Virus record (IMG/VR): IMGVR_UViG_3300009448_000013
Coordinates: 1-60,026 of that record
From: a virus
DNA: 60,026 nucleotides
Reading direction: 5' to 3' (one strand)
Shown: piece after piece, positions 1 through 60,026 of the stretch
Position numbering within the stretch: position 1 is the first letter of the stretch
How the letters are laid out: the number at the start of each line of letters is the position of its first letter
Position numbers and translations under genes: made by a program
The notes under the pieces: model-generated
Told to the model about the DNA's origin: nothing
Seen by the model: only the letters and a program-made list of their open reading frames with translations
The model's database searches: none

Positions 1-12
1 CGCGCTGCGCCA
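1..12. repeat. Terminal direct repeat, left copy
   Basis: CGCGCTGCGCCA here is identical to 60015-60026. It lies inside a coding frame that is open across the join, so it is best read as an overlap of a circular sequence and not as a cos overhang. Confidence 0.85.
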
Positions 13-184
13 GCTCGACCGCGACCTCGCCGAACGAAGTCGGGGCGCGACGGGCGAGGTGCACGCGCTCATCGCATACATGCGCTTTCGACTGACCACG
101 ATCGCCAGTGGTCTTACACCGCCCCACGAAAAGCACGCGTTCACCCCGGCGGGGGCTCGACGCCTCTCGCACGAGATGAACTAA
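2..184 (+). CDS. Small early protein, 3' part (5' part at 59974-60026)
   Basis: The frame is open from base 2 to a TAA at 182-184, ending RLSHEMN. Joined through the 12-base overlap to the ATG at 59974 it gives a 74-residue basic, helical protein starting MPTPTDSRFRTAEAALRQLD. I do not recognise the family. It is the first gene rightward from the divergent control region next to the replication genes, so an early or regulatory role is possible. Confidence is high that it is coding, because the frame matches on both sides of the join. Confidence 0.75.
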   Translation, partial: ALRQLDRDLAERSRGATGEVHALIAYMRFRLTTIASGLTPPHEKHAFTPAGARRLSHEMN

Positions 185-198
185 CTCCCGGCTCCGAC

Positions 199-432
199 AT
201 GGGAGGCATCGAGGGCATGGGCAAGGCGGCGGAAGTCATGCGCCAGATCGCCGACCAGATCCGAGCGCACGGGCACGTCGTCGAATACACCGACGCCGAC
301 CGTGGTCGAACGTTCCCCCCGCCGGCTGTACGTAAGTCGCGATCGAAAGACGCGCCGGAGAAAGCCGCGCGGCAAGCGCCTCGCAAGAGGGTCCAGAATC
401 GCGCGGCAGGGTCGCGCGGGGGGAAATCCTGA
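199..432 (+). CDS. Small basic hypothetical protein
   Basis: 77 residues. The first 35 look like a helical segment (MGKAAEVMRQIADQIRAHGH); the second half is Lys/Arg-rich (RKSRSKDAPEKAARQAPRKR) and probably disordered or nucleic-acid binding. Its stop TGA (430-432) shares a base with the ATG of the next gene, which supports co-translation. No family recognised. Confidence 0.6.
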   Translation: MGGIEGMGKAAEVMRQIADQIRAHGHVVEYTDADRGRTFPPPAVRKSRSKDAPEKAARQAPRKRVQNRAAGSRGGKS

Positions 433-995
433 TGGCGCGACTGATGTCGTTCGCGCTCACCGAAACGCCGCTCATGACGGGCGCGAAGGACGTCACGCGC
501 CGGCTCGGCTTTCGTGACGCCAAGGTCGACGAGTGGTTTCAAGCCGTCCGTAAAGCGATGGGCCTGCGCAAGGGCGAGCAGGTCACGCGCTTGTGTATGG
601 TGCAAATGCGCGCAGTGAGCTTCGAACCGCTCGAGGCGATCACGCCCGACGAGGTGCGTCGCGAGGGTTTCCCCGAGATGACGCCGCCCGAGTTCGTGTC
701 GATGTTCTGCGCGGCCCATCGCGCCAAACGCTGTCGACCCGACACCGAGGTGACGCGGCTAGCGTTCGTGTCGACGGCACGCACGATCATTCACGTGCTA
801 GCCAACGGCCTCGCGCTCTGCGGCAAGGCGGGTCCGCCGGGTGAGCTGTGGCCCGCCGCTCACCGGTGGGTCTCGTTCGAGGACCCCGGCGCTCACCATG
901 CCAATTGCACCCGGTGCGTCGAGGCGCTGCTCGCCATGCGAGTGCGGCTCGCGCGGCCGTTCGAGGAGTACCGACGCCATGCCAGCCAAAGTTAG
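432..995 (+). CDS. ASCH/DUF3850-like domain protein
   Basis: 187 residues. The N-terminal two thirds follow the phage ASCH pattern: a start like MSFALTETPLMTGAKDVTRR, then a KGEQV-type turn, then ITPDEVRREGFPEMTPPEFV and MF. ASCH domains are small beta-barrels of the PUA-like fold that bind RNA or modified nucleotides. The C-terminus carries a possible zinc site (HANCTRCVEALL). It overlaps the upstream gene by one base and is followed convergently by a small minus-strand gene. The nucleic-acid-binding role comes from the family only. Confidence 0.7.
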   Translation: MARLMSFALTETPLMTGAKDVTRRLGFRDAKVDEWFQAVRKAMGLRKGEQVTRLCMVQMRAVSFEPLEAITPDEVRREGFPEMTPPEFVSMFCAAHRAKRCRPDTEVTRLAFVSTARTIIHVLANGLALCGKAGPPGELWPAAHRWVSFEDPGAHHANCTRCVEALLAMRVRLARPFEEYRRHASQS

Positions 996-1261
996 ACGCT
1001 ACGCGCAAGACACTGAGGTTCCCGCGGGCAAGAGCTCCCCTCGGGCGAGACCGTCGGCGACGACGCGCACTCGCCGCGAGCTCGGTGGCGCTCTTTGGCG
1101 AGCTTCTTTTTGCGGCGGCAATAGATGCGATACGCGAGCCGCTCGGCCGTCGCGAGGTCGAGCGCCTCGACGTAAACGACGCTGCCGTCGGCCTGCGCAA
1201 TCTCGCGAACGCTCTCGACCTTGCCCGTGTCCGGGTTGAATTCGACCCGCCAGTACCGCAT
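992..1261 (-). CDS. Small phage protein, Cys/basic C-terminus, minus strand
   Basis: 89 residues beginning MRYWRVEFNPDTGKVESVRE, then a VYVEALDLATAERLAYRIY segment and a basic stretch (CRRKKKLAKERHRARGEC) followed by further cysteines. This matches a recurrent small phage family in which a beta-rich N-terminus precedes 'A..AY..YC.RK.......GRC' and a short zinc-binding tail; the tail here is less regular. Function unknown. It is the only clear minus-strand gene in the early block, converging on the ASCH gene with a four-base overlap. Confidence 0.6.
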   Translation of the reverse strand: MRYWRVEFNPDTGKVESVREIAQADGSVVYVEALDLATAERLAYRIYCRRKKKLAKERHRARGECASSPTVSPEGSSCPREPQCLARSV

Positions 1262-1372
1262 TGAAACATGATGCGCTCGCGCGCTCGTTCACACAATGCC
1301 CCGCGTCAGCACGGTGTGTTCCAACGTGAGACGCTCGACGACTGAACGCGCGTCGTCGCTCGTCGCTGGGGC

Positions 1373-1400
1373 TTGCGCGACGCCTCGCGATCGCTATTGT
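1373..1400 (+). promoter_or_regulatory. Possible promoter for the recombination operon
   Basis: TTGCGC at 1373-1378 and TATTGT at 1395-1400 are 16 bases apart, inside the non-coding gap 1262-1448. This gap is the only break before the exonuclease-to-ATPase gene string. It is a plausible sigma70-type promoter from sequence resemblance only. Confidence 0.3.
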
Positions 1401-1448
1401 GCACAGTTCGTGGGCTCGCATGTCGCGAGCTCGGGGAAGGGTTCCGCT

Positions 1449-2555
1449 ATGATGGGGAGTCAGGCCGTTAACGACGTCGACGCGAGCTCGGCGCGCGTCA
1501 ATCCGTTCGAGTCGCATTGCACGGCGACCGGCATCAATTCGACCGATCGCGCCGCGTGGCTCGCTGCGCGGCGCACGGGGCTCGGCGGCAGCGACGTCGC
1601 CGCGATCCTGCACCTGCACCCGTATAAGAGCGCGCTCGAGGTGTACGCCGACAAGGTCGGCGCGTCCGCGCCCGACGCCGACGCGGGCGAAATAGCGCTG
1701 TGGGGCCACATTCTCGAGGGGCCGATCCTCGCCGAGTTCGCGCGCCGCACGAAACGCACCGTGCTCGCGAGCGGTGAGCTGTTCAAGAGCAAGGCCCGCC
1801 GCTCGCTCATCGTCACACCCGACGGCATACAGCTCGACTGCGCGCCGCGGTGGGCGGTCGGGCCCGGCACCGCCGAAGTCAAAACCACCGGCTACGGCGC
1901 GCAGTGGCACGAGGAAATCCCCGCCTACGTGCAGGTGCAAAAGCAACACGAGATGCTCGTGACGGGCGCGACGTGGGGTTCGTTGATTTGGTTGCCGCTG
2001 CCCGAGCGTAAACTGCAGTGGTTCGACGTTGCGCCGCACCGCGAGTTTCAGGCCATGCTCGCAGAAAAGTGCAGCGAGTTTTGGCTGCGCGTGATCGAGC
2101 GGCGCCCGCCCGACCCCGACGGCAGCGAGAGCGCCCGGCGCGCGCTGCACGCGCTGCACCCCGAGCTCGACGACCAGACGATCGAGCTCGACCAAGACGC
2201 CGAGGCCGTCGCCGACGAGGCCGAGCGGATCGCCGCCGCGATCGCCGCGCTCGAGGAGCGCAAAAAGCTGATCTCGAACCGAGTCATCGCGACGCTCGGC
2301 AGCGAGAAAGTCGCGCTGCTCTCGAGCGGGCGTTACTGGAATAGCTGGACGTGCGAGCCGCGCGAGACGAAATGCCCGTCGTGCGATGCCGTCACGGGCA
2401 CGACCGCAGGCTTTCGCGCGGTGCGCCTCATGCAGCCGCGTAAGAAGCCGCACCCCTTGCCCGTCGAGCGGCGCTCGCTCGCGACGCCGGCGTCGGCCGA
2501 GATTGCCAAGCTGCTCGAGGCCTCACTCGAGAGCGTGCGCCGGGGGGCGGCGTGA
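1449..2555 (+). CDS. YqaJ-type viral recombinase exonuclease
   Basis: 368 residues from ATG 1449, chosen because GGGGAAGG lies eight bases upstream; the open frame extends further left without coding character. The nuclease motifs are in order: LGGSDVAAIL (about 46-55), GHILEGPILAEF (about 85-96), TPDG (about 123) and the E-V-K pair in AEVKTT (about 143). These are the PD-(D/E)XK residues of the lambda-exonuclease/YqaJ family, which degrades 5' strands to leave 3' tails for a RecT-type annealing protein. RecT lies 1 kb downstream. The C-terminus has a coiled coil and a CPSC element. Confidence 0.88.
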   Translation: MMGSQAVNDVDASSARVNPFESHCTATGINSTDRAAWLAARRTGLGGSDVAAILHLHPYKSALEVYADKVGASAPDADAGEIALWGHILEGPILAEFARRTKRTVLASGELFKSKARRSLIVTPDGIQLDCAPRWAVGPGTAEVKTTGYGAQWHEEIPAYVQVQKQHEMLVTGATWGSLIWLPLPERKLQWFDVAPHREFQAMLAEKCSEFWLRVIERRPPDPDGSESARRALHALHPELDDQTIELDQDAEAVADEAERIAAAIAALEERKKLISNRVIATLGSEKVALLSSGRYWNSWTCEPRETKCPSCDAVTGTTAGFRAVRLMQPRKKPHPLPVERRSLATPASAEIAKLLEASLESVRRGAA

Positions 2556-3007
2556 ATCACGAATATTGGCTGCGCCGAGCTGCCGAGGTCGCGTCGCGTG
2601 CAACGTGCCGCCGCAAGCGCTGCGGCGCGGTCGTCATAGTAAACGAGGTCGTCGGCGGCGTCGGTTGGAACGGTCCGCCGCCGGGCGTCGCGCACCGTTG
2701 CCTCGTTGCCAAGGCGAGCAAGGCGCACCCTCGCTCGGATCGCACCTGCTGCGTTCACGCCGAGCAACGCGCGCTCATCGAATACGCTCGAGGCAACTGG
2801 CAAGGGCGACGGCCACGGCTTTATTTTGCTCGGCTCGACGACGCTGGAACCATCGCGCCATCAGGCCACCCGTATTGCACGATGTGTTCGCGCATGGCCC
2901 TCGACGTCGGCATTCACGAATGGATCATGCTGACCGGCGACGGCGTGCAGGTGTGGCCCGCCGCCGTGTTCGACGAGCTCTCTCACCAGGAGCCGCCCAA
3001 CCCGTGA
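2552..3007 (+). CDS. dCMP/cytidine deaminase-like protein
   Basis: 151 residues with a GTG start overlapping the upstream stop (GTGA). It has the zinc motifs of the cytidine deaminase fold: HAEQRAL (His and Glu, about 69-71) and PYCTMC (about 106-111). An N-terminal cysteine pair (CRRKRC) is also present, as in dCMP deaminases. Such phage enzymes convert dCMP to dUMP for nucleotide supply. The exact substrate (dCMP, dCTP or a modified nucleotide) cannot be told from sequence. Confidence 0.8.
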   Translation: MNHEYWLRRAAEVASRATCRRKRCGAVVIVNEVVGGVGWNGPPPGVAHRCLVAKASKAHPRSDRTCCVHAEQRALIEYARGNWQGRRPRLYFARLDDAGTIAPSGHPYCTMCSRMALDVGIHEWIMLTGDGVQVWPAAVFDELSHQEPPNP

Positions 3008-3327
3008 GCACGCGGGCCACCAAATACCCCGAGCCCGCCATGGGCGAACGCGGGCGCCTGCGCCGCATGCAGCTCGGCTATTCGCTGCGGTCGCTCGCCG
3101 CCATGATCGGAGTGACGCCGGCCCACATGCGCGACCTCGAACGCGATGGCGCTACGACGATCCGATCTGTTCGGAGATGGGCCGTCGCCCTCCAAATGGA
3201 TCCCGGCGAGCTCGCGTTCGGCGCGACGAAACCCGTTCCGCTCCGGAACGGTCGCGACGATTTTCGCTCAAGCCCCGATTGCGTCGACCGTTCACGGGGC
3301 CATGAAGCGCACGACGACCGCCACTGA
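3004..3327 (+). CDS. XRE-family helix-turn-helix regulator
   Basis: 107 residues, GTG start overlapping the previous stop (GTGA). Residues about 23-70 form a Cro/CI-type HTH: YSLRSLAAMIGVTPAHMRDL, then a recognition-helix continuation ending in MDPGELAF. The C-terminal 35 residues are charged and low in structure, and overlap the next gene and its promoter. It is the only clear DNA-binding regulator in the window and a candidate binder of the repeated promoter elements. That link is inference. Confidence 0.7.
   Translation: MSTRATKYPEPAMGERGRLRRMQLGYSLRSLAAMIGVTPAHMRDLERDGATTIRSVRRWAVALQMDPGELAFGATKPVPLRNGRDDFRSSPDCVDRSRGHEAHDDRH
3259..3301 (+). promoter_or_regulatory. Leaderless-type promoter element (copy 1)
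   Basis: GATTTTCGCTCAAG, then GTTCAC starting at 3290, 22 bases after the TCAAG. The ATG at 3302 is 12 bases after that G. Spacing equals the other copies at 5.3, 46.3 and 52-55 kb. It lies inside the end of the XRE gene. Confidence 0.6.
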
Positions 3328-3508
3328 AGTTGCTACGATGACCGACGACGAGCGCGCGCAAGCCGCTCGCGACAACTGCCGAACCACAATCGCGCAGCTC
3401 ACCCGCTTGGAACAACAGGCCGTTCCGTCTCTCGCCAAGGCCGAACGCGCCGCCGCCGGCGCCTGCTTTCGCAACGTGACGACGATCCTCAACCGAAAGG
3501 TCCGATAA
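3302..3508 (+). CDS. Small helical hypothetical protein
   Basis: 68 residues from ATG 3302 (MKRTTTATEVATMTDDERAQ). The start is set by the promoter element directly upstream; a second ATG lies at 3338. The body is helical with one cysteine pair (CRTTIAQLTR, AGACFRN). It overlaps the XRE gene's 3' end in another frame and ends three bases before recT. Function unknown. Confidence 0.6.
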   Translation: MKRTTTATEVATMTDDERAQAARDNCRTTIAQLTRLEQQAVPSLAKAERAAAGACFRNVTTILNRKVR

Positions 3509-3511
3509 CCG

Positions 3512-4687
3512 ATGACTGAGCCCGCCCGCAAAACCACCGGCCCCGGCCCCGCCAAGGGCAAACCCGATCGCCCCGTCGAACGCATCGACGAGGTGCGATC
3601 GCTCGTGCGCAAGACGATGCCCGGCTACGTCGCCAAGCTGCTCGGCAAAGACGCCGACGTGCAGCGGTTCGTTTACATGTTCATGAACGCGATCGAGGGC
3701 GGCCCCGCCGACCTCGTGCGTTGCACGAATGGCTCGCTCGCGCGCGCGATGCTGCTCGCCGCCGAGGTGCGGCTCGAGGTCGGCCGCGGGCCGTACCCTC
3801 ACGCCTACCTGATCCCCTATTGGAATTCGCAAGCCCTCGGCAAAGACCAGGGCGCGCACGAGGCGCAGTTGCAAATCAGCGTGTGGGGTTACACCGAGCT
3901 CGTGCGCCGCGCCGGCGTGCGCAAGGTGTGGGCCGACGTCGTGTGCGAGGCCGACGAGTTCGAGTGCATCAGTGGCACCGCGGGTAAGCAGATCGTGCAC
4001 AAACCCAATTGGTTCGGCACGCGCGCCGATCGCGGGCATGTGCTCGGCTCCTACGCCTGCGCGTTGCTTGAGAACGGCGAAACCGTGTTCGAGCCCGTCT
4101 CGCGCGAGGAGCTCGAAACGGCGCGCGCTCAGAACCGCGGCAAGTCGCCGGCGTGGGATCTGTGGTTCGAGCAGCAGTGCCAGAAAGTCGCGCTCAAGCG
4201 CTTGAGCAAGTATCTGCCGAAAGGCGACCAGGCCGATCGCGCGCTCTTGATCGACGAGGACCCAAACACCAAGCCGACGATCGACGTGCCCGGGCTCGAC
4301 GTGACCGACCGCGACGGCGGCAGCGTCCGCTCGCAGCCGGCGCAGGGTCCGCTCGACCAGGCCGTCGCCGACGCCAAGGCCGCCGACGCTTCCGCCAGTT
4401 GGGGCACACCGCCTGCGGCGAGCGGTGTCAAGACTGGCCCGGGGTGGGTTTCGAGCAGCCCGCACGATCCGACGCTCATCGACCGCGACAAGCTGTTCGC
4501 GATGCTGGTCGACGCCGACGAACGGTGGGCCTCGCGGCGCTCGCGAGTCGATGGCTGGGACGAGGTCGAAGCGTTGAGCGTGTGGCGTTTCCTGCGCGTC
4601 GTGCTGCACGACGGCCCAGCCGATGGCGAGGCGCCGCCCGAAATCCCGGCGTGCATGCGCATCGAGCGCGACGAGGCGGCCGCGTGA
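3512..4687 (+). CDS. recT: RecT-family single-strand annealing protein
   Basis: 391 residues. The central region carries the RecT signature order: LLAAEVRLEVGRG, PYPHAYLIPYWN, QLQISVWGYTELVRRAG, then a long beta-rich core and WFEQQCQKVALKRLSKYLP. RecT coats single-stranded DNA and anneals or invades homologous strands, working with the 5'-3' exonuclease encoded just upstream. The last 120 residues (acidic, Pro/Ala-rich, then WDEVEALSVWRFLRVV) are an extra C-terminal extension of unknown role. Confidence 0.9.
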   Translation: MTEPARKTTGPGPAKGKPDRPVERIDEVRSLVRKTMPGYVAKLLGKDADVQRFVYMFMNAIEGGPADLVRCTNGSLARAMLLAAEVRLEVGRGPYPHAYLIPYWNSQALGKDQGAHEAQLQISVWGYTELVRRAGVRKVWADVVCEADEFECISGTAGKQIVHKPNWFGTRADRGHVLGSYACALLENGETVFEPVSREELETARAQNRGKSPAWDLWFEQQCQKVALKRLSKYLPKGDQADRALLIDEDPNTKPTIDVPGLDVTDRDGGSVRSQPAQGPLDQAVADAKAADASASWGTPPAASGVKTGPGWVSSSPHDPTLIDRDKLFAMLVDADERWASRRSRVDGWDEVEALSVWRFLRVVLHDGPADGEAPPEIPACMRIERDEAAA

Positions 4688-4962
4688 GCGCGGCCGACGT
4701 CGTGATCTGGATTCTCGTCGTCGTGCTCGTCGCGGTCGTCGTGCTCGGGCTCGGCCTCGCCGGCGGGTTCGAGGGGCCCGCCGGCGTGCTGCTCTCGCCG
4801 CGTCGCATGGCCCGAGTGCGGGCCTCGTACGAAAAGCTCGGGCCGACGCCCGAGGCACGTGAGCGGAACTTTCACGCCCTCGTCGAGGCCGAGCGACGTA
4901 ACCGCATGGCCGAGCGTGACGCATACTGGCAGCGCCGAAGTAGGAGAGAGGCGCCGCCGTGA
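4684..4962 (+). CDS. Small single-pass membrane protein
   Basis: 92 residues, GTG start in a GTGA overlap with recT. Residues about 5-27 are a strong hydrophobic helix (IWILVVVLVAVVVLGLGLAG), followed by a basic cytoplasmic-type tail with a coiled coil. No family recognised. Membrane location is inferred from hydrophobicity. Confidence 0.65.
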   Translation: MSAADVVIWILVVVLVAVVVLGLGLAGGFEGPAGVLLSPRRMARVRASYEKLGPTPEARERNFHALVEAERRNRMAERDAYWQRRSRREAPP

Positions 4963-5258
4963 CGCCCGCCAACGACACGGCCGAGCCCTGCACGCGGTCG
5001 GCTGCCCTCGACGCCGGCGAGCGCTACGCCGCCCGGCACCCCGGCGACGCCCTCGTGCTGCGCCACACGGGCGCCGACGGTCAGCGCTGGCAGCTCGTTT
5101 CCCACCACCCCGAGCACGGGCTCGCCGTCGCGCGCTTCAAACGCGACCGCGACACGCTCGTGCGAGGGGGACTCGCGATCTGGAATCACGGCATTGTGAC
5201 GCGGTTCGAGCTCGGCGAGCTCGCCGAGGGCGCTGTGCGCCGATCCGGCACAGACTGA
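4959..5258 (+). CDS. Hypothetical protein
   Basis: 99 residues with a GTG start overlapping the previous stop. The sequence looks globular (ALVLRHTGADGQRWQLVSHH, then AVARFKRDRD) and could be a small beta-rich domain. It is the last gene of the recT string before the promoter element at 5256. Function unknown. Confidence 0.6.
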   Translation: MTPANDTAEPCTRSAALDAGERYAARHPGDALVLRHTGADGQRWQLVSHHPEHGLAVARFKRDRDTLVRGGLAIWNHGIVTRFELGELAEGAVRRSGTD

Positions 5259-5299
5259 TTTCGCTAAAGGTTGGTCCACTCGAACCGTTCTGAGGGGTC
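5256..5299 (+). promoter_or_regulatory. Leaderless-type promoter element (copy 2)
   Basis: TGATTTCGCTAAAGG, then GTTCTG starting at 5287, 22 bases after the TAAAGG start. ATG 5300 follows 13 bases after that G. The -35-like half is slightly divergent (CGCTAAAGG against CGTTCAAGG). Confidence 0.6.
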
Positions 5300-5500
5300 A
5301 TGAACGCAACGAACCTCACCCGCAAAACCCTCCCGCCGCCCGCGGGATACGCCGCCACCGTCGCCCGCTCGCGCAACGTGCTCACCGCGACGCTGCCCGT
5401 CGACGAGCGCTCGTATGCCGCGCTGCGCGCGATTCGCTCGCAGATCGTTCGCGAGATGTACGACGAGACGACCCCCTCGAACGTTTTCGGGGCGCAGTGA
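5300..5500 (+). CDS. Small hypothetical protein with shared N-terminal codons
   Basis: 66 residues. It begins MNATNLTRKTLPPP, very like the gene at 53354 (MNATQSRKTLSF), and sits directly behind a promoter copy. After the shared start it is helical (ERSYAALRAIRSQIVREMYD). The leaderless ATG is set by the promoter spacing. Function unknown; it leads the operon of small genes up to the SbcC-like ATPase. Confidence 0.65.
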   Translation: MNATNLTRKTLPPPAGYAATVARSRNVLTATLPVDERSYAALRAIRSQIVREMYDETTPSNVFGAQ

Positions 5501-5763
5501 TCCGCCGCACGCACCCGGCCCTCGCGGGCCTGCAATGCCGAATCGGCCGCCCGCTGCCCGGGCGCCGCCCCGTTTCGCACCACTACCTCGCCGGCTACAA
5601 TGCCGCGATCCAGGCCTGCAATGCCGAGGGCGCCGTCGTCCTCGAGCAGGGCGAGCCGAAAGGGTTCGTTAACGATTACGTCGACGGCTGGCGCTCGGGG
5701 CTCGCAATGGCGCGAGCACTCGGCGTGCGCGAGCTCGTCGCCGTCGGAGGGGAATCATCATGA
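5497..5763 (+). CDS. Hypothetical protein
   Basis: 88 residues, GTG start in a GTGA overlap. A SHHYLAGYNAAIQACNAEGA helix and a VNDYVDGWRSGLAMARALG helix give it a compact alpha-helical look. No family recognised. It is co-transcribed with its neighbours by overlap. Confidence 0.55.
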   Translation: MIRRTHPALAGLQCRIGRPLPGRRPVSHHYLAGYNAAIQACNAEGAVVLEQGEPKGFVNDYVDGWRSGLAMARALGVRELVAVGGESS

Positions 5764-5984
5764 TCAGAACGTTCCTAAACGCTGTCCTCGGCACCTCGTC
5801 GCCCCCGCCGGCGAACGACTCCGATCTCGCCGAGACACTGCCCCCGTCGAGCGCGTCCATGAGCGACGTCGACCTGCTCGAGCCCTCGCCGAGCAGCCTG
5901 CGCGCGCCGCCCTCGCCCGTGTTCGCGAGCGACATTGCCTGTTACATGGCCCTCGCCGGCCGCTGCGAAAGCGACGTGTCGTAA
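5760..5984 (+). CDS. Small Ser/Pro-rich hypothetical protein
   Basis: 74 residues from ATG 5760 (ATGA overlap). It begins with a short helix (MIRTFLNAVLG), then a Ser/Pro-rich disordered middle and a C-terminal SDIACYMALAGRCESDVS with two cysteines. It ends in TAATG, sharing a base with the next start. No function can be assigned. Confidence 0.5.
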   Translation: MIRTFLNAVLGTSSPPPANDSDLAETLPPSSASMSDVDLLEPSPSSLRAPPSPVFASDIACYMALAGRCESDVS

Positions 5985-6178
5985 TGTGGCACCCCCACTA
6001 CCTCGCCCCGGCCGACGCCGAGCGGCTCGCGCTCATCGCCGAGATTGCCGCCGCCGAGACCCACGGCCCGTCGAGCGACGTCGGCCGGCAGGTGCTCGAG
6101 TTCGTGCGCTCCGAGCCGGGCCGCTATCGGGTGTGCAATGACATCGAGCGCGCGTTCGCCGTCGAGGTGTCGGCGTGA
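5984..6178 (+). CDS. Small hypothetical protein
   Basis: 64 residues from the ATG overlapping the previous stop (TAATG). MWHPHYLAPADAERLALIAE starts a helical domain ending RYRVCNDIERAFAVEVSA. It overlaps the following GTG start by four bases. Function unknown. Confidence 0.55.
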   Translation: MWHPHYLAPADAERLALIAEIAAAETHGPSSDVGRQVLEFVRSEPGRYRVCNDIERAFAVEVSA

Positions 6179-6489
6179 ACACGCCGACCTTGCGCTCGCC
6201 TACGCGGTCGACGATGCCCTCGGCGGCGTGCCTCTGCTGCGCCGAGCAGCAATGCCCCGAGCACTACAGCCGAGAGCTCGAGCCGCACGACGAGACCGTC
6301 GCCGAGCTGCAGAGCGTCGTCGTCGCGATGCGCCACCGCGGCGAGTCTGACGACCTGCTCGATCTCGAGCTCGAGATCACCCACGCCTATAACAAATTGC
6401 GTCGGGCCACGCTGCCCGCCGACCGAATCCGCAACGCGATCGCGCTCGCCGCGCTCGCCGTCCGTTACCGAGAGGAACTCGCGCCATGA
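6175..6489 (+). CDS. Small Cys-containing helical protein
   Basis: 104 residues, GTG start. A short cysteine cluster (ACLCCAEQQCPEH, about 19-31) may bind zinc; the rest is helical (DLLDLELEITHAYNKLRRA). The stop overlaps the ATG of the SbcC-like gene, suggesting coupling to it. Function unknown. Confidence 0.55.
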   Translation: MNTPTLRSPTRSTMPSAACLCCAEQQCPEHYSRELEPHDETVAELQSVVVAMRHRGESDDLLDLELEITHAYNKLRRATLPADRIRNAIALAALAVRYREELAP

Positions 6490-7733
6490 CCGAAAAACCC
6501 CTGCGCATCGTCGAGCTCAAGATTCAGAACATCAAGCGGATCCGCGCCGTGTGCGTAAAGCCGAACGGCGACCCCACGGTCATCATTGGCGGCGAGAACG
6601 GCGCCGGCAAAACCAGCGTGCTCGACGCGATCGAAATGGCGTTCGCCGGCGCCCGCGCGATCCCCGAGGACCCGATCCGGCACGGGGCAAAGCAGGGCTC
6701 GATCGTCGCGAACCTCGGCGACCTGGTCGTCGAGCGCGTGATCACGAAAACCGGTACCACGCTCACCGTGCGCGACGCCGACGGTAACAAGCAGAGCTCG
6801 CCGCAATCGCTGCTCGACAAGCTGTGCGCGCGCATCGCGTTCGACCCGCTCGCGTTCATGGGCCTAGAACCGGCCAAGCAAAACGAGCTCATGCGGCAAC
6901 TGCTCGGGCTCGACTTTTCGAAGCTCGACGCCGAACGACAGCGCGCCTACGACCAGCGCACCACCATCGCCCGCGACGCCAAGGCGGCCCGCACGAACGC
7001 CGAGGCCATCGTCGTGCCGCCGAGCACGCCAGCCGAGGGCGTCGTTGTCGCCGACCTGCTCGCGCAACTGCGCGAGGCGAACCGCGTCGGCGACGCGCAC
7101 AAGCTGCACGCGCGCAAGGTGGCCGATGCGTCGACGGCCGTCGTCGAGGCCGCCAAGGCCGTGCAGGTCGCCGAGGTGGCGCTCATGCAAGCCAAGGGCA
7201 AGGCCGCCCAACTAGCCCGCGAGGCGCTGCCCGCGCTCGTCGCGGTCGAGCCGATCGAGACGGCGCTCGCCGCGGCCGAGACCACGAACCGCAACGTCGC
7301 CTCGCGCAAACAACGCGACGAGCTCGAGGCGAAAGCCAACGGGCTCGACGCCGAGGCCGCGAAGCTGACCGCTCGCATCGAGGCGATCGACGCCGACAAG
7401 GCCGCTCAGATCGCCGCGCAACCCTTTCCCGTGGCGGGCCTCGCCCTTGGCGAGAACGGGCCGACGCTCGACAACGTGCCGCTCGAGCAAGCGAGCGCCG
7501 CCCAAAAGCTGCGGGTGTCGGTCGCCCTCGGCCTCGCCCGGCACCCTCGGCTGAAAGTGCTGCTCGTGCGCGACGCCTCGCTGCTCGACAAAAACTCGCT
7601 CGCCCTGGTCTCGCAAATGGCCGCCGACGCCGGCGCGCAGGTGTGGCTCGAACGCGTCGGCGACGGCGACCCGACGGCGGTCGTCATTGCCGACGGCCAG
7701 GTCGAGCGCGAGCCGACGCACGACGCGGCGTGA
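6486..7733 (+). CDS. SMC/SbcC (Rad50)-like ATPase
   Basis: 415 residues. Walker A is GENGAGKT (36-43) after a VELKIQNIKRIR start typical of Rad50/RecF ATPases. The middle (about 150-310) is a heptad-rich coiled coil, shorter than in cellular SbcC. The C-terminal lobe has a signature-like EQASAAQKLRVSVALGLA and a Walker-B-like LKVLLVRDASLL. In RecT phages such proteins accompany recombination and DNA processing. No SbcD-type nuclease is next to it, so the partner is unknown. Confidence 0.8.
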   Translation: MTEKPLRIVELKIQNIKRIRAVCVKPNGDPTVIIGGENGAGKTSVLDAIEMAFAGARAIPEDPIRHGAKQGSIVANLGDLVVERVITKTGTTLTVRDADGNKQSSPQSLLDKLCARIAFDPLAFMGLEPAKQNELMRQLLGLDFSKLDAERQRAYDQRTTIARDAKAARTNAEAIVVPPSTPAEGVVVADLLAQLREANRVGDAHKLHARKVADASTAVVEAAKAVQVAEVALMQAKGKAAQLAREALPALVAVEPIETALAAAETTNRNVASRKQRDELEAKANGLDAEAAKLTARIEAIDADKAAQIAAQPFPVAGLALGENGPTLDNVPLEQASAAQKLRVSVALGLARHPRLKVLLVRDASLLDKNSLALVSQMAADAGAQVWLERVGDGDPTAVVIADGQVEREPTHDAA

Positions 7734-8104
7734 GTGGCCAACAAAACGAATTGTTTAACGTGAAACACTCCGCCAACGCCAACGCCTTGTGCCCCCGCTG
7801 CGGCGACGAGGGCGAGCTCGTGAGCCAGGGGGGCGGTCGGTGGTGGGAATGCTCGTGCCCGAGCTGCGGCGACGGCCGCCTCGGGCTGTTCGGCGCGGGA
7901 CCGAGTCAACTCGTCGCCGTCGACCGTTGGATCGAGGCGACCGAGCTCGCGCTGCTGCAAGGCAGCGTTGCCTCGACGGCAGTTGGGTCGCCGAGGTCAG
8001 CCAAGCCGCATGGGGTCATCGCGCCCCCAAGGCGACGTGGCTTTTGCTGGTCGGCGCCGACCCGCCAGACACAGACTGGTCGCGGCCGAAAACGGAGGCC
8101 GTAA
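7730..8104 (+). CDS. Zinc-ribbon hypothetical protein
   Basis: 124 residues, GTG start (GTGA overlap). Residues about 20-50 hold CPRCG and CSCPSCGDGRLGLF, a zinc ribbon. The C-terminal third is basic and Pro-rich, without clear structure, and is followed by a 119-bp gap, so the tail could be drifted. No enzymatic motif is seen. Confidence 0.55.
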   Translation: MSGQQNELFNVKHSANANALCPRCGDEGELVSQGGGRWWECSCPSCGDGRLGLFGAGPSQLVAVDRWIEATELALLQGSVASTAVGSPRSAKPHGVIAPPRRRGFCWSAPTRQTQTGRGRKRRP

Positions 8105-8223
8105 TCAGCGGCGCAGCCAACCGGTGCAGCGTGGAAAAACGAGTGTGGAGCGCAGAGGCCAGAAAGACGCCCCCCCCTCTTTGCCGAATTTCTCGTCGAC
8201 ATCGCCCGAAAGGTAGTCCGCTG

Positions 8224-8586
8224 ATGGCCTCACGACGCCGCACCCAATCGCTCGAGGCGATACGCGCCGCGCGCGCCGCCCAATACACCGACGCGGAACG
8301 CGAGCTCGTGACGGCGCCGTGTCGACTGCATTCCCGAAACGCGGTCTGCGATCAGTGCTGCGGCATGGCGCGAACGGATAGCCTCGGGTTCCCCCACCCG
8401 GCTTTCGCCAAGGGCCGCACCCGCTGCCGCCTCTGCCCCGTGTGCGGCAAGCTGAAAACGATCGACGAGTGGAACGTCGACGAGGTCGCGCTGCGCAAGG
8501 GCGAGGCGTGGCGCGGCGGGGTCTGCAAGTCGTGCACGGCCGCGGGCGACGGGCTCGCCTCGCTGCACCGGGAACTCGCGCCATGA
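8224..8586 (+). CDS. Zinc-binding hypothetical protein (multiple CxxC)
   Basis: 120 residues from ATG 8224, with GAAAGG about 11 bases upstream. Cysteine pairs recur: CRLHSRNAVCDQCC, CRLCPVCGK and CKSCTAAG. The arrangement suggests two treble-clef or HNH-like zinc sites (possibly a degenerate HNH-type protein). It overlaps the split methyltransferase gene by four bases. Confidence 0.6.
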   Translation: MASRRRTQSLEAIRAARAAQYTDAERELVTAPCRLHSRNAVCDQCCGMARTDSLGFPHPAFAKGRTRCRLCPVCGKLKTIDEWNVDEVALRKGEAWRGGVCKSCTAAGDGLASLHRELAP

Positions 8587-8888
8587 GGGGCATCGTGCGG
8601 CTCTGCCAGTGGTGTCGCTGCGAGCTCCCGGCGACGGCCCCCACCTGGCAGCGGCATTGCTCGAAAGCCTGCCGTCAACGGTGGTGGCGCGCCCGCAAGG
8701 TGTCGCTGATGGAGGGAGCCGACGGGCCCCCGAAACGCATCGCCTACGCCGACCCGCCGTTTCCGGGCATGGCTCGCAAATACTACCAGCACGAGCCGAC
8801 GTATGCGGGCGAGGTCGACCACCGGGCGCTGCTCGCCGAGCTCGTGACGTTCGACGGCTGGGCAGCGACGTGCGCCTCGTGGAGGTAA
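8583..8888 (+). pseudogene. DNA adenine methyltransferase-like gene, N-terminal half
   Basis: 101 codons. An N-terminal zinc knuckle (CQWCRCELP, then HCSKACRQRW) precedes a DPPF motif in IAYADPPFPGMARKYYQ, the catalytic motif of amino-methyltransferases. Next comes YAGEVDHRALLAELVTFDGWA, which in this phage family leads to the domain's second half. Here the frame breaks off right after DGWA with a few unrelated codons and a TAA. The missing half (starting near VFGLVNELG and reading TASWVKPHGVSGKTRGTHNA) lies on the minus strand at 50524-50912. The break is at a GGCAGCG shared in inverted orientation by both loci. As it stands the protein cannot be active. Confidence 0.75.
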
Positions 8889-9037
8889 ATCCGCGCGAGC
8901 TCGGCGAACAACTCCTCGGCAATGCCGGCAGCGCTATCAGGCTCGGCTGGGCCGCCTCGGCCCTGCGCGACGCGCAAGAGCGTTAGCCGGATGGCGTGAA
9001 AGCGCTCGGGCTTCATGTGGGGTAGCTGCTCGGTCAT
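8783..9037 (-). pseudogene. Split gene X, N-terminal half (minus strand)
   Basis: The ATG at 9037 has GGAGGC nine bases upstream (minus strand, 9052-9047). The protein starts MTEQLPHMKPERFHAIRLTL and continues convincingly to ELARIYLHEAHVAA near 8861. Beyond that the frame merely reads the antisense of the methyltransferase half until a stop at 8783. Joining the minus strand at GCTGCC (8866-8861) to the plus strand at 50907-50912 continues in frame as AKGLVDRALVEELAKS. Product unknown, not recognised. Confidence 0.65.
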
Positions 9038-9241
9038 TCGTCGGGTGCCTCCGATAAAAGACGGGCGACGACGACCGCTCGACGGGGGGGGAATCGAGTT
9101 CGGCCGCCGTCGCCCCGAAACCAAGAGAGCACGACGCTAGCGCGCAGCGCCACGATTTTTTCGGCGCAGCCGATCGATTTGTGTGCCGATTGCGCACGTG
9201 GACCCGAGGGCCTGCACGGGGTAATTTTGACCTGAACCGAC
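9038..9241. other. Divergent gap between gene X and terminase
   Basis: 204 bases without a credible gene. It holds the ribosome-binding site of gene X (minus strand, 9052-9047), a run of eight G (9084-9091) and a T6 run near 9160. It should contain the start signals of the 15-kb head and terminase operon, but I see no convincing consensus promoter. Confidence 0.4.
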
Positions 9242-9928
9242 ATGGCACACCGACAGCAGCGCGCGGGTCGCCCCAAACCCGATCGGTCACGCGCGCGCGC
9301 GACCTCACGAAAGGCCCCCCGCGCAACGCGGAAACCCGCCAAAAAGGCCCGATCCGGCAAGCGGAAGCCGAAACCGAAACCCGAGGCGCCGCCGACCGAG
9401 TTCGACGCTTGGCTCGCGTCGCTCACCCCGCGCGAACGTCGGGTCGACGAGGTGATCCAGCTGATGAACGCGGGCGCGTGGTTCGGGGCGACGTCACACC
9501 GGGCGCTCGCGAAAAAATGGGGCGTCCACCCGGGCACGGTCGAGCACGTGGCGACCGAGGCGAACCGGGTGATCCGGTTGCAGTTCCGCTACGACCGCGA
9601 CCCGGACGCTCGACGCGACGCGCTCGCGCGCACCGTCCGGAACTTTGAGGCGATCCATCATCTCGCCATGGTGAGCGGCAGCGTGTCGGGGCTGCGCGTG
9701 GCGCTCGAGGCGCAGGAGGCATTCGGGCGTTACGTGGGCATCGAGCCCCCGAAAAACGTTCGCGTCAAAACCGGCGACGACGAGTTCGAAAAGCTCACCG
9801 ACGAGCAGCTCGACGCGGTGTCGCGCGACGGCAGCGCGGCGATCCGGCGCATCAAGAACGAGCAAGACGCGGCCGTCGACGAGGGCGCGAGCCAAGCCAA
9901 GTCGCCCGCCGGCGGGGGCAACGCTTGA
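9242..9928 (+). CDS. Terminase small subunit-like protein
   Basis: 228 residues. The first 50 are Lys/Arg/Pro-rich. Then TEFDAWLASLTPRERRVDEV leads into an HTH-like stretch (HRALAKKWGVHPGTVEHVAT) and a helical oligomerisation region (LAMVSGSVSGLRVALEAQEA, FGRYVGIEPP). DNA-binding HTH plus helical core directly before TerL is the usual small-terminase arrangement. The stop overlaps a TTG start of TerL (TTGA). Assignment rests on position and HTH. Confidence 0.72.
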   Translation: MAHRQQRAGRPKPDRSRARATSRKAPRATRKPAKKARSGKRKPKPKPEAPPTEFDAWLASLTPRERRVDEVIQLMNAGAWFGATSHRALAKKWGVHPGTVEHVATEANRVIRLQFRYDRDPDARRDALARTVRNFEAIHHLAMVSGSVSGLRVALEAQEAFGRYVGIEPPKNVRVKTGDDEFEKLTDEQLDAVSRDGSAAIRRIKNEQDAAVDEGASQAKSPAGGGNA

Positions 9929-11499
9929 CGGCGCGCAGTCCGTTCGAGCCGGAGCCGTCGGCGCGCGAGGAACTCATGCTGCGCGCGCGAGCTCGGGTCG
10001 AGCTCGACAAGCGGCGGGCCGAGTTCGACCTGCGCAAGTTCATCGAGATCTATCAACCCCACTACCGCGACCCGACGCACATGGCCGAGGTGTGCGCCGA
10101 GCTCGACCGGTCGATGCGAGAGCCCGTGTACTGCGCGCTCGAGGCGCCGCCGCGGCACGGCAAAACGAGCGTGCTGCAAGCGCACTGCGCGCGGCTGCTC
10201 AAGTATCGGCAGAAACCCCGGATCGCATGGTGCACCTACGCGAACGACGTCGCCTATCGCCGCAGCCGCGAGGTGCGCGAGCTCGCGGCGCGCGCCGGGG
10301 TGTGGGTGGGCGAGGAGCAAAAGACGGCGCAGCAGTTCGACCCGAGCAAGAGCGTCGCTTTCTGGCAAACGAGCTCGGGCGGGCTGTTCATCGCGGGCGG
10401 CCGCCACGCGCAGTGGGTGAGCGAGGGGTTCGACCTCATCGTTTACGACGACGCGCTGAAAGATGCCTCCGAGGCCGAGTCGCCGACGTTTCAAGAGGAG
10501 GCTTGGAAAACGTACCGGTCCACCCTCATGAGCCGGCGCGAGCCACGCTGCAGCGTGTTCGTGAGCCATCAGCGCTGGAACGTCGAGGACGTGATCGGCC
10601 GCTTGCGCGACTGGCTCGAGAAGGATCCGGACGCGCCGCCGTTCGTGCTGATCACGTTGCGAGCGCTCGAAAACCTGCGAGTCGAGACCGACAGCAACGG
10701 CGTCGAGCGCATCCTCGGCGGCGATCCGCTCGACCCGACGCGCTACGATCTGCCGGCGCTCATCGAAACGGCGTCGCTGCTCGGTGACTACTTCTGGCCG
10801 AACTTTCAGCAAGACGTGACGCCGCGCGGGCGCAAGGTGTTCCCCGAGCTCGCGCGTTACAAGGTGCCGCAGAGCGTCGGCGCGGTGCTGCTCGTGAGCT
10901 GCGATCCCGGCATCGAGGGCAGCGAGACCAAAGAGGCAAAGAAGACCAAGCCGGATCCGAGCGGGCTCGTCGTCGCGTGGGCGTACCTCGTCGATGGGTT
11001 CAAGGTCGTGCACGATCGGCACGGCGTCGCTCGCCGCGTGCCGTGCAAGCGCGTGCAGCTCGATGTCATTTGGGCAGAGCAGCTATGGCTCGAACCGCTC
11101 GATCTGCTGCAGTTCCTGTTCGATCTGCAGCACGTGCATTATGTCGGCGCCCCCGTGCTGCTCGAGGAAGCGAGCGCATTCCGGATCCTCGAGCTCGTCG
11201 CGGCCCGGACGCACGAGCAGCTCGCGATCGTGCCTGTGACGCCGCGGGGCAGTAAGATGCTGCGATCGCTACCGACGGCGGCGAGTGCGCGCGAGCAGCG
11301 CGTGCGTGTGCCGGAACAGGGCGACTGGGTGCCAAAGTTTTGCAAAGAGGTGCGCACGTTCACCGGCAAGCCGGGTCGAAAAGACAACATGGTTGACGCA
11401 CTTACGCAGCTGCACGACTACGCCGAGTTCGCTCTCGGCATTCAAGAGGCTGGCGCAACCAGTGGCGGAACGAGTAGCATGGGCCGCTCAGGCTACTGA
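9925..11499 (+). CDS. terL: Terminase large subunit (packaging ATPase/nuclease)
   Basis: 524 residues from a TTG start overlapping the previous stop. Walker A is PPRHGKTS (75-82); Walker B is LIVYDDALKD (about 169-178); a coupling-motif-like CSVFVSHQRWN follows. The nuclease domain begins with VSCDPG (about 323) and continues to PGRKDNMVDALTQL, the third acidic site of the RNase-H-like fold. It pumps DNA into proheads and cuts it. Length is normal for a Mu/P2-like TerL. Confidence 0.92.
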   Translation: MTARSPFEPEPSAREELMLRARARVELDKRRAEFDLRKFIEIYQPHYRDPTHMAEVCAELDRSMREPVYCALEAPPRHGKTSVLQAHCARLLKYRQKPRIAWCTYANDVAYRRSREVRELAARAGVWVGEEQKTAQQFDPSKSVAFWQTSSGGLFIAGGRHAQWVSEGFDLIVYDDALKDASEAESPTFQEEAWKTYRSTLMSRREPRCSVFVSHQRWNVEDVIGRLRDWLEKDPDAPPFVLITLRALENLRVETDSNGVERILGGDPLDPTRYDLPALIETASLLGDYFWPNFQQDVTPRGRKVFPELARYKVPQSVGAVLLVSCDPGIEGSETKEAKKTKPDPSGLVVAWAYLVDGFKVVHDRHGVARRVPCKRVQLDVIWAEQLWLEPLDLLQFLFDLQHVHYVGAPVLLEEASAFRILELVAARTHEQLAIVPVTPRGSKMLRSLPTAASAREQRVRVPEQGDWVPKFCKEVRTFTGKPGRKDNMVDALTQLHDYAEFALGIQEAGATSGGTSSMGRSGY

Positions 11500-11547
11500 G
11501 CCGAATCGATACAACTCATAGCGGGCAACTCTCGGAGGCACACGGGA

Positions 11548-12189
11548 ATGGCTGACAGTTCAAGGCGGGGCGCGTTCCCGTCAAAACCAATTAGCGCGGT
11601 TGCGGCGGTCGAGGGCATGCTCGATCACGCTGAACAACTCTGGCCGGCGTTCCGCGCCGCCGTCTCGGCGCTCGGCGTCGCGGCAAGCCATCCGGGCTCG
11701 CGGGCGACGCTGCGCGAGCTGTGCGCGCAGCACGTCGAGCTCGGGCGCGAGCTCGGCCGCGCCGAGGGGTTCGAGACCATGCGAGCACAGCTCGTGAAGC
11801 TGCTCGACGAGGCGACGGCTAAGTTCCACGCCGACGCGACGGTGCTGCTCTGCCCCGATTGCGGGGCGCCCGTGGGGCCCGAGTGCCCGCACGTCGCGCA
11901 GCGCCTCGCCGACCCGCCGACGCCGGAAGCGCTCGACGCATGGCGCAACGGGCGGCGCCACCTTTGGGTGCTCGTGACGCATCAAGTGGGGCGCGCTGAC
12001 ATCGCGTCCAGCGAGGCGCAGGTCAAAGCAGCTGGCCGCCGCAAACTCTGCGAGAAAAACCTCGACGCGGTCGCCAACGCGCGGCCCGTGCAAGCTGTGC
12101 TCGAGGCCGAGCAACCCTCGCGCCGCAGCCTCCGACAGCGCCTCGGCGCAGCTCTCGCGGCGGGCGTCGCCTCGTGGGAACGGTCGTGA
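11548..12189 (+). CDS. Hypothetical protein with zinc knuckle
   Basis: 213 residues from ATG 11548, behind CGGAGGCACACGGGA, a ribosome-binding context also seen before 30535. The body is helical; a CPDCGAPVGPECPH zinc site lies at about 110-123, a motif common in phage and actinobacterial proteins next to a helical region. No function can be given. It starts a cargo block between terminase and portal. Confidence 0.6.
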   Translation: MADSSRRGAFPSKPISAVAAVEGMLDHAEQLWPAFRAAVSALGVAASHPGSRATLRELCAQHVELGRELGRAEGFETMRAQLVKLLDEATAKFHADATVLLCPDCGAPVGPECPHVAQRLADPPTPEALDAWRNGRRHLWVLVTHQVGRADIASSEAQVKAAGRRKLCEKNLDAVANARPVQAVLEAEQPSRRSLRQRLGAALAAGVASWERS

Positions 12190-12455
12190 AAGAGGCTCGC
12201 TTGAACGTGATGCCGCTCGCCGTCGACTTCACGCCGGCAGAGCGGCTGTTCGCCGAGTATCACCCCGAGGCCATCGAGGAGCTCGAGCAGTGCGTGCGCG
12301 ACGGCCTGATGACGCGCGACGAGGCGCTCACGATGTTTCGTCGGCTCGACGAACTCGCCGAGGGCGTGCTCGCCGGCGACTTCACCGAGGCCGTCGGGGC
12401 GCAGGTCGCGATAGACCTGGCAATCAACGCGCGCGACGGGCGAAAGGCGAATTGA
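12186..12455 (+). CDS. Small acidic helical protein
   Basis: 89 residues with a GTG at 12186 (GTGA overlap); an ATG lies at 12210. FTPAERLFAEYHPEAIEELE and CVRDGLMTRDEALTMFRRLD are amphipathic helices. Unknown family. Confidence 0.55.
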   Translation: MKEARLNVMPLAVDFTPAERLFAEYHPEAIEELEQCVRDGLMTRDEALTMFRRLDELAEGVLAGDFTEAVGAQVAIDLAINARDGRKAN

Positions 12456-12658
12456 TGACGCCAAGCGAGCGAGCCTGCACGCAATGCCTCGCCCGAGGTA
12501 TCCGCGTCACCGCGTGGTATGTCGCCGCCGACGGCGTGTGCCTCGAATGGTTCGAGTGCGACGAGCACGACGCGACCGACAATGTCGCCGGCGTCACCCG
12601 AACGACGCGCACGCCGATCGCCGAGTGGCGTGCCGCGCGGGGGCTCGTCAACGACTAA
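12455..12658 (+). CDS. Small Cys-containing protein
   Basis: 67 residues from an ATG that shares a base with the previous TGA. CTQCLARG and CDEHDATDNV may form a zinc site (C-x2-C, then C-x2-H). Overlaps the next ATG by TAATG. Function unknown. Confidence 0.55.
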   Translation: MTPSERACTQCLARGIRVTAWYVAADGVCLEWFECDEHDATDNVAGVTRTTRTPIAEWRAARGLVND

Positions 12659-13014
12659 TGCCGCGCCGTTGCATTCCCATGTACGACGCCGCCGGCAACT
12701 GGACCGGCAGCGTCACCGTCGACGTGCGAAACCACTACTGCAAGACGTGCGGCCGCGTGGCGACGCTGCAGTGCGATTACCCGACGAGGACGCGCGCCGG
12801 CAAAGCGCGCACGTGTGACGCCTGGATCTGCCAGGGCTGCGCGACCGAGGTCGGGCCCGATAGGCACCACTGCCCGCCGCACCAGCGCCAGCACGAGGCG
12901 TGGGCCGCGAAAGCCGACGAACAGCTGCGGCTGGCGCTGCCGGGCGCACCTGGGATCAATTCAGAGGCGGCGCAGGCCGTCGAAACGAAAGGGCAAAACC
13001 ATGACGAGGAGTGA
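12658..13014 (+). CDS. Zinc-finger protein (treble-clef-like)
   Basis: 118 residues. YCKTCGRVATLQCDYP, then TCDAWICQGCATEVGPDRHH and CPPHQRQHE give two paired Cys/His sites, as in small phage zinc proteins with an 'RTCDAPICRRCA' core. Possibly nucleic-acid binding. It overlaps the beginning of the lipoprotein gene's alternative start. Confidence 0.6.
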   Translation: MPRRCIPMYDAAGNWTGSVTVDVRNHYCKTCGRVATLQCDYPTRTRAGKARTCDAWICQGCATEVGPDRHHCPPHQRQHEAWAAKADEQLRLALPGAPGINSEAAQAVETKGQNHDEE

Positions 13015-13018
13015 GGGC

Positions 13019-14020
13019 ATGAAACGAGTTTGGGCACAATTGGGCGCGCTAATCTTGGCTCTCGGCTGCGGGGCATCGGGCGGCGACCAGCCACCGGCCG
13101 AGGTCGTCGTCGAGGCGCCGCCGGTGGAATACGCGATCGTCGACGGGGCCGAGCTCGGGGCGCAGGCGCCTCGGCTGCTCGCCGAGGTCACCACCGACGA
13201 GGGCGTGCGGGTGGCGTTTCACGAGGTGTTCGCTCGCGACGACGAGGCCGAGACGGTGTCGGCGTCAATCATCGTCGCCGAGTTCGGGCACGAGGGCAGC
13301 CCGGATCCCGTCGCCGAGGTGCACGCCTCGGTTGACGTGGCGCTCACGAGCGCCGAGCTGTGGGTCGCGCTCACCGGCACGCCCGACGAGCTGCCGACCG
13401 ATCTGGCGGCGCATCACGAGCGGGAGGTGTGGCTACTCGGGCGCACGAGCACCGAGTTCCTCGCGGCTCGCCGCGTGCCGCTCGAGCCCGTCGTGTTCGC
13501 GCAGGCCAAGGGCATCGAGCACAACTTGCAAGCAGATTCGTGGGACGACAACGCGACGTTTCTGCAGCCGTTGCCGGCCCATCAGCACACCGGCGTCATG
13601 ATCGGGGATTACCAGATGGCCGGGGTGTCGACGCCGGAGCCCAAACCGTTTTACGTGTACGCGTGCACGGGGCGGACGTCGGCCAAGACGGTGCACAAGG
13701 GCGTGCTGCCCGGCCTCGCCAACAATTGCGCCAAGACGCGTCAGACGGGTTGGGTGCGCGCCGGCATTGCCAACGTGCTCCTGAACTCGCTGCCCGTGGG
13801 CGTCTCGCGCGCGTTTCGCGTCGACCCCTATTACGGGCCCGGGGGTGGGCCCGTCGGCGACGCGTGGGTTGGCATGACGCACTTTTTCCTGGACGACGGG
13901 CAGTGGACGGTTTGGGGCTGGAACACGGCGACGTCGAAAGGCCTGTCGCTCGCCGCGTCCCGCGAGTCCCGCGCCGAGCCCTACGTGCGGCTTTACACCG
14001 GCGTGATGACCCAAAACTGA
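13019..14020 (+). CDS. Large putative lipoprotein (host-like cargo)
   Basis: 333 residues from ATG 13019, with GAGGAG ending eight bases before it; an in-frame ATG at 13001 would add six residues. The start MKRVWAQLGALILALGCGAS is a lipoprotein signal, with the lipidated cysteine at about 17 in a slightly atypical box (ALGC). The mature part is beta-rich and ends in a possible binding domain (GWVRAGIANVLLNSLPVGVS, HFFLDDGQWTVWGWNTATS). No enzyme motif. Its style resembles secreted proteins of delta-proteobacterial hosts, and it sits as cargo between terminase and portal. Surface exclusion is one guess. Confidence 0.6.
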   Translation: MKRVWAQLGALILALGCGASGGDQPPAEVVVEAPPVEYAIVDGAELGAQAPRLLAEVTTDEGVRVAFHEVFARDDEAETVSASIIVAEFGHEGSPDPVAEVHASVDVALTSAELWVALTGTPDELPTDLAAHHEREVWLLGRTSTEFLAARRVPLEPVVFAQAKGIEHNLQADSWDDNATFLQPLPAHQHTGVMIGDYQMAGVSTPEPKPFYVYACTGRTSAKTVHKGVLPGLANNCAKTRQTGWVRAGIANVLLNSLPVGVSRAFRVDPYYGPGGGPVGDAWVGMTHFFLDDGQWTVWGWNTATSKGLSLAASRESRAEPYVRLYTGVMTQN

Positions 14021-14023
14021 TCG

Positions 14024-14245
14024 ATGCCGAATTGCAAATCCTGCGGGGCCGCCGTGCGGTGGGTCAAGATGGCGGCCACCGGCAAGAGCATGATCCTCGA
14101 CGTGCAGCGCTCGGCGAGCGGCAACGTCGTCGTCAACGAGGACGGCTCGGGCGCGATGGCACTGCCCGGCGACGAGCGGCCCCGCTACGTGACGCACTGG
14201 TCGACGTGCCCGTTCGCCAGCACACATCGAAAGGCAAAGCGATGA
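14024..14245 (+). CDS. Small zinc-ribbon protein
   Basis: 73 residues: MPNCKSCGAAVRWVKMAATG, then a short beta hairpin and HWSTCPFASTHRK. This is the common phage zinc-ribbon type (C-x2-C near the start, W-x3-C-P near the end). Function unknown. ATGA overlap with the next gene. Confidence 0.6.
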   Translation: MPNCKSCGAAVRWVKMAATGKSMILDVQRSASGNVVVNEDGSGAMALPGDERPRYVTHWSTCPFASTHRKAKR

Positions 14246-14655
14246 AAAAGCAGGTAGTCCGATGCGACGGCTGCGCGGAGTCTTTCGACCCCGACGAGGT
14301 CGAGCACCTTGGCGATTGCGACCTGCACTTTTGCGACGCGTGCATGCCGGCGCGTGCAACGGTGCCGTGGACGCCCGGCATTGCGAGCGAGTGTTTCGGG
14401 CAGATCTCAGGCGGGGCCGTGATCCAGATGTTTCGTGTGATGCGAGCGCTGCGGCGGATCGCAGACCGCCAGCCGACGCCCGACACCGCGCAGGCGACGA
14501 GCTCGGATATCGCGCGCGAGTCGGGCGTCGACGAGCTCACCGTCAACGGCGCCATGATTCTCGCCGGCGAGCTCGGGCTCGTCGTATTCGAGCGCGCGCC
14601 GATCGAGGTGCCGCGGCCGCTGCTCGGCGCGTCGGGCTCACCGGGCGTCGCCTGA
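14242..14655 (+). CDS. Zinc-binding protein with winged-helix-like tail
   Basis: 137 residues. VRCDGCAESFDPDEVEHLGD with HFCDACM forms an N-terminal zinc site. The C-terminal half (SSDIARESGVDELTVNGAMI, LAGELGLVVFERAP) resembles a small winged helix. It could be regulatory, but nothing shows a target. Last cargo gene before the portal. Confidence 0.5.
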   Translation: MKKQVVRCDGCAESFDPDEVEHLGDCDLHFCDACMPARATVPWTPGIASECFGQISGGAVIQMFRVMRALRRIADRQPTPDTAQATSSDIARESGVDELTVNGAMILAGELGLVVFERAPIEVPRPLLGASGSPGVA

Positions 14656-14699
14656 CGGCTCGACGTGACGTAAGGCCCGGGCCGGGATAGTCTTGCGGG

Positions 14700-16760
14700 G
14701 TGCAGTCAGCCCGCTATCGCGTCGCGACGTCCCTTGCCCCCGTGCCGCCCGCGAACGTCGCCGCCATCGGGCGCGACTATTTCGCCGGGCAGATCCCACA
14801 CAACGAGCAATACCGCCCGCACTTTGGCCGGGGGCTGAATCTCGACACGATCGACCAGTGCATTCGGGCGGCCAACGCTGGAATGATGAGCCGGATCACG
14901 GACCTGTCGCGCGAAACCATCTCGCTCGACGGCCAGGTGATCGGGCTCTTGCAAAAGAGGCTCAATCGCATTTGCTCGCTCGAGCACCAGATCGAGCCCG
15001 CCAACGGCCCCGGCATCGACGACGGCCGAGCGAAGGAATACGCGGCGCACGTGCGCGAGAACATCGCGCAGATCTCGAACTGGCGCGACCGCATGTGCGA
15101 CATCGCGTGGGGCGTGTTCGACGGGCGCTCGGCGAGCGAGATCGAGTGGCAGCGCCGCAGCCGGATCCTTTGGGCGCGAGACCTGCACTGGATCCACCCG
15201 CGGCGCATCTCGTTCGGGCCCGACCGCGACCTGCGCGTGATCGAGCCCGAGCGGCAGATCGGTAACTTTTACGACATCGGGTTTCCGCTCGAGGAGCTGC
15301 CCTATAAGTTCGTGACGTTCCGGCCGCGCATGTTCGGCGATTACCAGGAGCGCGAGGGGCTCGCGTATCGGACGCTGTACTGGTCGTTTTTCGGCCGCTG
15401 CGGCACGCGCGAGCGGCTCGAACTGATGGAAATTTTCGGCAAGCCGTGGCGGATCCTCATTCCGAAAACGGGCGTCGGTATGCCTGCCGTCAACGTCGAC
15501 GCTCTGCAGCAGGGCTTTCAAGCGCTCACGCTGCTCGGATTCCACAACACGGCGCGCATGCCGGCGAACGTCGACGTGCAGGTCGTGCAGCCCGAGCAGG
15601 GGGCGGGCCAGGTGCACGCCGACGTCATCCACGACGCGCGCGACGTGCTCTCGATCATGTACACGGGCCACGTCATCACGACGAGCGCCGCCCCGACGGG
15701 CCTCGGCTCGGGCGTGGCGGACCGAGCCAGCGACGCGTTCGAGCTCTTGATCCAGGCCGACGCCGGACGTGTCGCCGAGACGATCGAGGACAAGTTCACC
15801 GACGCCATGATCGCGGTGAACTACGGCCCCGAGTGGATGAGCCACGCGCCGCGGTTCAAGCTCATCACGAACCCGCCGGGCGATTCGGGCACCGAAGCCG
15901 AGAACATCGACAAGGCGCTGAAAGTCGGCCTGCGCGTCGCCGAGGAGGAAGCGCGCAAACGCACCGGTTTCCGCGAGGTGCGGCCCGATGAACCCTACCT
16001 CGTGCGCACGCAGCGCCCCGCCGAGCCCGGCCAGATCGCGCCGCCGCCCGGGCCCGAGCTCGTGTTTCCGCTCGGCAAGGCGCCCGTCGCGGGCGAACTC
16101 ATCGCGACCCCGGACGTGCCCATCAATCCCGGTGACCTCGAGGGCGGCCTCGACGGACCGCCCGCCCCGCAGCTGCCCCCGTCGCCCGGCGCCGGCAACG
16201 ACCCGACGGCGCGGGCCGCGCTGCCGTCGCCCGGTGATGACACCGACGAGGACGACGACGAGGGCGTCGCGGCGCTCGCGGCGAGCATGACCGAGCTCGG
16301 GGTGAAAACGTGCGAGCACGGCAAGCGCAATCGGTGCCGGATCTGCGGCATCGAACGCGACCGGAAAGTCGAGCTCGACGCGACCGGTGAACCTTTGTGG
16401 GGCGGCGGTTGGAAGCCAATCAAGCGCAAGCGAGGGGCGTCGCGGCCGGCGCCGGGCGACCCCGCTGCGGCTGGGCCAGTCGCCGCGGTACCGGAGCGAC
16501 GCCCCTCGTCGCCCCTCCCCGGTGGCGACCCGTCGCCACGCGTTCCCGGCGACCCGTCGCCCATGGACGGCGAGGACGAGTCGCCCGTCGACGCGGTCGA
16601 CGACGAGCCGAGCGAGTGCCCCACGTGCGGCGGCGAGCTCGGCACGAACGCCGAGTGTGAGACCTGCAAGAAAGTGACGGCACAAGCCTCGCTCACGGCG
16701 ACCGGCCGAGTCGACCGCGAGTGGCTCGCGGCGCTGCTCTTGCAGATCGCCCATGGCTGA
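14700..16760 (+). CDS. Portal protein (Mu gp29/DUF935-like)
   Basis: 686 residues from GTG 14700. Residues 1-450 have the gp29 pattern: [79 protein letters not shown], then [20 protein letters not shown]. It forms the 12-mer DNA channel at the capsid vertex. The last 200 residues are a Pro-rich acidic extension with two cysteine clusters ([13 protein letters not shown], then [17 protein letters not shown]), i.e. likely zinc ribbons absent from Mu gp29. The stop overlaps the next start by eight bases. Confidence 0.88.
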
Positions 16761-19374
16761 CCTGCGGGACGCAGCAGCGCGCGCAGCGGCTCGGCTCTTG
16801 CGCGGCGACACGGGCCCCTCGGGCGCGGCAGGGCCCGCCGGCGCGCGCGGCGCCACCGGGCCAGCGGGCACGCCGGGAACCGCAGGGCAGCCCGGCGAGC
16901 GGGGGGAAACGGGGCCAGTGGGCGAGCAGGGCCCGCCCGGCGAGCGCGGACCGCAGGGCCTCGACGGCGAGCGCGGCGCGACCGGGCCACGCGGCGAGCG
17001 CGGCGACACCGGGCCCGAGGGCGCTACCGGTCCAATGGGCCCGCAGGGCTTGCAGGGCGTTCGCGGTGCGACGGGCGACACCGGTCCCGCTGGACCCACG
17101 GGGCCCGCAGGGGCGCGCGGACGCGGCGGCGGCATGGGCACGCGCGGGCAGCCGGGCGACACCGGTCCGGCTGGACCCACGGGGCCCACTGGACCGGCAG
17201 GGGCGAACGGTGCAACCGGCGCAACCGGTCCGACAGGCCCCGACGGTGGCCCCCTCGACGCCGAGTTTCTGCTCGTCACGGCCCACCCCGATCTGCCGCT
17301 CGCGCGCGTGACGCTCGACACGGCGACGCACCGTTGGGTCTACTCGGTTGGCGGGTTCGTCTCGGTCGCGCTAACCGATTACGAGGCCGGCACCGTCAAC
17401 GCGAACATCCTCGACACGCTCGCCCCTGCGCGTCGCTGGCAGCTGTCGCTGCTCGCCGGAGCCGGGATCGCGTGGGTCGTTGATCTCCGCAGCCTCGCCG
17501 CGCCGCCGGTCGTCGTCGTCGCCGAATATTCGTTCGACTCGGCGGGCGTGCTCTTGGCGTCGCACCCCGTGCCAATCTCGGCACTCCGGCAGAACGGCGA
17601 CCGGATCGTGATCGAGCTCTACACGACGGGGCTCAGTTTCGGCGCGTCGGCGCTCACGCTGCCGGCGAACTTTACGCGCATGTCGGGCGAGAGCACGGCC
17701 GTCAACGGCGTCGGCTGCACCGACGCGATCGAGCTCATTCACTTGAGCGGTGCGAACGACCCGGGCAACACCCTGAACATCGCGCTCGCGCTGCCGCTCG
17801 CCATCGCGGGGCGCGTCTGGATCCTGCGCGACACCCACACGACGCTGCCCGCCAAAGCGCGCGCCGGCACGAGCACGACGAGCGGCGCCACGCGAACGGT
17901 GAGTTTCCTCGTCGCCCCGTGGGGCGAGGCGAACGGGTTTTTTGGCGCGTTCGTCGGCACGAACAACTCGGCGATGACCGTGACAGGCTTCCCGGCGGGC
18001 TACGCCGACGGGCAGGGGCAGCAGTCGATCGCGAGCAGCACGGGCGGGCATGGCATAACGATGGGGTTCGCGCGGCAGCACCAGCGGTCGGGCATTCTGT
18101 CGCCCGTCACCTGGTCGTTTTCCGCCTCGCGGCGCTCGGGCGCGATTCACTACGTGGTCGCGCCATTGCCCGCCGGCAGCTTCGAACTCGAGGCGAGCTC
18201 GGCCATCGCGGGCGGCACGTTCGTCGGCAACCGTTTCGACTCGCCCGACGAGCCCGAGGCCGAGTTCATCGAGGATCTGTTCGGGCTCGACTTCGCTTAC
18301 GAGGAGTCGATCGCGTTCGGGCGCGCGCCGTCGATTGCGTTCGAACTGCCGGTGCTGTTCGACGCTCTGACAACGAACCACGCCGGGCCGATGCCCCCCG
18401 CGGTGAACCGGCAGGGCGTGCTCGCGGTAGTCAATACGGGCGTGCTCGCCACGCTCACGACGCCGACCGAGCGCCCGTGGCAGCTGCTCGCAACGACGAG
18501 CAACGCCAACCACCGCAAGGCTTGGTATTGGCTCGAGGTCGACGAGTCGGTCGAGGCCATCACTGCCGACGTGGATTTCGTTACGAGCGTCGCGAGCGGC
18601 CTAAGCGTGCGCTATTTCGTGATCGACGACGCGAACTTTGACCTCACGCCAGTGATGTCGGCGCTCACGGTCATGACGCTGCAGACCGCCACGAGCAACG
18701 ACGTCGCGAGCACGAACGGTGGCAGCGGCCCCGCGGACTATCTTTGCATTCTCACCGTCGGCACGGCCATCGACACGAACACGCTGGTCAGCTTCGCAGC
18801 GGGCTACACGGGCGTGGGGCAAGACGTCGTGCCCGGCGCGACCAACATCGACGGCACGCTGATCTACGGGCACAAGACACTGAGCCAGGCGACGACCGAG
18901 GACCCCGGCGCCGTGTCGTATCTCGCCGACATCAACGGCCGCAGCATCGGCGGCATGGTCATGTTCCAGCCGCGCAAGCGCGGCAAGGTGCAAGCCGTCA
19001 TTCGCCCGGCGGGGCTCGCCGTCGAGGCCGCGGGCATCGCGGTGCCGTTCATGATCGAGGTGCCGTTCGTCGCCGGCGCGGCGGGCACCCCCGACGACGT
19101 GACGAAATACAACGCCGACGCGCCGTTCGCGTTCAAGATTCAGGGCGCGCACTGCATCACGACGACGGGGATCGGAGGCGCCACGGTGCAAGCGCGCGAC
19201 ACGGCAGGCGGCGGCGGCGCGGCGCTCACGAGCGCAATGGCGGCAGCGGGCGCCGGAACGACGTACAACAATGATACCGACACGCGCGCCGTGCCCGCGG
19301 GCGGGTCGCTGTTCGTGCGCCGCAGCGACCGCGGCGTCGCCGGCAAGCTGATCATTCAAGCGGTGCGCACATGA
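16753..19374 (+). CDS. Collagen-repeat virion protein
   Basis: 873 residues. After 17 helical residues come 49 uninterrupted Gly-X-Y triplets (18-164; e.g. [16 protein letters not shown]), a collagen-like triple-helix stalk. The rest is beta-rich with no membrane segment, probably an adhesin or jelly-roll head; the C-terminus ([20 protein letters not shown]) is a typical beta-sandwich end. Collagen stalks usually occur in tail fibres, yet this gene lies between portal and MuF inside the head module. A capsid or portal fibre is therefore possible. Confidence 0.75.
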
Positions 19375-19601
19375 GGATCCACCTCAAAGCCGACAGGCCG
19401 CTTCCGCTCGGGCTCGCGCGGCTCGTTCGGATCGTCGCAAACTTGCCGTTGAACCAGGCCGTCGCTATGCGTCGACAAGTCGCCCGAGCGCGGCTCAATG
19501 GCAACCCGCCGAAACGCAAGGGCCTGCCCCCGCGCGACGTCGCGCGCATGCTCAAAATGACGCTCGCGCAGCTGCGCGATTTGGTTGCACCGGATCCTTG
19601 A
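19371..19601 (+). CDS. Small basic hypothetical protein
   Basis: 76 residues, ATGA overlap. Basic ([20 protein letters not shown], then a [20 protein letters not shown] segment that could be a small HTH). It ends directly before the MuF gene. Function unknown. Confidence 0.5.
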
Positions 19602-21398
19602 ATGGCGCTCGTCATCCGGTGCGCGGCGCAGCCGAGCTCGACGTTCGGGTCACCCGACGCCCTCGTCGAGCGCGGCACGGCCATGCTCGCCAAATCGACG
19701 GCCGCGTTCGGTCTCTCGATCGTCAAGCGCATCGGCGATAAGTCGACGCCGAAAGCGATCCGCAAGGCCATCGACGCCGCCGAGCGCGCATGGCCCCGGC
19801 GCGTCTTTCAGCTGCCGCTCGAGCGCGAGCTAAAGCAAGGGCAGTGGCTTGGCGCTCTCGACGCTGATTTCGAGGCGGACACGGGCCGCGCCATCAAGGT
19901 GCTCTTGCGCGATCCCAAGCCGGACAACGACACCGATCCGGCGTTCGCGAAGCGCTCGCAGCACGTCGCCGAGGCCGAGTTCCTCTCGCGCGAGGTCGTC
20001 ACGCGCGACGTGTTCGACCAGATGGATCGCGCCGCGCAGCGCCGAGCGTTCACCGTCGCCGGCACCGTGACGAAAGACGTCGCTCGCACGGTCAAGCGAG
20101 AGCTCGCGCGGCAAGTCGCGCAGGGCGCCGAGCTTCGCGACTTCAAAAAGCACGCGCTCGCTCGGCTGAAAAGCGCGGGCTGGACCCCGCAGAACCCGAG
20201 CCACGCCGAGAACGTGCTCCGAACGAACGTGCTCGGCGCGTACAATTCGGGCCGAGCTCGCCAGATGAGCCAGCCCGCGGTGTTGCGAGCTCGGCCGTAC
20301 TGGCAGATCCTCACCGTCAACGACGGCCCGCCGCGGCAGCGCAAGACGCACCAAGCGGCGCACGGTATCGTGCTACGCGCCGACGATCCGTTCTGGCGCG
20401 AGGCCTACCCGCCTTTCGGTTACCAGTGCCGGTGCAGGGTCCGCTCGCTCTCGCAGGCGCAGGCCGAGGCGATCGGCATCACGAGCGGGTCGAGCGTGCG
20501 GGGGCTGCCCGACCCCGGCTTTGCATCGGGGTTCTCGGGGCTGCTCGACGTGCCCATCGTGCGCAGCATACCGGCAGCCAACGACGTCGAGCCGGCGGCA
20601 GCTGCGCCCGCGCCAAGCGCCCCACGAGCGCCCGCCCTGCCGCGGCGGCGGGCCCCCGCTCCGACGCCGCCCCCGTCGCCGAGGGCCTCGCTCGACGAGG
20701 CTGGACTCGCCCAGCACCTCGAGTCGATCGGCGTGCGAGCGGACGACAACGCCAGCCGGCAGCTGCGAGCCGTCGTCGGCGACGTGGCGGCGCAGGACGT
20801 CGATGCGTTTTTCGGGCGAGCGGCGTTCGCCGAGCTGCCGGGCGCGCGGGTCGCCGACATGATGAGGCAAGGCGACGACGTCGTGCTCGACATGCGCATT
20901 TACTCGGGCGCCGAGATCTCGGGCAGGCCCGTCGTGCGACTCATGCGCACATTCAGCCGGAATGGCAAAAAGACCGTCGTAAAGCACGACCTGCTCACCC
21001 TGGACAAAGAATTGCAGGGCGGCGGAATGGGCGCCCGGGTGATCGCCGACCAGGTGCGCGCGTACGAGCGGCTCGGCATCGACGAGATTCGGCTCGATGC
21101 CGCCTGGATTGGACAGTACTACTGGCCAAAGCTAGGCTTTGAGTGCACCCGCAAAGCGCTGCCGGTGTGGGTGGGCCGTTTCCGGGATTGGCTGCACGAG
21201 GAAGGCTTTACGACCGCGGCCGTCGACGCCATGACGACCGGCATCAAGTCGATGCGCGACATCGCGATCACGATGGCGGGCGAGCGAAAAGTGGGGAAAG
21301 ACTATCTGCTGAACGGACCTAGTTTCATTTCGGACCTGCGCATGCCGCTGAAAAAGGGCAAGTCGGTCGAGATCATGAAAAAAGAGCTCGGGATATGA
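19602..21398 (+). CDS. MuF head protein fused to a GNAT-like domain
   Basis: 598 residues. Residues 1-300 are the MuF/gp30 head-morphogenesis domain: NPSHAENVLRTNVLGAYNSG, then HQAAHGIVLRADDPFWREAY and YQCRCRVRSLS (about 273). A Pro/Ala linker (about 325-365) leads to a C-terminal domain with LRTFS-like strands and LQGGGMGARVIADQVRAYER (about 471-490), then WIGQYYWPKLGFE. This resembles the acetyl-CoA loop and C-terminal strands of GNAT acetyltransferases. MuF proteins are injected or packaged, and C-terminal effector domains on them are known. The acetyltransferase call is tentative. Confidence 0.75.
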   Translation: MALVIRCAAQPSSTFGSPDALVERGTAMLAKSTAAFGLSIVKRIGDKSTPKAIRKAIDAAERAWPRRVFQLPLERELKQGQWLGALDADFEADTGRAIKVLLRDPKPDNDTDPAFAKRSQHVAEAEFLSREVVTRDVFDQMDRAAQRRAFTVAGTVTKDVARTVKRELARQVAQGAELRDFKKHALARLKSAGWTPQNPSHAENVLRTNVLGAYNSGRARQMSQPAVLRARPYWQILTVNDGPPRQRKTHQAAHGIVLRADDPFWREAYPPFGYQCRCRVRSLSQAQAEAIGITSGSSVRGLPDPGFASGFSGLLDVPIVRSIPAANDVEPAAAAPAPSAPRAPALPRRRAPAPTPPPSPRASLDEAGLAQHLESIGVRADDNASRQLRAVVGDVAAQDVDAFFGRAAFAELPGARVADMMRQGDDVVLDMRIYSGAEISGRPVVRLMRTFSRNGKKTVVKHDLLTLDKELQGGGMGARVIADQVRAYERLGIDEIRLDAAWIGQYYWPKLGFECTRKALPVWVGRFRDWLHEEGFTTAAVDAMTTGIKSMRDIAITMAGERKVGKDYLLNGPSFISDLRMPLKKGKSVEIMKKELGI

Positions 21399-21571
21399 AG
21401 CGCAAGCGACGACGCGACCCCAAGGGCGAGGGCCTCGCCGACGACCTCATCGGCGACGATCCGACGCCGAGCGACGCGCGACGGTTCGACGAGGACGGCA
21501 TGCCGATCACGAAACGATCGACGTCGCTGCCGGCGCCGAGCGACGAGCCAACGCCCCGCTTGCCGAAATGA
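21395..21571 (+). CDS. Short charged protein downstream of MuF
   Basis: 58 residues (ATGA overlap): MKRKRRRDPKGEGLADDLIG, then an acidic, Pro-rich tail. Disordered. It may only be a spacer gene, or help the fused MuF domain; neither is shown. Confidence 0.5.
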   Translation: MKRKRRRDPKGEGLADDLIGDDPTPSDARRFDEDGMPITKRSTSLPAPSDEPTPRLPK

Positions 21572-21596
21572 AACACTGCGCGTAGCCTGTCGCTCA

Positions 21597-23144
21597 ATGG
21601 CGGCAGCACGCCGGTACGAGAACCGGGCAACGTTCTTTGGCGACCTGACGCGGCTCGCCGATGTCTTGCCGTCGCCCCCGCCGGCGAACGACCAGGTGCC
21701 AACGGCGCCGGCGCCCACGGGCAAGACGTGCCCCGAGTACAAGTGGATTCACGTCGCCAATACCGGCGTGTATCGCGGCCACCATCAAGGCGAGTTCGAG
21801 CTCACCGCGCAAACGTTCGCGACGATGGTGGCGAACCTGCGGCGCGATCCGAAGTATCGCAACCCGCAGGCCGACGTCGGGCCCGTCGTCGTCGACGGCG
21901 CCGAGCTGTCGGGGCCATGGTCGAAAGTCATTCAGTACGATTTCGAGCACGCCTCGGAGATGGCCCCCTGGGAGGGCTCGATCCCCGACAAGGGCGTGCC
22001 GGCGCAAGGCTGGGTGCTCGACGTCGAGGTGCGGCAGCTCGCCGACGGTCGGGCGGCGCTGTTCGCCCTCTCCAAAATCCTGCCGCTCGCGCGGCACTAC
22101 ATCGAAACCGAGCAATACGAGAGCGTGTCGATCGCCTGGAACCCCGCGGGTGTGCACCCCGTGTCGGGCGAGGCCATCGGCGCCGTGCTCACTTCGATCG
22201 CGTTCACGAATCACCCGTTTGTGCGGGACCTGGCCCCCATCGCGGCAGCAAACCGCGCAGCTGGCCAAGTTCCGGCGAACGTTGTACAACCTAGGGCGCA
22301 GCTCGCGGAGGCACACGAGGGCGGCCCACCACAACCCGATCGAGTGGAGCCCATGACGCCCGAATCCCGAACTCGCCTCTGCAACATTTTCCACATCATG
22401 CCCGCGGCCGACGACGGCTCGGTCATCAAAGCTGCGGAGAACGCGGCGACGAATGGCAACGACCTCGCGGGGCTGCTCAAAGCCCTCGGGTTCACGACCG
22501 CCGCCGAGGCGCTGCCGGGTGTTGCCGACCTCATGAAAGCGCGCGTGTCGCTGCAAGAGCTCACCGCCAAGCTCGACTCGATCATGCGCGGCGACGAGCA
22601 GGCCGACGAGGCCGTTGCGCAGCAAGACGTCGCTGCGGCGTTCAGCGCCAAGCGGTTCGCCGATCCGAGCCTCGTGCTCGGCCTCACCGCGCACCGCAAC
22701 GACGCCGTCGCGGCCGAGATCAAAAAGCTGTCTGCTGAAAAGCAGAAGGACGTCGCCGAGGTGCGCCAAGCGCGCGAGCGCGGGCGTCAGTCGTTCCTGT
22801 TTCACTACGGCGTGAACACGAACCCGGCGCAGCAGCACTTGACGGCAACGTTCGTCGCTGGCCCGGGCGCGCAGGGCTCCCACGTGCAATACCCCGCGCC
22901 GCTGCCGGTGCCCGGTTACCCGCAGCCGATGGCGCTCGGCGGCCGTCCCTTGCAGCTGCCGCCCGCAGGGCCCGCGCAGGGGCAGACCGAGGCCGTCGAC
23001 TTGTCCACGTTCAGCGGGCGCAACGAGACCGAGCAGATCATCAGCTATCTGAGCTCGAAAGACCCCAAGTTCCGCGAGCAGTCGTGGGGCGTCCAGGTCT
23101 CGCGCGCGAGTCAGTGGCGCAAGGCGCACCGCCAAGCGGCTTGA
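21597..23144 (+). CDS. Mu gpI-like prohead protease with scaffold
   Basis: 515 residues. The N-terminal 210 follow the Mu I / S78-like protease: YKWIHVANTGVYRGHHQGEF, then AELSGPWSKVIQYDFEHASE, a GWVLDVEVRQLADGRAALFA strand, YESVSIAWNPAGVHP and AVLTSIAFTNHPF. The remainder (about 250-515) is helical with Gln/Ala-rich stretches, as expected for an internal scaffold cleaved during maturation. In Mu the scaffold also has a separate internal start; here METs near VEPMTPESRTRLCNIF (22353) could serve, but this is not shown. Confidence 0.8.
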   Translation: MAAARRYENRATFFGDLTRLADVLPSPPPANDQVPTAPAPTGKTCPEYKWIHVANTGVYRGHHQGEFELTAQTFATMVANLRRDPKYRNPQADVGPVVVDGAELSGPWSKVIQYDFEHASEMAPWEGSIPDKGVPAQGWVLDVEVRQLADGRAALFALSKILPLARHYIETEQYESVSIAWNPAGVHPVSGEAIGAVLTSIAFTNHPFVRDLAPIAAANRAAGQVPANVVQPRAQLAEAHEGGPPQPDRVEPMTPESRTRLCNIFHIMPAADDGSVIKAAENAATNGNDLAGLLKALGFTTAAEALPGVADLMKARVSLQELTAKLDSIMRGDEQADEAVAQQDVAAAFSAKRFADPSLVLGLTAHRNDAVAAEIKKLSAEKQKDVAEVRQARERGRQSFLFHYGVNTNPAQQHLTATFVAGPGAQGSHVQYPAPLPVPGYPQPMALGGRPLQLPPAGPAQGQTEAVDLSTFSGRNETEQIISYLSSKDPKFREQSWGVQVSRASQWRKAHRQAA

Positions 23145-23219
23145 GCGCGAGAGCGTTCGCCGCACCCAACCAGATCCACATTTTGAACGCGTTAGTCCCT
23201 ACCCTCTAGGAGCAAGAAA

Positions 23220-23609
23220 ATGCCCGAACCAAGGCGAATCGTTCCGGACGGTGCCGTAAGGCCCGGCCTGAACTTGAGCGGCTCGACGATCGCCGTGAAC
23301 CGGATCGTCGTGCAAGGCGCTGCCATCGATCAGGTGGCGCAAGCCGCTGCCGCCACGGCGCCGTATTTCGGCGTCACCATGCAGGCCATCGCGAACAACG
23401 CGGCCGGCGACATTCAGACCAAGGGCAAGGCGACGATCGCGTCGGGCGCTGCGGTCGCGAAAAACGTCAACGTCATGAGCGACGCCACCGGGCGAGCCAT
23501 CCTCGCGACGGCTACCAACAACGTCATGGGGCGCACCGTCACGTCGACCAGCGCCGCCGACCAGGTGCTCGAGGTCGAGCTCTGCGATCAGCCGCAGGTC
23601 GCGCCGTAA
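23220..23609 (+). CDS. Capsid decoration/head fibre-like protein
   Basis: 129 residues, start preceded by TAGGAGCAAGAAA. Residues 60-125 follow the DUF2190-type pattern (GVTMQAIANNAAGDIQTKGK, then a GRAILATATNNVMGRTVTST hairpin). Such small beta-barrel proteins sit on the capsid surface. Its place between protease/scaffold and major capsid matches. Confidence 0.6.
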   Translation: MPEPRRIVPDGAVRPGLNLSGSTIAVNRIVVQGAAIDQVAQAAAATAPYFGVTMQAIANNAAGDIQTKGKATIASGAAVAKNVNVMSDATGRAILATATNNVMGRTVTSTSAADQVLEVELCDQPQVAP

Positions 23610-23647
23610 TCCCACCCCCGCACCACCGCCGAGGACCACAAGCCATC

Positions 23648-24898
23648 ATGCAAAACATTTTCGGGATGTCTCAAAACGCGGGGCTCATGCCTCTCGGGAA
23701 CGGCACGCTCACGGGCGACATTGCCCGCCTGCTCGCGCAGACCCACGGGCAGCAGCCCGGCGGTTGGCTCACCCAAGGCATGCCCCCCGGCGGCATGCCG
23801 GGCCTCGGCCACATGCTTCAGAGCATGCAGCAGCACGGGGTGAACCCGCTCGCGTCCTACGGCGGGCGGCAGTCGATCGCGGTGCAGCTCGCCGCCGACG
23901 TCGCCGGCGTCGGCATGCGCGGTCAGACCCTCATGCTCGCTCTGCAGCCGCAGGACGTGCACGTTGCCGAGGAGATCGACACCTATCTCGCGGGCTACGC
24001 GCCCGCCGAGTTCCGTGCCGACGAGGCCGTGCCGATTATCTCGGTGCCGCAGCTGACCGATCAGTTCCGCACCTTCACGGAAAACAACGCGTTCCGCGTC
24101 GTGAACGTGCTCGCCTCGACTCAGTCGGCGATCAACGAGGTCGACCCCGAGACGATTCTGCGCACGTATCTGTGCGTCGACCGCGCCATCGGCGGGTTCA
24201 TCCCGAACGTAACGCAGCACACGGCGACCAAGGCGTTCGACCCCCGGCAGGCGCTCGCGCGTCGCATCCGGTGGGCGCTCGCGCTCGAGCGTGAGGTGCG
24301 CATTTTCGGTGCGACCGGTCTGCTCACGACGACCGGCAACTGGACCGCCGCGAACGTGCGCACCATCGGCGGCGGCCTCGAGTGGGATACCGCGACGGGT
24401 AACCCGATTCTCGACCTCTTGCGTGCCGACGAGGCGAGCGTGATGCCCATCACCGACTGGTGGATGAGCCCGATCGATTTCAATAACTTTCTGCTGAACG
24501 CGAACGTGCGCGAGCACATGCGTCAAATGCTCGGCGACAACGCCCCGAGCCCGGACATCGCGCAGCGGCAGAATGACATCGTGATCCCGGGTATCGCGCC
24601 GATCCACAAGGTGAGCGGCAAGGTGCTGAACGAGACCACGGGCGCGATCGGCTACATCATGGGCGAAACCGTCGTCGGCACGCGCACCCCCCCGGGTGGC
24701 GACAAGAACCCCGAGGACATTCAAACGGCCGTGACGTGGCGGTTCAATGGCCCGAGCGGCACCGGGTTTATCACTCGCGAGTTCGAGGTGCCCGGCCGCG
24801 GTCTGCACGCGGGGCAAATGATGGTGAGCGGTTACAGCGAGGACCCCCGGTTCATCGCGAACAACGTCGGCGCGCTCATCCTGAACACGCGCGCGTAA
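23648..24898 (+). CDS. Major capsid protein (HK97 fold, Mu gpT-like)
   Basis: 416 residues. After a Met/Gly/Gln-rich N-terminal arm (1-70, probably flexible) the core reads VPQLTDQFRTFTENNAFRVV, DPRQALARRIRWALALEREV, GNPILDLLRADEAS and ITREFEVPGRGLHAGQMMVS, as in GpT-like and related capsid proteins with a C-terminal ILNTRA. Position after the protease and before a strong terminator agrees with a highly expressed capsid gene. Confidence 0.85.
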   Translation: MQNIFGMSQNAGLMPLGNGTLTGDIARLLAQTHGQQPGGWLTQGMPPGGMPGLGHMLQSMQQHGVNPLASYGGRQSIAVQLAADVAGVGMRGQTLMLALQPQDVHVAEEIDTYLAGYAPAEFRADEAVPIISVPQLTDQFRTFTENNAFRVVNVLASTQSAINEVDPETILRTYLCVDRAIGGFIPNVTQHTATKAFDPRQALARRIRWALALEREVRIFGATGLLTTTGNWTAANVRTIGGGLEWDTATGNPILDLLRADEASVMPITDWWMSPIDFNNFLLNANVREHMRQMLGDNAPSPDIAQRQNDIVIPGIAPIHKVSGKVLNETTGAIGYIMGETVVGTRTPPGGDKNPEDIQTAVTWRFNGPSGTGFITREFEVPGRGLHAGQMMVSGYSEDPRFIANNVGALILNTRA

Positions 24899-24925
24899 GC
24901 CATTCGAGCGCGCTCAGCGCGAAAA

Positions 24926-24965
24926 GACGGGCCGCCTTTCGGTTAGGGCGGCCCGTCGCTTTTCT
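24926..24965 (+). terminator. Rho-independent terminator after the capsid gene
   Basis: A perfect 11-bp stem (24926-24936 with 24947-24957, GACGGGCCGCC/GGCGGCCCGTC) with a 10-base loop is followed by GCTTTTCT. It is the strongest terminator in the structural region and would separate head from tail expression. No other gene lies in 24899-25007. Confidence 0.85.
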
Positions 24966-25007
24966 GGTAGTCTGCACGCTGTCAACCTCAATAGGAGCAA
25001 CGCCAAG

Positions 25008-25487
25008 ATGGCCAACAAAGCACCCACCCCGCCGCCCGCCGTACCGTCCACCGAGGGCGGCGCGCCCACTGCCGGCGCCTCGTCAATCGGCGCAGCGCCC
25101 GGGCTCGACCTGCCGGCAAGCGGTGGCCAAAGCAGCCTCGCGAGCCCGCCCCCGGGCGGTGTCGGCGGCGTTCTGCCCCCGCAGAATCCCCCGACGGACG
25201 GCGGCGCAACGCAGCGAGTCGCGCCCGTCGAGGAACCCAAAGCGTTCGTGAAGGAAAGCAAAGAGGCTTTCAGCGCGAGGCCCGACCCGCAGCAACCCGT
25301 CGGCGACGACGTGCCGGTCGTGCGTTACAACTGGTCGGGCTTGTACAAGAACCGGCGAGCCGACGTCGCGAGCGGCACCCCCGTCAACGGCTTGCCGCAC
25401 GACCTCATTCGCGAGATCGAGGCAACGCGCAATGCCGTGATCGCGCCGCGTGGCGCCAAGCTCCCCGACAACCCGTTCACGCGCTAA
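25008..25487 (+). CDS. Hypothetical protein in Mu gp35 position
   Basis: 159 residues, start after TAGGAGCAACGCCAAG. The first 70 are Pro/Gly-rich and disordered; the rest (VVRYNWSGLYKNRRADVASG, then NGLPHDLIREIEATRNAV) looks folded. Between the capsid and gp36-like genes, as gp35 is in Mu. Head completion is inferred by place only. Confidence 0.55.
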   Translation: MANKAPTPPPAVPSTEGGAPTAGASSIGAAPGLDLPASGGQSSLASPPPGGVGGVLPPQNPPTDGGATQRVAPVEEPKAFVKESKEAFSARPDPQQPVGDDVPVVRYNWSGLYKNRRADVASGTPVNGLPHDLIREIEATRNAVIAPRGAKLPDNPFTR

Positions 25488-25496
25488 GCTCAAAGC

Positions 25497-25988
25497 GTGG
25501 CTAACTGGACCTCGGTCGAGGAACTCGTTCGAAAGCTCGGTCGCCGCCGGGTGATCGAGCTATTCGACGAGGACGGCGACGGCACCATCGACACGGGCGA
25601 CGACGCCACGACGGTCGACGACACCGTCGCCGCCGCGAACGACGAGGTCACGGGGGTTTTGCTGCGCAAGGGGTTTAGCGCCGAGCAGCTCAATGGGCTC
25701 AGCGAGGACGCATCGCTACGCCGCCACGCGACGAGCATCCTCGCGCAGCTCGCCGGCGAGCGAAAAACAGAGTTCCTCGATGCCGAGGGCAAGGGGCCTT
25801 ACGACGCCATCGGCGAGCGCGCTCGCAAAGAGCTCGAAAAGTTCAGCCGCGGCGAGAAACGTTCGCGGCTCGAGGACCAGGCCGGCGACAATCCGATCGT
25901 CGGCGGCGACGTGAACCTCGGCTCGCCGGTGTTCATTTTCAGCCGCGACCCCCGCAACCCGGGCACGAGCGGCCCCGGGGGGTTCTAG
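25497..25988 (+). CDS. Head-tail connector, Mu gp36 (DUF1320)-like, with EF-hand-like loop
   Basis: 163 residues, GTG start. MANWTSVEELVRKLGRRRVI opens the helical gp36 fold (helices around VDDTVAAANDEVTGVLLRKG). A loop DEDGDGTIDTGDD (about 22-34) fits the 12-position EF-hand calcium loop, with Asp at 1, 3, 5, 9 and 12. It probably forms the neck ring. The acidic loop may bind a metal; that is inference. Confidence 0.68.
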   Translation: MANWTSVEELVRKLGRRRVIELFDEDGDGTIDTGDDATTVDDTVAAANDEVTGVLLRKGFSAEQLNGLSEDASLRRHATSILAQLAGERKTEFLDAEGKGPYDAIGERARKELEKFSRGEKRSRLEDQAGDNPIVGGDVNLGSPVFIFSRDPRNPGTSGPGGF

Positions 25989-25992
25989 CGCC

Positions 25993-26220
25993 GTGGCCCG
26001 CGGCGGCCCCGGGCAGGCACGCGCGGCGCGCGTTCGGGGGCAGAGCCGCCAGTTGTCGACGGGCCACTGCCCGCGCTGCCACGGGGGCGAGGAAGCGGCG
26101 CCGTGCACGTGTCTCATTCAGGACCGGTGCAGCGACACGAGCGACAAGGGCCGGCAATGCATTCAAGGGGTCGGCCACTCGCTGCGGCATTTCGACGCGG
26201 CCGGTAATTACTGGGATTGA
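25993..26220 (+). CDS. Small Cys-rich protein
   Basis: 75 residues, GTG start. CPRCHGGEEAAPCTC and CSDTSDKGRQC suggest a zinc site; the N-terminus is Arg/Gly-rich. It lies between neck genes, but nothing identifies it. Start choice is uncertain. Confidence 0.45.
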   Translation: MARGGPGQARAARVRGQSRQLSTGHCPRCHGGEEAAPCTCLIQDRCSDTSDKGRQCIQGVGHSLRHFDAAGNYWD

Positions 26221-26235
26221 AACGGGAGGTTGACG

Positions 26236-26544
26236 GTGCACAACTCACAACGGATCGAGGATTTGCAGCAGGCCGCCGTCGGGCTCGAGGACGACGCCAC
26301 CAAGGCGGCCGCCGCGGGGCAGACCGTGCGCGCCAACGACCTGCGCAATAGCGCCGCGTACTACCGGCGGCGCGCCAGCAGCGCCGACCGCACCGCCGGG
26401 CTGCGGCAGCTGCACGAGGCGCAAATGACGCTGCTCAAGGCCATCGTGACCGAGCCGGGCACGCCGCGGGCGGGATACGTCGAGCCCGCGCGCGCGCCGG
26501 CGACGACGCTGCCCGAGCCCGTCCGCACCGAACCCTACGGCTGA
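26236..26544 (+). CDS. Small helical hypothetical protein
   Basis: 102 residues from GTG 26236, chosen because GGGAGG ends seven bases before it (a TTG at 26230 is too close). Helical first 70 residues (IEDLQQAAVGLEDDATKAAA) and a Pro-rich tail. ATG of the next gene overlaps its stop. Function unknown. Confidence 0.55.
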   Translation: MHNSQRIEDLQQAAVGLEDDATKAAAAGQTVRANDLRNSAAYYRRRASSADRTAGLRQLHEAQMTLLKAIVTEPGTPRAGYVEPARAPATTLPEPVRTEPYG

Positions 26545-27047
26545 TGGCGCGCTTTTCGATCCTCCGGCGCGGCGGCACGGGCGGCAGCTCGCGCAAGGGG
26601 GTCGACCTCGATTTCGGGCCGTTCGTCGACGCCATGCGGCAGCTCGAGGCGGCGGGCGCGGGCGTCGCCGCCGAGGTGACGCCGGTCATCGCCGAACTCC
26701 TCGTGTCGAGCGTGCTCGAGGTGTTCGAGAAGGAGGGGGCCGTTCCCGGCGGCGCGGCATGGCCCGACCTCGCGCCGAGCACCAAAGAGAAGCGCGCCAA
26801 GCGGCAGGCCTCGGGCGTGTTCAAAATCTTGCAGGACTCCGGCGTGATGGTGGGATCGATTACGCCGTACAGCGAGGCCATGGCCGCCGAGGCGTTTTCG
26901 AACGTGCCGTATGCCGGCTATCACGTGAGCCAGCGCGCCCGCAGTAAGATCCCGCTGCGCGACTTTACCGCGATCGACTTCGAGACGGCGCAGCGCGAGG
27001 CGACGGACATCGTCCTTGCACAGCTGATGGCCGGAGCGGCAGAGTGA
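26544..27047 (+). CDS. Virion morphogenesis protein, Mu gpG-like
   Basis: 167 residues. The signature region is VFEKEGAVPGGAAWPDLAPS, then TKEKRAKR, then FKILQDSGVMVGSITPY and VPYAGYHVSQRA, as in the phage virion morphogenesis (gpG, tail completion) family. It probably helps join head and tail. Position after gp36-like fits. Confidence 0.8.
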   Translation: MARFSILRRGGTGGSSRKGVDLDFGPFVDAMRQLEAAGAGVAAEVTPVIAELLVSSVLEVFEKEGAVPGGAAWPDLAPSTKEKRAKRQASGVFKILQDSGVMVGSITPYSEAMAAEAFSNVPYAGYHVSQRARSKIPLRDFTAIDFETAQREATDIVLAQLMAGAAE

Positions 27048-27051
27048 TGCC

Positions 27052-28068
27052 ATGACGACGCCCGTCGATCACGACGCCATCGAGCAGCTCGCACGGGCCA
27101 TGTTCGGGCAGCTGTCGCCGCTCACGGGCACCCGAGGCACGGGCACGGTCACCGTCAACAACCCCACGCTCGCGGCCATCGAGCTGCCGCCGAACATGTA
27201 TCTTTTGCCCGTCCTGTCGCATGGCACGGGCACCAATATCGCCGAGCTCGCTGACGACCTCGTGTTCAAGATCGCCCCAAACCCCGCCACGGCCGGGCCC
27301 CACGAGACGGGCGGCGCGTGGACCATTCCCGCCGGCGGCTCGCTCCCGGTCGCCATTCGCTCGAACCTCGGCGGCGCTCGCCACAACATGCCCGCCGGCA
27401 CCGTGTTCAAGTGGGACCCGCCCCTCGACGGCCTCGCGCTTTCGGCGGTGCTCGACGCGGACATCACGGACGCTGCCGACGCCGCCGAGACGGCGCTCGC
27501 CCTGCGGCGCGTGGTCTATTATGAGGAGCTCGACGCCGCCGCCCTCGAGCGCGATATCCACGGCGGGCGGCTCTCGCAACTGCCCGGGCTGATGCTCGTG
27601 TGGCAGCAATCGCTTCCCGCCGAGGGGCGCACCGCCGGGACGAACCAGGGCTCGACCCGACTCGCCGACGGCGTGCGCGCGTTCAGCGAGAATTATCGGC
27701 TGTTCATCGTCGCCGCCAACCGGTCGAGCGACAGCAAGCGACGGGCGAGCGGGCTCCGGCTCATGCAAGCCGTGACGAGGCTGCTCACCGACCAGCAACG
27801 CACCACCGACGGCGAGCAGCTCACGAGCCTCGGGTCTCTCGAAATCTTGAACCGCTCGCGGTTCGTGCGGGGCGATCGGTTTTACGTGTACGCCCTCGCC
27901 CTACGGCTGAACCGGCTCGTCGTGCGCGTCGATAACCGCTCGTTCGTTCCGTGGCTCCGCACTGACCTCGAGATGGCGCTGCCGGGGCGGGAGGCGCCCG
28001 AGCCGTCGACGCCGGCGACGGTCGTCGACATCGGCGTGCCCATTCCGCCTGGGCCGCTCGGGCCGTAG
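27052..28068 (+). CDS. Tail terminator, Mu gp37 (DUF1834)-like, with extra N-terminal domain
   Basis: 338 residues, twice the usual gp37 size. The C-terminal half (about 190-310) fits gp37: a GVRAFSENYRLFIVAANRSS strand, then SGLRLMQAVTRLLTDQQ, LTSLGSLEILNRSRFV and YVYALALRLNRLVVRV. The N-terminal half (GTGTVTVNNPTLAAIELPPN, PAGGSLPVAIRSNLGGARHN) is a beta-rich domain like those in baseplate-J type proteins. A fusion is suggested. It would cap the tail tube at the head-proximal end. Confidence 0.65.
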   Translation: MTTPVDHDAIEQLARAMFGQLSPLTGTRGTGTVTVNNPTLAAIELPPNMYLLPVLSHGTGTNIAELADDLVFKIAPNPATAGPHETGGAWTIPAGGSLPVAIRSNLGGARHNMPAGTVFKWDPPLDGLALSAVLDADITDAADAAETALALRRVVYYEELDAAALERDIHGGRLSQLPGLMLVWQQSLPAEGRTAGTNQGSTRLADGVRAFSENYRLFIVAANRSSDSKRRASGLRLMQAVTRLLTDQQRTTDGEQLTSLGSLEILNRSRFVRGDRFYVYALALRLNRLVVRVDNRSFVPWLRTDLEMALPGREAPEPSTPATVVDIGVPIPPGPLGP

Positions 28069-28151
28069 TCGCCGCCGTCCATGGGCGACGTCGCCGCTGC
28101 AGGACCGCGACGCCTCGACGAGTTGTCGCCGCTCGTGTAGGCTTGCCCGTG

Positions 28152-28457
28152 ATGGCCGATTCGCCGTTCGCGTTGTTCGTTTCCTCTGTCGAGGGCAGCC
28201 TCGTCACCCGGCACGGCACGCGCACGTTCATCGGCGCCACCCGTCGGGCGAAAGAGCCGACGGTGATCGACTGGCAGCCCGATGTCATCGTCGCGATCCC
28301 GCACGATGAATACCGCCGCTATCGGCGGGAGTACGATCGGGCGCTGCGCGACAAGTCGCTCGCCAAGCGGACCGAGGCCGAGTGGCGAGCTCAGAACCGA
28401 CAAGAGGCAAAAGAAGCAAACCAGCAGGGGGCAGGCACGCCCTCGGCGCCGACCTAA
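28152..28457 (+). CDS. Small tail protein in Mu gp38 (DUF2635) position
   Basis: 101 residues from ATG 28152; TTG 28143 and GTG 28149 are also in frame but lack support. TRTFIGATRRAKEPTVIDWQ and IPHDEYRRYRREYDRAL are basic-helical, the tail is disordered. It stands between gp37-like and sheath, where Mu has gp38. Similarity is weak. Confidence 0.55.
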   Translation: MADSPFALFVSSVEGSLVTRHGTRTFIGATRRAKEPTVIDWQPDVIVAIPHDEYRRYRREYDRALRDKSLAKRTEAEWRAQNRQEAKEANQQGAGTPSAPT

Positions 28458-28475
28458 AGCGCTGGAGTCTAAAAC

Positions 28476-29987
28476 ATGACCGTGCCTGTCGCCGTCTCGT
28501 CGACGGTAAAAACCCCAGGGCTGTACCTCGTAGTCGATCTGCTCGGCGAGCCAGCAAACCCCGGCTCGGGCGTACTGCGAGGCCTCATCGCGTGCCCCAA
28601 GTCGGCCGCGGGCAACATCACGCCCGACACCGAGGTTCGGGCCGTGTTCGGGCCCGAGGACGTCGCCACCGCGCTCGGAGCCGGCACGCCCGGGCACCTC
28701 GCCGCCAAGCGGCTGTTTGCCGCTCACGGGCTCGCGAGCGTGGATGTCGTCGCCCCCACGGCGGCCGCGGGCGTCGTCGCCACCGGCACCCAAACGTTCA
28801 CGGGGCCAGCGACGCAAAACAGCGTCGTGCGCTTTCGGGTGTGCGGGCGAATCGTCGACGTCGCCTGGAACAACGGCGAGAGCGTGGCGGCGTTCCACGC
28901 CCGGGCCGTGCTAGCCATCAATGCGATCGGCGACGACCTGCCCGTTACGGCAGGCGGCGCGAGCCCGAACCTGCTTTACACCGCCAAGTTCGCCGGGCTG
29001 TGGGGCAACGACGTGAAGATCAACGCGTCGATTCTGTCAGGCGGCGGCGGCATCGCGGTTTCCGTGAACCCGGCGGCGCTCACCGGCGGCACGCTCGAGC
29101 CGGACTTTACGACCGCGCTCTCGAACGTATCGAACAAGGAATACCGCCGGATCGTCGCGTGCGTCTCGAACGCGGACGCGATCAGCAACTCGGCGACGAG
29201 CAACCCCGGACGCCTCGCGACCCACATCGACGGGAACGAAACGGGCAATCAAGCCAAACTGCAGATCGGCGTCGTGGGCTGCACCGACACGATCGCCAAC
29301 GTGCAGGTCGGCGCCATCGCCAAGAACAACGAGGCTTTCGAGTATGTGTACGGGCAAAACTGGGAGGATTTGCCCTGCGAGCTCGCCGGCGCCGAGGCGG
29401 GCGACGCGCTGAAGTTCGTGGCCATCCGGGCGAACTACAACCGGATCAATAACAAGCTGCTCTTGAAGGGCCCGCGCGACACCGTCGCCGACAAGCTCAC
29501 GGCGAACGAGACCGAGACGCTGCTCAATAACGGTGTGACGCCGCTCGACATCGAGCAGCTCACCGGCGAAAAGTTCCTCGTGCGGCCCATCACGACGCAC
29601 TCGCTCAATGGCGCGTCGCCCGACTATCGCGCGTTCGACCTGTCAGACACCGACGGCATGTATTCCGTCGCCGCCGACCTTCGCACGGCGCTTCCCGTCG
29701 AGTTCGCGAACACGTCGATCACGCCGGATCTGCCCGCCGGCGCGAACCGTTTGCCCGCCGGCGTCACCGAGCGGAAAGACGTGCAGGCGTTCGTCGAGAG
29801 CCGGCTCGGTCTGCACGTGAATCTCGGCGTCGTCGAGGGCGCACGGCTCGACAGCACCATCGAAGCGGGCGAGCTCATCGTCGAGATCAACTCGTCGGAC
29901 GCGAGCCAGGTCGACATTTTCATTCCGATCGCCATCGTCAAGCCCCTCGCCAAGATGGGCGTAGTGGCGCAAAAGCTAGCCTCGTAA
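28476..29987 (+). CDS. Contractile tail sheath protein (Mu gpL-like)
   Basis: 503 residues. MTVPVAVSSTVKTPGLYLVV start; central LLYTAKFAGLWGNDVKINAS and YRRIVACVSNADA; C-terminal VTERKDVQAFVESRLGLHVN and IEAGELIVEINSSD followed by DIFIPIAIVKPLAKMGVVAQ. This order is that of FII/gpL-type sheath subunits, whose C-terminal part lies against the tube. Presence of a sheath defines the myovirus type. Confidence 0.88.
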   Translation: MTVPVAVSSTVKTPGLYLVVDLLGEPANPGSGVLRGLIACPKSAAGNITPDTEVRAVFGPEDVATALGAGTPGHLAAKRLFAAHGLASVDVVAPTAAAGVVATGTQTFTGPATQNSVVRFRVCGRIVDVAWNNGESVAAFHARAVLAINAIGDDLPVTAGGASPNLLYTAKFAGLWGNDVKINASILSGGGGIAVSVNPAALTGGTLEPDFTTALSNVSNKEYRRIVACVSNADAISNSATSNPGRLATHIDGNETGNQAKLQIGVVGCTDTIANVQVGAIAKNNEAFEYVYGQNWEDLPCELAGAEAGDALKFVAIRANYNRINNKLLLKGPRDTVADKLTANETETLLNNGVTPLDIEQLTGEKFLVRPITTHSLNGASPDYRAFDLSDTDGMYSVAADLRTALPVEFANTSITPDLPAGANRLPAGVTERKDVQAFVESRLGLHVNLGVVEGARLDSTIEAGELIVEINSSDASQVDIFIPIAIVKPLAKMGVVAQKLAS

Positions 29988-29992
29988 CCCCG

Positions 29993-30039
29993 GGCGTCGC
30001 CGACGCCGGCATTCGACGTCGCCCGAGTACTCTGGCGAC
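29993..30039 (+). other. Two hairpins between sheath and tube genes
   Basis: GGCGTC (29993-29998) pairs with GACGCC (30002-30007), and GTCGCC (30018-30023) with GGCGAC (30034-30039). No T tract follows, so they are not classical terminators. They may protect or tune the tube message. Confidence 0.4.
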
Positions 30040-30054
30040 ACCCACGGAGCACCA

Positions 30055-30447
30055 ATGGCCGATAGTGAGCAAGAGCTGTTTTCCAAGTCGTTCATTGCGC
30101 AGGGCAATGGCGACCTCGTGCGCGTCACCGACTACCAGGTGACCTACACGAACAACGGCAAGCAAGTGCACACCCTGCGCGAGGACGGCGCCGGCGTGAC
30201 GCTCGGCGTGCGCGAGAGCACCATCTCGTTCAATTTCGTGCTCGGCGAAAACGGGTTCGAGCGCAACTACATCAAAGACATTCAGGACGGGAAGATTGTC
30301 CAGCTGCGGGCCAAGCCGAGCGGCGGTAAGGTGCTGACCCACAACGGGATTTACACCAAGATTACGCTCGACGCCCCGCTCGACGACGCGACAAAGGGCT
30401 CGATCGAGTTCGTCGGCAAGCTGGAAAAGCAGCGCGCCGCAGCCTAA
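30055..30447 (+). CDS. Tail tube protein (Mu gpM-like)
   Basis: 130 residues following ACGGAGCACCA. Pattern LVRVTDYQVTYTNNGKQVHT, TLGVRESTISFNFVLGENGF, YIKDIQDGKIVQLRAK and STIEFVGKLE-like end match gpM-type tubes (beta-barrel rings stacked inside the sheath). Directly behind the sheath gene, as in Mu. Confidence 0.82.
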   Translation: MADSEQELFSKSFIAQGNGDLVRVTDYQVTYTNNGKQVHTLREDGAGVTLGVRESTISFNFVLGENGFERNYIKDIQDGKIVQLRAKPSGGKVLTHNGIYTKITLDAPLDDATKGSIEFVGKLEKQRAAA

Positions 30448-30534
30448 GCTCGCCGCCGCCGCGTCCCTTGCGGTCAACGGCCGGCTAGTCGCGGGCCGCG
30501 GGGGCGCAGCAGACCCCAAACCCGGAGGCACACG

Positions 30535-30777
30535 GTGTTTTCAGATCTAGAGTGGTTCGAGTTCAGGCAGCTGCCGCCGCACCTGCAAGCGGTGAGCGTC
30601 AAGTTCCGAGCCCTCGCGCTCGACCTCGCCAAGACGCTGCCCGAAAACGAGCAGAGCCGGCGCATGTTCGAAAAGCTGCTCGAGGCGAAAGACTGCGGCG
30701 TGCGCGCCGCCATCAAGGGGGCGGCCAGCATGGCGACGTCGCCCGGCGCCGGCAGCGACGCGGGGGACAAGCCGTGA
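30535..30777 (+). CDS. Acb2/Tad1-like small helical protein
   Basis: 80 residues with a GTG start 12 bases after CGGAGGC. FEFRQLPPHLQAVSVKFRAL, then ALDLAKTLPENEQSRRMFEK and LLEAKDCGVRAAIKG fit the helical hairpin of the Acb2/Tad1 superfamily and its phage relatives ('LPPHLQ..S..F..LA..L...LP.N.ER...L.KLLEAKDAAVRA'). Acb2 and Tad1 bind cyclic nucleotides and block CBASS and Thoeris. Whether this member binds any signal is unknown. It sits between tube and chaperone genes, an odd place for a tail gene. Confidence 0.6.
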   Translation: MFSDLEWFEFRQLPPHLQAVSVKFRALALDLAKTLPENEQSRRMFEKLLEAKDCGVRAAIKGAASMATSPGAGSDAGDKP

Positions 30778-30851
30778 CCCTTCTCCCGTGCAGGCGCCGC
30801 GTGGGCCTCCAAAACCTAACGCGCCGGGTTCAATTCCTGGGCGGGGTGCCA
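30777..30851 (+). tRNA. tRNA-Trp(CCA)-like element with degenerate 5' half
   Basis: The 3' two thirds are tRNA-like: an anticodon loop CTCCAAA (30807-30813, anticodon CCA), a T arm CCGGG-TTCAATT-CCTGG (30824-30840), acceptor strand GCGGGGT, a G and an encoded CCA (30849-30851). The anticodon stem has one mismatch (C-A). The 5' acceptor ACCCTTC pairs with one mismatch, but no normal D arm is seen. It could be a decayed tRNA or a tRNA 3' end carried as an attachment site. Confidence 0.45.
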
Positions 30852-30853
30852 TC

Positions 30854-31474
30854 GTGAGCGAGGACAAGGTCGAGCAGGTGGTGCGCCTCGTCCTCGAAAA
30901 CTGGCAAGCGATCGGGGTGGAAGAAAGCAGCGACGGGTTCCTGCACCTGCCGGCGGCCATCAAGCGGCGCAACAAAGACGGCGGGATCAACGAGGTGCGC
31001 GTGATGCTGCGCAATGTCACGAACCCGCAGCGCTTTCGCGCGCGCACGAGCTCGCGCGAGTGGGCCAAGCGCCTGAACCTGGATCTCGACCGCGACGCCG
31101 ACCTCGTCGACGTCCTCGAAAACTACGAGCTGCTCGCGTTCGCGATTCGCGACGCCGACGACGAGGGTTTCACGCAGCACGCGGCGTGCGGCGAGGACCT
31201 TTACAAGCTTTACGATCAGCAGAGCCTCGGCGAGCTGTGGGGCCGTTACGACGCTTGGGTGCGCATGCTGCACCCGTCGTTCGCCGAGTTCGACGGCGAG
31301 AAGATGTGGCAAATCATCGCGCGTATCAGGGGGCGGGCGGACATCACCCCTTTAGCCGCTATGCCTGGTATCGAGCAGGCCAGTTGCATTCTGCTCATGG
31401 CACGGGAAGCCTGCAACTCTCCGAACGCACCCTCTTGGCTGCGATCGTCAGAGACCTCGACACCGGCGGGCTAA
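30854..31474 (+). CDS. Tail assembly chaperone, unshifted product (Mu gp41-like)
   Basis: 206 residues from GTG 30854. The first 160 look well conserved (VLENWQAIGVEESSDGFLHL, HAACGEDLYKLYDQQSLGEL, WQIIARIRGR); after the G5 run at 31329 the zero frame (PLAAMPGIEQASCILL) loses coding character, while the -1 frame gains it. This is the G-type member of the G/GT chaperone pair that loads the tape measure. Placed between tube and tape measure as expected. Confidence 0.7.
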   Translation: MSEDKVEQVVRLVLENWQAIGVEESSDGFLHLPAAIKRRNKDGGINEVRVMLRNVTNPQRFRARTSSREWAKRLNLDLDRDADLVDVLENYELLAFAIRDADDEGFTQHAACGEDLYKLYDQQSLGELWGRYDAWVRMLHPSFAEFDGEKMWQIIARIRGRADITPLAAMPGIEQASCILLMAREACNSPNAPSWLRSSETSTPAG

Positions 31475-31527
31475 CGCTCGCCGAGCTGCGGTCGCTCCTG
31501 AAGCTGCCGCCGACGTTCGGGGCGTGA
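31333..31527 (+). CDS. Tail assembly chaperone, -1 frameshift extension
   Basis: Zero-frame codons ATC AGG GGG CGG (31325-31336) contain five G. A -1 slip of the tRNA on GGG continues as AGGHHPFSRYAWYRAGQLHS and ends ERTLLAAIVRDLDTGGLTLA plus 13 residues, giving 224 residues in total. There is no start codon suited to separate translation. Mu uses a G-run (-2) in the same gene pair; here the shift is -1. Frameshift efficiency is unknown. Confidence 0.65.
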   Translation, partial: AGGHHPFSRYAWYRAGQLHSAHGTGSLQLSERTLLAAIVRDLDTGGLTLAELRSLLKLPPTFGA

Positions 31528-31539
31528 TACGCTCACCGC

Positions 31540-33573
31540 GTGGCAGAGCGCGAGGCGTCCGTAAAGCTCACCCTCGACGACTCGCAATATATCGTCGAGC
31601 TACGCAAGGCCGGCGACGCCGCCGAGAGCTCCGGTAAGAAGGGCGCCAAAGCCATGGGCCTGTTCGGCCATGGCATCAAGGGCGCGACGAGCGAGCTCAA
31701 GAGCCTCGCCGGCACCGCGAGCAAGGCGATGGGCCTCGTTACGGGGCTCGCCGGCGGGTTCACGGTGGCGGGCGCACTGAAAGGCGCCGTCGAGCTCGAC
31801 AGCGCGTTCAAGCGGCTAGCGTTCCGGGTGAGCCAGGCCACGGGCGAGCAGGTCAAGGCGACCGAGATCCAGCGCGTCGCCGAGCAGGCGGCGGCCAAGA
31901 CGGGTCGGCGCACGGCCGAGATGGCCGAGGCGTACGAGCAGCTATTCGCGGCGACGGGTGATCGCGACTTCGCCGACAACATGCTCGAGACGATGGGCGA
32001 GGCCATGCAGGCGACGGGCGCCGAGATGGGCACTCTCACGACGCTCGCCGATCAGCTGCATACGAAATTCGGCGTCGCCGCCGAGGAAATGGGCGACGTC
32101 TTTGCGCAGGTGTTCGAGCACGCGCAAAAGGGCGGGCCCGCGATGAGCGAGTTTGCCGACGTCGCCGCGACGATGGGCGCCGAGCTCTTGCAGGCCGGCA
32201 TGGGCGGGCGGCGCGGGCTCGACTTCATGCTCGGCGCACTCGTCAAAACCGACGACGAGTTCGGTAACCTCGGCAAGCAGGTCAAGGGCATCAAGCAAAT
32301 CCTGATGAGCCTCGGCGATCAGAACCAGATCAAGGGCCTCGCCAAAACGCTCGGCATCAATCCGAACGTGCTGCTCAATGAGAAAGACCTCATGGGCCGC
32401 ATGCGCAAGGTGCTCGGCATGGGGAAAAAGGGCCTCGACGCCCTCAAGGGCTCGATGCACGAGGCCGAGGAGCAAAAGGCGCTGCGCATCCTGTTCACCG
32501 ACCCGTTCGAGGCGGCACTGAAAGACGCGGAAGCGAGCGGGGCCAAGGGCAAGGCTGCGATCGACAAGGCGCTCGGCGTGCTCGATGGCGGCATGGCCGA
32601 GTTCGGCAAGGCGACGCTGAACGGCGCCGACCTGCAAAAAGAGGCGGCCTCGCGCATGAGCGATCCGCAGGCTCGGCTCACGGCGGCGCTCGAAACGCTC
32701 GAGCGGTCGTTCGCGAGCCCCGAAATCATCGACGCGATCGAGGAGCTCTCGACCTATCTGCCCGACATCGCCAAGGCGTTCGGCGGGTTTGCCAAGTTCG
32801 TCGCGCAAAACCCGCTGCTCGCGGGCGCCATGGGCGTCGGCGGCAGTGCCGCCAAGGGGTTCCTCGTGTCGGCGGGCACCGAACTCGCCTCGGCGCACTG
32901 GAAAGGCGGGCTCAAGGCCGCCGCCAGCATCGAGGGTGCCCACGTGATCGGCGGCATGAAAGCGGGCAACCTGATCAAGGGCGCGGGCGGGCTCGCGGCC
33001 CTCGCCATCGCGGGGGCGCTCGCCAAAGAGCAGATCGACAAATCGTTCGCAGCCAACGCCGAGGCGCAGGGCTCGAGCGCCGTCGCGCTCGCCAAGGCGG
33101 GCTCCAACGCGGGCGGCATCGGCGCCAAACGCGCGCAGGCCGAGGAGCTGCGCAAGGCCATCGACCGCGAGAAAGAAGCGGGCAGCGGCATCTCGGGGTT
33201 CACCCAAGACTTGATGGGCGGGATCGCGACCGTCGCCGGCGTCGGGGGGCCGAACCTGCGCGCGCAAAACGAGGCCCGGATCCAAGAGCTGCAAGGCCTG
33301 CTCGCCAAAAAGGAACGCGAGATCGAGTCGCTCGCCAAGGGGGGCAACTCGACCCCCGTCGCGCCGGGCGCCGACCCCAAGGGCAAGGCCACGGTTGCCG
33401 TCGACGCGGCGGCGCAGAGAGGCGTCGGCAAGGCCGTCGCCGACGCCATGCGGGGCCAGGTGCAGCGCGTCGAGCTCGTCAATCCTGGTGGCGGTATGGG
33501 CGGCGGCGGGGGCATCGGAGGCAGCCGCGGGCCCACACGACCGCCGGCACCCGCGCCGATCGGGGGGTTCTGA
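31540..33573 (+). CDS. Tail tape measure protein
   Basis: 677 residues, GTG start 12 bases after the chaperone's shifted stop. ASVKLTLDDSQYIVELRKAG, then AFKRLAFRVSQATGEQVKAT and the MAEAYEQLFAATGDRDFADN block are typical of TP901/Mu gp42 tape measures. Hydrophobic patches around 60-80 and 420-500 (LLAGAMGVGGSAAKGFLVSA; GGLAALAIAGALAKEQI) would be the membrane-active parts. At about 680 residues it predicts a tail near 100 nm, using the usual 0.15 nm per residue. Confidence 0.88.
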   Translation: MAEREASVKLTLDDSQYIVELRKAGDAAESSGKKGAKAMGLFGHGIKGATSELKSLAGTASKAMGLVTGLAGGFTVAGALKGAVELDSAFKRLAFRVSQATGEQVKATEIQRVAEQAAAKTGRRTAEMAEAYEQLFAATGDRDFADNMLETMGEAMQATGAEMGTLTTLADQLHTKFGVAAEEMGDVFAQVFEHAQKGGPAMSEFADVAATMGAELLQAGMGGRRGLDFMLGALVKTDDEFGNLGKQVKGIKQILMSLGDQNQIKGLAKTLGINPNVLLNEKDLMGRMRKVLGMGKKGLDALKGSMHEAEEQKALRILFTDPFEAALKDAEASGAKGKAAIDKALGVLDGGMAEFGKATLNGADLQKEAASRMSDPQARLTAALETLERSFASPEIIDAIEELSTYLPDIAKAFGGFAKFVAQNPLLAGAMGVGGSAAKGFLVSAGTELASAHWKGGLKAAASIEGAHVIGGMKAGNLIKGAGGLAALAIAGALAKEQIDKSFAANAEAQGSSAVALAKAGSNAGGIGAKRAQAEELRKAIDREKEAGSGISGFTQDLMGGIATVAGVGGPNLRAQNEARIQELQGLLAKKEREIESLAKGGNSTPVAPGADPKGKATVAVDAAAQRGVGKAVADAMRGQVQRVELVNPGGGMGGGGGIGGSRGPTRPPAPAPIGGF

Positions 33574-34568
33574 TGGCGGTGTTCAAGCCGCCCGACACGC
33601 CCGGCGAGCCGCGGCAGCTCATTTTCGAGAGCATGCCGGTTGCGAGCTTCCAGGTCGGCAGCCTGCCCGCGGCGTTTTTCCCGATCGTGGGCGAGCTCAC
33701 CGAGGAAGGCGGGCAGCGCATCGTCCGGCACGTGCGGCCCTACCGCGACGGCGCCAAGCTCGACAGCACGGGCGCGACCGAAATCGAGTTCAACGTGCTG
33801 GCGCTGTTCAACAATTCGATCCGGGAATCCGGGCTCGAGGCGAACAACCGAGCCCTTTACCCGTTCGTGCTGCGGGCGATCGTCGATGCGTTCAAGGCCC
33901 GGCAAACCGGCACGCTCACGCTGCCGACGGTTGGACGCGTCCGGGCCCGGGCCGAAAAGTATCGCCGCTCCGAGAACGTCGGCGCGCGCGACGAGGCGAC
34001 GCTGCAGCTCACGTTCGTGTCCGACAACGAGGACGCCGTCTCGGCCGCGACGTTCCAGCTGCCGACCGTCCGCGCCAGCATGCTCAAACAGGCGTCGCAA
34101 ACGCTGTTTAGCGCCAGCCGCGAGGGCGCCCACGACGCCGACCTAGTGAGCCTCTTTCAGCTGGCCACCGAAATCGAGGCGGCGCTGCTCGCACCCGGGC
34201 GGTCTGTCGCGGATCTGCAATCGCAGGTCAACCGAGCTCGCTCGGCGCTCGGCCGCATTGCGCGCGCGCAAGAGCAGCTCGCCGACGACGTCGGCCTGGC
34301 AGCGAGCGAACCGCGGGGCAGCGAGTTTTTCCGCAACCTGACTCGGCTGCTCGACACCCAAGCGCGCGCGGCCGACGAAAAGTTCGCCTCGCGCCCGCGC
34401 ACCAAGGCGTTCGTCGTCGACGTCGTGCGGACGAATCTGTTCGAGATTGCGGCCCGGTTCAAGCAAGACGCCGCCGAGCTGCTCGACCTGAACAGCGAGC
34501 GGCTCGCCGATCCGATGCACCTCGAAGAGGGCGACGTCGTGCGCGTGTTCGAGACGGGGGCCGTCTAA
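33573..34568 (+). CDS. DNA circularisation/baseplate protein, Mu gpN-like
   Basis: 331 residues, ATG overlapping the previous stop. GEPRQLIFESMPVASFQVGS, a GQRIVRHVRPYRDGAKLDST strand, then ALYPFVLRAIVDAFKARQTG and LPTVGRVRARAEKYRRSENV match the DNA_circ_N family. The last 50 residues (VRTNLFEIAARFKQDAAELL, DLNSERLADPMHLEEGDVVR) resemble a LysM-like or gpX-type module. The family name reflects Mu gpN; in virions it belongs to the baseplate or tail tip. Confidence 0.82.
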   Translation: MAVFKPPDTPGEPRQLIFESMPVASFQVGSLPAAFFPIVGELTEEGGQRIVRHVRPYRDGAKLDSTGATEIEFNVLALFNNSIRESGLEANNRALYPFVLRAIVDAFKARQTGTLTLPTVGRVRARAEKYRRSENVGARDEATLQLTFVSDNEDAVSAATFQLPTVRASMLKQASQTLFSASREGAHDADLVSLFQLATEIEAALLAPGRSVADLQSQVNRARSALGRIARAQEQLADDVGLAASEPRGSEFFRNLTRLLDTQARAADEKFASRPRTKAFVVDVVRTNLFEIAARFKQDAAELLDLNSERLADPMHLEEGDVVRVFETGAV

Positions 34569-34771
34569 TGCCGGCGTGGCTGCGCACTCTGCTCGGTCTG
34601 CTGCGGCGCGCGCCCGCCGCCGTCGACGCGGCCGAGCAGGTCGTCGACATCGTGAGCGACGTCGTCGACCCCGACGAGCCCGGCGTGCCGCTGTCCCGAG
34701 CGGACGTCGAGCACCAGCAGGCGCAGATCCGAGCGGCGACACGACCACCGGCACGGAAGGCCAAGCCGTGA
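34568..34771 (+). CDS. Small hypothetical protein
   Basis: 67 residues, TAATG overlap. MPAWLRTLLGLLRRAPAAVD and AEQVVDIVSDVVDPDEPG; a short amphipathic helix followed by a disordered basic tail. It lies between gpN-like and gpP-like genes. Unknown. Confidence 0.5.
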   Translation: MPAWLRTLLGLLRRAPAAVDAAEQVVDIVSDVVDPDEPGVPLSRADVEHQQAQIRAATRPPARKAKP

Positions 34772-35922
34772 GCGAATCGCCGTTCGACTCGGTCACCGTC
34801 GAGGCGTACGGCACCCCGCGCGGGCGGTTCAATCTCGCGAGCACGCTCGACTTCAACTTTCGCGACTGGACGGCGTTCGCGCTCACGACCTCGATCACGG
34901 CGCCCGCCGAGGCCAGTTTCGAACTCGGCGATGATTCGGGGTGGGATCGGCTCTCCGAGCTCGTCGGGCTCGGCGCCGAGTTCCGCGTGTTCGTCAACGA
35001 CCGGTGCCGCCTCACGGGTCGGGTCGAGCAATTCACCGCGTCGCTCGACGCGCGGCAGAGCACGACGCAGCGATTTTGCGTGCGCACGCGGCTGTCGGAT
35101 GCCGCTTGCCACTCGGCTCCCGCGGGCATTCGTTTGGCGGGGCAGAGCGTCAAGCAATTCGTCCTCGCCGTGTACGCCGACCTCGGGTTCACCGAGGCCG
35201 ATTTCGACTTTCGCGGCGACGTTTCGCGCGACATCATGACGGGCAAGACGAGCCGCGGCGGCAGACCACCCCGGGCGCTCGAACCGCTCAAAGACGACGA
35301 GGCCAAGGTGAACCCGCCCGAAACCTGCTTTGCCGCCGCCGACCGGCACCTGCGTCGCCACGGGTTCATGCACTGGGATGGCCCCGACGGCAAAATCGTC
35401 GTCGCCGCACCCGACGACGAGCAAGAGCCGCTCGGGGTGCTCACCGCCCGGCGCGACGGGCAGCTGAACAACATCGTTTCGATCGACCGCGACCAGGACG
35501 TTTCACAGGCCCCGACCGAACTCGGCGTGTTCGGCACCGGCGGCAAGGCGGGCGTCGCCCGCGCCAAGGTCTCGGCGATCCGGACGAACGCCGACCTCAT
35601 CGCGAGAGGCTTTCGCCGGCGAGCGGCCATTCTCGACGAGGGCATGCGCACGCGCGAGCTCGCGACACGCCGCGTCGCGCGCGAGTTTTCACAGCGCAAT
35701 CGCGGGCTCGATCGGCTCACGGTCACGGTCGACGGCCTGTCGTATCGCGAGGGGCGAGAGCCGGTGCCGTGGGCGCCCGACACGACCGTCGACGTCGTCG
35801 CCGATCCGCTCGGCGGCGTGCTCGGCGCTTTCTACATCGAGGATGTTCAAATGGCCCGTGCTGCGCAGAGCGGCGACGTCACGCGGCTGTCTCTCGTGCG
35901 CCGCGGAGCGTGGCAATTGTGA
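34768..35922 (+). CDS. Baseplate hub protein, Mu gpP (gp44)-like
   Basis: 384 residues, GTG start (GTGA). LTTSITAPAEASFELGDDSG, RVFVNDRCRLTGRVEQFTAS, then NNIVSIDRDQDVSQAPTELG and PVPWAPDTTVDVVADPLGGV correspond to the gpD/gp44 hub family (two-barrel core carrying the spike). Sits right before the spike gene cluster as in Mu. Confidence 0.78.
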   Translation: MSESPFDSVTVEAYGTPRGRFNLASTLDFNFRDWTAFALTTSITAPAEASFELGDDSGWDRLSELVGLGAEFRVFVNDRCRLTGRVEQFTASLDARQSTTQRFCVRTRLSDAACHSAPAGIRLAGQSVKQFVLAVYADLGFTEADFDFRGDVSRDIMTGKTSRGGRPPRALEPLKDDEAKVNPPETCFAAADRHLRRHGFMHWDGPDGKIVVAAPDDEQEPLGVLTARRDGQLNNIVSIDRDQDVSQAPTELGVFGTGGKAGVARAKVSAIRTNADLIARGFRRRAAILDEGMRTRELATRRVAREFSQRNRGLDRLTVTVDGLSYREGREPVPWAPDTTVDVVADPLGGVLGAFYIEDVQMARAAQSGDVTRLSLVRRGAWQL

Positions 35923-35994
35923 ATACCCCGGCAGAAGCAATGCGATCAGTGCGAGGTGATACGCCTCTACCGTTCAGAGGTGTTAGCATGGGCC

Positions 35995-36366
35995 ATGGAT
36001 CCGACGGACGACGTCACGGCGCTAATGCAGGCGCAGATCTCGCAAACGATGCTCGAGCACCAGATCGTCGTGCAGGCCTTGCGGGCGCAATCGCTCGTCT
36101 CTTTGCTGTTCGTCCTCGTGCTCGGCTCGCTGATTTTTTTCCTCTATCGGAGGCACGTTTGCTCGAGCGAGGCCTTGATCGAGCAGACCAAGAGGCACTG
36201 TGCAGAGCAGCGCGAGAGGGACGAGAGGCACACGAGCGAACTCAATTCGATGCGCAAACAGCACTCGCTCGATCTGCACTCGCACACGATGCAAATGTTG
36301 CACGCATTCGAGGGTATGGTCTCGCGGAAGCGCGCCGACTCGGGGCCGAGCTCGCGCAGCGGTTGA
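35995..36366 (+). CDS. Membrane-anchored coiled-coil protein
   Basis: 123 residues from ATG 35995; a GTG at 35956 would add 13 less convincing residues. A hydrophobic helix (SLVSLLFVLVLGSLIFFLYR, about 35-54) is followed by a charged coiled coil rich in His/Gln/Glu. Base and codon use are less GC-rich than its neighbours, suggesting recent acquisition. It splits the hub and spike genes, which are adjacent in Mu. It could be a moron acting at the membrane. Confidence 0.6.
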   Translation: MDPTDDVTALMQAQISQTMLEHQIVVQALRAQSLVSLLFVLVLGSLIFFLYRRHVCSSEALIEQTKRHCAEQRERDERHTSELNSMRKQHSLDLHSHTMQMLHAFEGMVSRKRADSGPSSRSG

Positions 36367-36440
36367 TCATCCCGCCGCCGCTGCCGTCGCCCGTCGACGA
36401 GCTCGACGACGATAAAACGCCCACGGCCCTCGTACGATGA
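36363..36440 (+). CDS. Micro-ORF or out-of-frame tail (25 codons)
   Basis: A TTG overlapping the previous stop (TTGA) opens IIPPPLPSPVDELDDDKTPT to a TGA at 36438-36440 that overlaps the next ATG. The frame also stays open upstream (GLAEARRLGAELAQR), with good coding look in its last 40 codons. It may be the true C-terminus of the preceding gene after a one-base frameshift. Confidence 0.35.
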   Translation: MIIPPPLPSPVDELDDDKTPTALVR

Positions 36441-37213
36441 GCGCCCTCGATCGCGTCGCGGCATTCGTGAAAGTCGTCGCGAGCGCGCTCTCGCGTGACG
36501 ACACCGAGCCCACGTTCAACGTGACGGCCGTCGGCGGGTTTCGCCTCGACGGCTCGGGCGACGCCACCGGCGAGGACGACAGCGACGAGGGGGGCGAGCA
36601 GGCGGCGGGGCAGGTCGCCTATGGCTCGCTCGGCGTGATCGGCCGACCACTGCCGCCCGAGGGCGACCGGTACGCCGAGGCGGTCGCGCTGCGCGTCGAC
36701 GGCGGCCTTTCGCCGATCGGCTGGCGCGACATGCGCATCAACCGTGCCGTCAATCCGGGTGGCAACGGCGGCACCCCAGCCGAGGGGCAGATCATGCTCG
36801 CGGGCTACGGCGGCGCGTTTCTCTCGCTCGCCAATAAAGACGACGGCGACGACGTGCTCACGCTGTACGTGCCCCACGACAGGAACGGCGACGGCATCCC
36901 GCAAAAGGCGCACGCCATCAGCATCGACCCGGCGGGCGGCATCACGCTCGTGCACGCCGAGGGCGCTCGGATCGATCTGACCGAGGACGGCATCGCGTGG
37001 GCCGTCGACGACGCGACGTTCGGCTCGATGCGAGCGGGCGAGGTGAGCGTGAACGCAGCAAAGATCCTGCTCAAGGGAAACTGCTACCTCGGAGCGCAAG
37101 CCGAGCTCGCGCTGAACGCGCTCTACACCGGCGGCACGCCGCCGGGGCCCGGCCTGCCGCCGCCGCCCGTGCCGCCGCTCACATCGCCGTCGGTGTTTCT
37201 CTCGGTCGTCTGA
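36437..37213 (+). CDS. Baseplate spike protein, Mu gp45-like
   Basis: 258 residues. GLGVIG-like VAYGSLGVIGRPLPPEGDRY and LRVDGGLSPIGWRDMRINRA form the OB-type N-terminal region. HAISIDPAGGITLVHAEGAR, IDLTEDGIAWAVDDATFGSM and EVSVNAAKILLKGNCYLGAQ look like repeated beta-strands of a trimeric spike. The Pro-rich C-terminus (PGPGLPPPPVPPL) is unusual. It should be the membrane-piercing central spike. Confidence 0.75.
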   Translation: MSALDRVAAFVKVVASALSRDDTEPTFNVTAVGGFRLDGSGDATGEDDSDEGGEQAAGQVAYGSLGVIGRPLPPEGDRYAEAVALRVDGGLSPIGWRDMRINRAVNPGGNGGTPAEGQIMLAGYGGAFLSLANKDDGDDVLTLYVPHDRNGDGIPQKAHAISIDPAGGITLVHAEGARIDLTEDGIAWAVDDATFGSMRAGEVSVNAAKILLKGNCYLGAQAELALNALYTGGTPPGPGLPPPPVPPLTSPSVFLSVV

Positions 37214-37524
37214 TGGCGTGCGCCTACCCGCCGCCGCCGCTGCCGGGGTTCACGCTGCCATTGCCCGCGTTGCCGAGCTTGCCGAGCGTGCCGTCGTTCC
37301 CTGGACTGCCGGCGCTGCCCGGGCTGCCATCGCCGCCCACGCCGCTGTTTGCGATACCGATCCCCGCGCTGCCGAGCTTGCCGAGCGTGCCGTCGTTCCC
37401 TGGACTGCCGGCGCTGCCCGGGCTGCCATCGCCGCCGCTGCCCGGGTTCACGCTGCCCTTGCCCGCGTTGCCGAGCTTGCCGACGCTGCCCGACTTCCCG
37501 GGCGTGTTCTGCCCGATCCCGTGA
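37213..37524 (+). CDS. Pro-Leu repeat protein next to the spike
   Basis: 103 residues (ATG overlapping the previous TGA), almost entirely P-x-L/F-P. A 33-residue unit beginning PSLPSVPSFPGLPALPGLPS occurs twice, with a third partial copy (GFTLPLPALPSLP at both ends). A single Cys lies near each terminus (MACAYP; GVFCPIP). Similar Pro-rich proteins with end cysteines occur beside baseplate genes in other phages of GC-rich bacteria, without known function. A spike-associated extended rod is a guess. Confidence 0.65.
   Translation: MACAYPPPPLPGFTLPLPALPSLPSVPSFPGLPALPGLPSPPTPLFAIPIPALPSLPSVPSFPGLPALPGLPSPPLPGFTLPLPALPSLPTLPDFPGVFCPIP
37271..37436 (+). repeat. 67-bp direct repeat inside the Pro-Leu gene
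   Basis: 37271-37337 and 37370-37436 are identical over 67 bases, 99 bp apart (33 codons, in phase). Identity at the DNA level implies recent duplication or gene conversion. Confidence 0.85.
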
Positions 37525-37604
37525 TACGCTCGACGCGCCCCGGCAGCAAACGCACCGGACGGCGGCGCAACGGGTTGCGGCAGTGGACCTACCATAAGGT
37601 ACGC

Positions 37605-37619
37605 CGAGGACACTCCTCG
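37605..37619 (+). other. Hairpin in the gap before the gp46-like gene
   Basis: CGAGGA-CAC-TCCTCG in the 132-bp non-coding gap 37525-37656. No T tract. It may influence expression of the next gene; the rest of the gap shows no gene. Confidence 0.35.
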
Positions 37620-37656
37620 AAGCGCCGTGCTGCCGGGGCATGTTAGAGTGCTTCGC

Positions 37657-38103
37657 ATGTCGTCGATCCCCCCCGCTGGCTTTTCGCCTGCCTCGGCGTT
37701 CGACATCATTGGCCACGCCGAGAGCGAGCCGCCGGTCGCGATACTCGCCGACAGCATCGACCCCGCGACGGGCGATTACCGTGCGCTTGACGAGAGCGCC
37801 AGCATCGCCGACGGCCTGGTCGTGAACCTCTTGCGCATTCAGCGCGGATCTGGCGCCGCCGTGCTCGAGTTCGGCCAGCGCTTTCGCGAGGTGCGGCACG
37901 TGACGACCGAAAGCCCCGAGCTCGTCGAGTCGATTGTGCGCGAGGCGCTCGCGCCGGCGAGCGAAGCGGGCATCGTGCGGTTCGACCGGATCGCCGCCGA
38001 GGCCGACCCCTCCGACGGCAGCCAACTGAACGCGGGGATCGAATACATCGACTTGCTCGCTCCACCGCGCGACCAAAACCGCAGGTTCACGTTTACCGAG
38101 TAG
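37657..38103 (+). CDS. Baseplate wedge protein, Mu gp46-like
   Basis: 148 residues from ATG 37657. ADSIDPATGDYRALDESASI, then ADGLVVNLLRIQRGSGAAVL, EFGQRFREVRHVTTESPELV and ESIVREALAPASEAGIV are the gp46 (gp25/W-like) pattern. It probably starts sheath assembly at the baseplate periphery. Confidence 0.75.
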   Translation: MSSIPPAGFSPASAFDIIGHAESEPPVAILADSIDPATGDYRALDESASIADGLVVNLLRIQRGSGAAVLEFGQRFREVRHVTTESPELVESIVREALAPASEAGIVRFDRIAAEADPSDGSQLNAGIEYIDLLAPPRDQNRRFTFTE

Positions 38104-38121
38104 CAAGGTCCGATAAACGAC

Positions 38122-39711
38122 ATGACGACACCGACCGAGCGAGAGTTCAGCGTGTTTCGCCGCGGCGAACTGCGCGAGGACATCCTGCGGTTTTTCCGTA
38201 ATGGCCTGCGCAACCTCGCGAACCCCAAGACGCTGCAGCTGTTCACCGAGGACGAAATCAGGCGCACGACGACCGAGGGCGGGCGCTTTTGGGTCGAGGC
38301 CGACGCCGTCGATCTGGTGTGCCAAGGCATCCAAAAGCGCGACGAGTTCCTCGCGCAGCAGATCCGAATCGACCGCGCCGGCTCGGCGTTCCTGAAAAAC
38401 TTTCACGGCCCGCAGTGGGGCGCCGACTTCCTGCCGGCGACGGGGGGCTCAGGGTTCGTCACGGCCACCGGCCTACCGGGCACGACGTGGCTCGGCTCGA
38501 CGACGCTCGCAGACCCGTTCGCCACGTTCGGCGTCGACGAGGCCGGCAAGCGCTATCAGGTGCTCGTGTCGGGGGTCGCCAATGGCTCGGGCGTCGCGAC
38601 GCTCTTGCTCGTCGGCATCGATGGCGGCGACGAAACCAACATCGGGGTCGGGGCGGTGATCCGCTGGTCGAACCCGCCGCCGGGCTCGACCCCGACCGCG
38701 GTCGTCGTGGGGCAAGCGTTCATCGGTGGCGGCCCTGCCGAGGACGACGCCGCGTTTTCGGCGCGGGTGGCGGCCGACGTGCGCCACCGCCCGGGCGCAG
38801 GCAACCCGGCGCAGATCCGGGCCATTGCGAGGGCAGCGAGCAACTCGGTCGAGGACGCTTTCGTGTACCCCTGCGCGCTCAACGCGGGCAGCGTGCTCGT
38901 GTCGCTCACGCAAAAGCGGGGGGCAACGACCGGGCCCGACGCGCGCAGCGCCGGGGCGGGCATTCTGGCGAGCGTGACGGCGGCGCTCGTGCCACCGGGC
39001 TCGCCGTTCCTGCCGGCGCAGGCCTACGTCGTCGTCGTGCCCGACACGCCGCAGCCATCGAACGCCGTCGTGCAGATCTCGCAGCGCAAGGGCAGCGCGG
39101 CTGGCTGGGCCGACTTGCAGCCGTTCCCCCCGGTGCACAACGCGGGCGGAGCTGTCGCGATATCGCTCGTGACCTCGCAGCTGAACTTTCGCATCACGAC
39201 GAACGGGGCGGGGCAGCTGCCGAGCGGCGCCGTCGGCCCGCTCTCGGGCGTCAACCTCATGGTGTGGGATGTCGCCTCGAGCCGGTTCGAGGCGCTCGCC
39301 GTGAGCACCGTCGAGGACCTCGGCGCCGGCGTGTACCGGGTGATCCTGCTGTCGGCGCCCGCGCACACGCTCACCGTGGGCGACTGGATCTCGCCCCGCA
39401 TGGCGCGCAGCGCAACGCTTGCCGAGGCCGTCGAGGCCTATTTCGACAGCCTCGGGCCCGGCGAGGTGCTCAACCTCGCGACGAACGTGCTCGGATCACG
39501 GGCGTTCCGGCGCCCCGCCCCGAGCGAGGAGTTCCCGGCGCGCGCGGGGCAATCGCTGATCACGTTCGTTTCCGAGGGCCTCGGCGCGGCCGCCTCCGAC
39601 GCGACGCTCGCGAGCATCACGGTCACGACGCCGAGCTTGCCCGCCGATCCCATCGACGGACCGAACCGCGTGACGCTCGGCAAGTTCGCAGTGTACGATC
39701 TACCGACTTGA
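38122..39711 (+). CDS. Baseplate J-like protein, Mu gp47-like
   Basis: 529 residues. LVCQGIQKRDEFLAQQIRID near the N-terminus; VVVGQAFIGGGPAEDDAAFS, then ARVAADVRHRPGAGNPAQIR and AIARAASNSVEDAFVYPCAL are the baseplate_J core. The C-terminal part (about 270-529) is larger than in Mu, with extra beta-rich segments. Forms the wedge that links hub, sheath and fibres. Confidence 0.85.
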   Translation: MTTPTEREFSVFRRGELREDILRFFRNGLRNLANPKTLQLFTEDEIRRTTTEGGRFWVEADAVDLVCQGIQKRDEFLAQQIRIDRAGSAFLKNFHGPQWGADFLPATGGSGFVTATGLPGTTWLGSTTLADPFATFGVDEAGKRYQVLVSGVANGSGVATLLLVGIDGGDETNIGVGAVIRWSNPPPGSTPTAVVVGQAFIGGGPAEDDAAFSARVAADVRHRPGAGNPAQIRAIARAASNSVEDAFVYPCALNAGSVLVSLTQKRGATTGPDARSAGAGILASVTAALVPPGSPFLPAQAYVVVVPDTPQPSNAVVQISQRKGSAAGWADLQPFPPVHNAGGAVAISLVTSQLNFRITTNGAGQLPSGAVGPLSGVNLMVWDVASSRFEALAVSTVEDLGAGVYRVILLSAPAHTLTVGDWISPRMARSATLAEAVEAYFDSLGPGEVLNLATNVLGSRAFRRPAPSEEFPARAGQSLITFVSEGLGAAASDATLASITVTTPSLPADPIDGPNRVTLGKFAVYDLPT

Positions 39712-39723
39712 AAGGATCCCACC

Positions 39724-40002
39724 ATGGCCGGCCCCGGCGGACAATATTCCAAGACCGACATCACACAACCCGGCACCGGCATTAGGCCCCCGCCGATGCC
39801 GCGCAAGACGTTCCCGACGCGGTATGTCGTGACGTCGCTGCTATTTACGCTCGTCGCCGTGCTAGCGAGCCTTGGAATCGACGCGTGCGCTTTGACGAGC
39901 GCGGTCGGCATCGAGCTCGCGCCGTGTCGCCCGACGACGTCGGCCCCGCCGGCGAGCGACGCCCCGTCGCCGCTGCAGGAGAGCGACGCGGTGGCCAAGT
40001 GA
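39724..40002 (+). CDS. Small single-pass membrane protein
   Basis: 92 residues after TTGAAAGGATCCCACC. A hydrophobic helix (TRYVVTSLLFTLVAVLASLG, about 32-51) is followed by a Cys/Pro-rich tail (CALTSAVGIELAPCRP). Not a Mu tail gene. GTGA overlap with the next gene. Function unknown. Confidence 0.6.
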   Translation: MAGPGGQYSKTDITQPGTGIRPPPMPRKTFPTRYVVTSLLFTLVAVLASLGIDACALTSAVGIELAPCRPTTSAPPASDAPSPLQESDAVAK

Positions 40003-40496
40003 GCGGATCGCCACTGCGCCCCGACCGAGCCAGTTTCGGGCCGACCGTCGTCAATACGACGCCAGTGCGCGACCGCACGCGGCAGATCGGCGCGGACATC
40101 GCCAATCTCATCATGTGGCAGCTCGCCGGAATGGGCCTCACCGGACCGAGGAGCGTGCTGCATTTTACCGCGCAGGTCGGCCCGCTCTTGCTCGGGCGCG
40201 CCGAAAGTTGGAACCCCGAGCGCCTGTCGGTGGGCGCGCACGCCGACCCGACGATCACGCGCACCGCGGCGGGCAACTATCTCGTGAGCTACCCGACGCC
40301 GGTGCCCGACGAGAACGGCGACGAGCAGGTCATCTCGTTTTCGTGGGCGCACGCGTTCGTCGTCAATTCGAACCCGCTCGTGCTCAAACACGCGCAGGCG
40401 GCCGTCGAGGCGAGCACGAACCAACTGCGGGTCGGTGTGTTCTCGTCCGCCGCGGCGCTCGAGGACGGCAACCAGGTCGTTTTGCTCGGCTGGTGA
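39999..40496 (+). CDS. Virion-associated hypothetical protein
   Basis: 165 residues, GTG start. Mixed alpha/beta with a regular beta pattern (GNYLVSYPTPVPDENGDEQV, ISFSWAHAFVVNSNPLVLKH). It stands between baseplate J and gp48-like genes, so a baseplate or fibre-attachment role is likely by place. Unrecognised. Confidence 0.55.
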   Translation: MSGSPLRPDRASFGPTVVNTTPVRDRTRQIGADIANLIMWQLAGMGLTGPRSVLHFTAQVGPLLLGRAESWNPERLSVGAHADPTITRTAAGNYLVSYPTPVPDENGDEQVISFSWAHAFVVNSNPLVLKHAQAAVEASTNQLRVGVFSSAAALEDGNQVVLLGW

Positions 40497-40499
40497 TCG

Positions 40500-41204
40500 A
40501 TGGGCGGGCTCGGCTGGCATAACCCGTTTCCGATGCAACTCGGAGGCGGACCCACGCCGACCGAGCTCGTGTATGCCGCGATGCGCGGGGCGGTCGGCGT
40601 CGGCGGATCGGCTGCCGACGACGAGAGCATCGACGGCATGTGGCGACAGGCCCGGGCAAGCGCGCTCGCTGCTGCCGCCTGCACGGGCGAGAGGGCCGCC
40701 ATGCAGGCGTTCCCCGGCTACGCCACCGACCTGCTCGAATTTTACGAGGTGCTGCTCGGAGCCACGCCCGAGCCCGACGCGAGCATCGTAGAACGGCAAG
40801 CCATCGTGCTCGACCTGTTCACGCGCAAGGTGCGGGCCGCCGTGCCCGACATCGACGCCGACCTGAAAGCCATCGATTCGCGGTTAGGCGTCGTGATCGT
40901 CGACCCTGCCGAGGGCACCGAGACGCTGCCGGGGCGAGGCTTTCAGGACCTCGCCGCGGCGCTGCCGTTCAACGGCGGCCGCAAAAGCAGCGTGTTCCAC
41001 AATTATTCGACGTCGTTCGTCGTGTTCGTCCTGTTCGATATCGGCGCCGGCGTCGCCCCGGGCGCTGCCGAGCAAAAGCTGATAGAACGTGCGAAGGCAC
41101 ACCTCAACGAGGTTTTACCAGGGCACGTGATGTTCCAGATGTTTACCTCGCTCGGGTTCATCCTCGATGAATCCCTGCTCGATTTGACGGGGCTCCGACC
41201 ATGA
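40500..41204 (+). CDS. Baseplate protein, Mu gp48-like
   Basis: 234 residues. MWRQARASALAAAACTGERA, FEVLLGATPEPDASIVERQA-type helix and IVLDLFTRKVRAAVPDIDAD precede a compact C-terminal domain (LIERAKAHLNEVLPGHVMFQ). The order fits gp48/YmfQ-type proteins that bridge baseplate and fibres. ATGA overlap with the fibre gene. Confidence 0.65.
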   Translation: MGGLGWHNPFPMQLGGGPTPTELVYAAMRGAVGVGGSAADDESIDGMWRQARASALAAAACTGERAAMQAFPGYATDLLEFYEVLLGATPEPDASIVERQAIVLDLFTRKVRAAVPDIDADLKAIDSRLGVVIVDPAEGTETLPGRGFQDLAAALPFNGGRKSSVFHNYSTSFVVFVLFDIGAGVAPGAAEQKLIERAKAHLNEVLPGHVMFQMFTSLGFILDESLLDLTGLRP

Positions 41205-42136
41205 CGCTCGCCGAGGCCAAGGTCGGCGGGTGGAGCCTGAACGAGGTGCTCACCAGCGCTCAAATGAACACGCTACAAGCCGAGATGCTCAAAGCGATCG
41301 ACGGCGTCGGCGGCGGCACTTACGTGCTCACCGACCCGCTCATTTTCGACGGCGCCGGCGACGACGTGCAGTTCGAGCAGCGCGTGCGCTTTCTCTCGGG
41401 TGGCGAGCTGCAGCTCGACCCGGGCTCGTCGTTCGAGCAATTCTCGGGCAGCGACGCTTTGTTCGACGGCAGCGTCGAGTTTTCCGGCAGCGTGCTGTTC
41501 AATTCCTTTGGCGTGACGCTCGGCATCGGCTCGACGTTCATCGTCGAGGGCGGGGCCAGCATCGAGCACGGGGGCCTCATGCGCGTCGACGGGGGCGAGA
41601 TCGAGCTGCTCGACATCGCGTCGATCACCGTCGACGACCAGACGATCCCCGCCTATCGGGTCATCATTGCGCCAGCCGAGATCGAAGAGTTCAACGACGA
41701 GCACACGTGGTCGCTCACCGCCGGCAGCAGCGACGGCTTTTTCTTGCAGACCAGCGTCTCCCCGCCGAGCGGCGCGCAGCTGTGGATCCCGCTGCGCGTC
41801 GAGCCCGGCGACGAGCTCAACACGGTCACAATGACCATCAACGGCAACGCCGGCGGGGGCGGCGGTCACGCTGGCCTGCCTAGCACGATGCCGACGATCG
41901 CCATCGTGGCCAACGGCACCGAGCTCGACATTGCGACCGACGCCTCGGCAACGTTGGGCGCCTACGAAAACGCGCACTCGGTGACCGTCACGCACAACGA
42001 CACGGTCCTCGACGCGACGTATTACCTGCGGATCAACGGCGAGGCCGGCGCCAACGCCCTGGCCAATCACCTGAAGCTGTTAAACATTGCGGCCAGCGTC
42101 ACGCGGCGCCGGCTCGTTTCGACGGAGCAACTCTAA
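41201..42136 (+). CDS. Beta-structured tail fibre/adhesin
   Basis: 311 residues. After VGGWSLNEVLTSAQMNTLQA (a coiled-coil-like N-terminus typical of fibres) comes a repetitive run of beta strands (LSGGELQLDPGSSFEQFSGS, LFDGSVEFSGSVLFNSFGVT, LGIGSTFIVEGGASIEHGG), suggesting a beta-helix or prism. The C-terminal half is a globular beta domain. Likely a receptor-binding or shaft protein. Confidence 0.65.
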   Translation: MTLAEAKVGGWSLNEVLTSAQMNTLQAEMLKAIDGVGGGTYVLTDPLIFDGAGDDVQFEQRVRFLSGGELQLDPGSSFEQFSGSDALFDGSVEFSGSVLFNSFGVTLGIGSTFIVEGGASIEHGGLMRVDGGEIELLDIASITVDDQTIPAYRVIIAPAEIEEFNDEHTWSLTAGSSDGFFLQTSVSPPSGAQLWIPLRVEPGDELNTVTMTINGNAGGGGGHAGLPSTMPTIAIVANGTELDIATDASATLGAYENAHSVTVTHNDTVLDATYYLRINGEAGANALANHLKLLNIAASVTRRRLVSTEQL

Positions 42137-42562
42137 ATGGCCGACAAGATCCGGAACGGGCAACAGCGCCCGATGCAAATCAGGCGCATCGGCAAGACGC
42201 ACGCGATCGTCGCCGTGCCCGTCGTGGCACAGGTCGTCGACTTTGCCCGCGTCGAGCGCATGATGCGCCAGAAGGCGCTCGAGCTCGCCCGGCACGAGAC
42301 CGAGGCCACGGCGCTGCGGCTCGCGATTGCCGACCTGAAAGCACAACTCGACGCGTTCGTCGCGCTGCCCGTCGAGCGCGACGACGACGATCCGGTCGTG
42401 CCCCAAACCGAGGCGCCCACGCCGGCGCCCACGCCGGCGCCCACGCCGGCGCCCACGCCGACGCCGCCCCCGACGCCGCCCCCGTCGCCCCGAGCAGCTC
42501 GCGACGACCGCGACCCCGACGGCACCGATCGGGACGACGACGACATTCGCCTCGAGGGCTGA
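42137..42562 (+). CDS. Coiled-coil/Pro-rich hypothetical virion protein
   Basis: 141 residues. A helical coiled coil (RVERMMRQKALELARHETEA) precedes a PTPAPTPAPTPAP tract and an acidic end. The tract is encoded by four exact 12-bp repeats (42413-42460). Adapter or linker in the fibre set is plausible. Confidence 0.55.
   Translation: MADKIRNGQQRPMQIRRIGKTHAIVAVPVVAQVVDFARVERMMRQKALELARHETEATALRLAIADLKAQLDAFVALPVERDDDDPVVPQTEAPTPAPTPAPTPAPTPTPPPTPPPSPRAARDDRDPDGTDRDDDDIRLEG
42413..42460 (+). repeat. Four tandem 12-bp repeats (GCGCCCACGCCG)
   Basis: Four perfect copies encode APTP repeats within the fibre-region protein. Unit number may vary between isolates. Confidence 0.9.
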
Positions 42563-42942
42563 TGGCCGCGTTTCGCTCGGCGTTCACCGCAGGCGTCACG
42601 GTCGAGGCGTGGGAGGATCCCGCCCTCGGCGACGTGCCCTCGCGGATCAACCCGAACCCCGAGCACGGCCACAAGCGGCACGTCGGCAGCGTCGGCGTGC
42701 AAATCACGCTCACCGCGACCGTGGGCGGCGTTGTCGCGCCCCTCGACGCGGCGCTCGGCGGTAAGCTGTTCAAGGTGTTTTTCGCCGAGCTGCCCGCAGG
42801 ACCGCCCCCCGCGCTCTCGAACCCCGTCGGCCAATCGTCGGTACAGCGGTTCACGCCGACCGTGCCCGGGCACTACTCCCTACGGCTTGCGCTCGACCCG
42901 CTCGGCGGATCCATCTTTCATCACGTGGACGTCGAGGCATGA
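42562..42942 (+). CDS. Beta-sandwich-like fibre protein
   Basis: 126 residues (ATG overlapping the previous stop). GSVGVQITLTATVGGVVAPL, FTPTVPGHYSLRLALDPLGG and IFHHVDVEA form an Ig/FN3-like strand pattern, ending as many bacterial Ig domains do. Probably a virion surface domain. Stop overlaps the next start. Confidence 0.55.
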   Translation: MAAFRSAFTAGVTVEAWEDPALGDVPSRINPNPEHGHKRHVGSVGVQITLTATVGGVVAPLDAALGGKLFKVFFAELPAGPPPALSNPVGQSSVQRFTPTVPGHYSLRLALDPLGGSIFHHVDVEA

Positions 42943-43292
42943 GCGCGGCCGACGAAATCAGCCCGATCGAATACGGGCAGGACCTCATCGTGCTCGCGGT
43001 GAGCCGCGAGACGCCCGTGCCCCGCGCGTTCGAGGCCGTGCTGATCGACGTCGATTATTCGCTCGCCCTGCCCGCCGGCGTCGTGCTGCCGCTCGAATTC
43101 ACGGTCACGAGCGAGAGCGGCGCGGCGACGTTCCAGCGCCGAGTCTTTCGCCGCCTACGGCCGAGCACGCTCGCGTTCGTGCCCCGGGAGGGCGGCAGCC
43201 ATCTCGTGCGGCTTGCCGAGCAGCATCATAACCGGTGGTTCGGAGCCATCACGATCGACGTCGAGGGCTCGCCCCTGAAAGCAGGCAATTAA
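42939..43292 (+). CDS. Beta-sandwich-like fibre protein
   Basis: 117 residues. PRAFEAVLIDVDYSLALPAG, VVLPLEFTVTSESGAATFQR and HLVRLAEQHHNRWFGAITID give another Ig-like strand series, related in design to the previous gene. Probably a structural partner. TAATG overlap with the large fibre gene. Confidence 0.55.
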   Translation: MSAADEISPIEYGQDLIVLAVSRETPVPRAFEAVLIDVDYSLALPAGVVLPLEFTVTSESGAATFQRRVFRRLRPSTLAFVPREGGSHLVRLAEQHHNRWFGAITIDVEGSPLKAGN

Positions 43293-44914
43293 TGGCAAAC
43301 GCGCTGTTCACAATCAACGACGACGCCGACGACGACGGTTACGACGCGACGCCATCCGAGGTGCTCGCGCTGCGGCTCAAGACGTTGCCGCCGGCCGGCG
43401 TCACGAGCGTGCGGTTCCAGATTTGGGACCCCGACGACTTCGACGAGACGCTCGACCCGATCCGCAACCCGCCGCGGCAGAGCAAGGGCGCGCCGCTCCT
43501 CGAGCTCGACAATGGCGTCGCCACGGGCACGAGCCTCTCGCCGGTCGCCATCGACGGCGAGGTCGAGCTCACGCTCGAGGCGAACGTGTTCGTCGCCTAC
43601 ATCATTCGGTGCGTCGTGAACAACGGCATGACGACGCTCGCCGATGGCCGCGTCGTCGTCGACCGGTCGCTGATTCACGAGCGCATGGTCGTCGTGCGCG
43701 AAAACGGCGTGCGCCCGATTGTGGCGACCGAAACCACGCAATACGAGCCCGACGGCTGGGCAGGCGCCTACAACGAGGGCGGGGGCCCGGCTGGCGACGA
43801 CGGCGGGTTTGGCGGCGCGATGTCGATCCCATACGTGTTCAGCACGACGACGACCGACACCGACCCGGGCGCGACGTTCATTCGGCTCGGCAATGCAACG
43901 CAAAACCTGTCGACCGTGATGCGCGCCGATCTGCTCGACGCGAACAACGTCGACGTGACGGCGCTGCTCGCGACGTTCGACGACTCCGCTGCCGGCGTCA
44001 AAGGCATCGCTCGGCTCGTGCATCGCGACGACGACAGTAAGCACCTGCTGTTTTACGTCACCGCGCTGTCGAGCCCGGCGGGATATCGCAACATCACGAT
44101 CGTGCCGATCGGCAGTTCGAGCGCGAGCCCGTTCGTCAACGGCGATCCGGTGGTTCTGTGCTTTGACCCGATGGGCGGCCCCGCCACGATCGGCAAATTC
44201 GACCCGACCGCAGCCGGCGCGATATTCACGTGCAATTTCGATTCGACGCTCATCGACGAGACGAATGCGAACAACCTCGTCGTCGACGCGGGCACCGTCG
44301 ACTTTTGCGAGGGCTGGCCCGGGCGGACGTTCGTGTATGTCGAGACGACCGGGCGCCTGCGCGTGGCAGCAACGCCGGCGCCTGCGGTGCTGCGGCAAGC
44401 GGGCGAGCTCACGATCCATTCGCTCGTTCTGCCCGACGAGGACCCGACCGCCGAGCGCGTGCTCGTCATGTGCGGCGCCGGCGGCGTCGACACCGACACG
44501 GCGAACAACACGCTCTATCAGCAGTCGATCCAAAACGTCGCCGCGCCGCTCTTGCAGCTGCGTGCGTTTCACGAGGAGGCCGCGGGCGCGAACGTCAGTT
44601 ACAACGTGTCGGTGCGCGATCAACGGGCGCGCGTGCCGGTGCTGTGGACTCAGGTTCGGCGGATCTCGGCGGGGCAGGCGTTCTACCAAAACTATGTCAA
44701 CGGCCGCCCTGCAGGCGCCGAGTCGGGGGGGCTCGTGCCGCCCACGGGCGGCGGAAACGCGGTGTTCGTCGTCGCCGCGGCTGGCTCGGGATCGACCGCC
44801 GGGCAGCGCCGAATCATCGGCGGGCAGCAACTCATCGCCGCGGCTCAAACGGCCGCGCAAGTGCTGGCGGTGCACAACCGAGTGATGGGGCCCGCTTTCG
44901 GTTTTTTAGTCTAG
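43292..44914 (+). CDS. Tail fibre/adhesin, unshifted product
   Basis: 540 residues from ATG 43292. N-terminal Ig-like strands (LRLKTLPPAGVTSVRFQIWD), a middle domain with YVFSTTTTDTDPGATFIRLG and a C-terminal domain (CNFDSTLIDETNANNLVVDA, GELTIHSLVLPDEDPTAERV, LQLRAFHEEAAGANVSYNVS) that looks like a concanavalin/LamG sandwich. It ends GFLV at a TAG immediately after TTTTTTA (44902-44908), an in-frame slippery heptamer. The following frame continues without a start, so this is the short form of a two-product gene. Confidence 0.7.
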   Translation: MANALFTINDDADDDGYDATPSEVLALRLKTLPPAGVTSVRFQIWDPDDFDETLDPIRNPPRQSKGAPLLELDNGVATGTSLSPVAIDGEVELTLEANVFVAYIIRCVVNNGMTTLADGRVVVDRSLIHERMVVVRENGVRPIVATETTQYEPDGWAGAYNEGGGPAGDDGGFGGAMSIPYVFSTTTTDTDPGATFIRLGNATQNLSTVMRADLLDANNVDVTALLATFDDSAAGVKGIARLVHRDDDSKHLLFYVTALSSPAGYRNITIVPIGSSSASPFVNGDPVVLCFDPMGGPATIGKFDPTAAGAIFTCNFDSTLIDETNANNLVVDAGTVDFCEGWPGRTFVYVETTGRLRVAATPAPAVLRQAGELTIHSLVLPDEDPTAERVLVMCGAGGVDTDTANNTLYQQSIQNVAAPLLQLRAFHEEAAGANVSYNVSVRDQRARVPVLWTQVRRISAGQAFYQNYVNGRPAGAESGGLVPPTGGGNAVFVVAAAGSGSTAGQRRIIGGQQLIAAAQTAAQVLAVHNRVMGPAFGFLV

Positions 44915-44941
44915 GCCCGTTCCAGCAATCGCTGGACGGGC
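44902..44941 (+). promoter_or_regulatory. -1 ribosomal frameshift signal (T TTT TTA plus stem-loop)
   Basis: The heptamer T-TTT-TTA lies in the correct phase (codons GGT TTT TTA GTC TAG). After a six-base spacer comes a stem of 11 pairs with one bulged T: 44915-44919 and 44921-44926 pair with 44931-44941 (GCCCG, TCCAGC / GCTGGACGGGC), loop AATC. This is the classic arrangement of a -1 signal. Confidence 0.75.
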
Positions 44942-46290
44942 TGCACAGCCACAACGACCAAGAGCAACCAGGCCCGCTCGTCGACGCGCTCGCTCTCGGG
45001 TTCGCGTCGATCGAGGTCGACGTGCACCTGACCGGCGGCGAAATCCGCGCGACGCACAGCTTGCCCGGCACCGCCGGCGTCACGCTCACGTCGCTTTACC
45101 TCGCGCCGCTCGCCGCGATGGATCCCGACGAGCATCCCGCGATGCTTTGCATTGACCTGAAAACGTCGCCGAGCGACGCCCTGTTCACGGCGTGCGTGGC
45201 AGCCATCGCGGCCCACGCCACGTTCAACGACGGGCACGTGCAGTTCGTGTTCACGGGCAATCGCCCCGTCGCGCCGACGGCGCACCCCGCGCACGTCGTG
45301 TTTGGCAGCGGCGGCGGGCCCGTGGCGGCGGCGCTCGTCGACGCCGAGGTCGCCGTCGTCGAGGTCGATTACACGTCGTTTTCGACCTGGAATGGCGTGG
45401 CTCCGATCCCCGACGCCACCAAGCGCACGCTCGTGCAGCTCGCCGACATGGCGCACCGCGCGGGCAAAATGCTGCGCGTCTATTTTGGCCCGGCGACGGT
45501 CACGGCGTGGAACGAGTTCCGCGACGCCGGCGTCGACTTGATCCAGCCCGGCGGGCAACACCCACCGGGTTTCGATAACATCGACCTGCTCGCGCTTTGG
45601 TTCGCCGGGGGGTGGATATTCGACGGCGAGAACGACGGCGTTTCGATCGGCGACGTGTACGACTTCGAGCGCACCGACTCGTTCTCGCTCTCGGGACGGT
45701 TCAACTCGTCGTCGGCAACCACCCAAAACCTCATCGGCAAGACGAGCACGGATACGACGGCGCGCGGCTACATCGTCCAGCTTCGCAGCGACGGCGCGGT
45801 AGGCTTTCAGCTGAACAACGACGTCGCCAGCGGCGTCAATTCGCTCGCTGTGCGAACCACGTCGACCGCGTTCGCCGACGGCCGCGAACACCATTTTCTC
45901 ATCACCTACAACGGCACGAGCGCGCCCGGCGGGGTGGTGATCTACATCGACGGCCAGGCCGAGGCCTTGACGACGATCAACAATTCGCTGTCCGCCACGA
46001 CCGTGCAGAACGATCCGCTCGTGCTCGGAAACCGGCAGGATGGCGCGCGCGCGCTCGCCGGCAGCCTGCGCGAGGTCGCGGTGTGGACGGGTGTCCTCTC
46101 GGCGCTCGACGCGGCAGAGATTCACGACGCGACAGATCTGGACAGCGTTGCCGCCGGCCCTAGCCTGCTGAGCTGGTGGCGCTTTGACGACGACGACCAG
46201 GCCATCGCGAGCGGCGTCGTCGACCAGGGTGGCGGCGGCTTTCACGGCACGCCGTTCGGCGGGCTCGAACCGACGCCGCCCCGCGTCTGA
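44908..46290 (+). CDS. Frameshift extension of the fibre: GDPD/PLC-like plus LamG-like domains
   Basis: 460 residues reached only by the -1 shift (whole product 999). No ATG, GTG or TTG precedes its first conserved motif. LHSHNDQEQPGPLVDALALG, then FASIEVDVHLTGGEIRATHS and LYLAPLAAM match the AIM6/GDPD-PLC-like TIM barrel, with the H-S-H-N-D catalytic region, E-x-D metal ligands and a second His. About 225 residues later a LamG-type sandwich follows (FSLSGRFNSSSATTQNLIGK, HHFLITYNGTSAPGGVVIYI, LVLGNRQDGARALAGSLREV). It would add a lipid- or teichoic-type phosphodiester hydrolase and a sugar-binding domain to some fibres. Confidence 0.7.
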   Translation, partial: SLGPFQQSLDGLHSHNDQEQPGPLVDALALGFASIEVDVHLTGGEIRATHSLPGTAGVTLTSLYLAPLAAMDPDEHPAMLCIDLKTSPSDALFTACVAAIAAHATFNDGHVQFVFTGNRPVAPTAHPAHVVFGSGGGPVAAALVDAEVAVVEVDYTSFSTWNGVAPIPDATKRTLVQLADMAHRAGKMLRVYFGPATVTAWNEFRDAGVDLIQPGGQHPPGFDNIDLLALWFAGGWIFDGENDGVSIGDVYDFERTDSFSLSGRFNSSSATTQNLIGKTSTDTTARGYIVQLRSDGAVGFQLNNDVASGVNSLAVRTTSTAFADGREHHFLITYNGTSAPGGVVIYIDGQAEALTTINNSLSATTVQNDPLVLGNRQDGARALAGSLREVAVWTGVLSALDAAEIHDATDLDSVAAGPSLLSWWRFDDDDQAIASGVVDQGGGGFHGTPFGGLEPTPPRV

Positions 46291-46332
46291 AAAACCCTCA
46301 AGTTCCCCGGGCACAATCCGTTCATGTTCGAC
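46291..46332 (+). promoter_or_regulatory. Leaderless-type promoter element (copy 3)
   Basis: CCCTCAAG (TCAAG from 46298) and GTTCAT from 46320 are 22 bases apart. ATG 46333 is 13 bases after that G. It decides the start of the next gene (46333 rather than 46324) and marks it as an independently expressed cassette within the late region. Confidence 0.55.
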
Positions 46333-47058
46333 ATGAACGGATTGCTGATTGCCCTCGTCGTGCTGCTCACTGCGGTTAACGCGTCCGCTGCCCCAAAGGG
46401 GCACAGCCACAACGACTACGGGCGCGCGGCGCCGCTCGCCGAGGCCATCGCCGCCGGCGTCGCCTCGATCGAGGTCGACCTCGTGTATTCCGCCGGCAGG
46501 CTGCTCGTGTGCCACACGGCCCGAGAATGCTCGCCCGAGCGGACGCTAGAAACACTCTACCTAGCGCCGCTCGCTGCGCTCGGCGCCGACCGCCCCGCTC
46601 GCCTCACGCTGCAGATCGAAACCAAGGTGACGCACCCGAGCCTCGCCGGCGTCGCGATCCCGGGCGTCTTTCACGGCGTGCTCGCGGCGTTCGCGGCGCG
46701 CCCCGAGCTCGCCTCGTGGGTCGATGTCGTATTCATCGGGCAGCAATACTACCCGCCGCCCGCGCCCACGCCGGCGGGGTTCTCGTTTCGCGCCGACCCC
46801 GACACGGGTCTCGTGTCCGTTGAATGGCCGTTTGCGTGGGAGGGGCATGGCGATATGCCCGCCGCCGATAGGAGCGCACTCGAGCGTCTCGTCGACGACG
46901 CGCACTCGAGGGGCGCCCGGCTGCAGCTCTCGACGCACCCGATCGAGCTGTCGGGCGACGTCGTCGCCGTGTGGGATGCTCTCGCCGACGCTGGCGTCGA
47001 CACCATCAGCACCGACGATCCGTTGCTGTTCGCCGCTTGGCGCGCCCAAACGTTCTGA
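46333..47058 (+). CDS. Secreted GDPD/PLC-like phosphodiesterase
   Basis: 241 residues from ATG 46333, set by the upstream promoter; ATG 46324 would add three residues. MNGLLIALVVLLTAVNASAA is a signal peptide. Mature start KGHSHNDYGRAAPLAEAIAA, then GVASIEVDLVYSAGRLLVCH and ERTLETLYLAPLAALG parallel the barrel fused to the fibre upstream. A C-terminal ISTDDPLLFAAWR completes the barrel as in AIM6-type proteins. It would act in the periplasm or outside, on phosphodiesters of lipids or polymers. Its monocistronic control suggests a moron expressed apart from the virion genes. Confidence 0.7.
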   Translation: MNGLLIALVVLLTAVNASAAPKGHSHNDYGRAAPLAEAIAAGVASIEVDLVYSAGRLLVCHTARECSPERTLETLYLAPLAALGADRPARLTLQIETKVTHPSLAGVAIPGVFHGVLAAFAARPELASWVDVVFIGQQYYPPPAPTPAGFSFRADPDTGLVSVEWPFAWEGHGDMPAADRSALERLVDDAHSRGARLQLSTHPIELSGDVVAVWDALADAGVDTISTDDPLLFAAWRAQTF

Positions 47059-47201
47059 GCTCTGCTATCGTCTCACTTGCCCGGTCGCCGATCGGGGTCG
47101 AGGTGCACTGTCGTCGGTCAGAGGCATCTCGTTCGGAGTGGCGTCGAGCGTGCCTGCTTGCCGTTTCACTCACTGCAAGGCGACCGGGCAATGTAACGCC
47201 C

Positions 47202-47546
47202 ATGTCTGGATCCCTTTACGTCGGAGCTGCCGCCCCCGTCTCGACGACGTTCGACGTCACGAGCTCGGGCGCGCCGTTTGACCTGTCGGCGATCACGAGC
47301 GCGCGGCTGCTCGTGCGGTTCGCAAACGGCGTCACGGCCACCTGGGCGGCCACCGTGGGGCCTGTTCCCCCCGACGTGGCCGAGACGGCGACGCGTGCGC
47401 GTCTCACTCGCGTGCACGCCGCGGGCGACATCCCGGTGGGCGCCGAGGGCACGGCCCGCATTCGTGCCGACATCACGCTCGACGGCGTCGCCGAGCCGGT
47501 GCGCACGCGGTGGCGAGCGGTGGAAGTGATGCGCGAGGGGGTGTGA
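47202..47546 (+). CDS. Small beta-rich virion protein
   Basis: 114 residues from ATG 47202. MSGSLYVGAAAPVSTTFDVT, then FDLSAITSARLLVRFANGVT and GTARIRADITLDGVAEPVRT fit the BppU-N/upper-baseplate type domain of phages. The 143 bases upstream (47059-47201) show no gene. TGATG overlap with the next micro-gene. Confidence 0.55.
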   Translation: MSGSLYVGAAAPVSTTFDVTSSGAPFDLSAITSARLLVRFANGVTATWAATVGPVPPDVAETATRARLTRVHAAGDIPVGAEGTARIRADITLDGVAEPVRTRWRAVEVMREGV

Positions 47547-47671
47547 TGGATCCCGTCACGGCCGAGCTCGTCGAGGGCGCGTCGCTGTCGGGCCCGCTCG
47601 TTGAATCGGTGCAACTCACGGCCGAGCTCGTCGAGGGCGCTCACCTCACGGCCGAGGTGATAGCCGACTGA
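47546..47671 (+). CDS. 41-residue repeat protein
   Basis: ATG overlaps the previous stop. The sequence repeats TAELVEGA(S/H)L twice and ends LTAEVIAD, a short beta-strand repeat. Comparable repeat micro-proteins accompany baseplate or fibre genes in other phages. Function unknown. The reading frame is supported by the in-phase repeat. Confidence 0.5.
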   Translation: MDPVTAELVEGASLSGPLVESVQLTAELVEGAHLTAEVIAD

Positions 47672-47695
47672 ACGCGCGAGGGGTACACTCGGGGC

Positions 47696-47962
47696 ATGAT
47701 CCATTGGCTCGCCCTGCTCGTGCTCGCTCTGCTCGGTGTGTTCGCTGCTTGCTCGGCAGCCATCCCGGACGTGCAGCAACACATCGTGCTCGTGTGCGAG
47801 GGCACGTCGCAATCGGTTGCCGACGACATCGGGCCCGAGATGCGCAAGTTGCTCGTCGCCGCGTGCGTCGAGTCGGTCGAGCGAGCTCTCGCCGACGTCG
47901 TCGCGGGCGTGCCGCCCGGGCCCGCGTCGCCACTGCAGCTCGGCGACGCGGGGCCGCCATGA
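47696..47962 (+). CDS. Small putative lipoprotein of the lysis block
   Basis: 88 residues. MIHWLALLVLALLGVFAACS is a lipoprotein signal (FAAC, Cys at about 19). The mature 70 residues hold VCEGTSQ and AACVESVERALADV and a Pro/Gly-rich end. It could be an outer-membrane spanin-like partner, given the neighbouring amidase, but no Rz1 signature is seen. ATGA overlap with the next gene. Confidence 0.55.
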   Translation: MIHWLALLVLALLGVFAACSAAIPDVQQHIVLVCEGTSQSVADDIGPEMRKLLVAACVESVERALADVVAGVPPGPASPLQLGDAGPP

Positions 47963-48381
47963 GTGATCGCATCGAGGTGCAGTGGTGCACGACGTGCGGC
48001 GCGCGATTCACTGCTGAGGAAATCGCCGATGCGAGCGGCTGCCCCAAGTGCGACACGAAAGGCGTGCCGTGCGGAGCCGATCGCGACCTGGTCGTCGAAA
48101 TCAACTGGCACGAGCTCAGGGTGCTCGGCATTTGGGCGAGCAATTGGGCGCACCGGGCCGACGTCGACAAAAGCGGAGAGGACGCTCTGCGCGGCATTCT
48201 CTCGCGGCTCGAGCGAGCGTTTCCCCATCTACCCCCGCTCACGCTCGGGGGTGAAGTGCGGCAAATTCGCCAAAGCGTTGTCCTCGCCGAGGTGTCGACG
48301 AACATTCCCGGCGAGGGCGTCGTCGTCGTGCACGGCCCGGGCGCCGTTGGCCACGGTCGCCGACGTGAGGTGACGCCATGA
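47959..48381 (+). CDS. Zinc-ribbon hypothetical protein
   Basis: 140 residues. WCTTCGARFTAEEIADASGC with PKCDTKGVPC forms an N-terminal zinc ribbon. INWHELRVLGIWASNWAHRA is a widely seen phage motif ('W.EL..L..WA..WA'), followed by a helical and beta C-terminus. Function unknown; position in the lysis block may be incidental. Confidence 0.6.
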   Translation: MSDRIEVQWCTTCGARFTAEEIADASGCPKCDTKGVPCGADRDLVVEINWHELRVLGIWASNWAHRADVDKSGEDALRGILSRLERAFPHLPPLTLGGEVRQIRQSVVLAEVSTNIPGEGVVVVHGPGAVGHGRRREVTP

Positions 48382-48956
48382 CGGCCGCGTTCAAGCTGCG
48401 CCTGCCTCACCTCGTCGTGCCGGCGACGAACTGGCAAAAGAACGTCGGGCCCGTCAAGAAACGGCACCTCGTGATCCACGTCATGCAGGCGCCCGAGAAA
48501 GACGGGACGGCGATGGCGGTCGCGAACTATTTCGCGCGACAGAAGACAACCGACAAGGTCAGAACGAGCGCGCACTATTGCGTCGACTCGCGCACGATCG
48601 TTCAGTGCGTCGCGCCCGAGCGCATCGCGTGGCACGCGCCGGGGTGCAACTCGACCGGCATCGGCCTCGAGCTTTCCGGCTACGTGAGCCAAACCAAAAC
48701 GCAATGGCTCGACGAGTTCGGTAAGAAAATGCTCGCGCTCGCAGCGCCACTCGCCGCCGAGCTCTGCCAGCACTTTCAGATCCCGGTCGAGTTCGTCGAC
48801 GAGGAAGGCTTGATCGCGGGGCACGCCGGCATCACGACGCACGCCAAGGTTTCGCTCGCGTTCAAAAAGTCGACCCACACGGATCCGGGCCCGGGGTTTC
48901 CGATGACCGAGTTCCTCGACATGATCCGGGTGCACACCGATGCCGGGCGGGCGTGA
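48378..48956 (+). CDS. Endolysin: N-acetylmuramoyl-L-alanine amidase (Amidase_2)
   Basis: 192 residues, ATGA overlap. Zinc ligands of the PGRP/amidase_2 fold: His34 (LVIHVMQ), a middle SAHYCVD (His66) and HTDPGPGFP (His and Asp, about 167-169). WHAPGCNSTGIGLELSGYVS is the usual substrate groove. It cuts between muramic acid and the peptide. No signal peptide, so a holin or other release is needed. Confidence 0.85.
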   Translation: MTAAFKLRLPHLVVPATNWQKNVGPVKKRHLVIHVMQAPEKDGTAMAVANYFARQKTTDKVRTSAHYCVDSRTIVQCVAPERIAWHAPGCNSTGIGLELSGYVSQTKTQWLDEFGKKMLALAAPLAAELCQHFQIPVEFVDEEGLIAGHAGITTHAKVSLAFKKSTHTDPGPGFPMTEFLDMIRVHTDAGRA

Positions 48957-49327
48957 AGTTCCGGGCCGTGGCGCTCGTCGCCGTCACTTGCGCCTCGTGG
49001 GCGGCGGTGGCGATTGCGCAGGCGGCAGCGGCCTCGGCGGCGCCGACGTTAGCGTCGTCCAGCGGCGACCCGATCAATGCGCTATGGTCCCTACTCGGGT
49101 CGAGCCCGACGGCGTTCGTGCTGTGGCAGTGGGCGAAGGGCGAACAGAAGGATCGGCGCGATGCAGTCTCGAAAATGGTGCACCTGTTCGAGGCGGACGT
49201 GGAGCACAAGGTGACGGTGCGAGAGCGTCTGAAAGGCCAGGACGACGCCCTGGCCAAGACGCTGGAAGTCTTGCAACGGATCGAGCGCTCGCTCGGCTCT
49301 CGATTCCCCGGGAGACCGGGCGCGTGA
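48953..49327 (+). CDS. Possible holin (two hydrophobic segments)
   Basis: 124 residues, GTG start. Segments at about 5-25 (AVALVAVTCASWAAVAIAQA) and about 43-60 (ALWSLLGSSPTAFVLWQWA) are followed by a charged coiled coil (RDAVSKMVHLFEADVEHKVT). Two membrane helices next to an amidase fit a class-II holin, though the first could be a cleaved signal. Assignment by place and shape. Confidence 0.45.
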   Translation: MKFRAVALVAVTCASWAAVAIAQAAAASAAPTLASSSGDPINALWSLLGSSPTAFVLWQWAKGEQKDRRDAVSKMVHLFEADVEHKVTVRERLKGQDDALAKTLEVLQRIERSLGSRFPGRPGA

Positions 49328-49536
49328 TTCTCCGGCTGCTCGCGCAGCTGTTCAATCGGGCGCCAAAATCCTCGCCCCTGCCGGCGAGCGAGGCCGAGCG
49401 CCGCATGAACAATGCGCTGCGCCGAACGCAAAACGAGACCCGAGCTCTCGCGCACGACGGCGTCGAGCTCGCGCAACGGATCCGGCGCAATAGCGCGGCC
49501 GGGCACAACGTGTTCAGGGGAAAGCCGACGACATGA
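49324..49536 (+). CDS. Small basic protein of the lysis block
   Basis: 70 residues, GTG start in a GTGA overlap. A short hydrophobic N-terminus (VILRLLAQLF) and a helical basic body (AERRMNNALRRTQNETRALA). It may be a spanin-like or regulatory component; no evidence beyond context. Confidence 0.45.
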   Translation: MILRLLAQLFNRAPKSSPLPASEAERRMNNALRRTQNETRALAHDGVELAQRIRRNSAAGHNVFRGKPTT

Positions 49537-49961
49537 CCGAACCGATCCCGCTCAGCGAGCGGCCGCCGCTCACGCCGCTACAGCGCGAGATCGTCGCGAG
49601 CGCCGTCGACGGGCTCGCCCCCGTCGTGCAGGCCGCCCTCGTGCAGGCCCTCGCCCCCGTCGTCACGACGTGGGACGCGCGCAGCAGCGACATGCTCGAC
49701 GTGCTCGCCGAGGCGGGCGACACCCGGCGGCAGGTGCGCGTCGCGGCCAACACCATCAAGCTCGCGGGCTGGCTCGGGGTGCTCGCCCTCGTCGGCGGCA
49801 TCCTCGGCGTGTACGGCGTGCTCGAGCGCGAGCGGGACGAGCGGCGCAAGTTCCGCGAGGTCGAGCAGCTGCGCCGCGAGGATGCCGCCGAGCTCGTCGT
49901 CGTGCGGCTGCGGGCCGAGGCTCGGCGCATCGAGGCGACCTGCGCCAAGGCCGCCCAGTGA
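49533..49961 (+). CDS. Membrane protein with C-terminal coiled coil
   Basis: 142 residues, ATGA overlap. One membrane helix (GWLGVLALVGGILGVYGVL, about 79-97) is followed by an extended charged coiled coil (ERERDERRKFREVEQLRRED). This shape suits an inner-membrane spanin or a pinholin-like protein in the lysis block. GTGA overlap with the lysozyme-like gene. Confidence 0.5.
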   Translation: MTEPIPLSERPPLTPLQREIVASAVDGLAPVVQAALVQALAPVVTTWDARSSDMLDVLAEAGDTRRQVRVAANTIKLAGWLGVLALVGGILGVYGVLERERDERRKFREVEQLRREDAAELVVVRLRAEARRIEATCAKAAQ

Positions 49962-50527
49962 GCACCCTTGCCCCGTGGCTGCTCTCGCTGGCCCTCACCT
50001 GGCCGTCGCCCCCCTCCCACGTCGAGCCCGCCGAGGAACGGCGCGAACGGCTCGCCGTGGCCGCCGGGGCGCTCGCGTGGGCGGTCGACCGCGCCGTGAT
50101 GACGGGGGCGCTGCCGGGCAGGGAACGGCGATTGTGGGCCGCCCTGGCCTTGGCAACCGTGCGCCGCGAGTCGGGCAACCTGGATCGGGGGGTGCACTCG
50201 GGCCGTCGACTCGGCGACCGGGGCCGCTCGATCTGCTTTGGCCAAATCAACCGGGGTAACGTCCCGGCCTACGGCGGCGCCGACAGCTCGTGGCGGTCGC
50301 TCGCCGGCGTGGGCGACGACGCCTCGCGGCGGTGCGCGTGGGCGGTCGTGTCGACGCTGGCCCGGGCTCGCGACTACTGCCTGCGCAAGGCGGCCGCCTC
50401 CGAGCTGCACGGCGCCGTTCTGAGCGTGTACCTGCGGGGCCACGGCTGCCGGGTGAACCGCGAGGGACGCGTGCGGCTCGCCCTCGCCCGGCAGTCCCTC
50501 GCGACGCTCGCCTCCATGGGCGACTAG
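49958..50527 (+). CDS. Secreted lysozyme-like/lytic transglycosylase
   Basis: 189 residues from GTG 49958. The N-terminus (LAPWLLSLALTWPSPPSHVE) is a signal-like segment. TVRRESGNLDRGVHSGRRLG with Glu71, then SICFGQINRGNVPAYG match the catalytic Glu and G-x-x-Q-I strand of SLT/lysozyme-like folds. CLRKAAASELHGAVLSVYLR follows. It would cut glycan strands, a second lytic activity beside the amidase. Its TAG overlaps the stop of the convergent methyltransferase half. Confidence 0.65.
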   Translation: MSTLAPWLLSLALTWPSPPSHVEPAEERRERLAVAAGALAWAVDRAVMTGALPGRERRLWAALALATVRRESGNLDRGVHSGRRLGDRGRSICFGQINRGNVPAYGGADSSWRSLAGVGDDASRRCAWAVVSTLARARDYCLRKAAASELHGAVLSVYLRGHGCRVNREGRVRLALARQSLATLASMGD

Positions 50528-50912
50528 GCGATCGGTACTGAATCGACGACGTCGCCCGGCGCCGGCAGCGACCCGTTCGCCGCCCGCCAGCAACGCGTTA
50601 CCATCTCGGAGCCCGGGAACTTGTCGACGAGCTCGTCGCCGGCGGCCATGCCGAGCAGTTCGAACAACCAGGTGCAGAACTTTCGAGGCTTGCGGCCAGG
50701 AAGCGAGCTGCCGCCCTTGCGTGCGTTCGGCGTCAGGATCCAGTCGCGCCGCCCGGGCTGGCACCGTCGAGCCGGCTTGTATAAGACGGGCTCCCACGCG
50801 TTATGCGTGCCTCGCGTTTTGCCCGACACGCCGTGAGGCTTCACCCACGAGGCCGTGCGCACGTCCTCGATGCCGAGCTCGTTGACGAGCCCGAACACTT
50901 GACGACGCTGCC
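50524..50912 (-). pseudogene. DNA adenine methyltransferase-like gene, C-terminal half (minus strand)
   Basis: From about GTG 50898 the frame reads VFGLVNELGIEDVRTASWVK, PHGVSGKTRGTHNAWEPVLY, GRRDWILTPNARKGGSSLPG and RKPRKFCTWLFELLGMAAGD to a TAG at 50524. This is the second half of the DPPY-type phage methylase family (WVKPH, WEP, GRKP, LFELLG, ELVDKFPGSE). It lacks the DPPF half, which is at 8583-8864 on the plus strand. At the shared GGCAGCG the two halves are one base out of frame, so an indel near the junction or a slightly different crossover is needed. Confidence 0.72.
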
Positions 50913-51329
50913 GCGAAAGGGCTCGTCGACCGCGCCCTCGTCGAGGAGCTCGCCAAGAGCATCGGCCCCATGAGCATCGACGTCGTGTACCCCGACCGCG
51001 ACGGCAAGACGTATGCCGAGCAGGTCGCCCTCGACGCGCTGCACGGTTGGCTACACGACCCCCTCGGAGATGGCGAACTCATCGAGGCCGCCGCCGAGTT
51101 CCACGCCGAGCTCGCCGACCGCGACGGCGGCGCCGAGTGCAAGGCGCTCGACTCGTGCGTCGAGCCAGGCGCCGCGGTGCGCCGGGCCTCGGTCGCCCTC
51201 GTCAAACCGGCCGAGCTCAAAGCTGCGTTCGCCGCCGTTTACGATGCCGCTCGATGCGCCATCGTCGTCGAGACCTTGCGCCCCGTGCTCGACCGCTACG
51301 TCGCCCTTTACGAGGTGTGCCGACGATGA
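50907..51329 (+). pseudogene. Split gene X, C-terminal half
   Basis: The frame has coding character from GCT GCC at 50907: AKGLVDRALVEELAKSIGPM, then SIDVVYPDRDGKTYAEQVAL and CVEPGAAVRRASVALVKPAE to a TGA at 51327-51329. It has no start at its beginning; ATG 50970 could give a 119-residue product. Coding sense before that ATG shows it is the tail of a longer gene. Its N-terminal half with ribosome-binding site is at 9037-8861 (minus) and joins in frame. Family not recognised. Confidence 0.65.
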
Positions 51330-51649
51330 CCCTACGCGAGATTCCTTGCTCGAGCTGCAGCGGCGTGGCGCTCAGTGTCGGCGAGCACCGTAGCGCCGAG
51401 CACGTCGTCGAGAACACGGGCCCGACGTTCTGCCTCGAATGCGAGGCGCCCGGCCGCGTCGACGTGGTCGACCGTGACGGCGTGCCTGACCTCGTGTTCA
51501 GGGTCTCGGATGACCCACACGATTTGGCTCAAGCTTTGCCCGGTCGGGCCGTTCTGGTGGGGTATGAGCGCGACGATGATTCTGCCGACCCGACCGAGCA
51601 CCCCCGTCGCCTTGCCGTCGTTCGAGCTGATGCTCGGCCTCTGGGATGA
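51326..51649 (+). CDS. Small zinc-binding protein
   Basis: 107 residues, ATGA overlap. CSSCSGVALSVGEHRSAEHV and FCLECEAPGRVDVVD give a C-x2-C pair of zinc sites. The last 45 codons overlap another coding frame (51510-51776), so the true end may be earlier by frameshift. Function unknown. Confidence 0.5.
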   Translation: MTLREIPCSSCSGVALSVGEHRSAEHVVENTGPTFCLECEAPGRVDVVDRDGVPDLVFRVSDDPHDLAQALPGRAVLVGYERDDDSADPTEHPRRLAVVRADARPLG

Positions 51650-51776
51650 CTCGGCGCTGCTCACCTACACGAGCAAGCAGACCGACGCGCAGCGGGCCCG
51701 CGTGAACGCGAGCGTCGCCCGCGACGTCGGGTTCGAGGCCGTCGACGGCAACACGATGGCCGACGACCTGTCGTGA
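51510..51776 (+). CDS. Small hypothetical protein, overlapping frame
   Basis: 88 residues from ATG 51510 (or ATG 51564). The C-terminal part (FELMLGLWDDSALLTYTSKQ, TDAQRARVNASVARDVGFEA) clearly looks coding and continues past the neighbour's stop. The 140-base overlap is unusual in this compact genome. Either nested genes or a frameshifted single gene. Confidence 0.5.
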   Translation: MTHTIWLKLCPVGPFWWGMSATMILPTRPSTPVALPSFELMLGLWDDSALLTYTSKQTDAQRARVNASVARDVGFEAVDGNTMADDLS

Positions 51777-51816
51777 ATTTGCCCCCGGGCGGCGTTTCGC
51801 GGGAAACGGTCGCCCC

Positions 51817-52164
51817 ATGGATCCGACAGTCCACGGCTGCCCCCGCTGCACCCCGAGCCGCAAGTGCGTCGCCCGCCGCCTGCGCAAGTGCCGTGGCACG
51901 ACCGTCGAGGGCGCCGCCTGCCGGGTGTGCGGCATTGCCGACTCGCGCGTGCTGCGCCGGCATCGTTTTCCGGATCTACCGGATCCGGCAATCCTGTGTG
52001 CGAATCACGCCGCCATCGCTGGCCGCAAGCCTCTCGCGTGGGTCGCTTTCTTGCTCGAGGTCGGTGCCGTGGCTCGGGAAAACCACCGTTTGGCCGATGG
52101 CGTCGCCATCGTGTGCGCGCTTCCTTCCTTCAATGGGGCCCGAGCCCGGCGACCAGCGCCATAA
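51817..52164 (+). CDS. Zinc-finger protein (HNH-like spacing)
   Basis: 115 residues from ATG 51817. CPRCTPSRKCVARRLRKCRG, then CRVCGIADSRVLRRHRF and ILCANHAAIAGRK resemble the C-x2-C...C-x2-H zinc scaffold of HNH proteins. No full HNH catalytic set is visible. The last 20 residues are Arg/Pro-rich. Confidence 0.5.
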   Translation: MDPTVHGCPRCTPSRKCVARRLRKCRGTTVEGAACRVCGIADSRVLRRHRFPDLPDPAILCANHAAIAGRKPLAWVAFLLEVGAVARENHRLADGVAIVCALPSFNGARARRPAP

Positions 52165-52337
52165 CCCGATCCGCTTCTCACGCGCCAGCTGAACGCGCGT
52201 GCCGTTTTGACCGCTGTCATTTTGTGCTCAAGAGCGGCCCAGTGGGGCGCCTCTCCGACGAACACCTGCCGATCCGACGTAAGCTCGGCCGTCTGGACCT
52301 GGCAATAAACCGCTGAACCGAAACGCGACGCCTTCAC
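52165..52337 (+). other. Gene-free stretch with a decayed promoter half
   Basis: No credible gene. TTTTGTGCTCAAG at 52220-52232 resembles the -35-like half of the repeated promoter, but no GTTCAT half follows at 22 bases. The stretch after it shares AACCGAAACGCGACGCC with 53667-53682 (partly), marking it as part of the cassette spacer. Confidence 0.4.
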
Positions 52338-52377
52338 GGGGCCCGGCGAGCAATCGTCGGGCCCCATCGTTTTGTTC
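52338..52377 (+). terminator. Terminator before the cassette array
   Basis: A 12-bp stem with one G-T pair (52338-52349 with 52354-52365) and a GCAA tetraloop, followed by ATCGTTTTGTT. Its T-rich tail runs into the -35-like half of promoter copy 4, so terminator and promoter are fused. Confidence 0.75.
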
Positions 52378-52413
52378 TCAAGGGTTTGCTACCGCCTTCC
52401 GTTCATAGGGGGC
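52371..52413 (+). promoter_or_regulatory. Leaderless-type promoter element (copy 4)
   Basis: TTTGTTCTCAAGGG (TCAAG from 52378) and GTTCATAGGGGGC from 52401 are 23 bases apart. ATG 52414 is 13 bases after that G. AGGGGG lies too close to the ATG to serve as a normal ribosome-binding site. Confidence 0.65.
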
Positions 52414-52954
52414 ATGAACACCAACCAACCCGCCAAACCCGCCCTCACCATTGAAGCTCTCGAGGCCCTCGCGGCCCAGATCGAAAACGACACCGAGTCA
52501 GAGCACGCCCGCCTCTTGCGCCTTTGCCGCGCCATGGTGCGCATCCTCGCTGCGCGTCAGCCCGCCGCGTTCAACCACGTCGGTCACCGACGAAGCGGGC
52601 CACTGGGATAATTCCTTCCCGCCCAAGCCCGAGTATCACTTCGCCGGCGGCATTCGCGCGCTCGAGATTTTCGAGAATCGCACCGACGACGTGCCGACGA
52701 GCGGCGGGTTCTATCACTCGTGGCGCCGCGAGACGATCTGCCGCGGGTGCTACCTCGCTCGCGACGGGTTTTTCTACGGAGCGGATGAGACCGGCACTGG
52801 CGCGGTCGGTCAGTACGCCGCGCACCCCGGCGACCACAACCTCGACATCACGATCGAATGGATCCGGATCGAGCCCGACCTCGAGGACCTGCAAGAGGCA
52901 GTGAGCAAGCTGCGCGCCGAGCTGGCGAAGTTCCTCGGCGAGGTGGCAGCGTGA
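52414..52954 (+). pseudogene. Frameshifted cassette gene (two frames)
   Basis: The first frame starts MNTNQPAKPALTIEALEALA and is good to about RQPAAFNHV (52580), then ends at 52611. From about 52583 the +1 frame becomes coding: VTDEAGHWDNSFPPKPEYHF, then TSGGFYHSWRRETICRGCYL and LQEAVSKLRAELAKFLGEVA to 52954. No start codon exists for the second part. Removing one base near GTCGGTCACC would give one protein of about 179 residues. Either a one-base lesion or a +1 frameshift. Its N-terminus is shared with the genes at 54354 and 55097. Confidence 0.6.
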
Positions 52955-53262
52955 TCGAGGGCCGCTGGTACATAACGGAACGTGCGGCCCGCGAATACTG
53001 CTCGTTTCGCAAATGGCCGGCCACCGAGGCGAACGTCGAACGCGCGACGGCCGAGCTGATCGAGCTGTCGCGCGTCGCCCGGTTTTCGCGCTTGCAGGAC
53101 AATGGCCTCGAACTCTGGCGGGTGCGCAGCAATGCCACGCGCCAGGGTCATCGCTTCCTCGTCGGAGAGCCGCCGCGTGAACTGCGCGGAGGCCAAGGCG
53201 ATCACAAGCTGGCGCTGATCAGCGTGCGGGCCGAGCACGGCGAGCCGCCTCGCCGACGCTGA
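52951..53262 (+). CDS. Hypothetical protein
   Basis: 103 residues, GTG start in a GTGA overlap with the frameshifted gene. WYITERAAREYCSFRKWPAT and RATAELIELSRVARFSRLQD, then GLELWRVRSNATRQGHRFLV resemble the phage 'hyperconserved' fold seen next to early genes (helix-rich with a C-terminal hairpin). Function unknown. Confidence 0.55.
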   Translation: MIEGRWYITERAAREYCSFRKWPATEANVERATAELIELSRVARFSRLQDNGLELWRVRSNATRQGHRFLVGEPPRELRGGQGDHKLALISVRAEHGEPPRRR

Positions 53263-53281
53263 CACCTCCGACCCACACCCC

Positions 53282-53308
53282 GAGCCCCGGGTAGAAATCT
53301 CGGGCCTC
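53282..53308 (+). terminator. Weak terminator-like hairpin
   Basis: GAGCCCCGGG pairs with CTCGGGCCTC (one mismatch, one wobble), loop TAGAAAT, directly before promoter copy 5. Little T tract (GTCGATTTCGTT). Confidence 0.4.
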
Positions 53309-53310
53309 GT

Positions 53311-53353
53311 CGATTTCGTTCAAGGCGCGGGGCCCGGCTCCGTTCATAGGGGC
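53311..53353 (+). promoter_or_regulatory. Leaderless-type promoter element (copy 5)
   Basis: GATTTCGTTCAAGG (TCAAG from 53320) and CCGTTCATAGGGGC with G at 53342, 22 bases apart. ATG 53354 is 12 bases after that G. Typical consensus copy. Confidence 0.65.
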
Positions 53354-53665
53354 ATGAACGCAACCCAGTCCCGCAAAACCCTCTCGTTCGACGCCCGCCA
53401 AATCCTCGCGATCGCCAGCAATTCGCGGTGCGACGCCGACGCCAAGAATCGCCCGGACGGCGGCGCGTCGTTCACCTCGCCCGCTCACCGCCGTCGGATC
53501 GCTGAGATGGTGTCGACCGGCCTGCTCGAGATCGTGTCGGTCGGCAAATGGGCTGGCCTGAAAGAGTACAACGCGCGTCTGACGCCCTCGGGCGTCGTCG
53601 AGCTCGACAGCTGGATCCATGCTGAGCAGACCGCGTGCCACCACTGCGGTCGCGTTCACTACTGA
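53354..53665 (+). CDS. Cassette gene: small zinc/winged-helix-like protein
   Basis: 103 residues. N-terminus MNATQSRKTLSFDARQILAI shares its first codons with the gene at 5300. The middle (HRRRIAEMVSTGLLEIVSVG, LKEYNARLTPSGVVELDSWI) looks like a winged helix and the end CHHCGRVHY like half a zinc site. Single-gene cassette between two promoter copies. Function unknown. Confidence 0.6.
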   Translation: MNATQSRKTLSFDARQILAIASNSRCDADAKNRPDGGASFTSPAHRRRIAEMVSTGLLEIVSVGKWAGLKEYNARLTPSGVVELDSWIHAEQTACHHCGRVHY

Positions 53666-53686
53666 GCCGAAACGCGACGCCTCTCG

Positions 53687-53710
53687 GGCCCGGGTGGAAA
53701 CGCCCCGGCC
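53687..53710 (+). terminator. Terminator-like hairpin before copy 6
   Basis: GGCCCGGGTG pairs with CGCCCCGGCC (one mismatch, one wobble) with a GAAA tetraloop, followed by TCGTCGCTTTTGT. It stands just before promoter copy 6. Confidence 0.5.
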
Positions 53711-53715
53711 TCGTC

Positions 53716-53760
53716 GCTTTTGTGCTCAAGGGTTCGGTCCCGGCTCCGTTCATAGGGGGC
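53716..53760 (+). promoter_or_regulatory. Leaderless-type promoter element (copy 6)
   Basis: CTTTTGTGCTCAAGGG (TCAAG from 53726) and GTTCATAGGGGGC from 53748, 22 bases apart. ATG 53761 is 13 bases after that G. Confidence 0.65.
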
Positions 53761-54303
53761 ATGGCAACCGACACCGCTAAACTCATCAGGTCCGCACTCA
53801 AAACCCTCGGCTACGGCCCGCGCGACATCAGCATTCGCGCCCGCACGACGGGCTCGGTCGACGTCACGATCAAGCGCGCCGACGTGGCGCTCGACGTGAT
53901 CGAGCCCGTCGTGCACCAGTTCGAGCACGTGCGCCGATGTGAGTCGAGCGGGGAAATCCTCACTGGTGGCAACACGTTCGTCACGATCGATTATTCCGAT
54001 TCGGCTCTCATCGACGCGACTCGCCTCGTCGCGGCGCACCGCTCGCAGGGCCGCACGGTGTTCGGTGCGCTGCACATTGGCGCTGATGCCGCCGACGCCG
54101 ACACGGTGCACGTGTGGGAGGACCATAGCCACGTCGGCCAGTACGGCGAGCCCTACGTTTCCGCGCGGCTCGCCCGCCTGCTCGCCCGCCGCGGCGAGCT
54201 CGGCTGCCTCGAGCAGCTCGATTGGCTGTCCCCCGTCGACGACGCCGCGCTCGACGCCAAGCTCGAGGCGCAGGCCGTCGACCCGAACTTTTCGATCTGT
54301 TGA
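53761..54303 (+). CDS. Cassette gene: LPD29-like N-terminal domain protein
   Basis: 180 residues. TAKLIRSALKTLGYGPRDIS, IRARTTGSVDVTIKRADVAL and VIEPVVHQFEHVRRCESSGE fit the LPD29-type ('large polyvalent protein associated') domain found in phage and mobile-element proteins. The C-terminal half (VGQYGEPYVSARLARLLARR) is unassigned. Its TGA is immediately followed by the next promoter. Confidence 0.6.
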   Translation: MATDTAKLIRSALKTLGYGPRDISIRARTTGSVDVTIKRADVALDVIEPVVHQFEHVRRCESSGEILTGGNTFVTIDYSDSALIDATRLVAAHRSQGRTVFGALHIGADAADADTVHVWEDHSHVGQYGEPYVSARLARLLARRGELGCLEQLDWLSPVDDAALDAKLEAQAVDPNFSIC

Positions 54304-54310
54304 TTTCGTT

Positions 54311-54353
54311 GATTTCGTTCAAGGGCGGGGGCCGGGGCGTCGTTCAACGGGGC
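54311..54353 (+). promoter_or_regulatory. Leaderless-type promoter element (copy 7)
   Basis: GATTTCGTTCAAGGGC (TCAAG from 54319; the GATTTCGTT part is duplicated just before) and GTTCAACGGGGC from 54342, 23 bases apart. ATG 54354 is 12 bases after that G. No hairpin precedes this copy. Confidence 0.65.
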
Positions 54354-54545
54354 ATGACCACGACCCACCCCGCCAAACCCGTCCTCGTGCCCGCACGCCT
54401 CGAACCGACGGGCGCCGTCGGCTGGACCGTGTACGAGTTCGAGAGCGTTGCCGACGCCCACGCGTGGGCCGCTCGCAACCAAGACGCCGCCATGCCCTGT
54501 TGGCGCCGAACCGATTGCTGGGGAGGTCGCGCCCTCGGTCGCTAA
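54354..54545 (+). CDS. Cassette gene: small hypothetical protein
   Basis: 63 residues. MTTTHPAKPVLVPARLEPTG shares its first ten codons with 52414 and 55097. The rest (YEFESVADAHAWAARNQDAA) is a single compact alpha/beta unit. Function unknown; one-gene transcript by layout. Confidence 0.6.
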   Translation: MTTTHPAKPVLVPARLEPTGAVGWTVYEFESVADAHAWAARNQDAAMPCWRRTDCWGGRALGR

Positions 54546-54554
54546 ACCGTTTTA

Positions 54555-54582
54555 GGGCGCTCCGCTCCTATGTGGAGCGCCC
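54555..54582 (+). terminator. Hairpin after the 54354 gene
   Basis: GGGCGCTCC (54555-54563) and GGAGCGCCC (54574-54582) form a perfect 9-bp stem with a 10-base loop. The following bases (CGCAAAATCC) hold no T tract, so termination strength is uncertain. Confidence 0.5.
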
Positions 54583-54607
54583 CGCAAAATCCGTCGCGGC
54601 CCTGAAC

Positions 54608-54649
54608 GATTTCGTTCAAGGGCAATGGCAGAGCTCCGTTCATAGGGGC
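54608..54649 (+). promoter_or_regulatory. Leaderless-type promoter element (copy 8)
   Basis: GATTTCGTTCAAGGGC (TCAAG from 54616) and CCGTTCATAGGGGC with G at 54638, 22 bases apart. ATG 54650 is 12 bases after that G. Best consensus copy. Confidence 0.7.
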
Positions 54650-54799
54650 ATGAACACGACGACAATCGCCCGCCTCGCTCTCGCCGCCGCCCTGCTCTGC
54701 GGCGGTATCGTTCGCCTCGCGACCGTCGAGGCCCCCGCGCAAAAGGCCCTGCCCGCTGCCGCGACCGGCAGCGTGTGCAAGCTCGGCGCCTCGTGCTGA
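54650..54799 (+). CDS. Cassette gene: 49-residue secreted peptide
   Basis: MNTTTIARLALAAALLCGGI begins a signal peptide or signal anchor. The mature part is about 25 residues with two cysteines (SVCKLGASC) that could form a disulfide. One-gene transcript. Could be a periplasmic effector; no family known. Confidence 0.55.
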   Translation: MNTTTIARLALAAALLCGGIVRLATVEAPAQKALPAAATGSVCKLGASC

Positions 54800-54839
54800 T
54801 TTCGTTCAAGGGTGCCGCCGCGGCGCCGTTCATCCCTCA
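54798..54839 (+). promoter_or_regulatory. Leaderless-type promoter element without ATG (copy 9)
   Basis: GATTTCGTTCAAGGG (TCAAG from 54806) and GCCGTTCATCCCTC with G at 54828, 22 bases apart. At the expected start (54840-54841) there is ATTGAG, not ATG. The predicted transcript therefore has no leaderless gene. Confidence 0.6.
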
Positions 54840-55038
54840 TTGAGAGCAGCGAAACGCGCAAGCGGCCCGCCTCGGCGGATAAAGCGACGACCTCTCGGGT
54901 GGCGACCCTAAACCGCTGAACCCGACCGGGGGCGATGATGCCCGGACAGGCGTGGAGGCGGCCAGCAAACAGCCCTAGCACCCCCGGCGAAACGGGGACG
55001 CCAAGCGCCTCGGGGAAACCCGGGGCGCCGCCGTTTTG
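54840..55038 (+). ncRNA. Candidate phage small RNA (~200 nt)
   Basis: Bounded by promoter copy 9 and the terminator at 55005-55037. No credible coding frame is inside (only a 26-codon ATT-started frame). Several short inverted repeats occur. The AAACCGCTGAACC near 54910 also occurs near 52311. Length and layout suit a regulatory RNA. No experimental or family support. Confidence 0.45.
55005..55037 (+). terminator. Terminator of the small-RNA unit
   Basis: GCGCCTCGGG (55005-55014) pairs with CCCGGGGCGC (55019-55028) with one wobble, GAAA tetraloop, then CGCCGTTTTGTG. Convincing rho-independent form. Confidence 0.7.
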
Positions 55039-55051
55039 TGCGTAGGCCTGA

Positions 55052-55096
55052 CGATTTTCGTTCAAGGCCCGGCGCGAGCCGTCGTTCACTTGGGGC
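55052..55096 (+). promoter_or_regulatory. Leaderless-type promoter element (copy 10)
   Basis: GATTTTCGTTCAAGGCC (TCAAG from 55062) and GTTCACTTGGGGC from 55084, 22 bases apart. ATG 55097 is 13 bases after that G. Confidence 0.65.
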
Positions 55097-55651
55097 ATGA
55101 GCACGACGAACCAACCCGCCAAACCCGCCACCATTCACCCGTGGGAACGAGCCGGCCTCGGCCTCGCCCCGTTCCGCTGGCTCGGCTGCCGCGAGCTGCG
55201 CGGCCCGATCCGCATGGCCCAGCCCGACGGCACCGTGCTCGAGGTCGGCGCCCCCGGGCAGCCGATGGGCTCGTGCGCCTACTGCCTACAGGGGATCGCC
55301 GAGTGCCACTCGATCAAGTCGGCCGACGGCAAGGTGTTTATCGTCGGCTGCGATTGCGTCAAGCGGGTGTGCGGCGAGGGCGACGCGGTGCTGACCCGCG
55401 CCGAGACGGCCTCGCGCCGGCTCAGAAACGGCAAGGCACGCGCCCGCGCCGCCGCCAAGGCATCGGACGTGCAGGGCGAACTCGACGCGCTGCTCGCCGA
55501 CGAGACGGCCCGCGCGCAGCTCGCCGCCCTGCCTGGCCCCAAGTTCAGCACCCTGCTCGAGCACGCCGAGTGGATGAACCAGCGCGCCGGCGCCGCCGGC
55601 CGCCGCAAGGCGCTCGCCACCATCAAGGCCGCTCTCGGAGGGGCCGCCTGA
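55097..55651 (+). CDS. Cassette gene: zinc-binding protein
   Basis: 184 residues. MSTTNQPAKPATIHPWERAG repeats the shared N-terminal codons. GSCAYCLQGIAECHSIKSAD, then FIVGCDCVKRVCGEGD form a zinc site like the phage 'C..C...I...C.I.S..G..F.VG.DC' family. The C-terminal half is helical and basic. Function unknown. It leads a two-gene unit with the next gene. Confidence 0.65.
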   Translation: MSTTNQPAKPATIHPWERAGLGLAPFRWLGCRELRGPIRMAQPDGTVLEVGAPGQPMGSCAYCLQGIAECHSIKSADGKVFIVGCDCVKRVCGEGDAVLTRAETASRRLRNGKARARAAAKASDVQGELDALLADETARAQLAALPGPKFSTLLEHAEWMNQRAGAAGRRKALATIKAALGGAA

Positions 55652-55977
55652 TGGCCCGCGACCTGAATGGCCCAGAGCACTGGCTCGCCTGGCTCCGCTC
55701 GTGCGCCAAGGCGGGCCGCCTCGACACGACGGTGCCGCTCGGCGCCATCACGGGCACCGACGCCCGGATCCTGCGCGTTATTGCGGGCCTTTGGTCCCTC
55801 TGTGGCTACCACGACGACGACCCGCTGCACGTGGCGTCGCTCGCCGCCATTCGCTCACTCTTGCCGAGCATGCAGCCCTCGACGCGTCCGTTCGCGCGCG
55901 AGCTGATTGCGCAGGCGCTCGACTGGCACGACCGCGATCGCTTGTGGCCGCTCGTTAGCGGTGAGCGTTCCATTTAG
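55651..55977 (+). CDS. Hypothetical protein
   Basis: 108 residues from ATG 55651 (TGATG overlap). All-helical (LRVIAGLWSLCGYHDDDPLH, FARELIAQALDWHDRDRLWP). Last plus-strand gene, convergent with the resolvase gene. Function unknown. Confidence 0.55.
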   Translation: MARDLNGPEHWLAWLRSCAKAGRLDTTVPLGAITGTDARILRVIAGLWSLCGYHDDDPLHVASLAAIRSLLPSMQPSTRPFARELIAQALDWHDRDRLWPLVSGERSI

Positions 55978-56189
55978 GAACTCCGCGGGCATCCCTCCCT
56001 GTGTCGAGGAACGGCTCGACGAGGCCCGAGCTTTAGGTAATTTTTACCGTTCAACGAGTCGTGCGAGAGCGCGTATTGCGCCCCGCAGCTCGCCCTCGAC
56101 CCGCTCGGCACCCTCGGGCTCTGCGCGCCCCGCCCCGGCGCCTATTGGCATGATTGCCAGTGGGTTAACGGGGTCTGCAGCTGACCCGG
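55978..56189. other. Convergent gap
   Basis: 212 bases without a gene between plus- and minus-strand blocks. GGTAATTTTTACC (56036-56048) is a small palindrome with a central T run that could stop transcription from either side; TGGCATGATTGCCA near 56148 is another weak hairpin. No strong terminator. Confidence 0.4.
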
Positions 56190-56750
56190 CTACGCGCGCG
56201 CCGAGCGGGGCGCCGCTGCGCGCCGCCTGGCCTCGGCGAGGTTGTGCTTTCGTAGCGTCGTGACGGCCATCGCGATCGCGTCGGCCTCGTGTGACGAGCA
56301 CTTTTGCACCCCGAACAGCTGCCGCACCCCGCTCTTGATCGCGCTCTTGTCGGCGCCCCGATTGCCCTTGCCGAGGAGGGCGACCTTGATGCTCTGCGGC
56401 GTGGCCCGGTAGCAGGGTACCGGCTCCTCGAGCGAGCAGCGAGCAGCGAACCGGATCATGCCGCACACGTCGTGCACCCAATGGCTGGCAAAGTTCACCT
56501 CTGCGGTGCCGTCGCGGCGTCGCGCCGCCTCGACGCCCGACTGATCCTCGTATCCGATGGCGTCCGGGCACCACCGGTTCATCACGCGATCGATGTTCGT
56601 TGCGATCACGTCGAGCCGCTCGTCGTACGTGTGCGCCGTGTTGCCGTCGCCGATGACGGCGTGATCGAGCACGCGCGACCGCGCAGGGCTCAACTCGATC
56701 ACGCCGTAGGCCAGGTAAACGACGCCCGGATCCCACCCGCACACGATCAC
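56190..56750 (-). CDS. RuvC-like Holliday-junction resolvase
   Basis: 186 residues from GTG 56750 (GTGA overlap with the gene before). CGWDPGVVYLAYGVIE opens the RNase-H-like fold with Asp7; YEDQSGVEAA carries Glu68; SSHEADAIAMAV carries the His154/Asp157 pair. These are the acidic residues of RuvC. It would cut branched intermediates made during replication or RecT recombination. Last gene of the minus operon. Confidence 0.82.
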   Translation of the reverse strand: MIVCGWDPGVVYLAYGVIELSPARSRVLDHAVIGDGNTAHTYDERLDVIATNIDRVMNRWCPDAIGYEDQSGVEAARRRDGTAEVNFASHWVHDVCGMIRFAARCSLEEPVPCYRATPQSIKVALLGKGNRGADKSAIKSGVRQLFGVQKCSSHEADAIAMAVTTLRKHNLAEARRRAAAPRSARA

Positions 56751-56935
56751 GAGGGCGCCTCGAACTGCTGCCGTTCCGAGATGGCTGGCTCGCTCACCTC
56801 GACGAGCTCGGCGGCGAACTCCTCGCAGGACACCCCGTCGTCCTCGACGCGCACCGCCGCGACGAACACCGTCACTTTGACGGCGCGATCGGTGATGCCC
56901 TCCCATTCGCGGCAGGCGACGCCGTTGAGCGTCAC
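56747..56935 (-). CDS. Small hypothetical protein
   Basis: 62 residues from GTG 56935, GTGA overlaps on both sides. VTLNGVACREWEGITDRAVK and VTVFVAAVRVEDDGVSCEEF are strands of a compact beta domain. The longer open frame upstream reads the antisense of the neighbour and is not used. Function unknown. Confidence 0.55.
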   Translation of the reverse strand: MTLNGVACREWEGITDRAVKVTVFVAAVRVEDDGVSCEEFAAELVEVSEPAISERQQFEAPS

Positions 56936-57519
56936 GAACCGCGGCGTGCTTTTGAGGGCACCCTCGACTCGTTGCGCAGGTCCCCACCGAGTTCCCACGG
57001 GTCGGGCTCGACGGCGACGACCGTGCCGTCGGGCAGCGTGATCGCGGGTTCGCCTGGCTCGGGGTAGCGTGCCGCCGGCGGCGAGCTCGGGTATTCCTCG
57101 ACGCGGGGCATGAGCACCGGCACCGAGGGGATCGCCGATCTGGCGGTCTGCGGCCGCTCGTCGCTCACGCCGGCGGGCGGCGGCGGCGATTCGGTGGGCC
57201 TGTCGTCCTCGGCTGCAGCGGCGACGAGCTCGCTGGCAATGTCGCCGACCAGGCCGCCACGGCTGCTCGCGTCGGCGTGCACGTCGATGGCCTCTTGCAG
57301 CGCTCGCCGCAAGTGCTCTTGCTCGGGGTCGCTGCCGAGCGCGTCGAGCACCCACCGAACGATCGTCGGCGGCGCGTCGCCGATGGTGGCGAGCACGTCG
57401 ATTTGAAAGTTCGCGTTCGAGCGCGCGTGCTCTCGGTCGCGCCTCTCGGCGATCCGGGCGAGCTTACCGTGCAGCAGCTTTGCCGCATGGTAAGCGTCGC
57501 CCTTTACGCGCGCGCTCAT
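56932..57519 (-). CDS. Hypothetical protein of the replication operon
   Basis: 195 residues from ATG 57519 (TAATG overlap). The N-terminal half is helical (GDAYHAAKLLHGKLARIAER, RRDREHARSNANFQIDVLAT, IVRWVLDALGSDPEQEHLRR). The second half is Pro-rich and acidic and ends in PDPWELGGDLRN. Unknown; could be an accessory replication factor. Confidence 0.55.
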   Translation of the reverse strand: MSARVKGDAYHAAKLLHGKLARIAERRDREHARSNANFQIDVLATIGDAPPTIVRWVLDALGSDPEQEHLRRALQEAIDVHADASSRGGLVGDIASELVAAAAEDDRPTESPPPPAGVSDERPQTARSAIPSVPVLMPRVEEYPSSPPAARYPEPGEPAITLPDGTVVAVEPDPWELGGDLRNESRVPSKARRGS

Positions 57520-58193
57520 TAGGCCGTCGCCTCGCTCGCGTCGTTCGCGGCGACGCCCTCGCGATGGCCGCCGCCGACGGGCGTGAAGTTCATCGCCTGC
57601 TGCGCGTCGACGTTCGCCTCGTGCGTGTCGACCTCGTCGGCGAGCTGCGAGATCTGAGTTTCGAGCAGCTTGAGCTCGCCGTTGTATTTCTCGACTGCCG
57701 CGTTTTTCTTGCTCATGACGTCCTCGCGTTTTTTGATCGCGCTCGCGAGGTCGTCGCACCGCCCCTTCCACTGCTCGCCGTCGAGCTTGACCCGCACGAG
57801 TCCCGTGCCCTCGTCGGTTGTGCCTGCTCGTTTCTCCCTGCCCTTTTTTCGTGCTGCCATGGTGCCTCGTTGTTTGGTTGTGTCCGGCGCCGGTGCGCCA
57901 GTGGAGACCTCGCCCTCGAATAGGTCGGCGTGCAATCGGTATCCGCCCCCGGGCAGCGACTCGACGCGCCCGTCGGTGTGCAGGCGCAAGAGCGCCTCGA
58001 ACACCTCGTCGCTCGTGTAACCGCCGTCGGGCGCGCCGTGCTCCTCGCACAGCTTGGCGAGCTTGAGAGGGCTCGTGATCACGTCGTGCACGAGGCCCCT
58101 TGGCGCGAACCCGAGCGCGTCGCGCGTGAGCTGCCGCAGCGTGTACCACACGGTACTGACGACCTCGTCGGGCGTATCGCGTCGCTCGGTCAT
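57519..58193 (-). CDS. Coiled-coil protein with N-terminal winged-helix-like part
   Basis: 224 residues, ATGA overlap with the DnaC-like gene. Residues 1-90 (SPLKLAKLCEEHGAPDGGYT, SDEVFEALLRLHTDGRVESL) resemble a winged helix; 110-140 is basic. Then a coiled coil (DLASAIKKREDVMSKKNAAV, GELKLLETQISQLADEVDTH). An internal ATG at MAARKKGREKRAG might give a second, shorter protein. Function unknown. Confidence 0.6.
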   Translation of the reverse strand: MTERRDTPDEVVSTVWYTLRQLTRDALGFAPRGLVHDVITSPLKLAKLCEEHGAPDGGYTSDEVFEALLRLHTDGRVESLPGGGYRLHADLFEGEVSTGAPAPDTTKQRGTMAARKKGREKRAGTTDEGTGLVRVKLDGEQWKGRCDDLASAIKKREDVMSKKNAAVEKYNGELKLLETQISQLADEVDTHEANVDAQQAMNFTPVGGGHREGVAANDASEATA

Positions 58194-58888
58194 GGCGTCG
58201 GATCCTTACGCGGTGGCGCTGGCTTTGACGGCGGCTTTTCGTGGCAATCGACGAACAGCATCGGCATGCCGGTGTGCTGCGAGGTGCACCGCCGCACGCC
58301 CGCCGCCGACAGGTGTTTTGTGAGCTGCGGCTGCGTTAGCCCGCTCGTGACGATGGTAGGCCGACGCCCGTGGTAGCGCGCTTGCAGGACCGGGAACACC
58401 GCGCCCTCGAGCGTCTCGATGCCGACGTCGTCGAGCACGAGCAGGCCGCATGAGGTCGAGCGCGCGAGCAGCTCCGGCACGCCGGCGCCGAGGGGGTGCC
58501 GGGGGTTTGCCATCGCGATGTCGCTCGCGTCGGTCCAGCACAGATCGGTGGCGACCTCGAAACGCTGCCCGCCCGATTGGACGAACGTCGCGAGCGCCCG
58601 TCGCACCAAAATCGACGCGGACACACTCTTGCCGCAGCCGGTCGGGCCGAGGAACACCGCCGAAACGGTCTCGCTCGAATTCACTTTTTGCCGCAGCTTT
58701 GGAGCGATCACCGCCATCAGGTCGAGCACGGGCGTCGAGCGGAATAGTTCGGGAACGAGCTTCCAGGCGCCGGCGGCTTTCGCGCGCAACTCGGAGTCGA
58801 GCCGCTGCGCCCGCTCGGCCCGTTCGGCCGCGTCGACGGCGGCGCTGTCGACGAACACGGGCTCGGTGGCAAAAAGCGATTCAGCCAT
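58190..58888 (-). CDS. DnaC-like helicase loader (AAA+ ATPase)
   Basis: 232 residues from ATG 58888. Walker A GPTGCGKS (81-88), Walker B LLVLDDVG (about 149-156), then a sensor-like PTIVTSGLTQPQLTKHLSAA and a final VDCHE. Similar in size and order to DnaC/IstB loaders that place the host replicative helicase. No phage helicase gene is visible, so it probably uses the host DnaB. The start overlaps the previous stop by eight bases. Confidence 0.8.
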   Translation of the reverse strand: MAESLFATEPVFVDSAAVDAAERAERAQRLDSELRAKAAGAWKLVPELFRSTPVLDLMAVIAPKLRQKVNSSETVSAVFLGPTGCGKSVSASILVRRALATFVQSGGQRFEVATDLCWTDASDIAMANPRHPLGAGVPELLARSTSCGLLVLDDVGIETLEGAVFPVLQARYHGRRPTIVTSGLTQPQLTKHLSAAGVRRCTSQHTGMPMLFVDCHEKPPSKPAPPRKDPTP

Positions 58889-59783
58889 TGGCCGCCTCGT
58901 CGTCGTCCTCGTCGTCGTCCTCGCCGAGCGATTCCCACCCGGTGCGCCCCGCGTCCGGCTGCAGCTTGGTCGCCCCGCGTGGCCCGGGCCCGGCTCGCCG
59001 CGACCCCTTGAACGCCTCGGTCTGCGCCATCGTGCGAGCCTTGATGAGCCACGCCGAAAAGCGTTTTGGCCAATCGCTGTACGGGCGCTCGAACTCGTGC
59101 AGCCGAAACCGCTCGGCCTCGGCCTCGACGTCGAGACCGAGCTCGAGCGCGCGAGCGCGGTGCGTTTCGTTCGGTGTGAAATCCTCGGGTGCAAAGTGTG
59201 TGCGCGCGCCCGGCGGGCGCGTAACGACGACCTCGCTGTCGCGCTCGCGCGCGGGAGTCTTGGATCTACCTCCACTGGTAGGGGGGGCATTTAGATCTAG
59301 ATCTAGATCTAGATCTGCGCGTGACATACGTAACGGGTGACGTTTTCCGTCGTCGTCGCGTAACGGGTGACGGTCGTTATGCTCGTCGTCACGTGGGGCG
59401 ACGCTCGCGACGTCGCCGCGCTTTTGCTTGTCGCGGTAGCGCTTTTGACGTTCCGCCTGTTTTTGTGCTGCCGGCGTGCGCATGTCCCGATATTTGGAGT
59501 GATTCAAAACGAACCACCCGCCCGGGATTTCAGTCAGCCGTCGGCCCTCGTGCTCTTTGGTCCGGCTGTATTTGTCCGGCGCCATGAACGTCGCGAGAGC
59601 TTCCTCGCACTCCTCGATGCTCACCCCGGCCGTCGACGCGAGCCCGGGAACCGACCCCTCAACTCGCCCGTCGCTATCTGCGAGAATGAGCAGTGTCACC
59701 CACACGAGCTTGGTGTGCGCGGGCTGGCCCGCCCATACCGTCGATCGGATTATCGACCCGTAAATCTTGACGAAATGATTCAA
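58881..59783 (-). CDS. Replication initiator-like protein (DnaD/phage O-like)
   Basis: 300 residues. The only start available is TTG 59783 (encoding NHFVKIYGSIIRSTVWAGQP). The N-terminal 110 residues have the winged-helix pattern of phage replication proteins (HTKLVWVTLLILADSDGRVE, GSVPGLASTAGVSIEECEEA, then GGWFVLNHSKYRDMRTPA), followed by a basic Q/R/K helix. The middle is disordered, with an AGATCT repeat encoding DLDLDLDL. The C-terminal HEFERPYSDWPKRFSAWLIK is seen in primosome-type proteins. Binds the origin and recruits the DnaC-like protein, by inference. Confidence 0.68.
   Translation of the reverse strand: MNHFVKIYGSIIRSTVWAGQPAHTKLVWVTLLILADSDGRVEGSVPGLASTAGVSIEECEEALATFMAPDKYSRTKEHEGRRLTEIPGGWFVLNHSKYRDMRTPAAQKQAERQKRYRDKQKRGDVASVAPRDDEHNDRHPLRDDDGKRHPLRMSRADLDLDLDLNAPPTSGGRSKTPARERDSEVVVTRPPGARTHFAPEDFTPNETHRARALELGLDVEAEAERFRLHEFERPYSDWPKRFSAWLIKARTMAQTEAFKGSRRAGPGPRGATKLQPDAGRTGWESLGEDDDEDDDEAANG
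59293..59316. repeat. Four tandem AGATCT repeats
   Basis: Perfect 6-bp palindromic unit repeated four times, coding for alternating Asp-Leu in the replication protein. It is strikingly AT-rich in this GC-rich genome. Just beside it CGTAACGGGTGACG occurs twice, 30 bp apart (59329, 59359). Confidence 0.9.
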
Positions 59784-59973
59784 GTCGCCCGCCTGCCCTC
59801 TCGTGCCGCCCCAGACTGAACTGATGTGTGTGGCATTTCAGAAATGGACGTGTCAACGTACCCCAGCGTAACCATCGCATAACGGTACTACGATCTGGCA
59901 CGTTGTGCTATGGCTGGTGACGTCGTGGCAGATTGCAACACTGTGGACCCGATAGCGTCACACCGGAGGGACA
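59784..59973. promoter_or_regulatory. Divergent control region (possible origin or operators)
   Basis: 190 bases without a gene between the leftward replication operon and the rightward early gene. GC content is visibly lower than elsewhere. Short inverted motifs (ATCG...CGAT around 59874-59894) and several GTAC or ACGTA words suggest operator sites. No repeat array typical of iterons is evident. Confidence 0.5.
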
Positions 59974-60026
59974 ATGCCGACACCCACTGACTCCCGATTC
60001 AGAACAGCCGAGGCCGCGCTGCGCCA
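59974..60026 (+). CDS. Small early protein, 5' part (continues at base 2)
   Basis: ATG 59974 follows GGAGGG at 59964-59969, a good ribosome-binding site. MPTPTDSRFRTAEAALR is read here; the last three codons are the same as codons 2-10 of the window, so the gene continues there to 184. Total 74 residues. Function unknown. Confidence 0.75.
   Translation, partial: MPTPTDSRFRTAEAALR
60015..60026. repeat. Terminal direct repeat, right copy
   Basis: CGCGCTGCGCCA matches bases 1-12 exactly. Removing one copy gives a 60,014-bp circle and restores a 74-codon gene. Confidence 0.85.

Follow-up and report, generated by a model that had tools for sequence, protein, structure and literature searches.

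Reciprocal half genes point to a probable 42-kb inversion of the late module in a 60-kb phage genome

The IMG/VR virus record IMGVR_UViG_3300009448_000013 carries a late module with a half gene at each of its ends, and a preliminary description of this DNA proposed that one 42-kb inversion had split two genes at once. We wanted to know whether a single inversion accounts for both broken genes, in which bases the DNA was joined, and by which route. The window analyzed here is the whole record, 60,026 bases long and treated as linear.

Two apparently split genes at the ends of the late module

A custom codon-usage caller gave 90 ORFs in the window. Matches to PHROG families identified RecE- and RecT-like genes, the large terminase subunit (TerL), portal, head protease, major head protein, tail sheath and tape measure genes, as well as baseplate, endolysin, RuvC-like and DnaC-like genes; one Pfam match corresponds to an AAA ATPase, and a tRNA scan of the window found none. 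The presence of a tail sheath gene indicates a contractile tail, and the best explanation of the window is that it represents the complete or nearly complete genome, of about 60 kb and with a circular map, of a contractile-tail phage. Several genes in the right arm carry, ahead of the start codon, a repeated element of their own. The features relevant to the joints are the following:

8583..8864, plus strand: methyltransferase-like N-half, with a CxxC...C region, YADPPFPG, YAGEVDH and ...FDGW, the DGW ending at 8861
8855..8875: left joint, where the methyltransferase similarity ends and the best coding frame changes between 8850 and 8865
8865..50912: proposed inverted segment, comprising the late module and the two half genes that flank it, one at each end
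8866..9037, minus strand: gene X N-half, start at 9037 with GGAGG before the ATG (from the ORF, codon usage and upstream sequence)
9242..9928, plus strand: small-terminase-like (TerS-like) gene, named by position alone, first gene of the late operon
9925..11499, plus strand: TerL (phrog_38, E 1.8e-41)
48378..48956, plus strand: endolysin (phrog_12609, E 5.6e-29), close to the end of the late operon
49958..50527, plus strand: last ORF of the late operon, its stop codon overlapping that of the methyltransferase C-half (CTAG)
50524..50922, minus strand: methyltransferase-like C-half, from ALSRQRRQVFG... to FPGSEMVTRCW..., 42 kb from the N-half and on the opposite strand
50900..50928: right joint, where the coding strand changes between 50880 and 50940; identical in a second contig, G001
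50919..51329, plus strand: gene X C-half, an open frame with a codon signal to about 50925, its stop overlapping the next ATG (ATGA)

The ORF starting at 8583, which overlaps its upstream neighbour by ATGA, encodes MRGIVRLCQWC...YADPPFPG...YAGEVDH...FDGW, and its similarity to the family ends at ...LVTFDGW, at position 8861. The minus-strand ORF ending at 50524 encodes ...ALSRQRRQVFGLVNELGIEDVRTASWVKPHG...DELVDKFPGSEMVTRCW, and its frame stays open upstream as far as the ALS at 50922. Curtobacterium phage Elener has both parts within a single open frame, gp27, annotated as a hypothetical protein; the alignment for the homologue search was made of Elener gp27, the N-half of the window and a Xanthomonas phage relative. 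The resulting family set contains 149 loci, namely 67 genome loci, two phage records and the best 80 of 557 viral loci, the last of these ranked by similarity to a whole homologue, so that the set leans toward intact genes. Both halves lie within one ORF in 144 of these 149 loci, the exceptions being L005, L113, L156, L157 and L158. When scored with a profile built from 141 of the 144 single-ORF loci, the N-half corresponds to profile positions 22-111 (113.8 bits) and the C-half to positions 121-236 (119.4 bits), with the aligned part of the latter, scored alone, beginning at its residue 12. The halves are nearly consecutive pieces of the profile, and the nine positions between them coincide with the joint.

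The name methyltransferase comes from the motifs DPPY and FxGxG. Candidates for these motifs are YADPPF in the N-half and FPGSE in the C-half, and Elener gp27 is a member of the family by profile; neither half has a match in Pfam. The split gene is treated here as a putative DPPY-type methyltransferase-like gene.

The other gene, X, would be cut near codon 57, reciprocally to the methyltransferase-like gene. Its N-half starts 205 nt from the start of the TerS-like gene, from which it diverges. The first ATG, GTG or TTG in frame after a stop codon in the C-half is at 50970, and the codon signal extends to about 50925; the C-half therefore looks truncated. Neither G002 nor G003, the two related genomes described below, contains a relative of X; searches of phage records gave none that is convincing (one match at E 4), and the N-half had no match in viral contigs. 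In both related genomes, too, a gene diverges from the TerS-like one (G002, 53345-54559, 404 aa; G003, 30137-31168, 343 aa). These were rejected as orthologues of X, local alignments with them being no better than those with shuffled sequences (fractions 0.30-0.71). We infer from the reciprocity of the cut and from the coding signal, with no relatives detected, that X was formerly one gene.

The reciprocal split halves of the preliminary description are confirmed at both joints by the ORFs, by codon usage and by the methyltransferase profile. A scan with 60-nt windows of codon usage favoured plus frame 0 up to 8850 and minus frame 2 from 8865 at the left joint, and minus frame 1 at 50805-50880 and plus frame 0 from 50940 at the right joint, while other frames won at 8640-8670, 8925-8955, 50700-50790 (in part) and 50895-50925. 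Might the four pieces nevertheless be independent genes, whose likeness to split genes is accidental, without any inversion? For X this could still be so: it has no homologues that we found, and its C-half could start at the ATG at 50970. For the methyltransferase-like gene the idea is already contradicted by two nearly consecutive parts of a family that is encoded by a single ORF in almost all loci, and the late block is moreover flipped relative to both related genomes. As an account of the whole locus we consider it scarcely credible.

Orientation of the late module in related genomes

Two of the family loci lie in genomes that have many other genes in common with the window: IMGVR_UViG_3300049930_000038 (G002, locus L042; 60,016 bases) and IMGVR_UViG_3300012914_000001 (G003, locus L047; 60,630 bases). 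They were the hits of a TerL alignment search, together with one distant match of 27%, and an alignment search with late genes returned both of them and G001; a single-sequence scan with TerL gave no match. Another record of 60,016 bases, G004, was rejected as a relative, having no TerL match. The TerL of the window is 63-66% identical to its counterparts in G002 and G003, which sit on the minus strand. Its TerS-like gene, for which no PHROG or Pfam match was obtained, shows 52-54% identity to the genes adjoining TerL in these genomes.

The proposed inverted segment contains the TerS-like, TerL, portal, head, sheath, tape measure, baseplate and lysis genes. For the comparison of orientation, three ORFs in contact with the joints were set aside, which leaves 87 of the 90 ORFs, 55 inside the segment and 32 outside. 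Inside the segment, 38 of the 55 ORFs have a match in G002 and 38 have one in G003, and in each genome all 38 are in the opposite orientation, though one of them (37224-37595, minus strand) is probably a spurious antisense ORF. The gene order within the block is kept, with a rank correlation of -0.9998 in each relative. Among the 32 outer ORFs, 13 match in G002, 12 of these in the same orientation; the exception is the ORF at 8224-8586, which has a 37% match to a different place. In G003, 9 outer ORFs match, all 9 in the same orientation. In both relatives the opposite ORFs form a contiguous block with its internal order preserved; reciprocity at the joints is supported by the profile for the methyltransferase halves, and for X by the reciprocal cut only.

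In both relatives the methyltransferase-like gene is whole. It closes the early operon and faces, tail to tail, the lysis end of the late one; next to the small-terminase region, the late operon is divergent from an early gene. The search for relatives with the uninverted order, which had been recommended as a check, succeeded with these two genomes. The core of the proposal, one inversion of about 42 kb, is strongly supported by their gene order and their whole methyltransferase-like gene. The contig of G003 is opened within late genes and that of G002 within early genes, which indicates that the map is circular. On a circular map, turning the 42-kb block equals turning the other part, the 18 kb of early genes. 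The two relatives and the whole gene suggest that the window has the derived order. A search of viral contigs found no uninverted contig of the same phage.

A second contig bears on the reality of the inverted form. Contig IMGVR_UViG_3300025123_000007 (G001; 34,990 bases) covers window positions 16,935-51,912 and differs from the window by 2 mismatches in 34,978 aligned bases, at window positions 28,296 and 34,299, and its first 12 bases are unaligned. The right joint is contained in it unchanged. The left joint lies beyond its reach and has this record as its single witness: a scan of viral contigs gave no other one with the methyltransferase N-half. G001 may share its sample or its reads with the window, and no paper naming metagenome 3300025123 was among the matches listed.

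The joints could also be an artefact of assembly or library preparation, in which case the true genome would have the order of the relatives and both joints would be false joins arising in assembly or amplification. The uninverted order of both relatives fits this possibility, as do the half genes, which are undamaged ORFs, as expected were the true genome intact; besides, the IMG/VR record comes without read support. It would, however, take two reciprocal joints that are complementary to within about 16 bp, at sites where the longest inverted identity is 7 bp, and the right joint would have to recur in G001, which differs by only two mismatches. With 7 bases as the longest run common to the joints, there would have been no long k-mer for an assembler to mistake; such paired false joins would normally need a repeat as long as the k-mer, and none was seen. 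The preliminary description had listed an assembly error among its options, and it stays on the list as a less likely one after the finding of the same right joint in a second contig; we regard an artefact as unlikely. The DNA probably exists in the inverted form, its joints being known from assembled contigs.

The joints and the likely route of the proposed inversion

The preliminary description placed the exchange at GGCAGCG, where X would rejoin exactly in frame and the methyltransferase would be one base off. At that site both statements hold. However, when the methyltransferase halves are joined so that DGW is followed directly by ALS (DGW/ALS), they are in frame, and it is this joint that the homologues favour. 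ALS directly follows DGW in 88 of the 132 homologues bearing DGW, which makes it the commonest motif of the family at that place. The protein joined at DGW/ALS scores 245.8 bits against the profile, and the one joined at GGCAGCG, into which one residue had to be inserted by hand to bridge the frame, 235.2 bits. Two observations count against the DGW/ALS joint. The ALS end raises the score of the lone C-half by only 1.1 bits (119.4 versus 118.3), and the joint gives a spacing of 25 between DGW and the WV motif, which is rare: in 91 homologues measured, the spacing is 24 in 42, 27 in 40, 25 in one and 22, the value given by the GGCAGCG joint, in none. Together these data lend modest support to a rejoining of the methyltransferase-like gene in frame at DGW/ALS rather than at GGCAGCG. 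The most likely left breakpoint is GGGC at 8860-8863, with GGCAGCG at 8861-8867 as the alternative.

As had been described, the two joints carry inverted copies of GGCAGCG-W-CGT; a special role for this sequence is not supported. The longest run common to both joints within +/-15 nt is 7 bases, and at least 7 common bases within that distance were obtained for 10.8% of 4000 random position pairs in a test centred on the match. The shared GGCAGCG is no more than expected by chance. As a recombination site it was rejected on this chance-level identity and on the protein joined there, which scores 10.6 bits below that joined at DGW/ALS. Of 313 inverted pairs, the 25 longest include no long repeat that links 8.86 and 50.91 kb. 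A weak repeat near both joints (47 nt, 66% alike; 8789-8835 and 50999-51045), one of five scattered copies, was dismissed as a cause because it is direct, and inversions do not arise from direct repeats. Promoter scans at both joints found none. A terminator scan gave 3 at the left joint, versus 0.8 expected, and none at the right joint.

Counted from both starts to both stops, the coding length amounts to 1261 nt, or 3x420+1, and therefore no conservative reversal restores both genes, provided that X was formerly a single gene and that its frame and that of the methyltransferase-like gene did not change later. In agreement with this, none of 3000 pairs of joint positions put both genes in frame after a conservative flip, and the repair given in the preliminary description is not supported. 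If both genes were once whole, then either the inversion removed or added 1-2 bases, or the frame changed later.

These results also bear on whether the late module is switched between two orientations by a programmed or site-specific inversion. The short inverted identity GGCAGCG-W-CGT at the joints and the in-frame restoration of X by a conservative flip at GGCAGCG would suit such a switch, but the identity is at chance level (7 nt; 10.8% of random pairs), both genes were restored in 0 of the 3000 joint pairs, and both relatives have one and the same orientation. Of the 87 called ORFs that lie away from the joints, 50 were scanned, and none of these matches an invertase, integrase or transposase, a result that concerns the genes of the phage alone, a host enzyme lying outside its scope. 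The site-specific inversion considered in the preliminary description is not supported, and we hold a switch of this kind to be very improbable. There is an equally slim chance that the population contains both orientations of the late module, and that an inversion without a canonical invertase toggles read-through between early and late genes together with the methyltransferase-like protein and X.

One imprecise inversion of about 42 kb by illegitimate recombination, which reversed the late module (8.86-50.91 kb) with respect to the early genes, is in our judgement the probable origin of this arrangement. In the ancestral order, as in the relatives, the methyltransferase-like gene would have met the late operon tail to tail at its lysis end. 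The inversion would then have cut the methyltransferase-like gene after DGW and X near codon 57, with 1-2 bases lost or gained during end-joining or microhomology annealing, possibly with assistance from the phage's own RecE/RecT-like pair. Illegitimate recombination appears the most likely repair route because no conservative flip restores both frames and the bases in common are at chance level.

The half-genes that are still open suggest that the event is recent. Both proteins would presumably be lost, and to lose two genes at once would be costly unless both are dispensable, which counts against an inversion. After the inversion, early transcription would run toward the late operon and not against it, and the genes of the right arm would lose the divergent region beside TerS. 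The repeated elements associated with their starts may soften the loss of a divergent promoter region.

Comparison with known systems

Invertible segments of phages, such as the G segment of Mu, are a few kb long and are inverted conservatively by a serine invertase at defined sites. The present case is similar in that a segment is inverted in a phage, but no sign of a serine-invertase system was found here. No papers on this phage were among the matches listed.

Large block inversions have already been published for phages. In the Pseudomonas phages PseuGes_254 and Wonh (PMC11512268) and Boevelstad (PMC11780129), a nucleotide-metabolism block of about 17-18 kb by the published coordinates is inverted relative to related phages. 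For this segment, PMC11512268 reports that neither repeats nor mobile elements were found where it starts, notes AT-repeats of a putative origin where it ends, and could not explain how the inversion arose; across the parts of the two reports concerned with the inversions, their origin is either unexplained or passes without comment. The likeness lies in a functional block being turned relative to related phages, in a myovirus. The Pseudomonas block, however, is one of nucleotide metabolism, with AT-repeats at one end and no split genes mentioned in those parts of the reports, whereas here the late block is turned, both joints fall within ORFs that can still be read as halves, and one of the two genes is whole in the relatives. 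Engineered rearrangements of phage T7 are reported to be capable of propagation, with a lasting loss of fitness (PMC3737178); they are similar in showing that phages with a rearranged gene order can be propagated, and different in being engineered and not a natural inversion.

Against this background, the present case is a fresh-looking example that is resolved to the base. With a young-looking inversion whose joints lie in readable ORFs, the breakpoint bases themselves can be read, and they have little sequence in common and a change of 1-2 bases. If the inversion is an artefact, it is a warning that most of a genome can be inverted by false joins in collections of viral contigs, and that split genes give such joins away. 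If it is real, a phage can, in a single step, bring its whole late operon into the direction of its early genes and remain abundant enough for assembly.

Start-associated repeated element

The window contains seven copies of a start-associated element, whose consensus is about TCGTTCAAGG-N-CGTTCATAGGGG(G)CATG:

52377, 53319, 53725, 54318, 54615, 54805 and 55061: start-associated element

CATG is located directly 3' of the element in six of these copies. Judged by eye, look-alikes are present in both related phage contigs, at positions 56553 and 57218 of G002 (IMGVR_UViG_3300049930_000038), and 31504 and 32523 of G003 (IMGVR_UViG_3300012914_000001). The copies may act as promoters for early genes whose transcripts have little or no leader.

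Duplicated and tandem stretches

Other repeats were also identified:

16800-17210: collagen-like coding repeats, directly 3' of the portal gene
37232-37528: three tandem units of 99 nt each, in the tail region
44943-45021 and 46401-46479: two copies of an HSHND...SIEVD-coding stretch, 76% alike

The HSHND...SIEVD-coding copies are spaced ~1.46 kb apart, and comparison of the two ORFs at these copies with G002 and G003 gave no match in either relative. The ORF containing the second copy matches a glycerophosphodiester phosphodiesterase, below the cutoff. As for the 99-nt units, the first shares 87% identity with one of the others and 70% with the remaining one, and an antisense ORF running across them has weak matches (40-42%) in G002 and G003.

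The start of G001 (IMGVR_UViG_3300025123_000007), a second contig near-identical to much of the window, falls within the collagen-like coding repeats; its initial 12 bases do not align to the window.

Methyltransferase-like gene of a Xanthomonas phage

In Xanthomonas phage PBR31 (2995-3557 of L005, a locus in the set of methyltransferase-like homologues), the N and C parts of the methyltransferase-like gene are in different frames.

Follow-up and report, generated by a model that had tools for sequence, protein, structure and literature searches.

The locus described here raises the question of whether a phage can arm only a part of its tail fibres with an enzyme by shifting the reading frame at the end of the fibre gene. 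In an uncultured tailed phage, represented by a 60-kb IMG/VR virus record of 68% GC that was analysed over its full length of 60,026 nucleotides (the window), the ORF of a tail fibre ends at a slippery heptamer and a putative hairpin, and a second coding sequence without a usable start codon continues in the -1 frame (Table 1). Judging from these features, -1 ribosomal frameshifting that yields a fibre of 540 residues and a minor, enzyme-bearing fibre of 999 residues is the reading that we consider rather probable.

Table 1. Features of the fibre locus in the window
Feature	Coordinates	Strand	Basis
Tail fibre ORF, 0 frame, 540 aa (P0003)	43292..44914	+	ORF call and homology
Fibre parts: N-terminus at the baseplate end (aa 1-165), repeat of tail-fibre type (aa 178-297), unassigned C-terminus
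Slippery heptamer T_TTT_TTA, in phase, one sense codon before TAG	44902..44908	+
0-frame stop TAG	44912..44914	+
Putative stimulatory hairpin, 12 bp, 1-nt bulge, AAUC loop	44914..44942	+
-1 frame extension, 460 codons, without usable start codon	44908..46290	+	ORF and coding statistics
AIM6-like GDPD/PI-PLC superfamily TIM barrel (HSHND, SIEVD, THS, IDLK, TGNR)	44935..45570	+	alignment, AF2, fold match
LamG / concanavalin A-like lectin domain (PF13385)	45622..46107	+	Pfam 1.9e-16
Second copy of GDPD-like enzyme, own ATG, signal-peptide-like N-terminus, 40% identical to first	46324..47058	+

The fibre gene and its setting

Tail sheath, tape measure and baseplate J genes are all encoded in the window, and the phage is therefore contractile-tailed. 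The fibre gene is located a few genes behind baseplate J, and its product combines this baseplate-proximal gene order with a fibre-type domain, as residues 178-304 match the annotated tail fibres of the Pelagibacter phage HTVC010P and of MW202476. In relatives, the nearer of which were collected via searches with baseplate J and the fibre N-terminus, residues 1-165 are kept behind baseplate J with an identity of 45-60% in nearer and about 30-45% in further relatives, and the C-termini are unrelated. With the N-terminus kept in this position and the middle repeat common to annotated tail fibres, the assignment as a fibre stands, and the gene product is a fibre whose baseplate end is constant and whose other end is exchanged. 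The AF2 model of the 540-residue fibre was unusably poor (pLDDT 40).

The -1 frame as coding sequence

The -1 frame is free of stops from 44167 to 46290. The codon-usage optimum places the end of the fibre at 44887 and the beginning of the -1 segment at 44914, and GC3 shifts from the 0 frame to the -1 frame at the junction, such that a strong coding signal is directly observed for an ORF devoid of its own start. The nearest upstream standard start in this frame lies 90 codons before the coding segment, in a stretch with non-coding statistics, and the next one downstream is the GTG at 45022, behind the HSHND and ExD motifs. Initiation at this GTG was rejected, as these first catalytic motifs would be missing. 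The earlier note's description of a 460-residue continuation with no start before its catalytic motif was thus confirmed by ORF scan, codon usage and GC3, and its two products of 540 and 999 residues (539 + 460) from one gene are supported, as a prediction, by the anatomy of the sequence.

For metagenome contigs with a homopolymer at the critical site, a misassembled or misread T run has to be considered, but such an error is highly improbable. The contig 3300025123_000007, which differs by two SNPs in 21.6 kb (at 28296 and 34299 only), shares the T run, stop and extension with the window. As a second, non-identical contig carries the same junction, a one-off assembly error is unlikely; the two contigs may stem from related samples, so their agreement is support, not proof. 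Equally, the codon-usage scan of the window showed no other similarly long coding segment as far from a start.

The enzyme and the lectin-like domain

The extension is, by sequence and model, predicted to be a complete GDPD/PI-PLC-like barrel with its active-site residues kept, followed by a LamG domain. Its first 220 residues fall into a broad bacterial family of the GDPD/PI-PLC superfamily with the motif HAHNDYEH, which we take, judged by this motif, to be AIM6-like and which has confirmed relatives in at least 462 genome stretches. The HSHND, ExD, H and D-x-K motifs on a TIM barrel place the extension in the AIM6-like branch, the identity to AIM6-like bacterial proteins being about 25-35% with every motif block present. 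In an alignment with 20 homologues, H14, H16, N17, D18, E37, D39 and H51 show no variation and D84 and K86 very little, and the extension has retained all of them. AF2 models a confident barrel (pLDDT about 90 for most of residues 11-210) whose first strand starts at residue 12, so that the entire enzyme domain, with its onset about ten residues past the shift, lies behind the shift. In the PDB, the fold is matched best by a GDPD-fold phospholipase; PLC-delta1 is another match, and the scores of several further TIM barrels are close behind. The TM-scores are modest because the query included the poorly modelled second half. LamG is recognized with 61 bits against a gathering score of 27.6. Motifs, barrel and Pfam match therefore support the proposed enzyme and lectin-like domain, with the phosphodiesterase now refined to an AIM6-like member of the GDPD/PI-PLC superfamily.

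At the curated Pfam cut-off, classical GDPD (PF03009) has no match in the extension, and the second copy of the enzyme scores below this cut-off. A tblastn search of INPHARED phages gave no match to the extension or the second copy, a distant viral scan with a 21-row family alignment confirmed zero virus relatives, and a fold search of BFVD yielded no meaningful match. The AIM6-like (HAHNDY) proteins sampled are nearly all stand-alone bacterial proteins, and no other virus match was found. The second copy adjoins the extension and seems to have arisen by tandem duplication or by a second capture.

The junction

The 0-frame codons at the fibre end read GGT TTT TTA GTC TAG, and the heptamer upstream of the stop conforms to X_XXY_YYZ in the 0 frame. 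The in-phase T TTT TTA near the end of the fibre ORF was thus correctly described, with the exception that the distance to the ORF end is six bases (44908 to 44914) and not seven. TTTTTTA occurs as a single copy in the window with both strands counted, and TTA is a rare codon (9 uses among 17,638 codons). With 12 in-phase X_XXY_YYZ sites (Y = A/T) in the window, the expectation for any stretch of 10 codons is about 0.007. The stem-loop behind the heptamer was also found, though it folds with 12 pairs and one bulge instead of the claimed 11 pairs; its spacing of 5-6 nt falls within the 5-9 nt of stimulatory structures. The hairpin is exceptional to a modest degree only, with z = -2.9 against dinucleotide shuffles and rank 34 among 1334 local segments for its 45 nt; when the extension was shuffled synonymously, 10 of 1000 versions folded equally well (p about 0.01). 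The predicted junction peptide GFF-SLGPFQQ holds for a single slip (FGFF-SLGPFQQ), but a double slip would mainly give FGFL-SLGPFQQ.

Reassignment of the stop codon was ruled out, as TAG ends 11 called genes and the frame would stay unchanged. A tail-chaperone frameshift was sought at 30535-31474 as a positive control, and no canonical heptamer was found near the end of the first ORF there; neither a tRNA scan nor an Rfam scan gave a match.

On this anatomy, we infer that most ribosomes would stop at the TAG to release the 540-residue fibre, while a minority would pause at the hairpin when UUU is occupied by Phe-tRNA and UUA by Leu-tRNA, move back by one base on U_UUU_UUA and read 460 further codons. 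The resulting 999-residue fibre would carry the GDPD/PI-PLC-like phosphodiesterase and LamG, and its incorporation into virions would give mixed fibres, through which the baseplate would display the enzyme sub-stoichiometrically. The enzyme may cleave a surface polymer or lipid that contains phosphodiester bonds, and the LamG domain may bind glycan. With respect to the shift ratio, the form favoured in Escherichia coli is H_HH.U_UU.Y, the efficient U-rich motifs having U or C as their last base (PMC4066793). U_UU.U_UU.A is absent from the published list of efficient motifs, which was obtained for E. coli and may not be that of the host (PMC4066793), and U_UUU_UUA is expected to be a weak shifter in bacteria. 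A low ratio is therefore anticipated, as would befit a minor form that bears the enzyme; poly-T slip sites exist in phages (PMC12846349). That the phage thereby controls how many fibres of a virion are armed with the enzyme, with most fibres as binders only and a minority that bear the phosphodiesterase and a further lectin domain on the same stalk, is a tentative proposal that we consider possible, if just short of probable.

A homopolymer followed by a hairpin could alternatively cause slippage of the RNA polymerase, leading to a mixture of mRNAs of which a part would be in frame for the extension. This is very unlikely, as T6 is short for transcriptional slippage in bacteria, and the A at its end and its in-phase position are more in keeping with ribosomal slippage.

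The main rival to frameshifting is a fixed indel in a fused gene: a real one-base change in or near the T run could have broken a fusion, or the module could have been newly inserted out of frame, with the extension unmade or made only in in-frame variants by a poly-T phase switch. We regard this as unlikely, yet as a serious candidate. An indel in the T run would yield exactly the -1 relation, single-ORF fibres of 880-1000 residues occur in relatives, and the second, intact enzyme gene downstream could render the extension redundant; the cassette that follows the N-terminal part of the fibre is, moreover, highly mosaic, and a broken gene is plausible because this region turns over quickly. 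Against it, the 460 codons show neither a stop nor a decay in codon usage, the active-site residues are retained, a pattern scan permitting 5 to 8 T recovered the T6 form alone, and an in-phase heptamer with a well-spaced hairpin at the break is not predicted by chance. Rescue by frameshifting of modules that land out of frame has been put forward (PMC5009743), an idea that would agree with a mosaic fibre cassette.

Homologous fibres

The comparison set comprised 16 homologous fibres, each of which (16/16) is encoded by one ORF, with lengths between 170 and 1320 residues. None of the 16 possesses a comparable slippery heptamer at its end or carries the enzyme of the extension, and the start-less extension is kept in no relative examined. 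The arrangement in the window is therefore a singleton. The earlier note had proposed conservation of the heptamer in homologues as a check, an expectation which was disappointed, with the site identical only in the near-identical contig 3300025123_000007; conservation, which in silico would be the strongest evidence of recoding, is thus lacking here. Neither did any relative examined hold both parts in one frame, the case which the earlier note had named as speaking against frameshifting.

In three relatives (L013, L120 and L121), a coding ORF in the -1 frame starts exactly at the fibre stop with its own ATG or GTG (ATGA/GTGA overlap), coding for a LamG protein in L013, an unassigned protein in L120 and an S15/S9-type hydrolase in L121. 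The slot behind the fibre therefore repeatedly houses binding or enzyme genes, and start-stop overlap, not frameshifting, seems from the sequences to be the usual solution among the relatives. The same geometry could argue for the extension as a separate protein, made by termination-reinitiation at a non-standard CTG (44932 or 44941) and coupled to fibre translation. We consider this improbable, since the three relatives use ATG or GTG, neither of which is present there in the window, a Shine-Dalgarno-like sequence is missing, CTG 44932 sits within the hairpin, and a start at GTG 45022 would forfeit HSHND and ExD.

Some relatives display arrangements of separate interest. The hydrolase gene of L121 (16529-17707), which overlaps the fibre stop by GTGA in the -1 frame, is a possible fibre-linked enzyme. 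Two tandem fibre genes with a common N-terminus and differing C-termini are found in L011 (15656-18784) and L020 (7001-8830). In HTVC010P (L008, 6812-7186), the tail-fibre domain repeats of gp22 run into the overlapping gp23 in another frame, possibly reflecting a split or recoded fibre.

Known systems and implications

Frameshifting adds C-terminal Ig-like domains to capsid or tail proteins in T3 (gp10), Lactobacillus phage A2 and Listeria phage PSA (PMC5009743). As would be the case here, one virion protein gene gives two products and the minor form gains a C-terminal module by a frameshift near the stop, but the proteins concerned are capsid or tail tube components with non-enzymatic Ig-like domains, unlike a baseplate fibre with phosphodiesterase and LamG. 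In the 936 lactococcal phages, a programmed frameshift extends the major tail protein by TpeX, a host-binding carbohydrate module (PMC6669499). There, as would be the case here, only a part of the copies gains the module; the protein extended by TpeX, however, belongs to the tail tube, gains a binding module only and is found in many phages, whereas the present case concerns a fibre, adds an enzyme and is a singleton. Enterococcus phage 9183 has a baseplate adhesion protein, BppU-GDPD, that likewise carries a C-terminal GDPD (PMC10194240), but it is described as one protein with a classical PF03009 domain, no frameshifting and no LamG, in contrast to the AIM6-like branch of the extension.

A literature search for a frameshifted tail fibre or a frameshift-added fibre enzyme found none among open-access texts, in which absence weighs little. 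The claim of novelty consequently survives for the combination of fibre, enzyme and frameshifting and not for its components: as frameshift-added domains and a baseplate GDPD are each documented, the novelty is narrower than first stated, a new combination and not a new kind.

If true, frameshifting would tune the dose of a receptor-cutting enzyme relative to plain receptor binders in one fibre set, and recoding would reach beyond decorations of capsid and tail tube to the enzymes of host recognition. Start-less ORFs behind phage fibre genes may then be fibre extensions lost by annotation pipelines. As a minor observation, the tail region of the window also harbours an imperfect repeat (37232-37483; 153 bp, 82% identical, offset by 99 bp).
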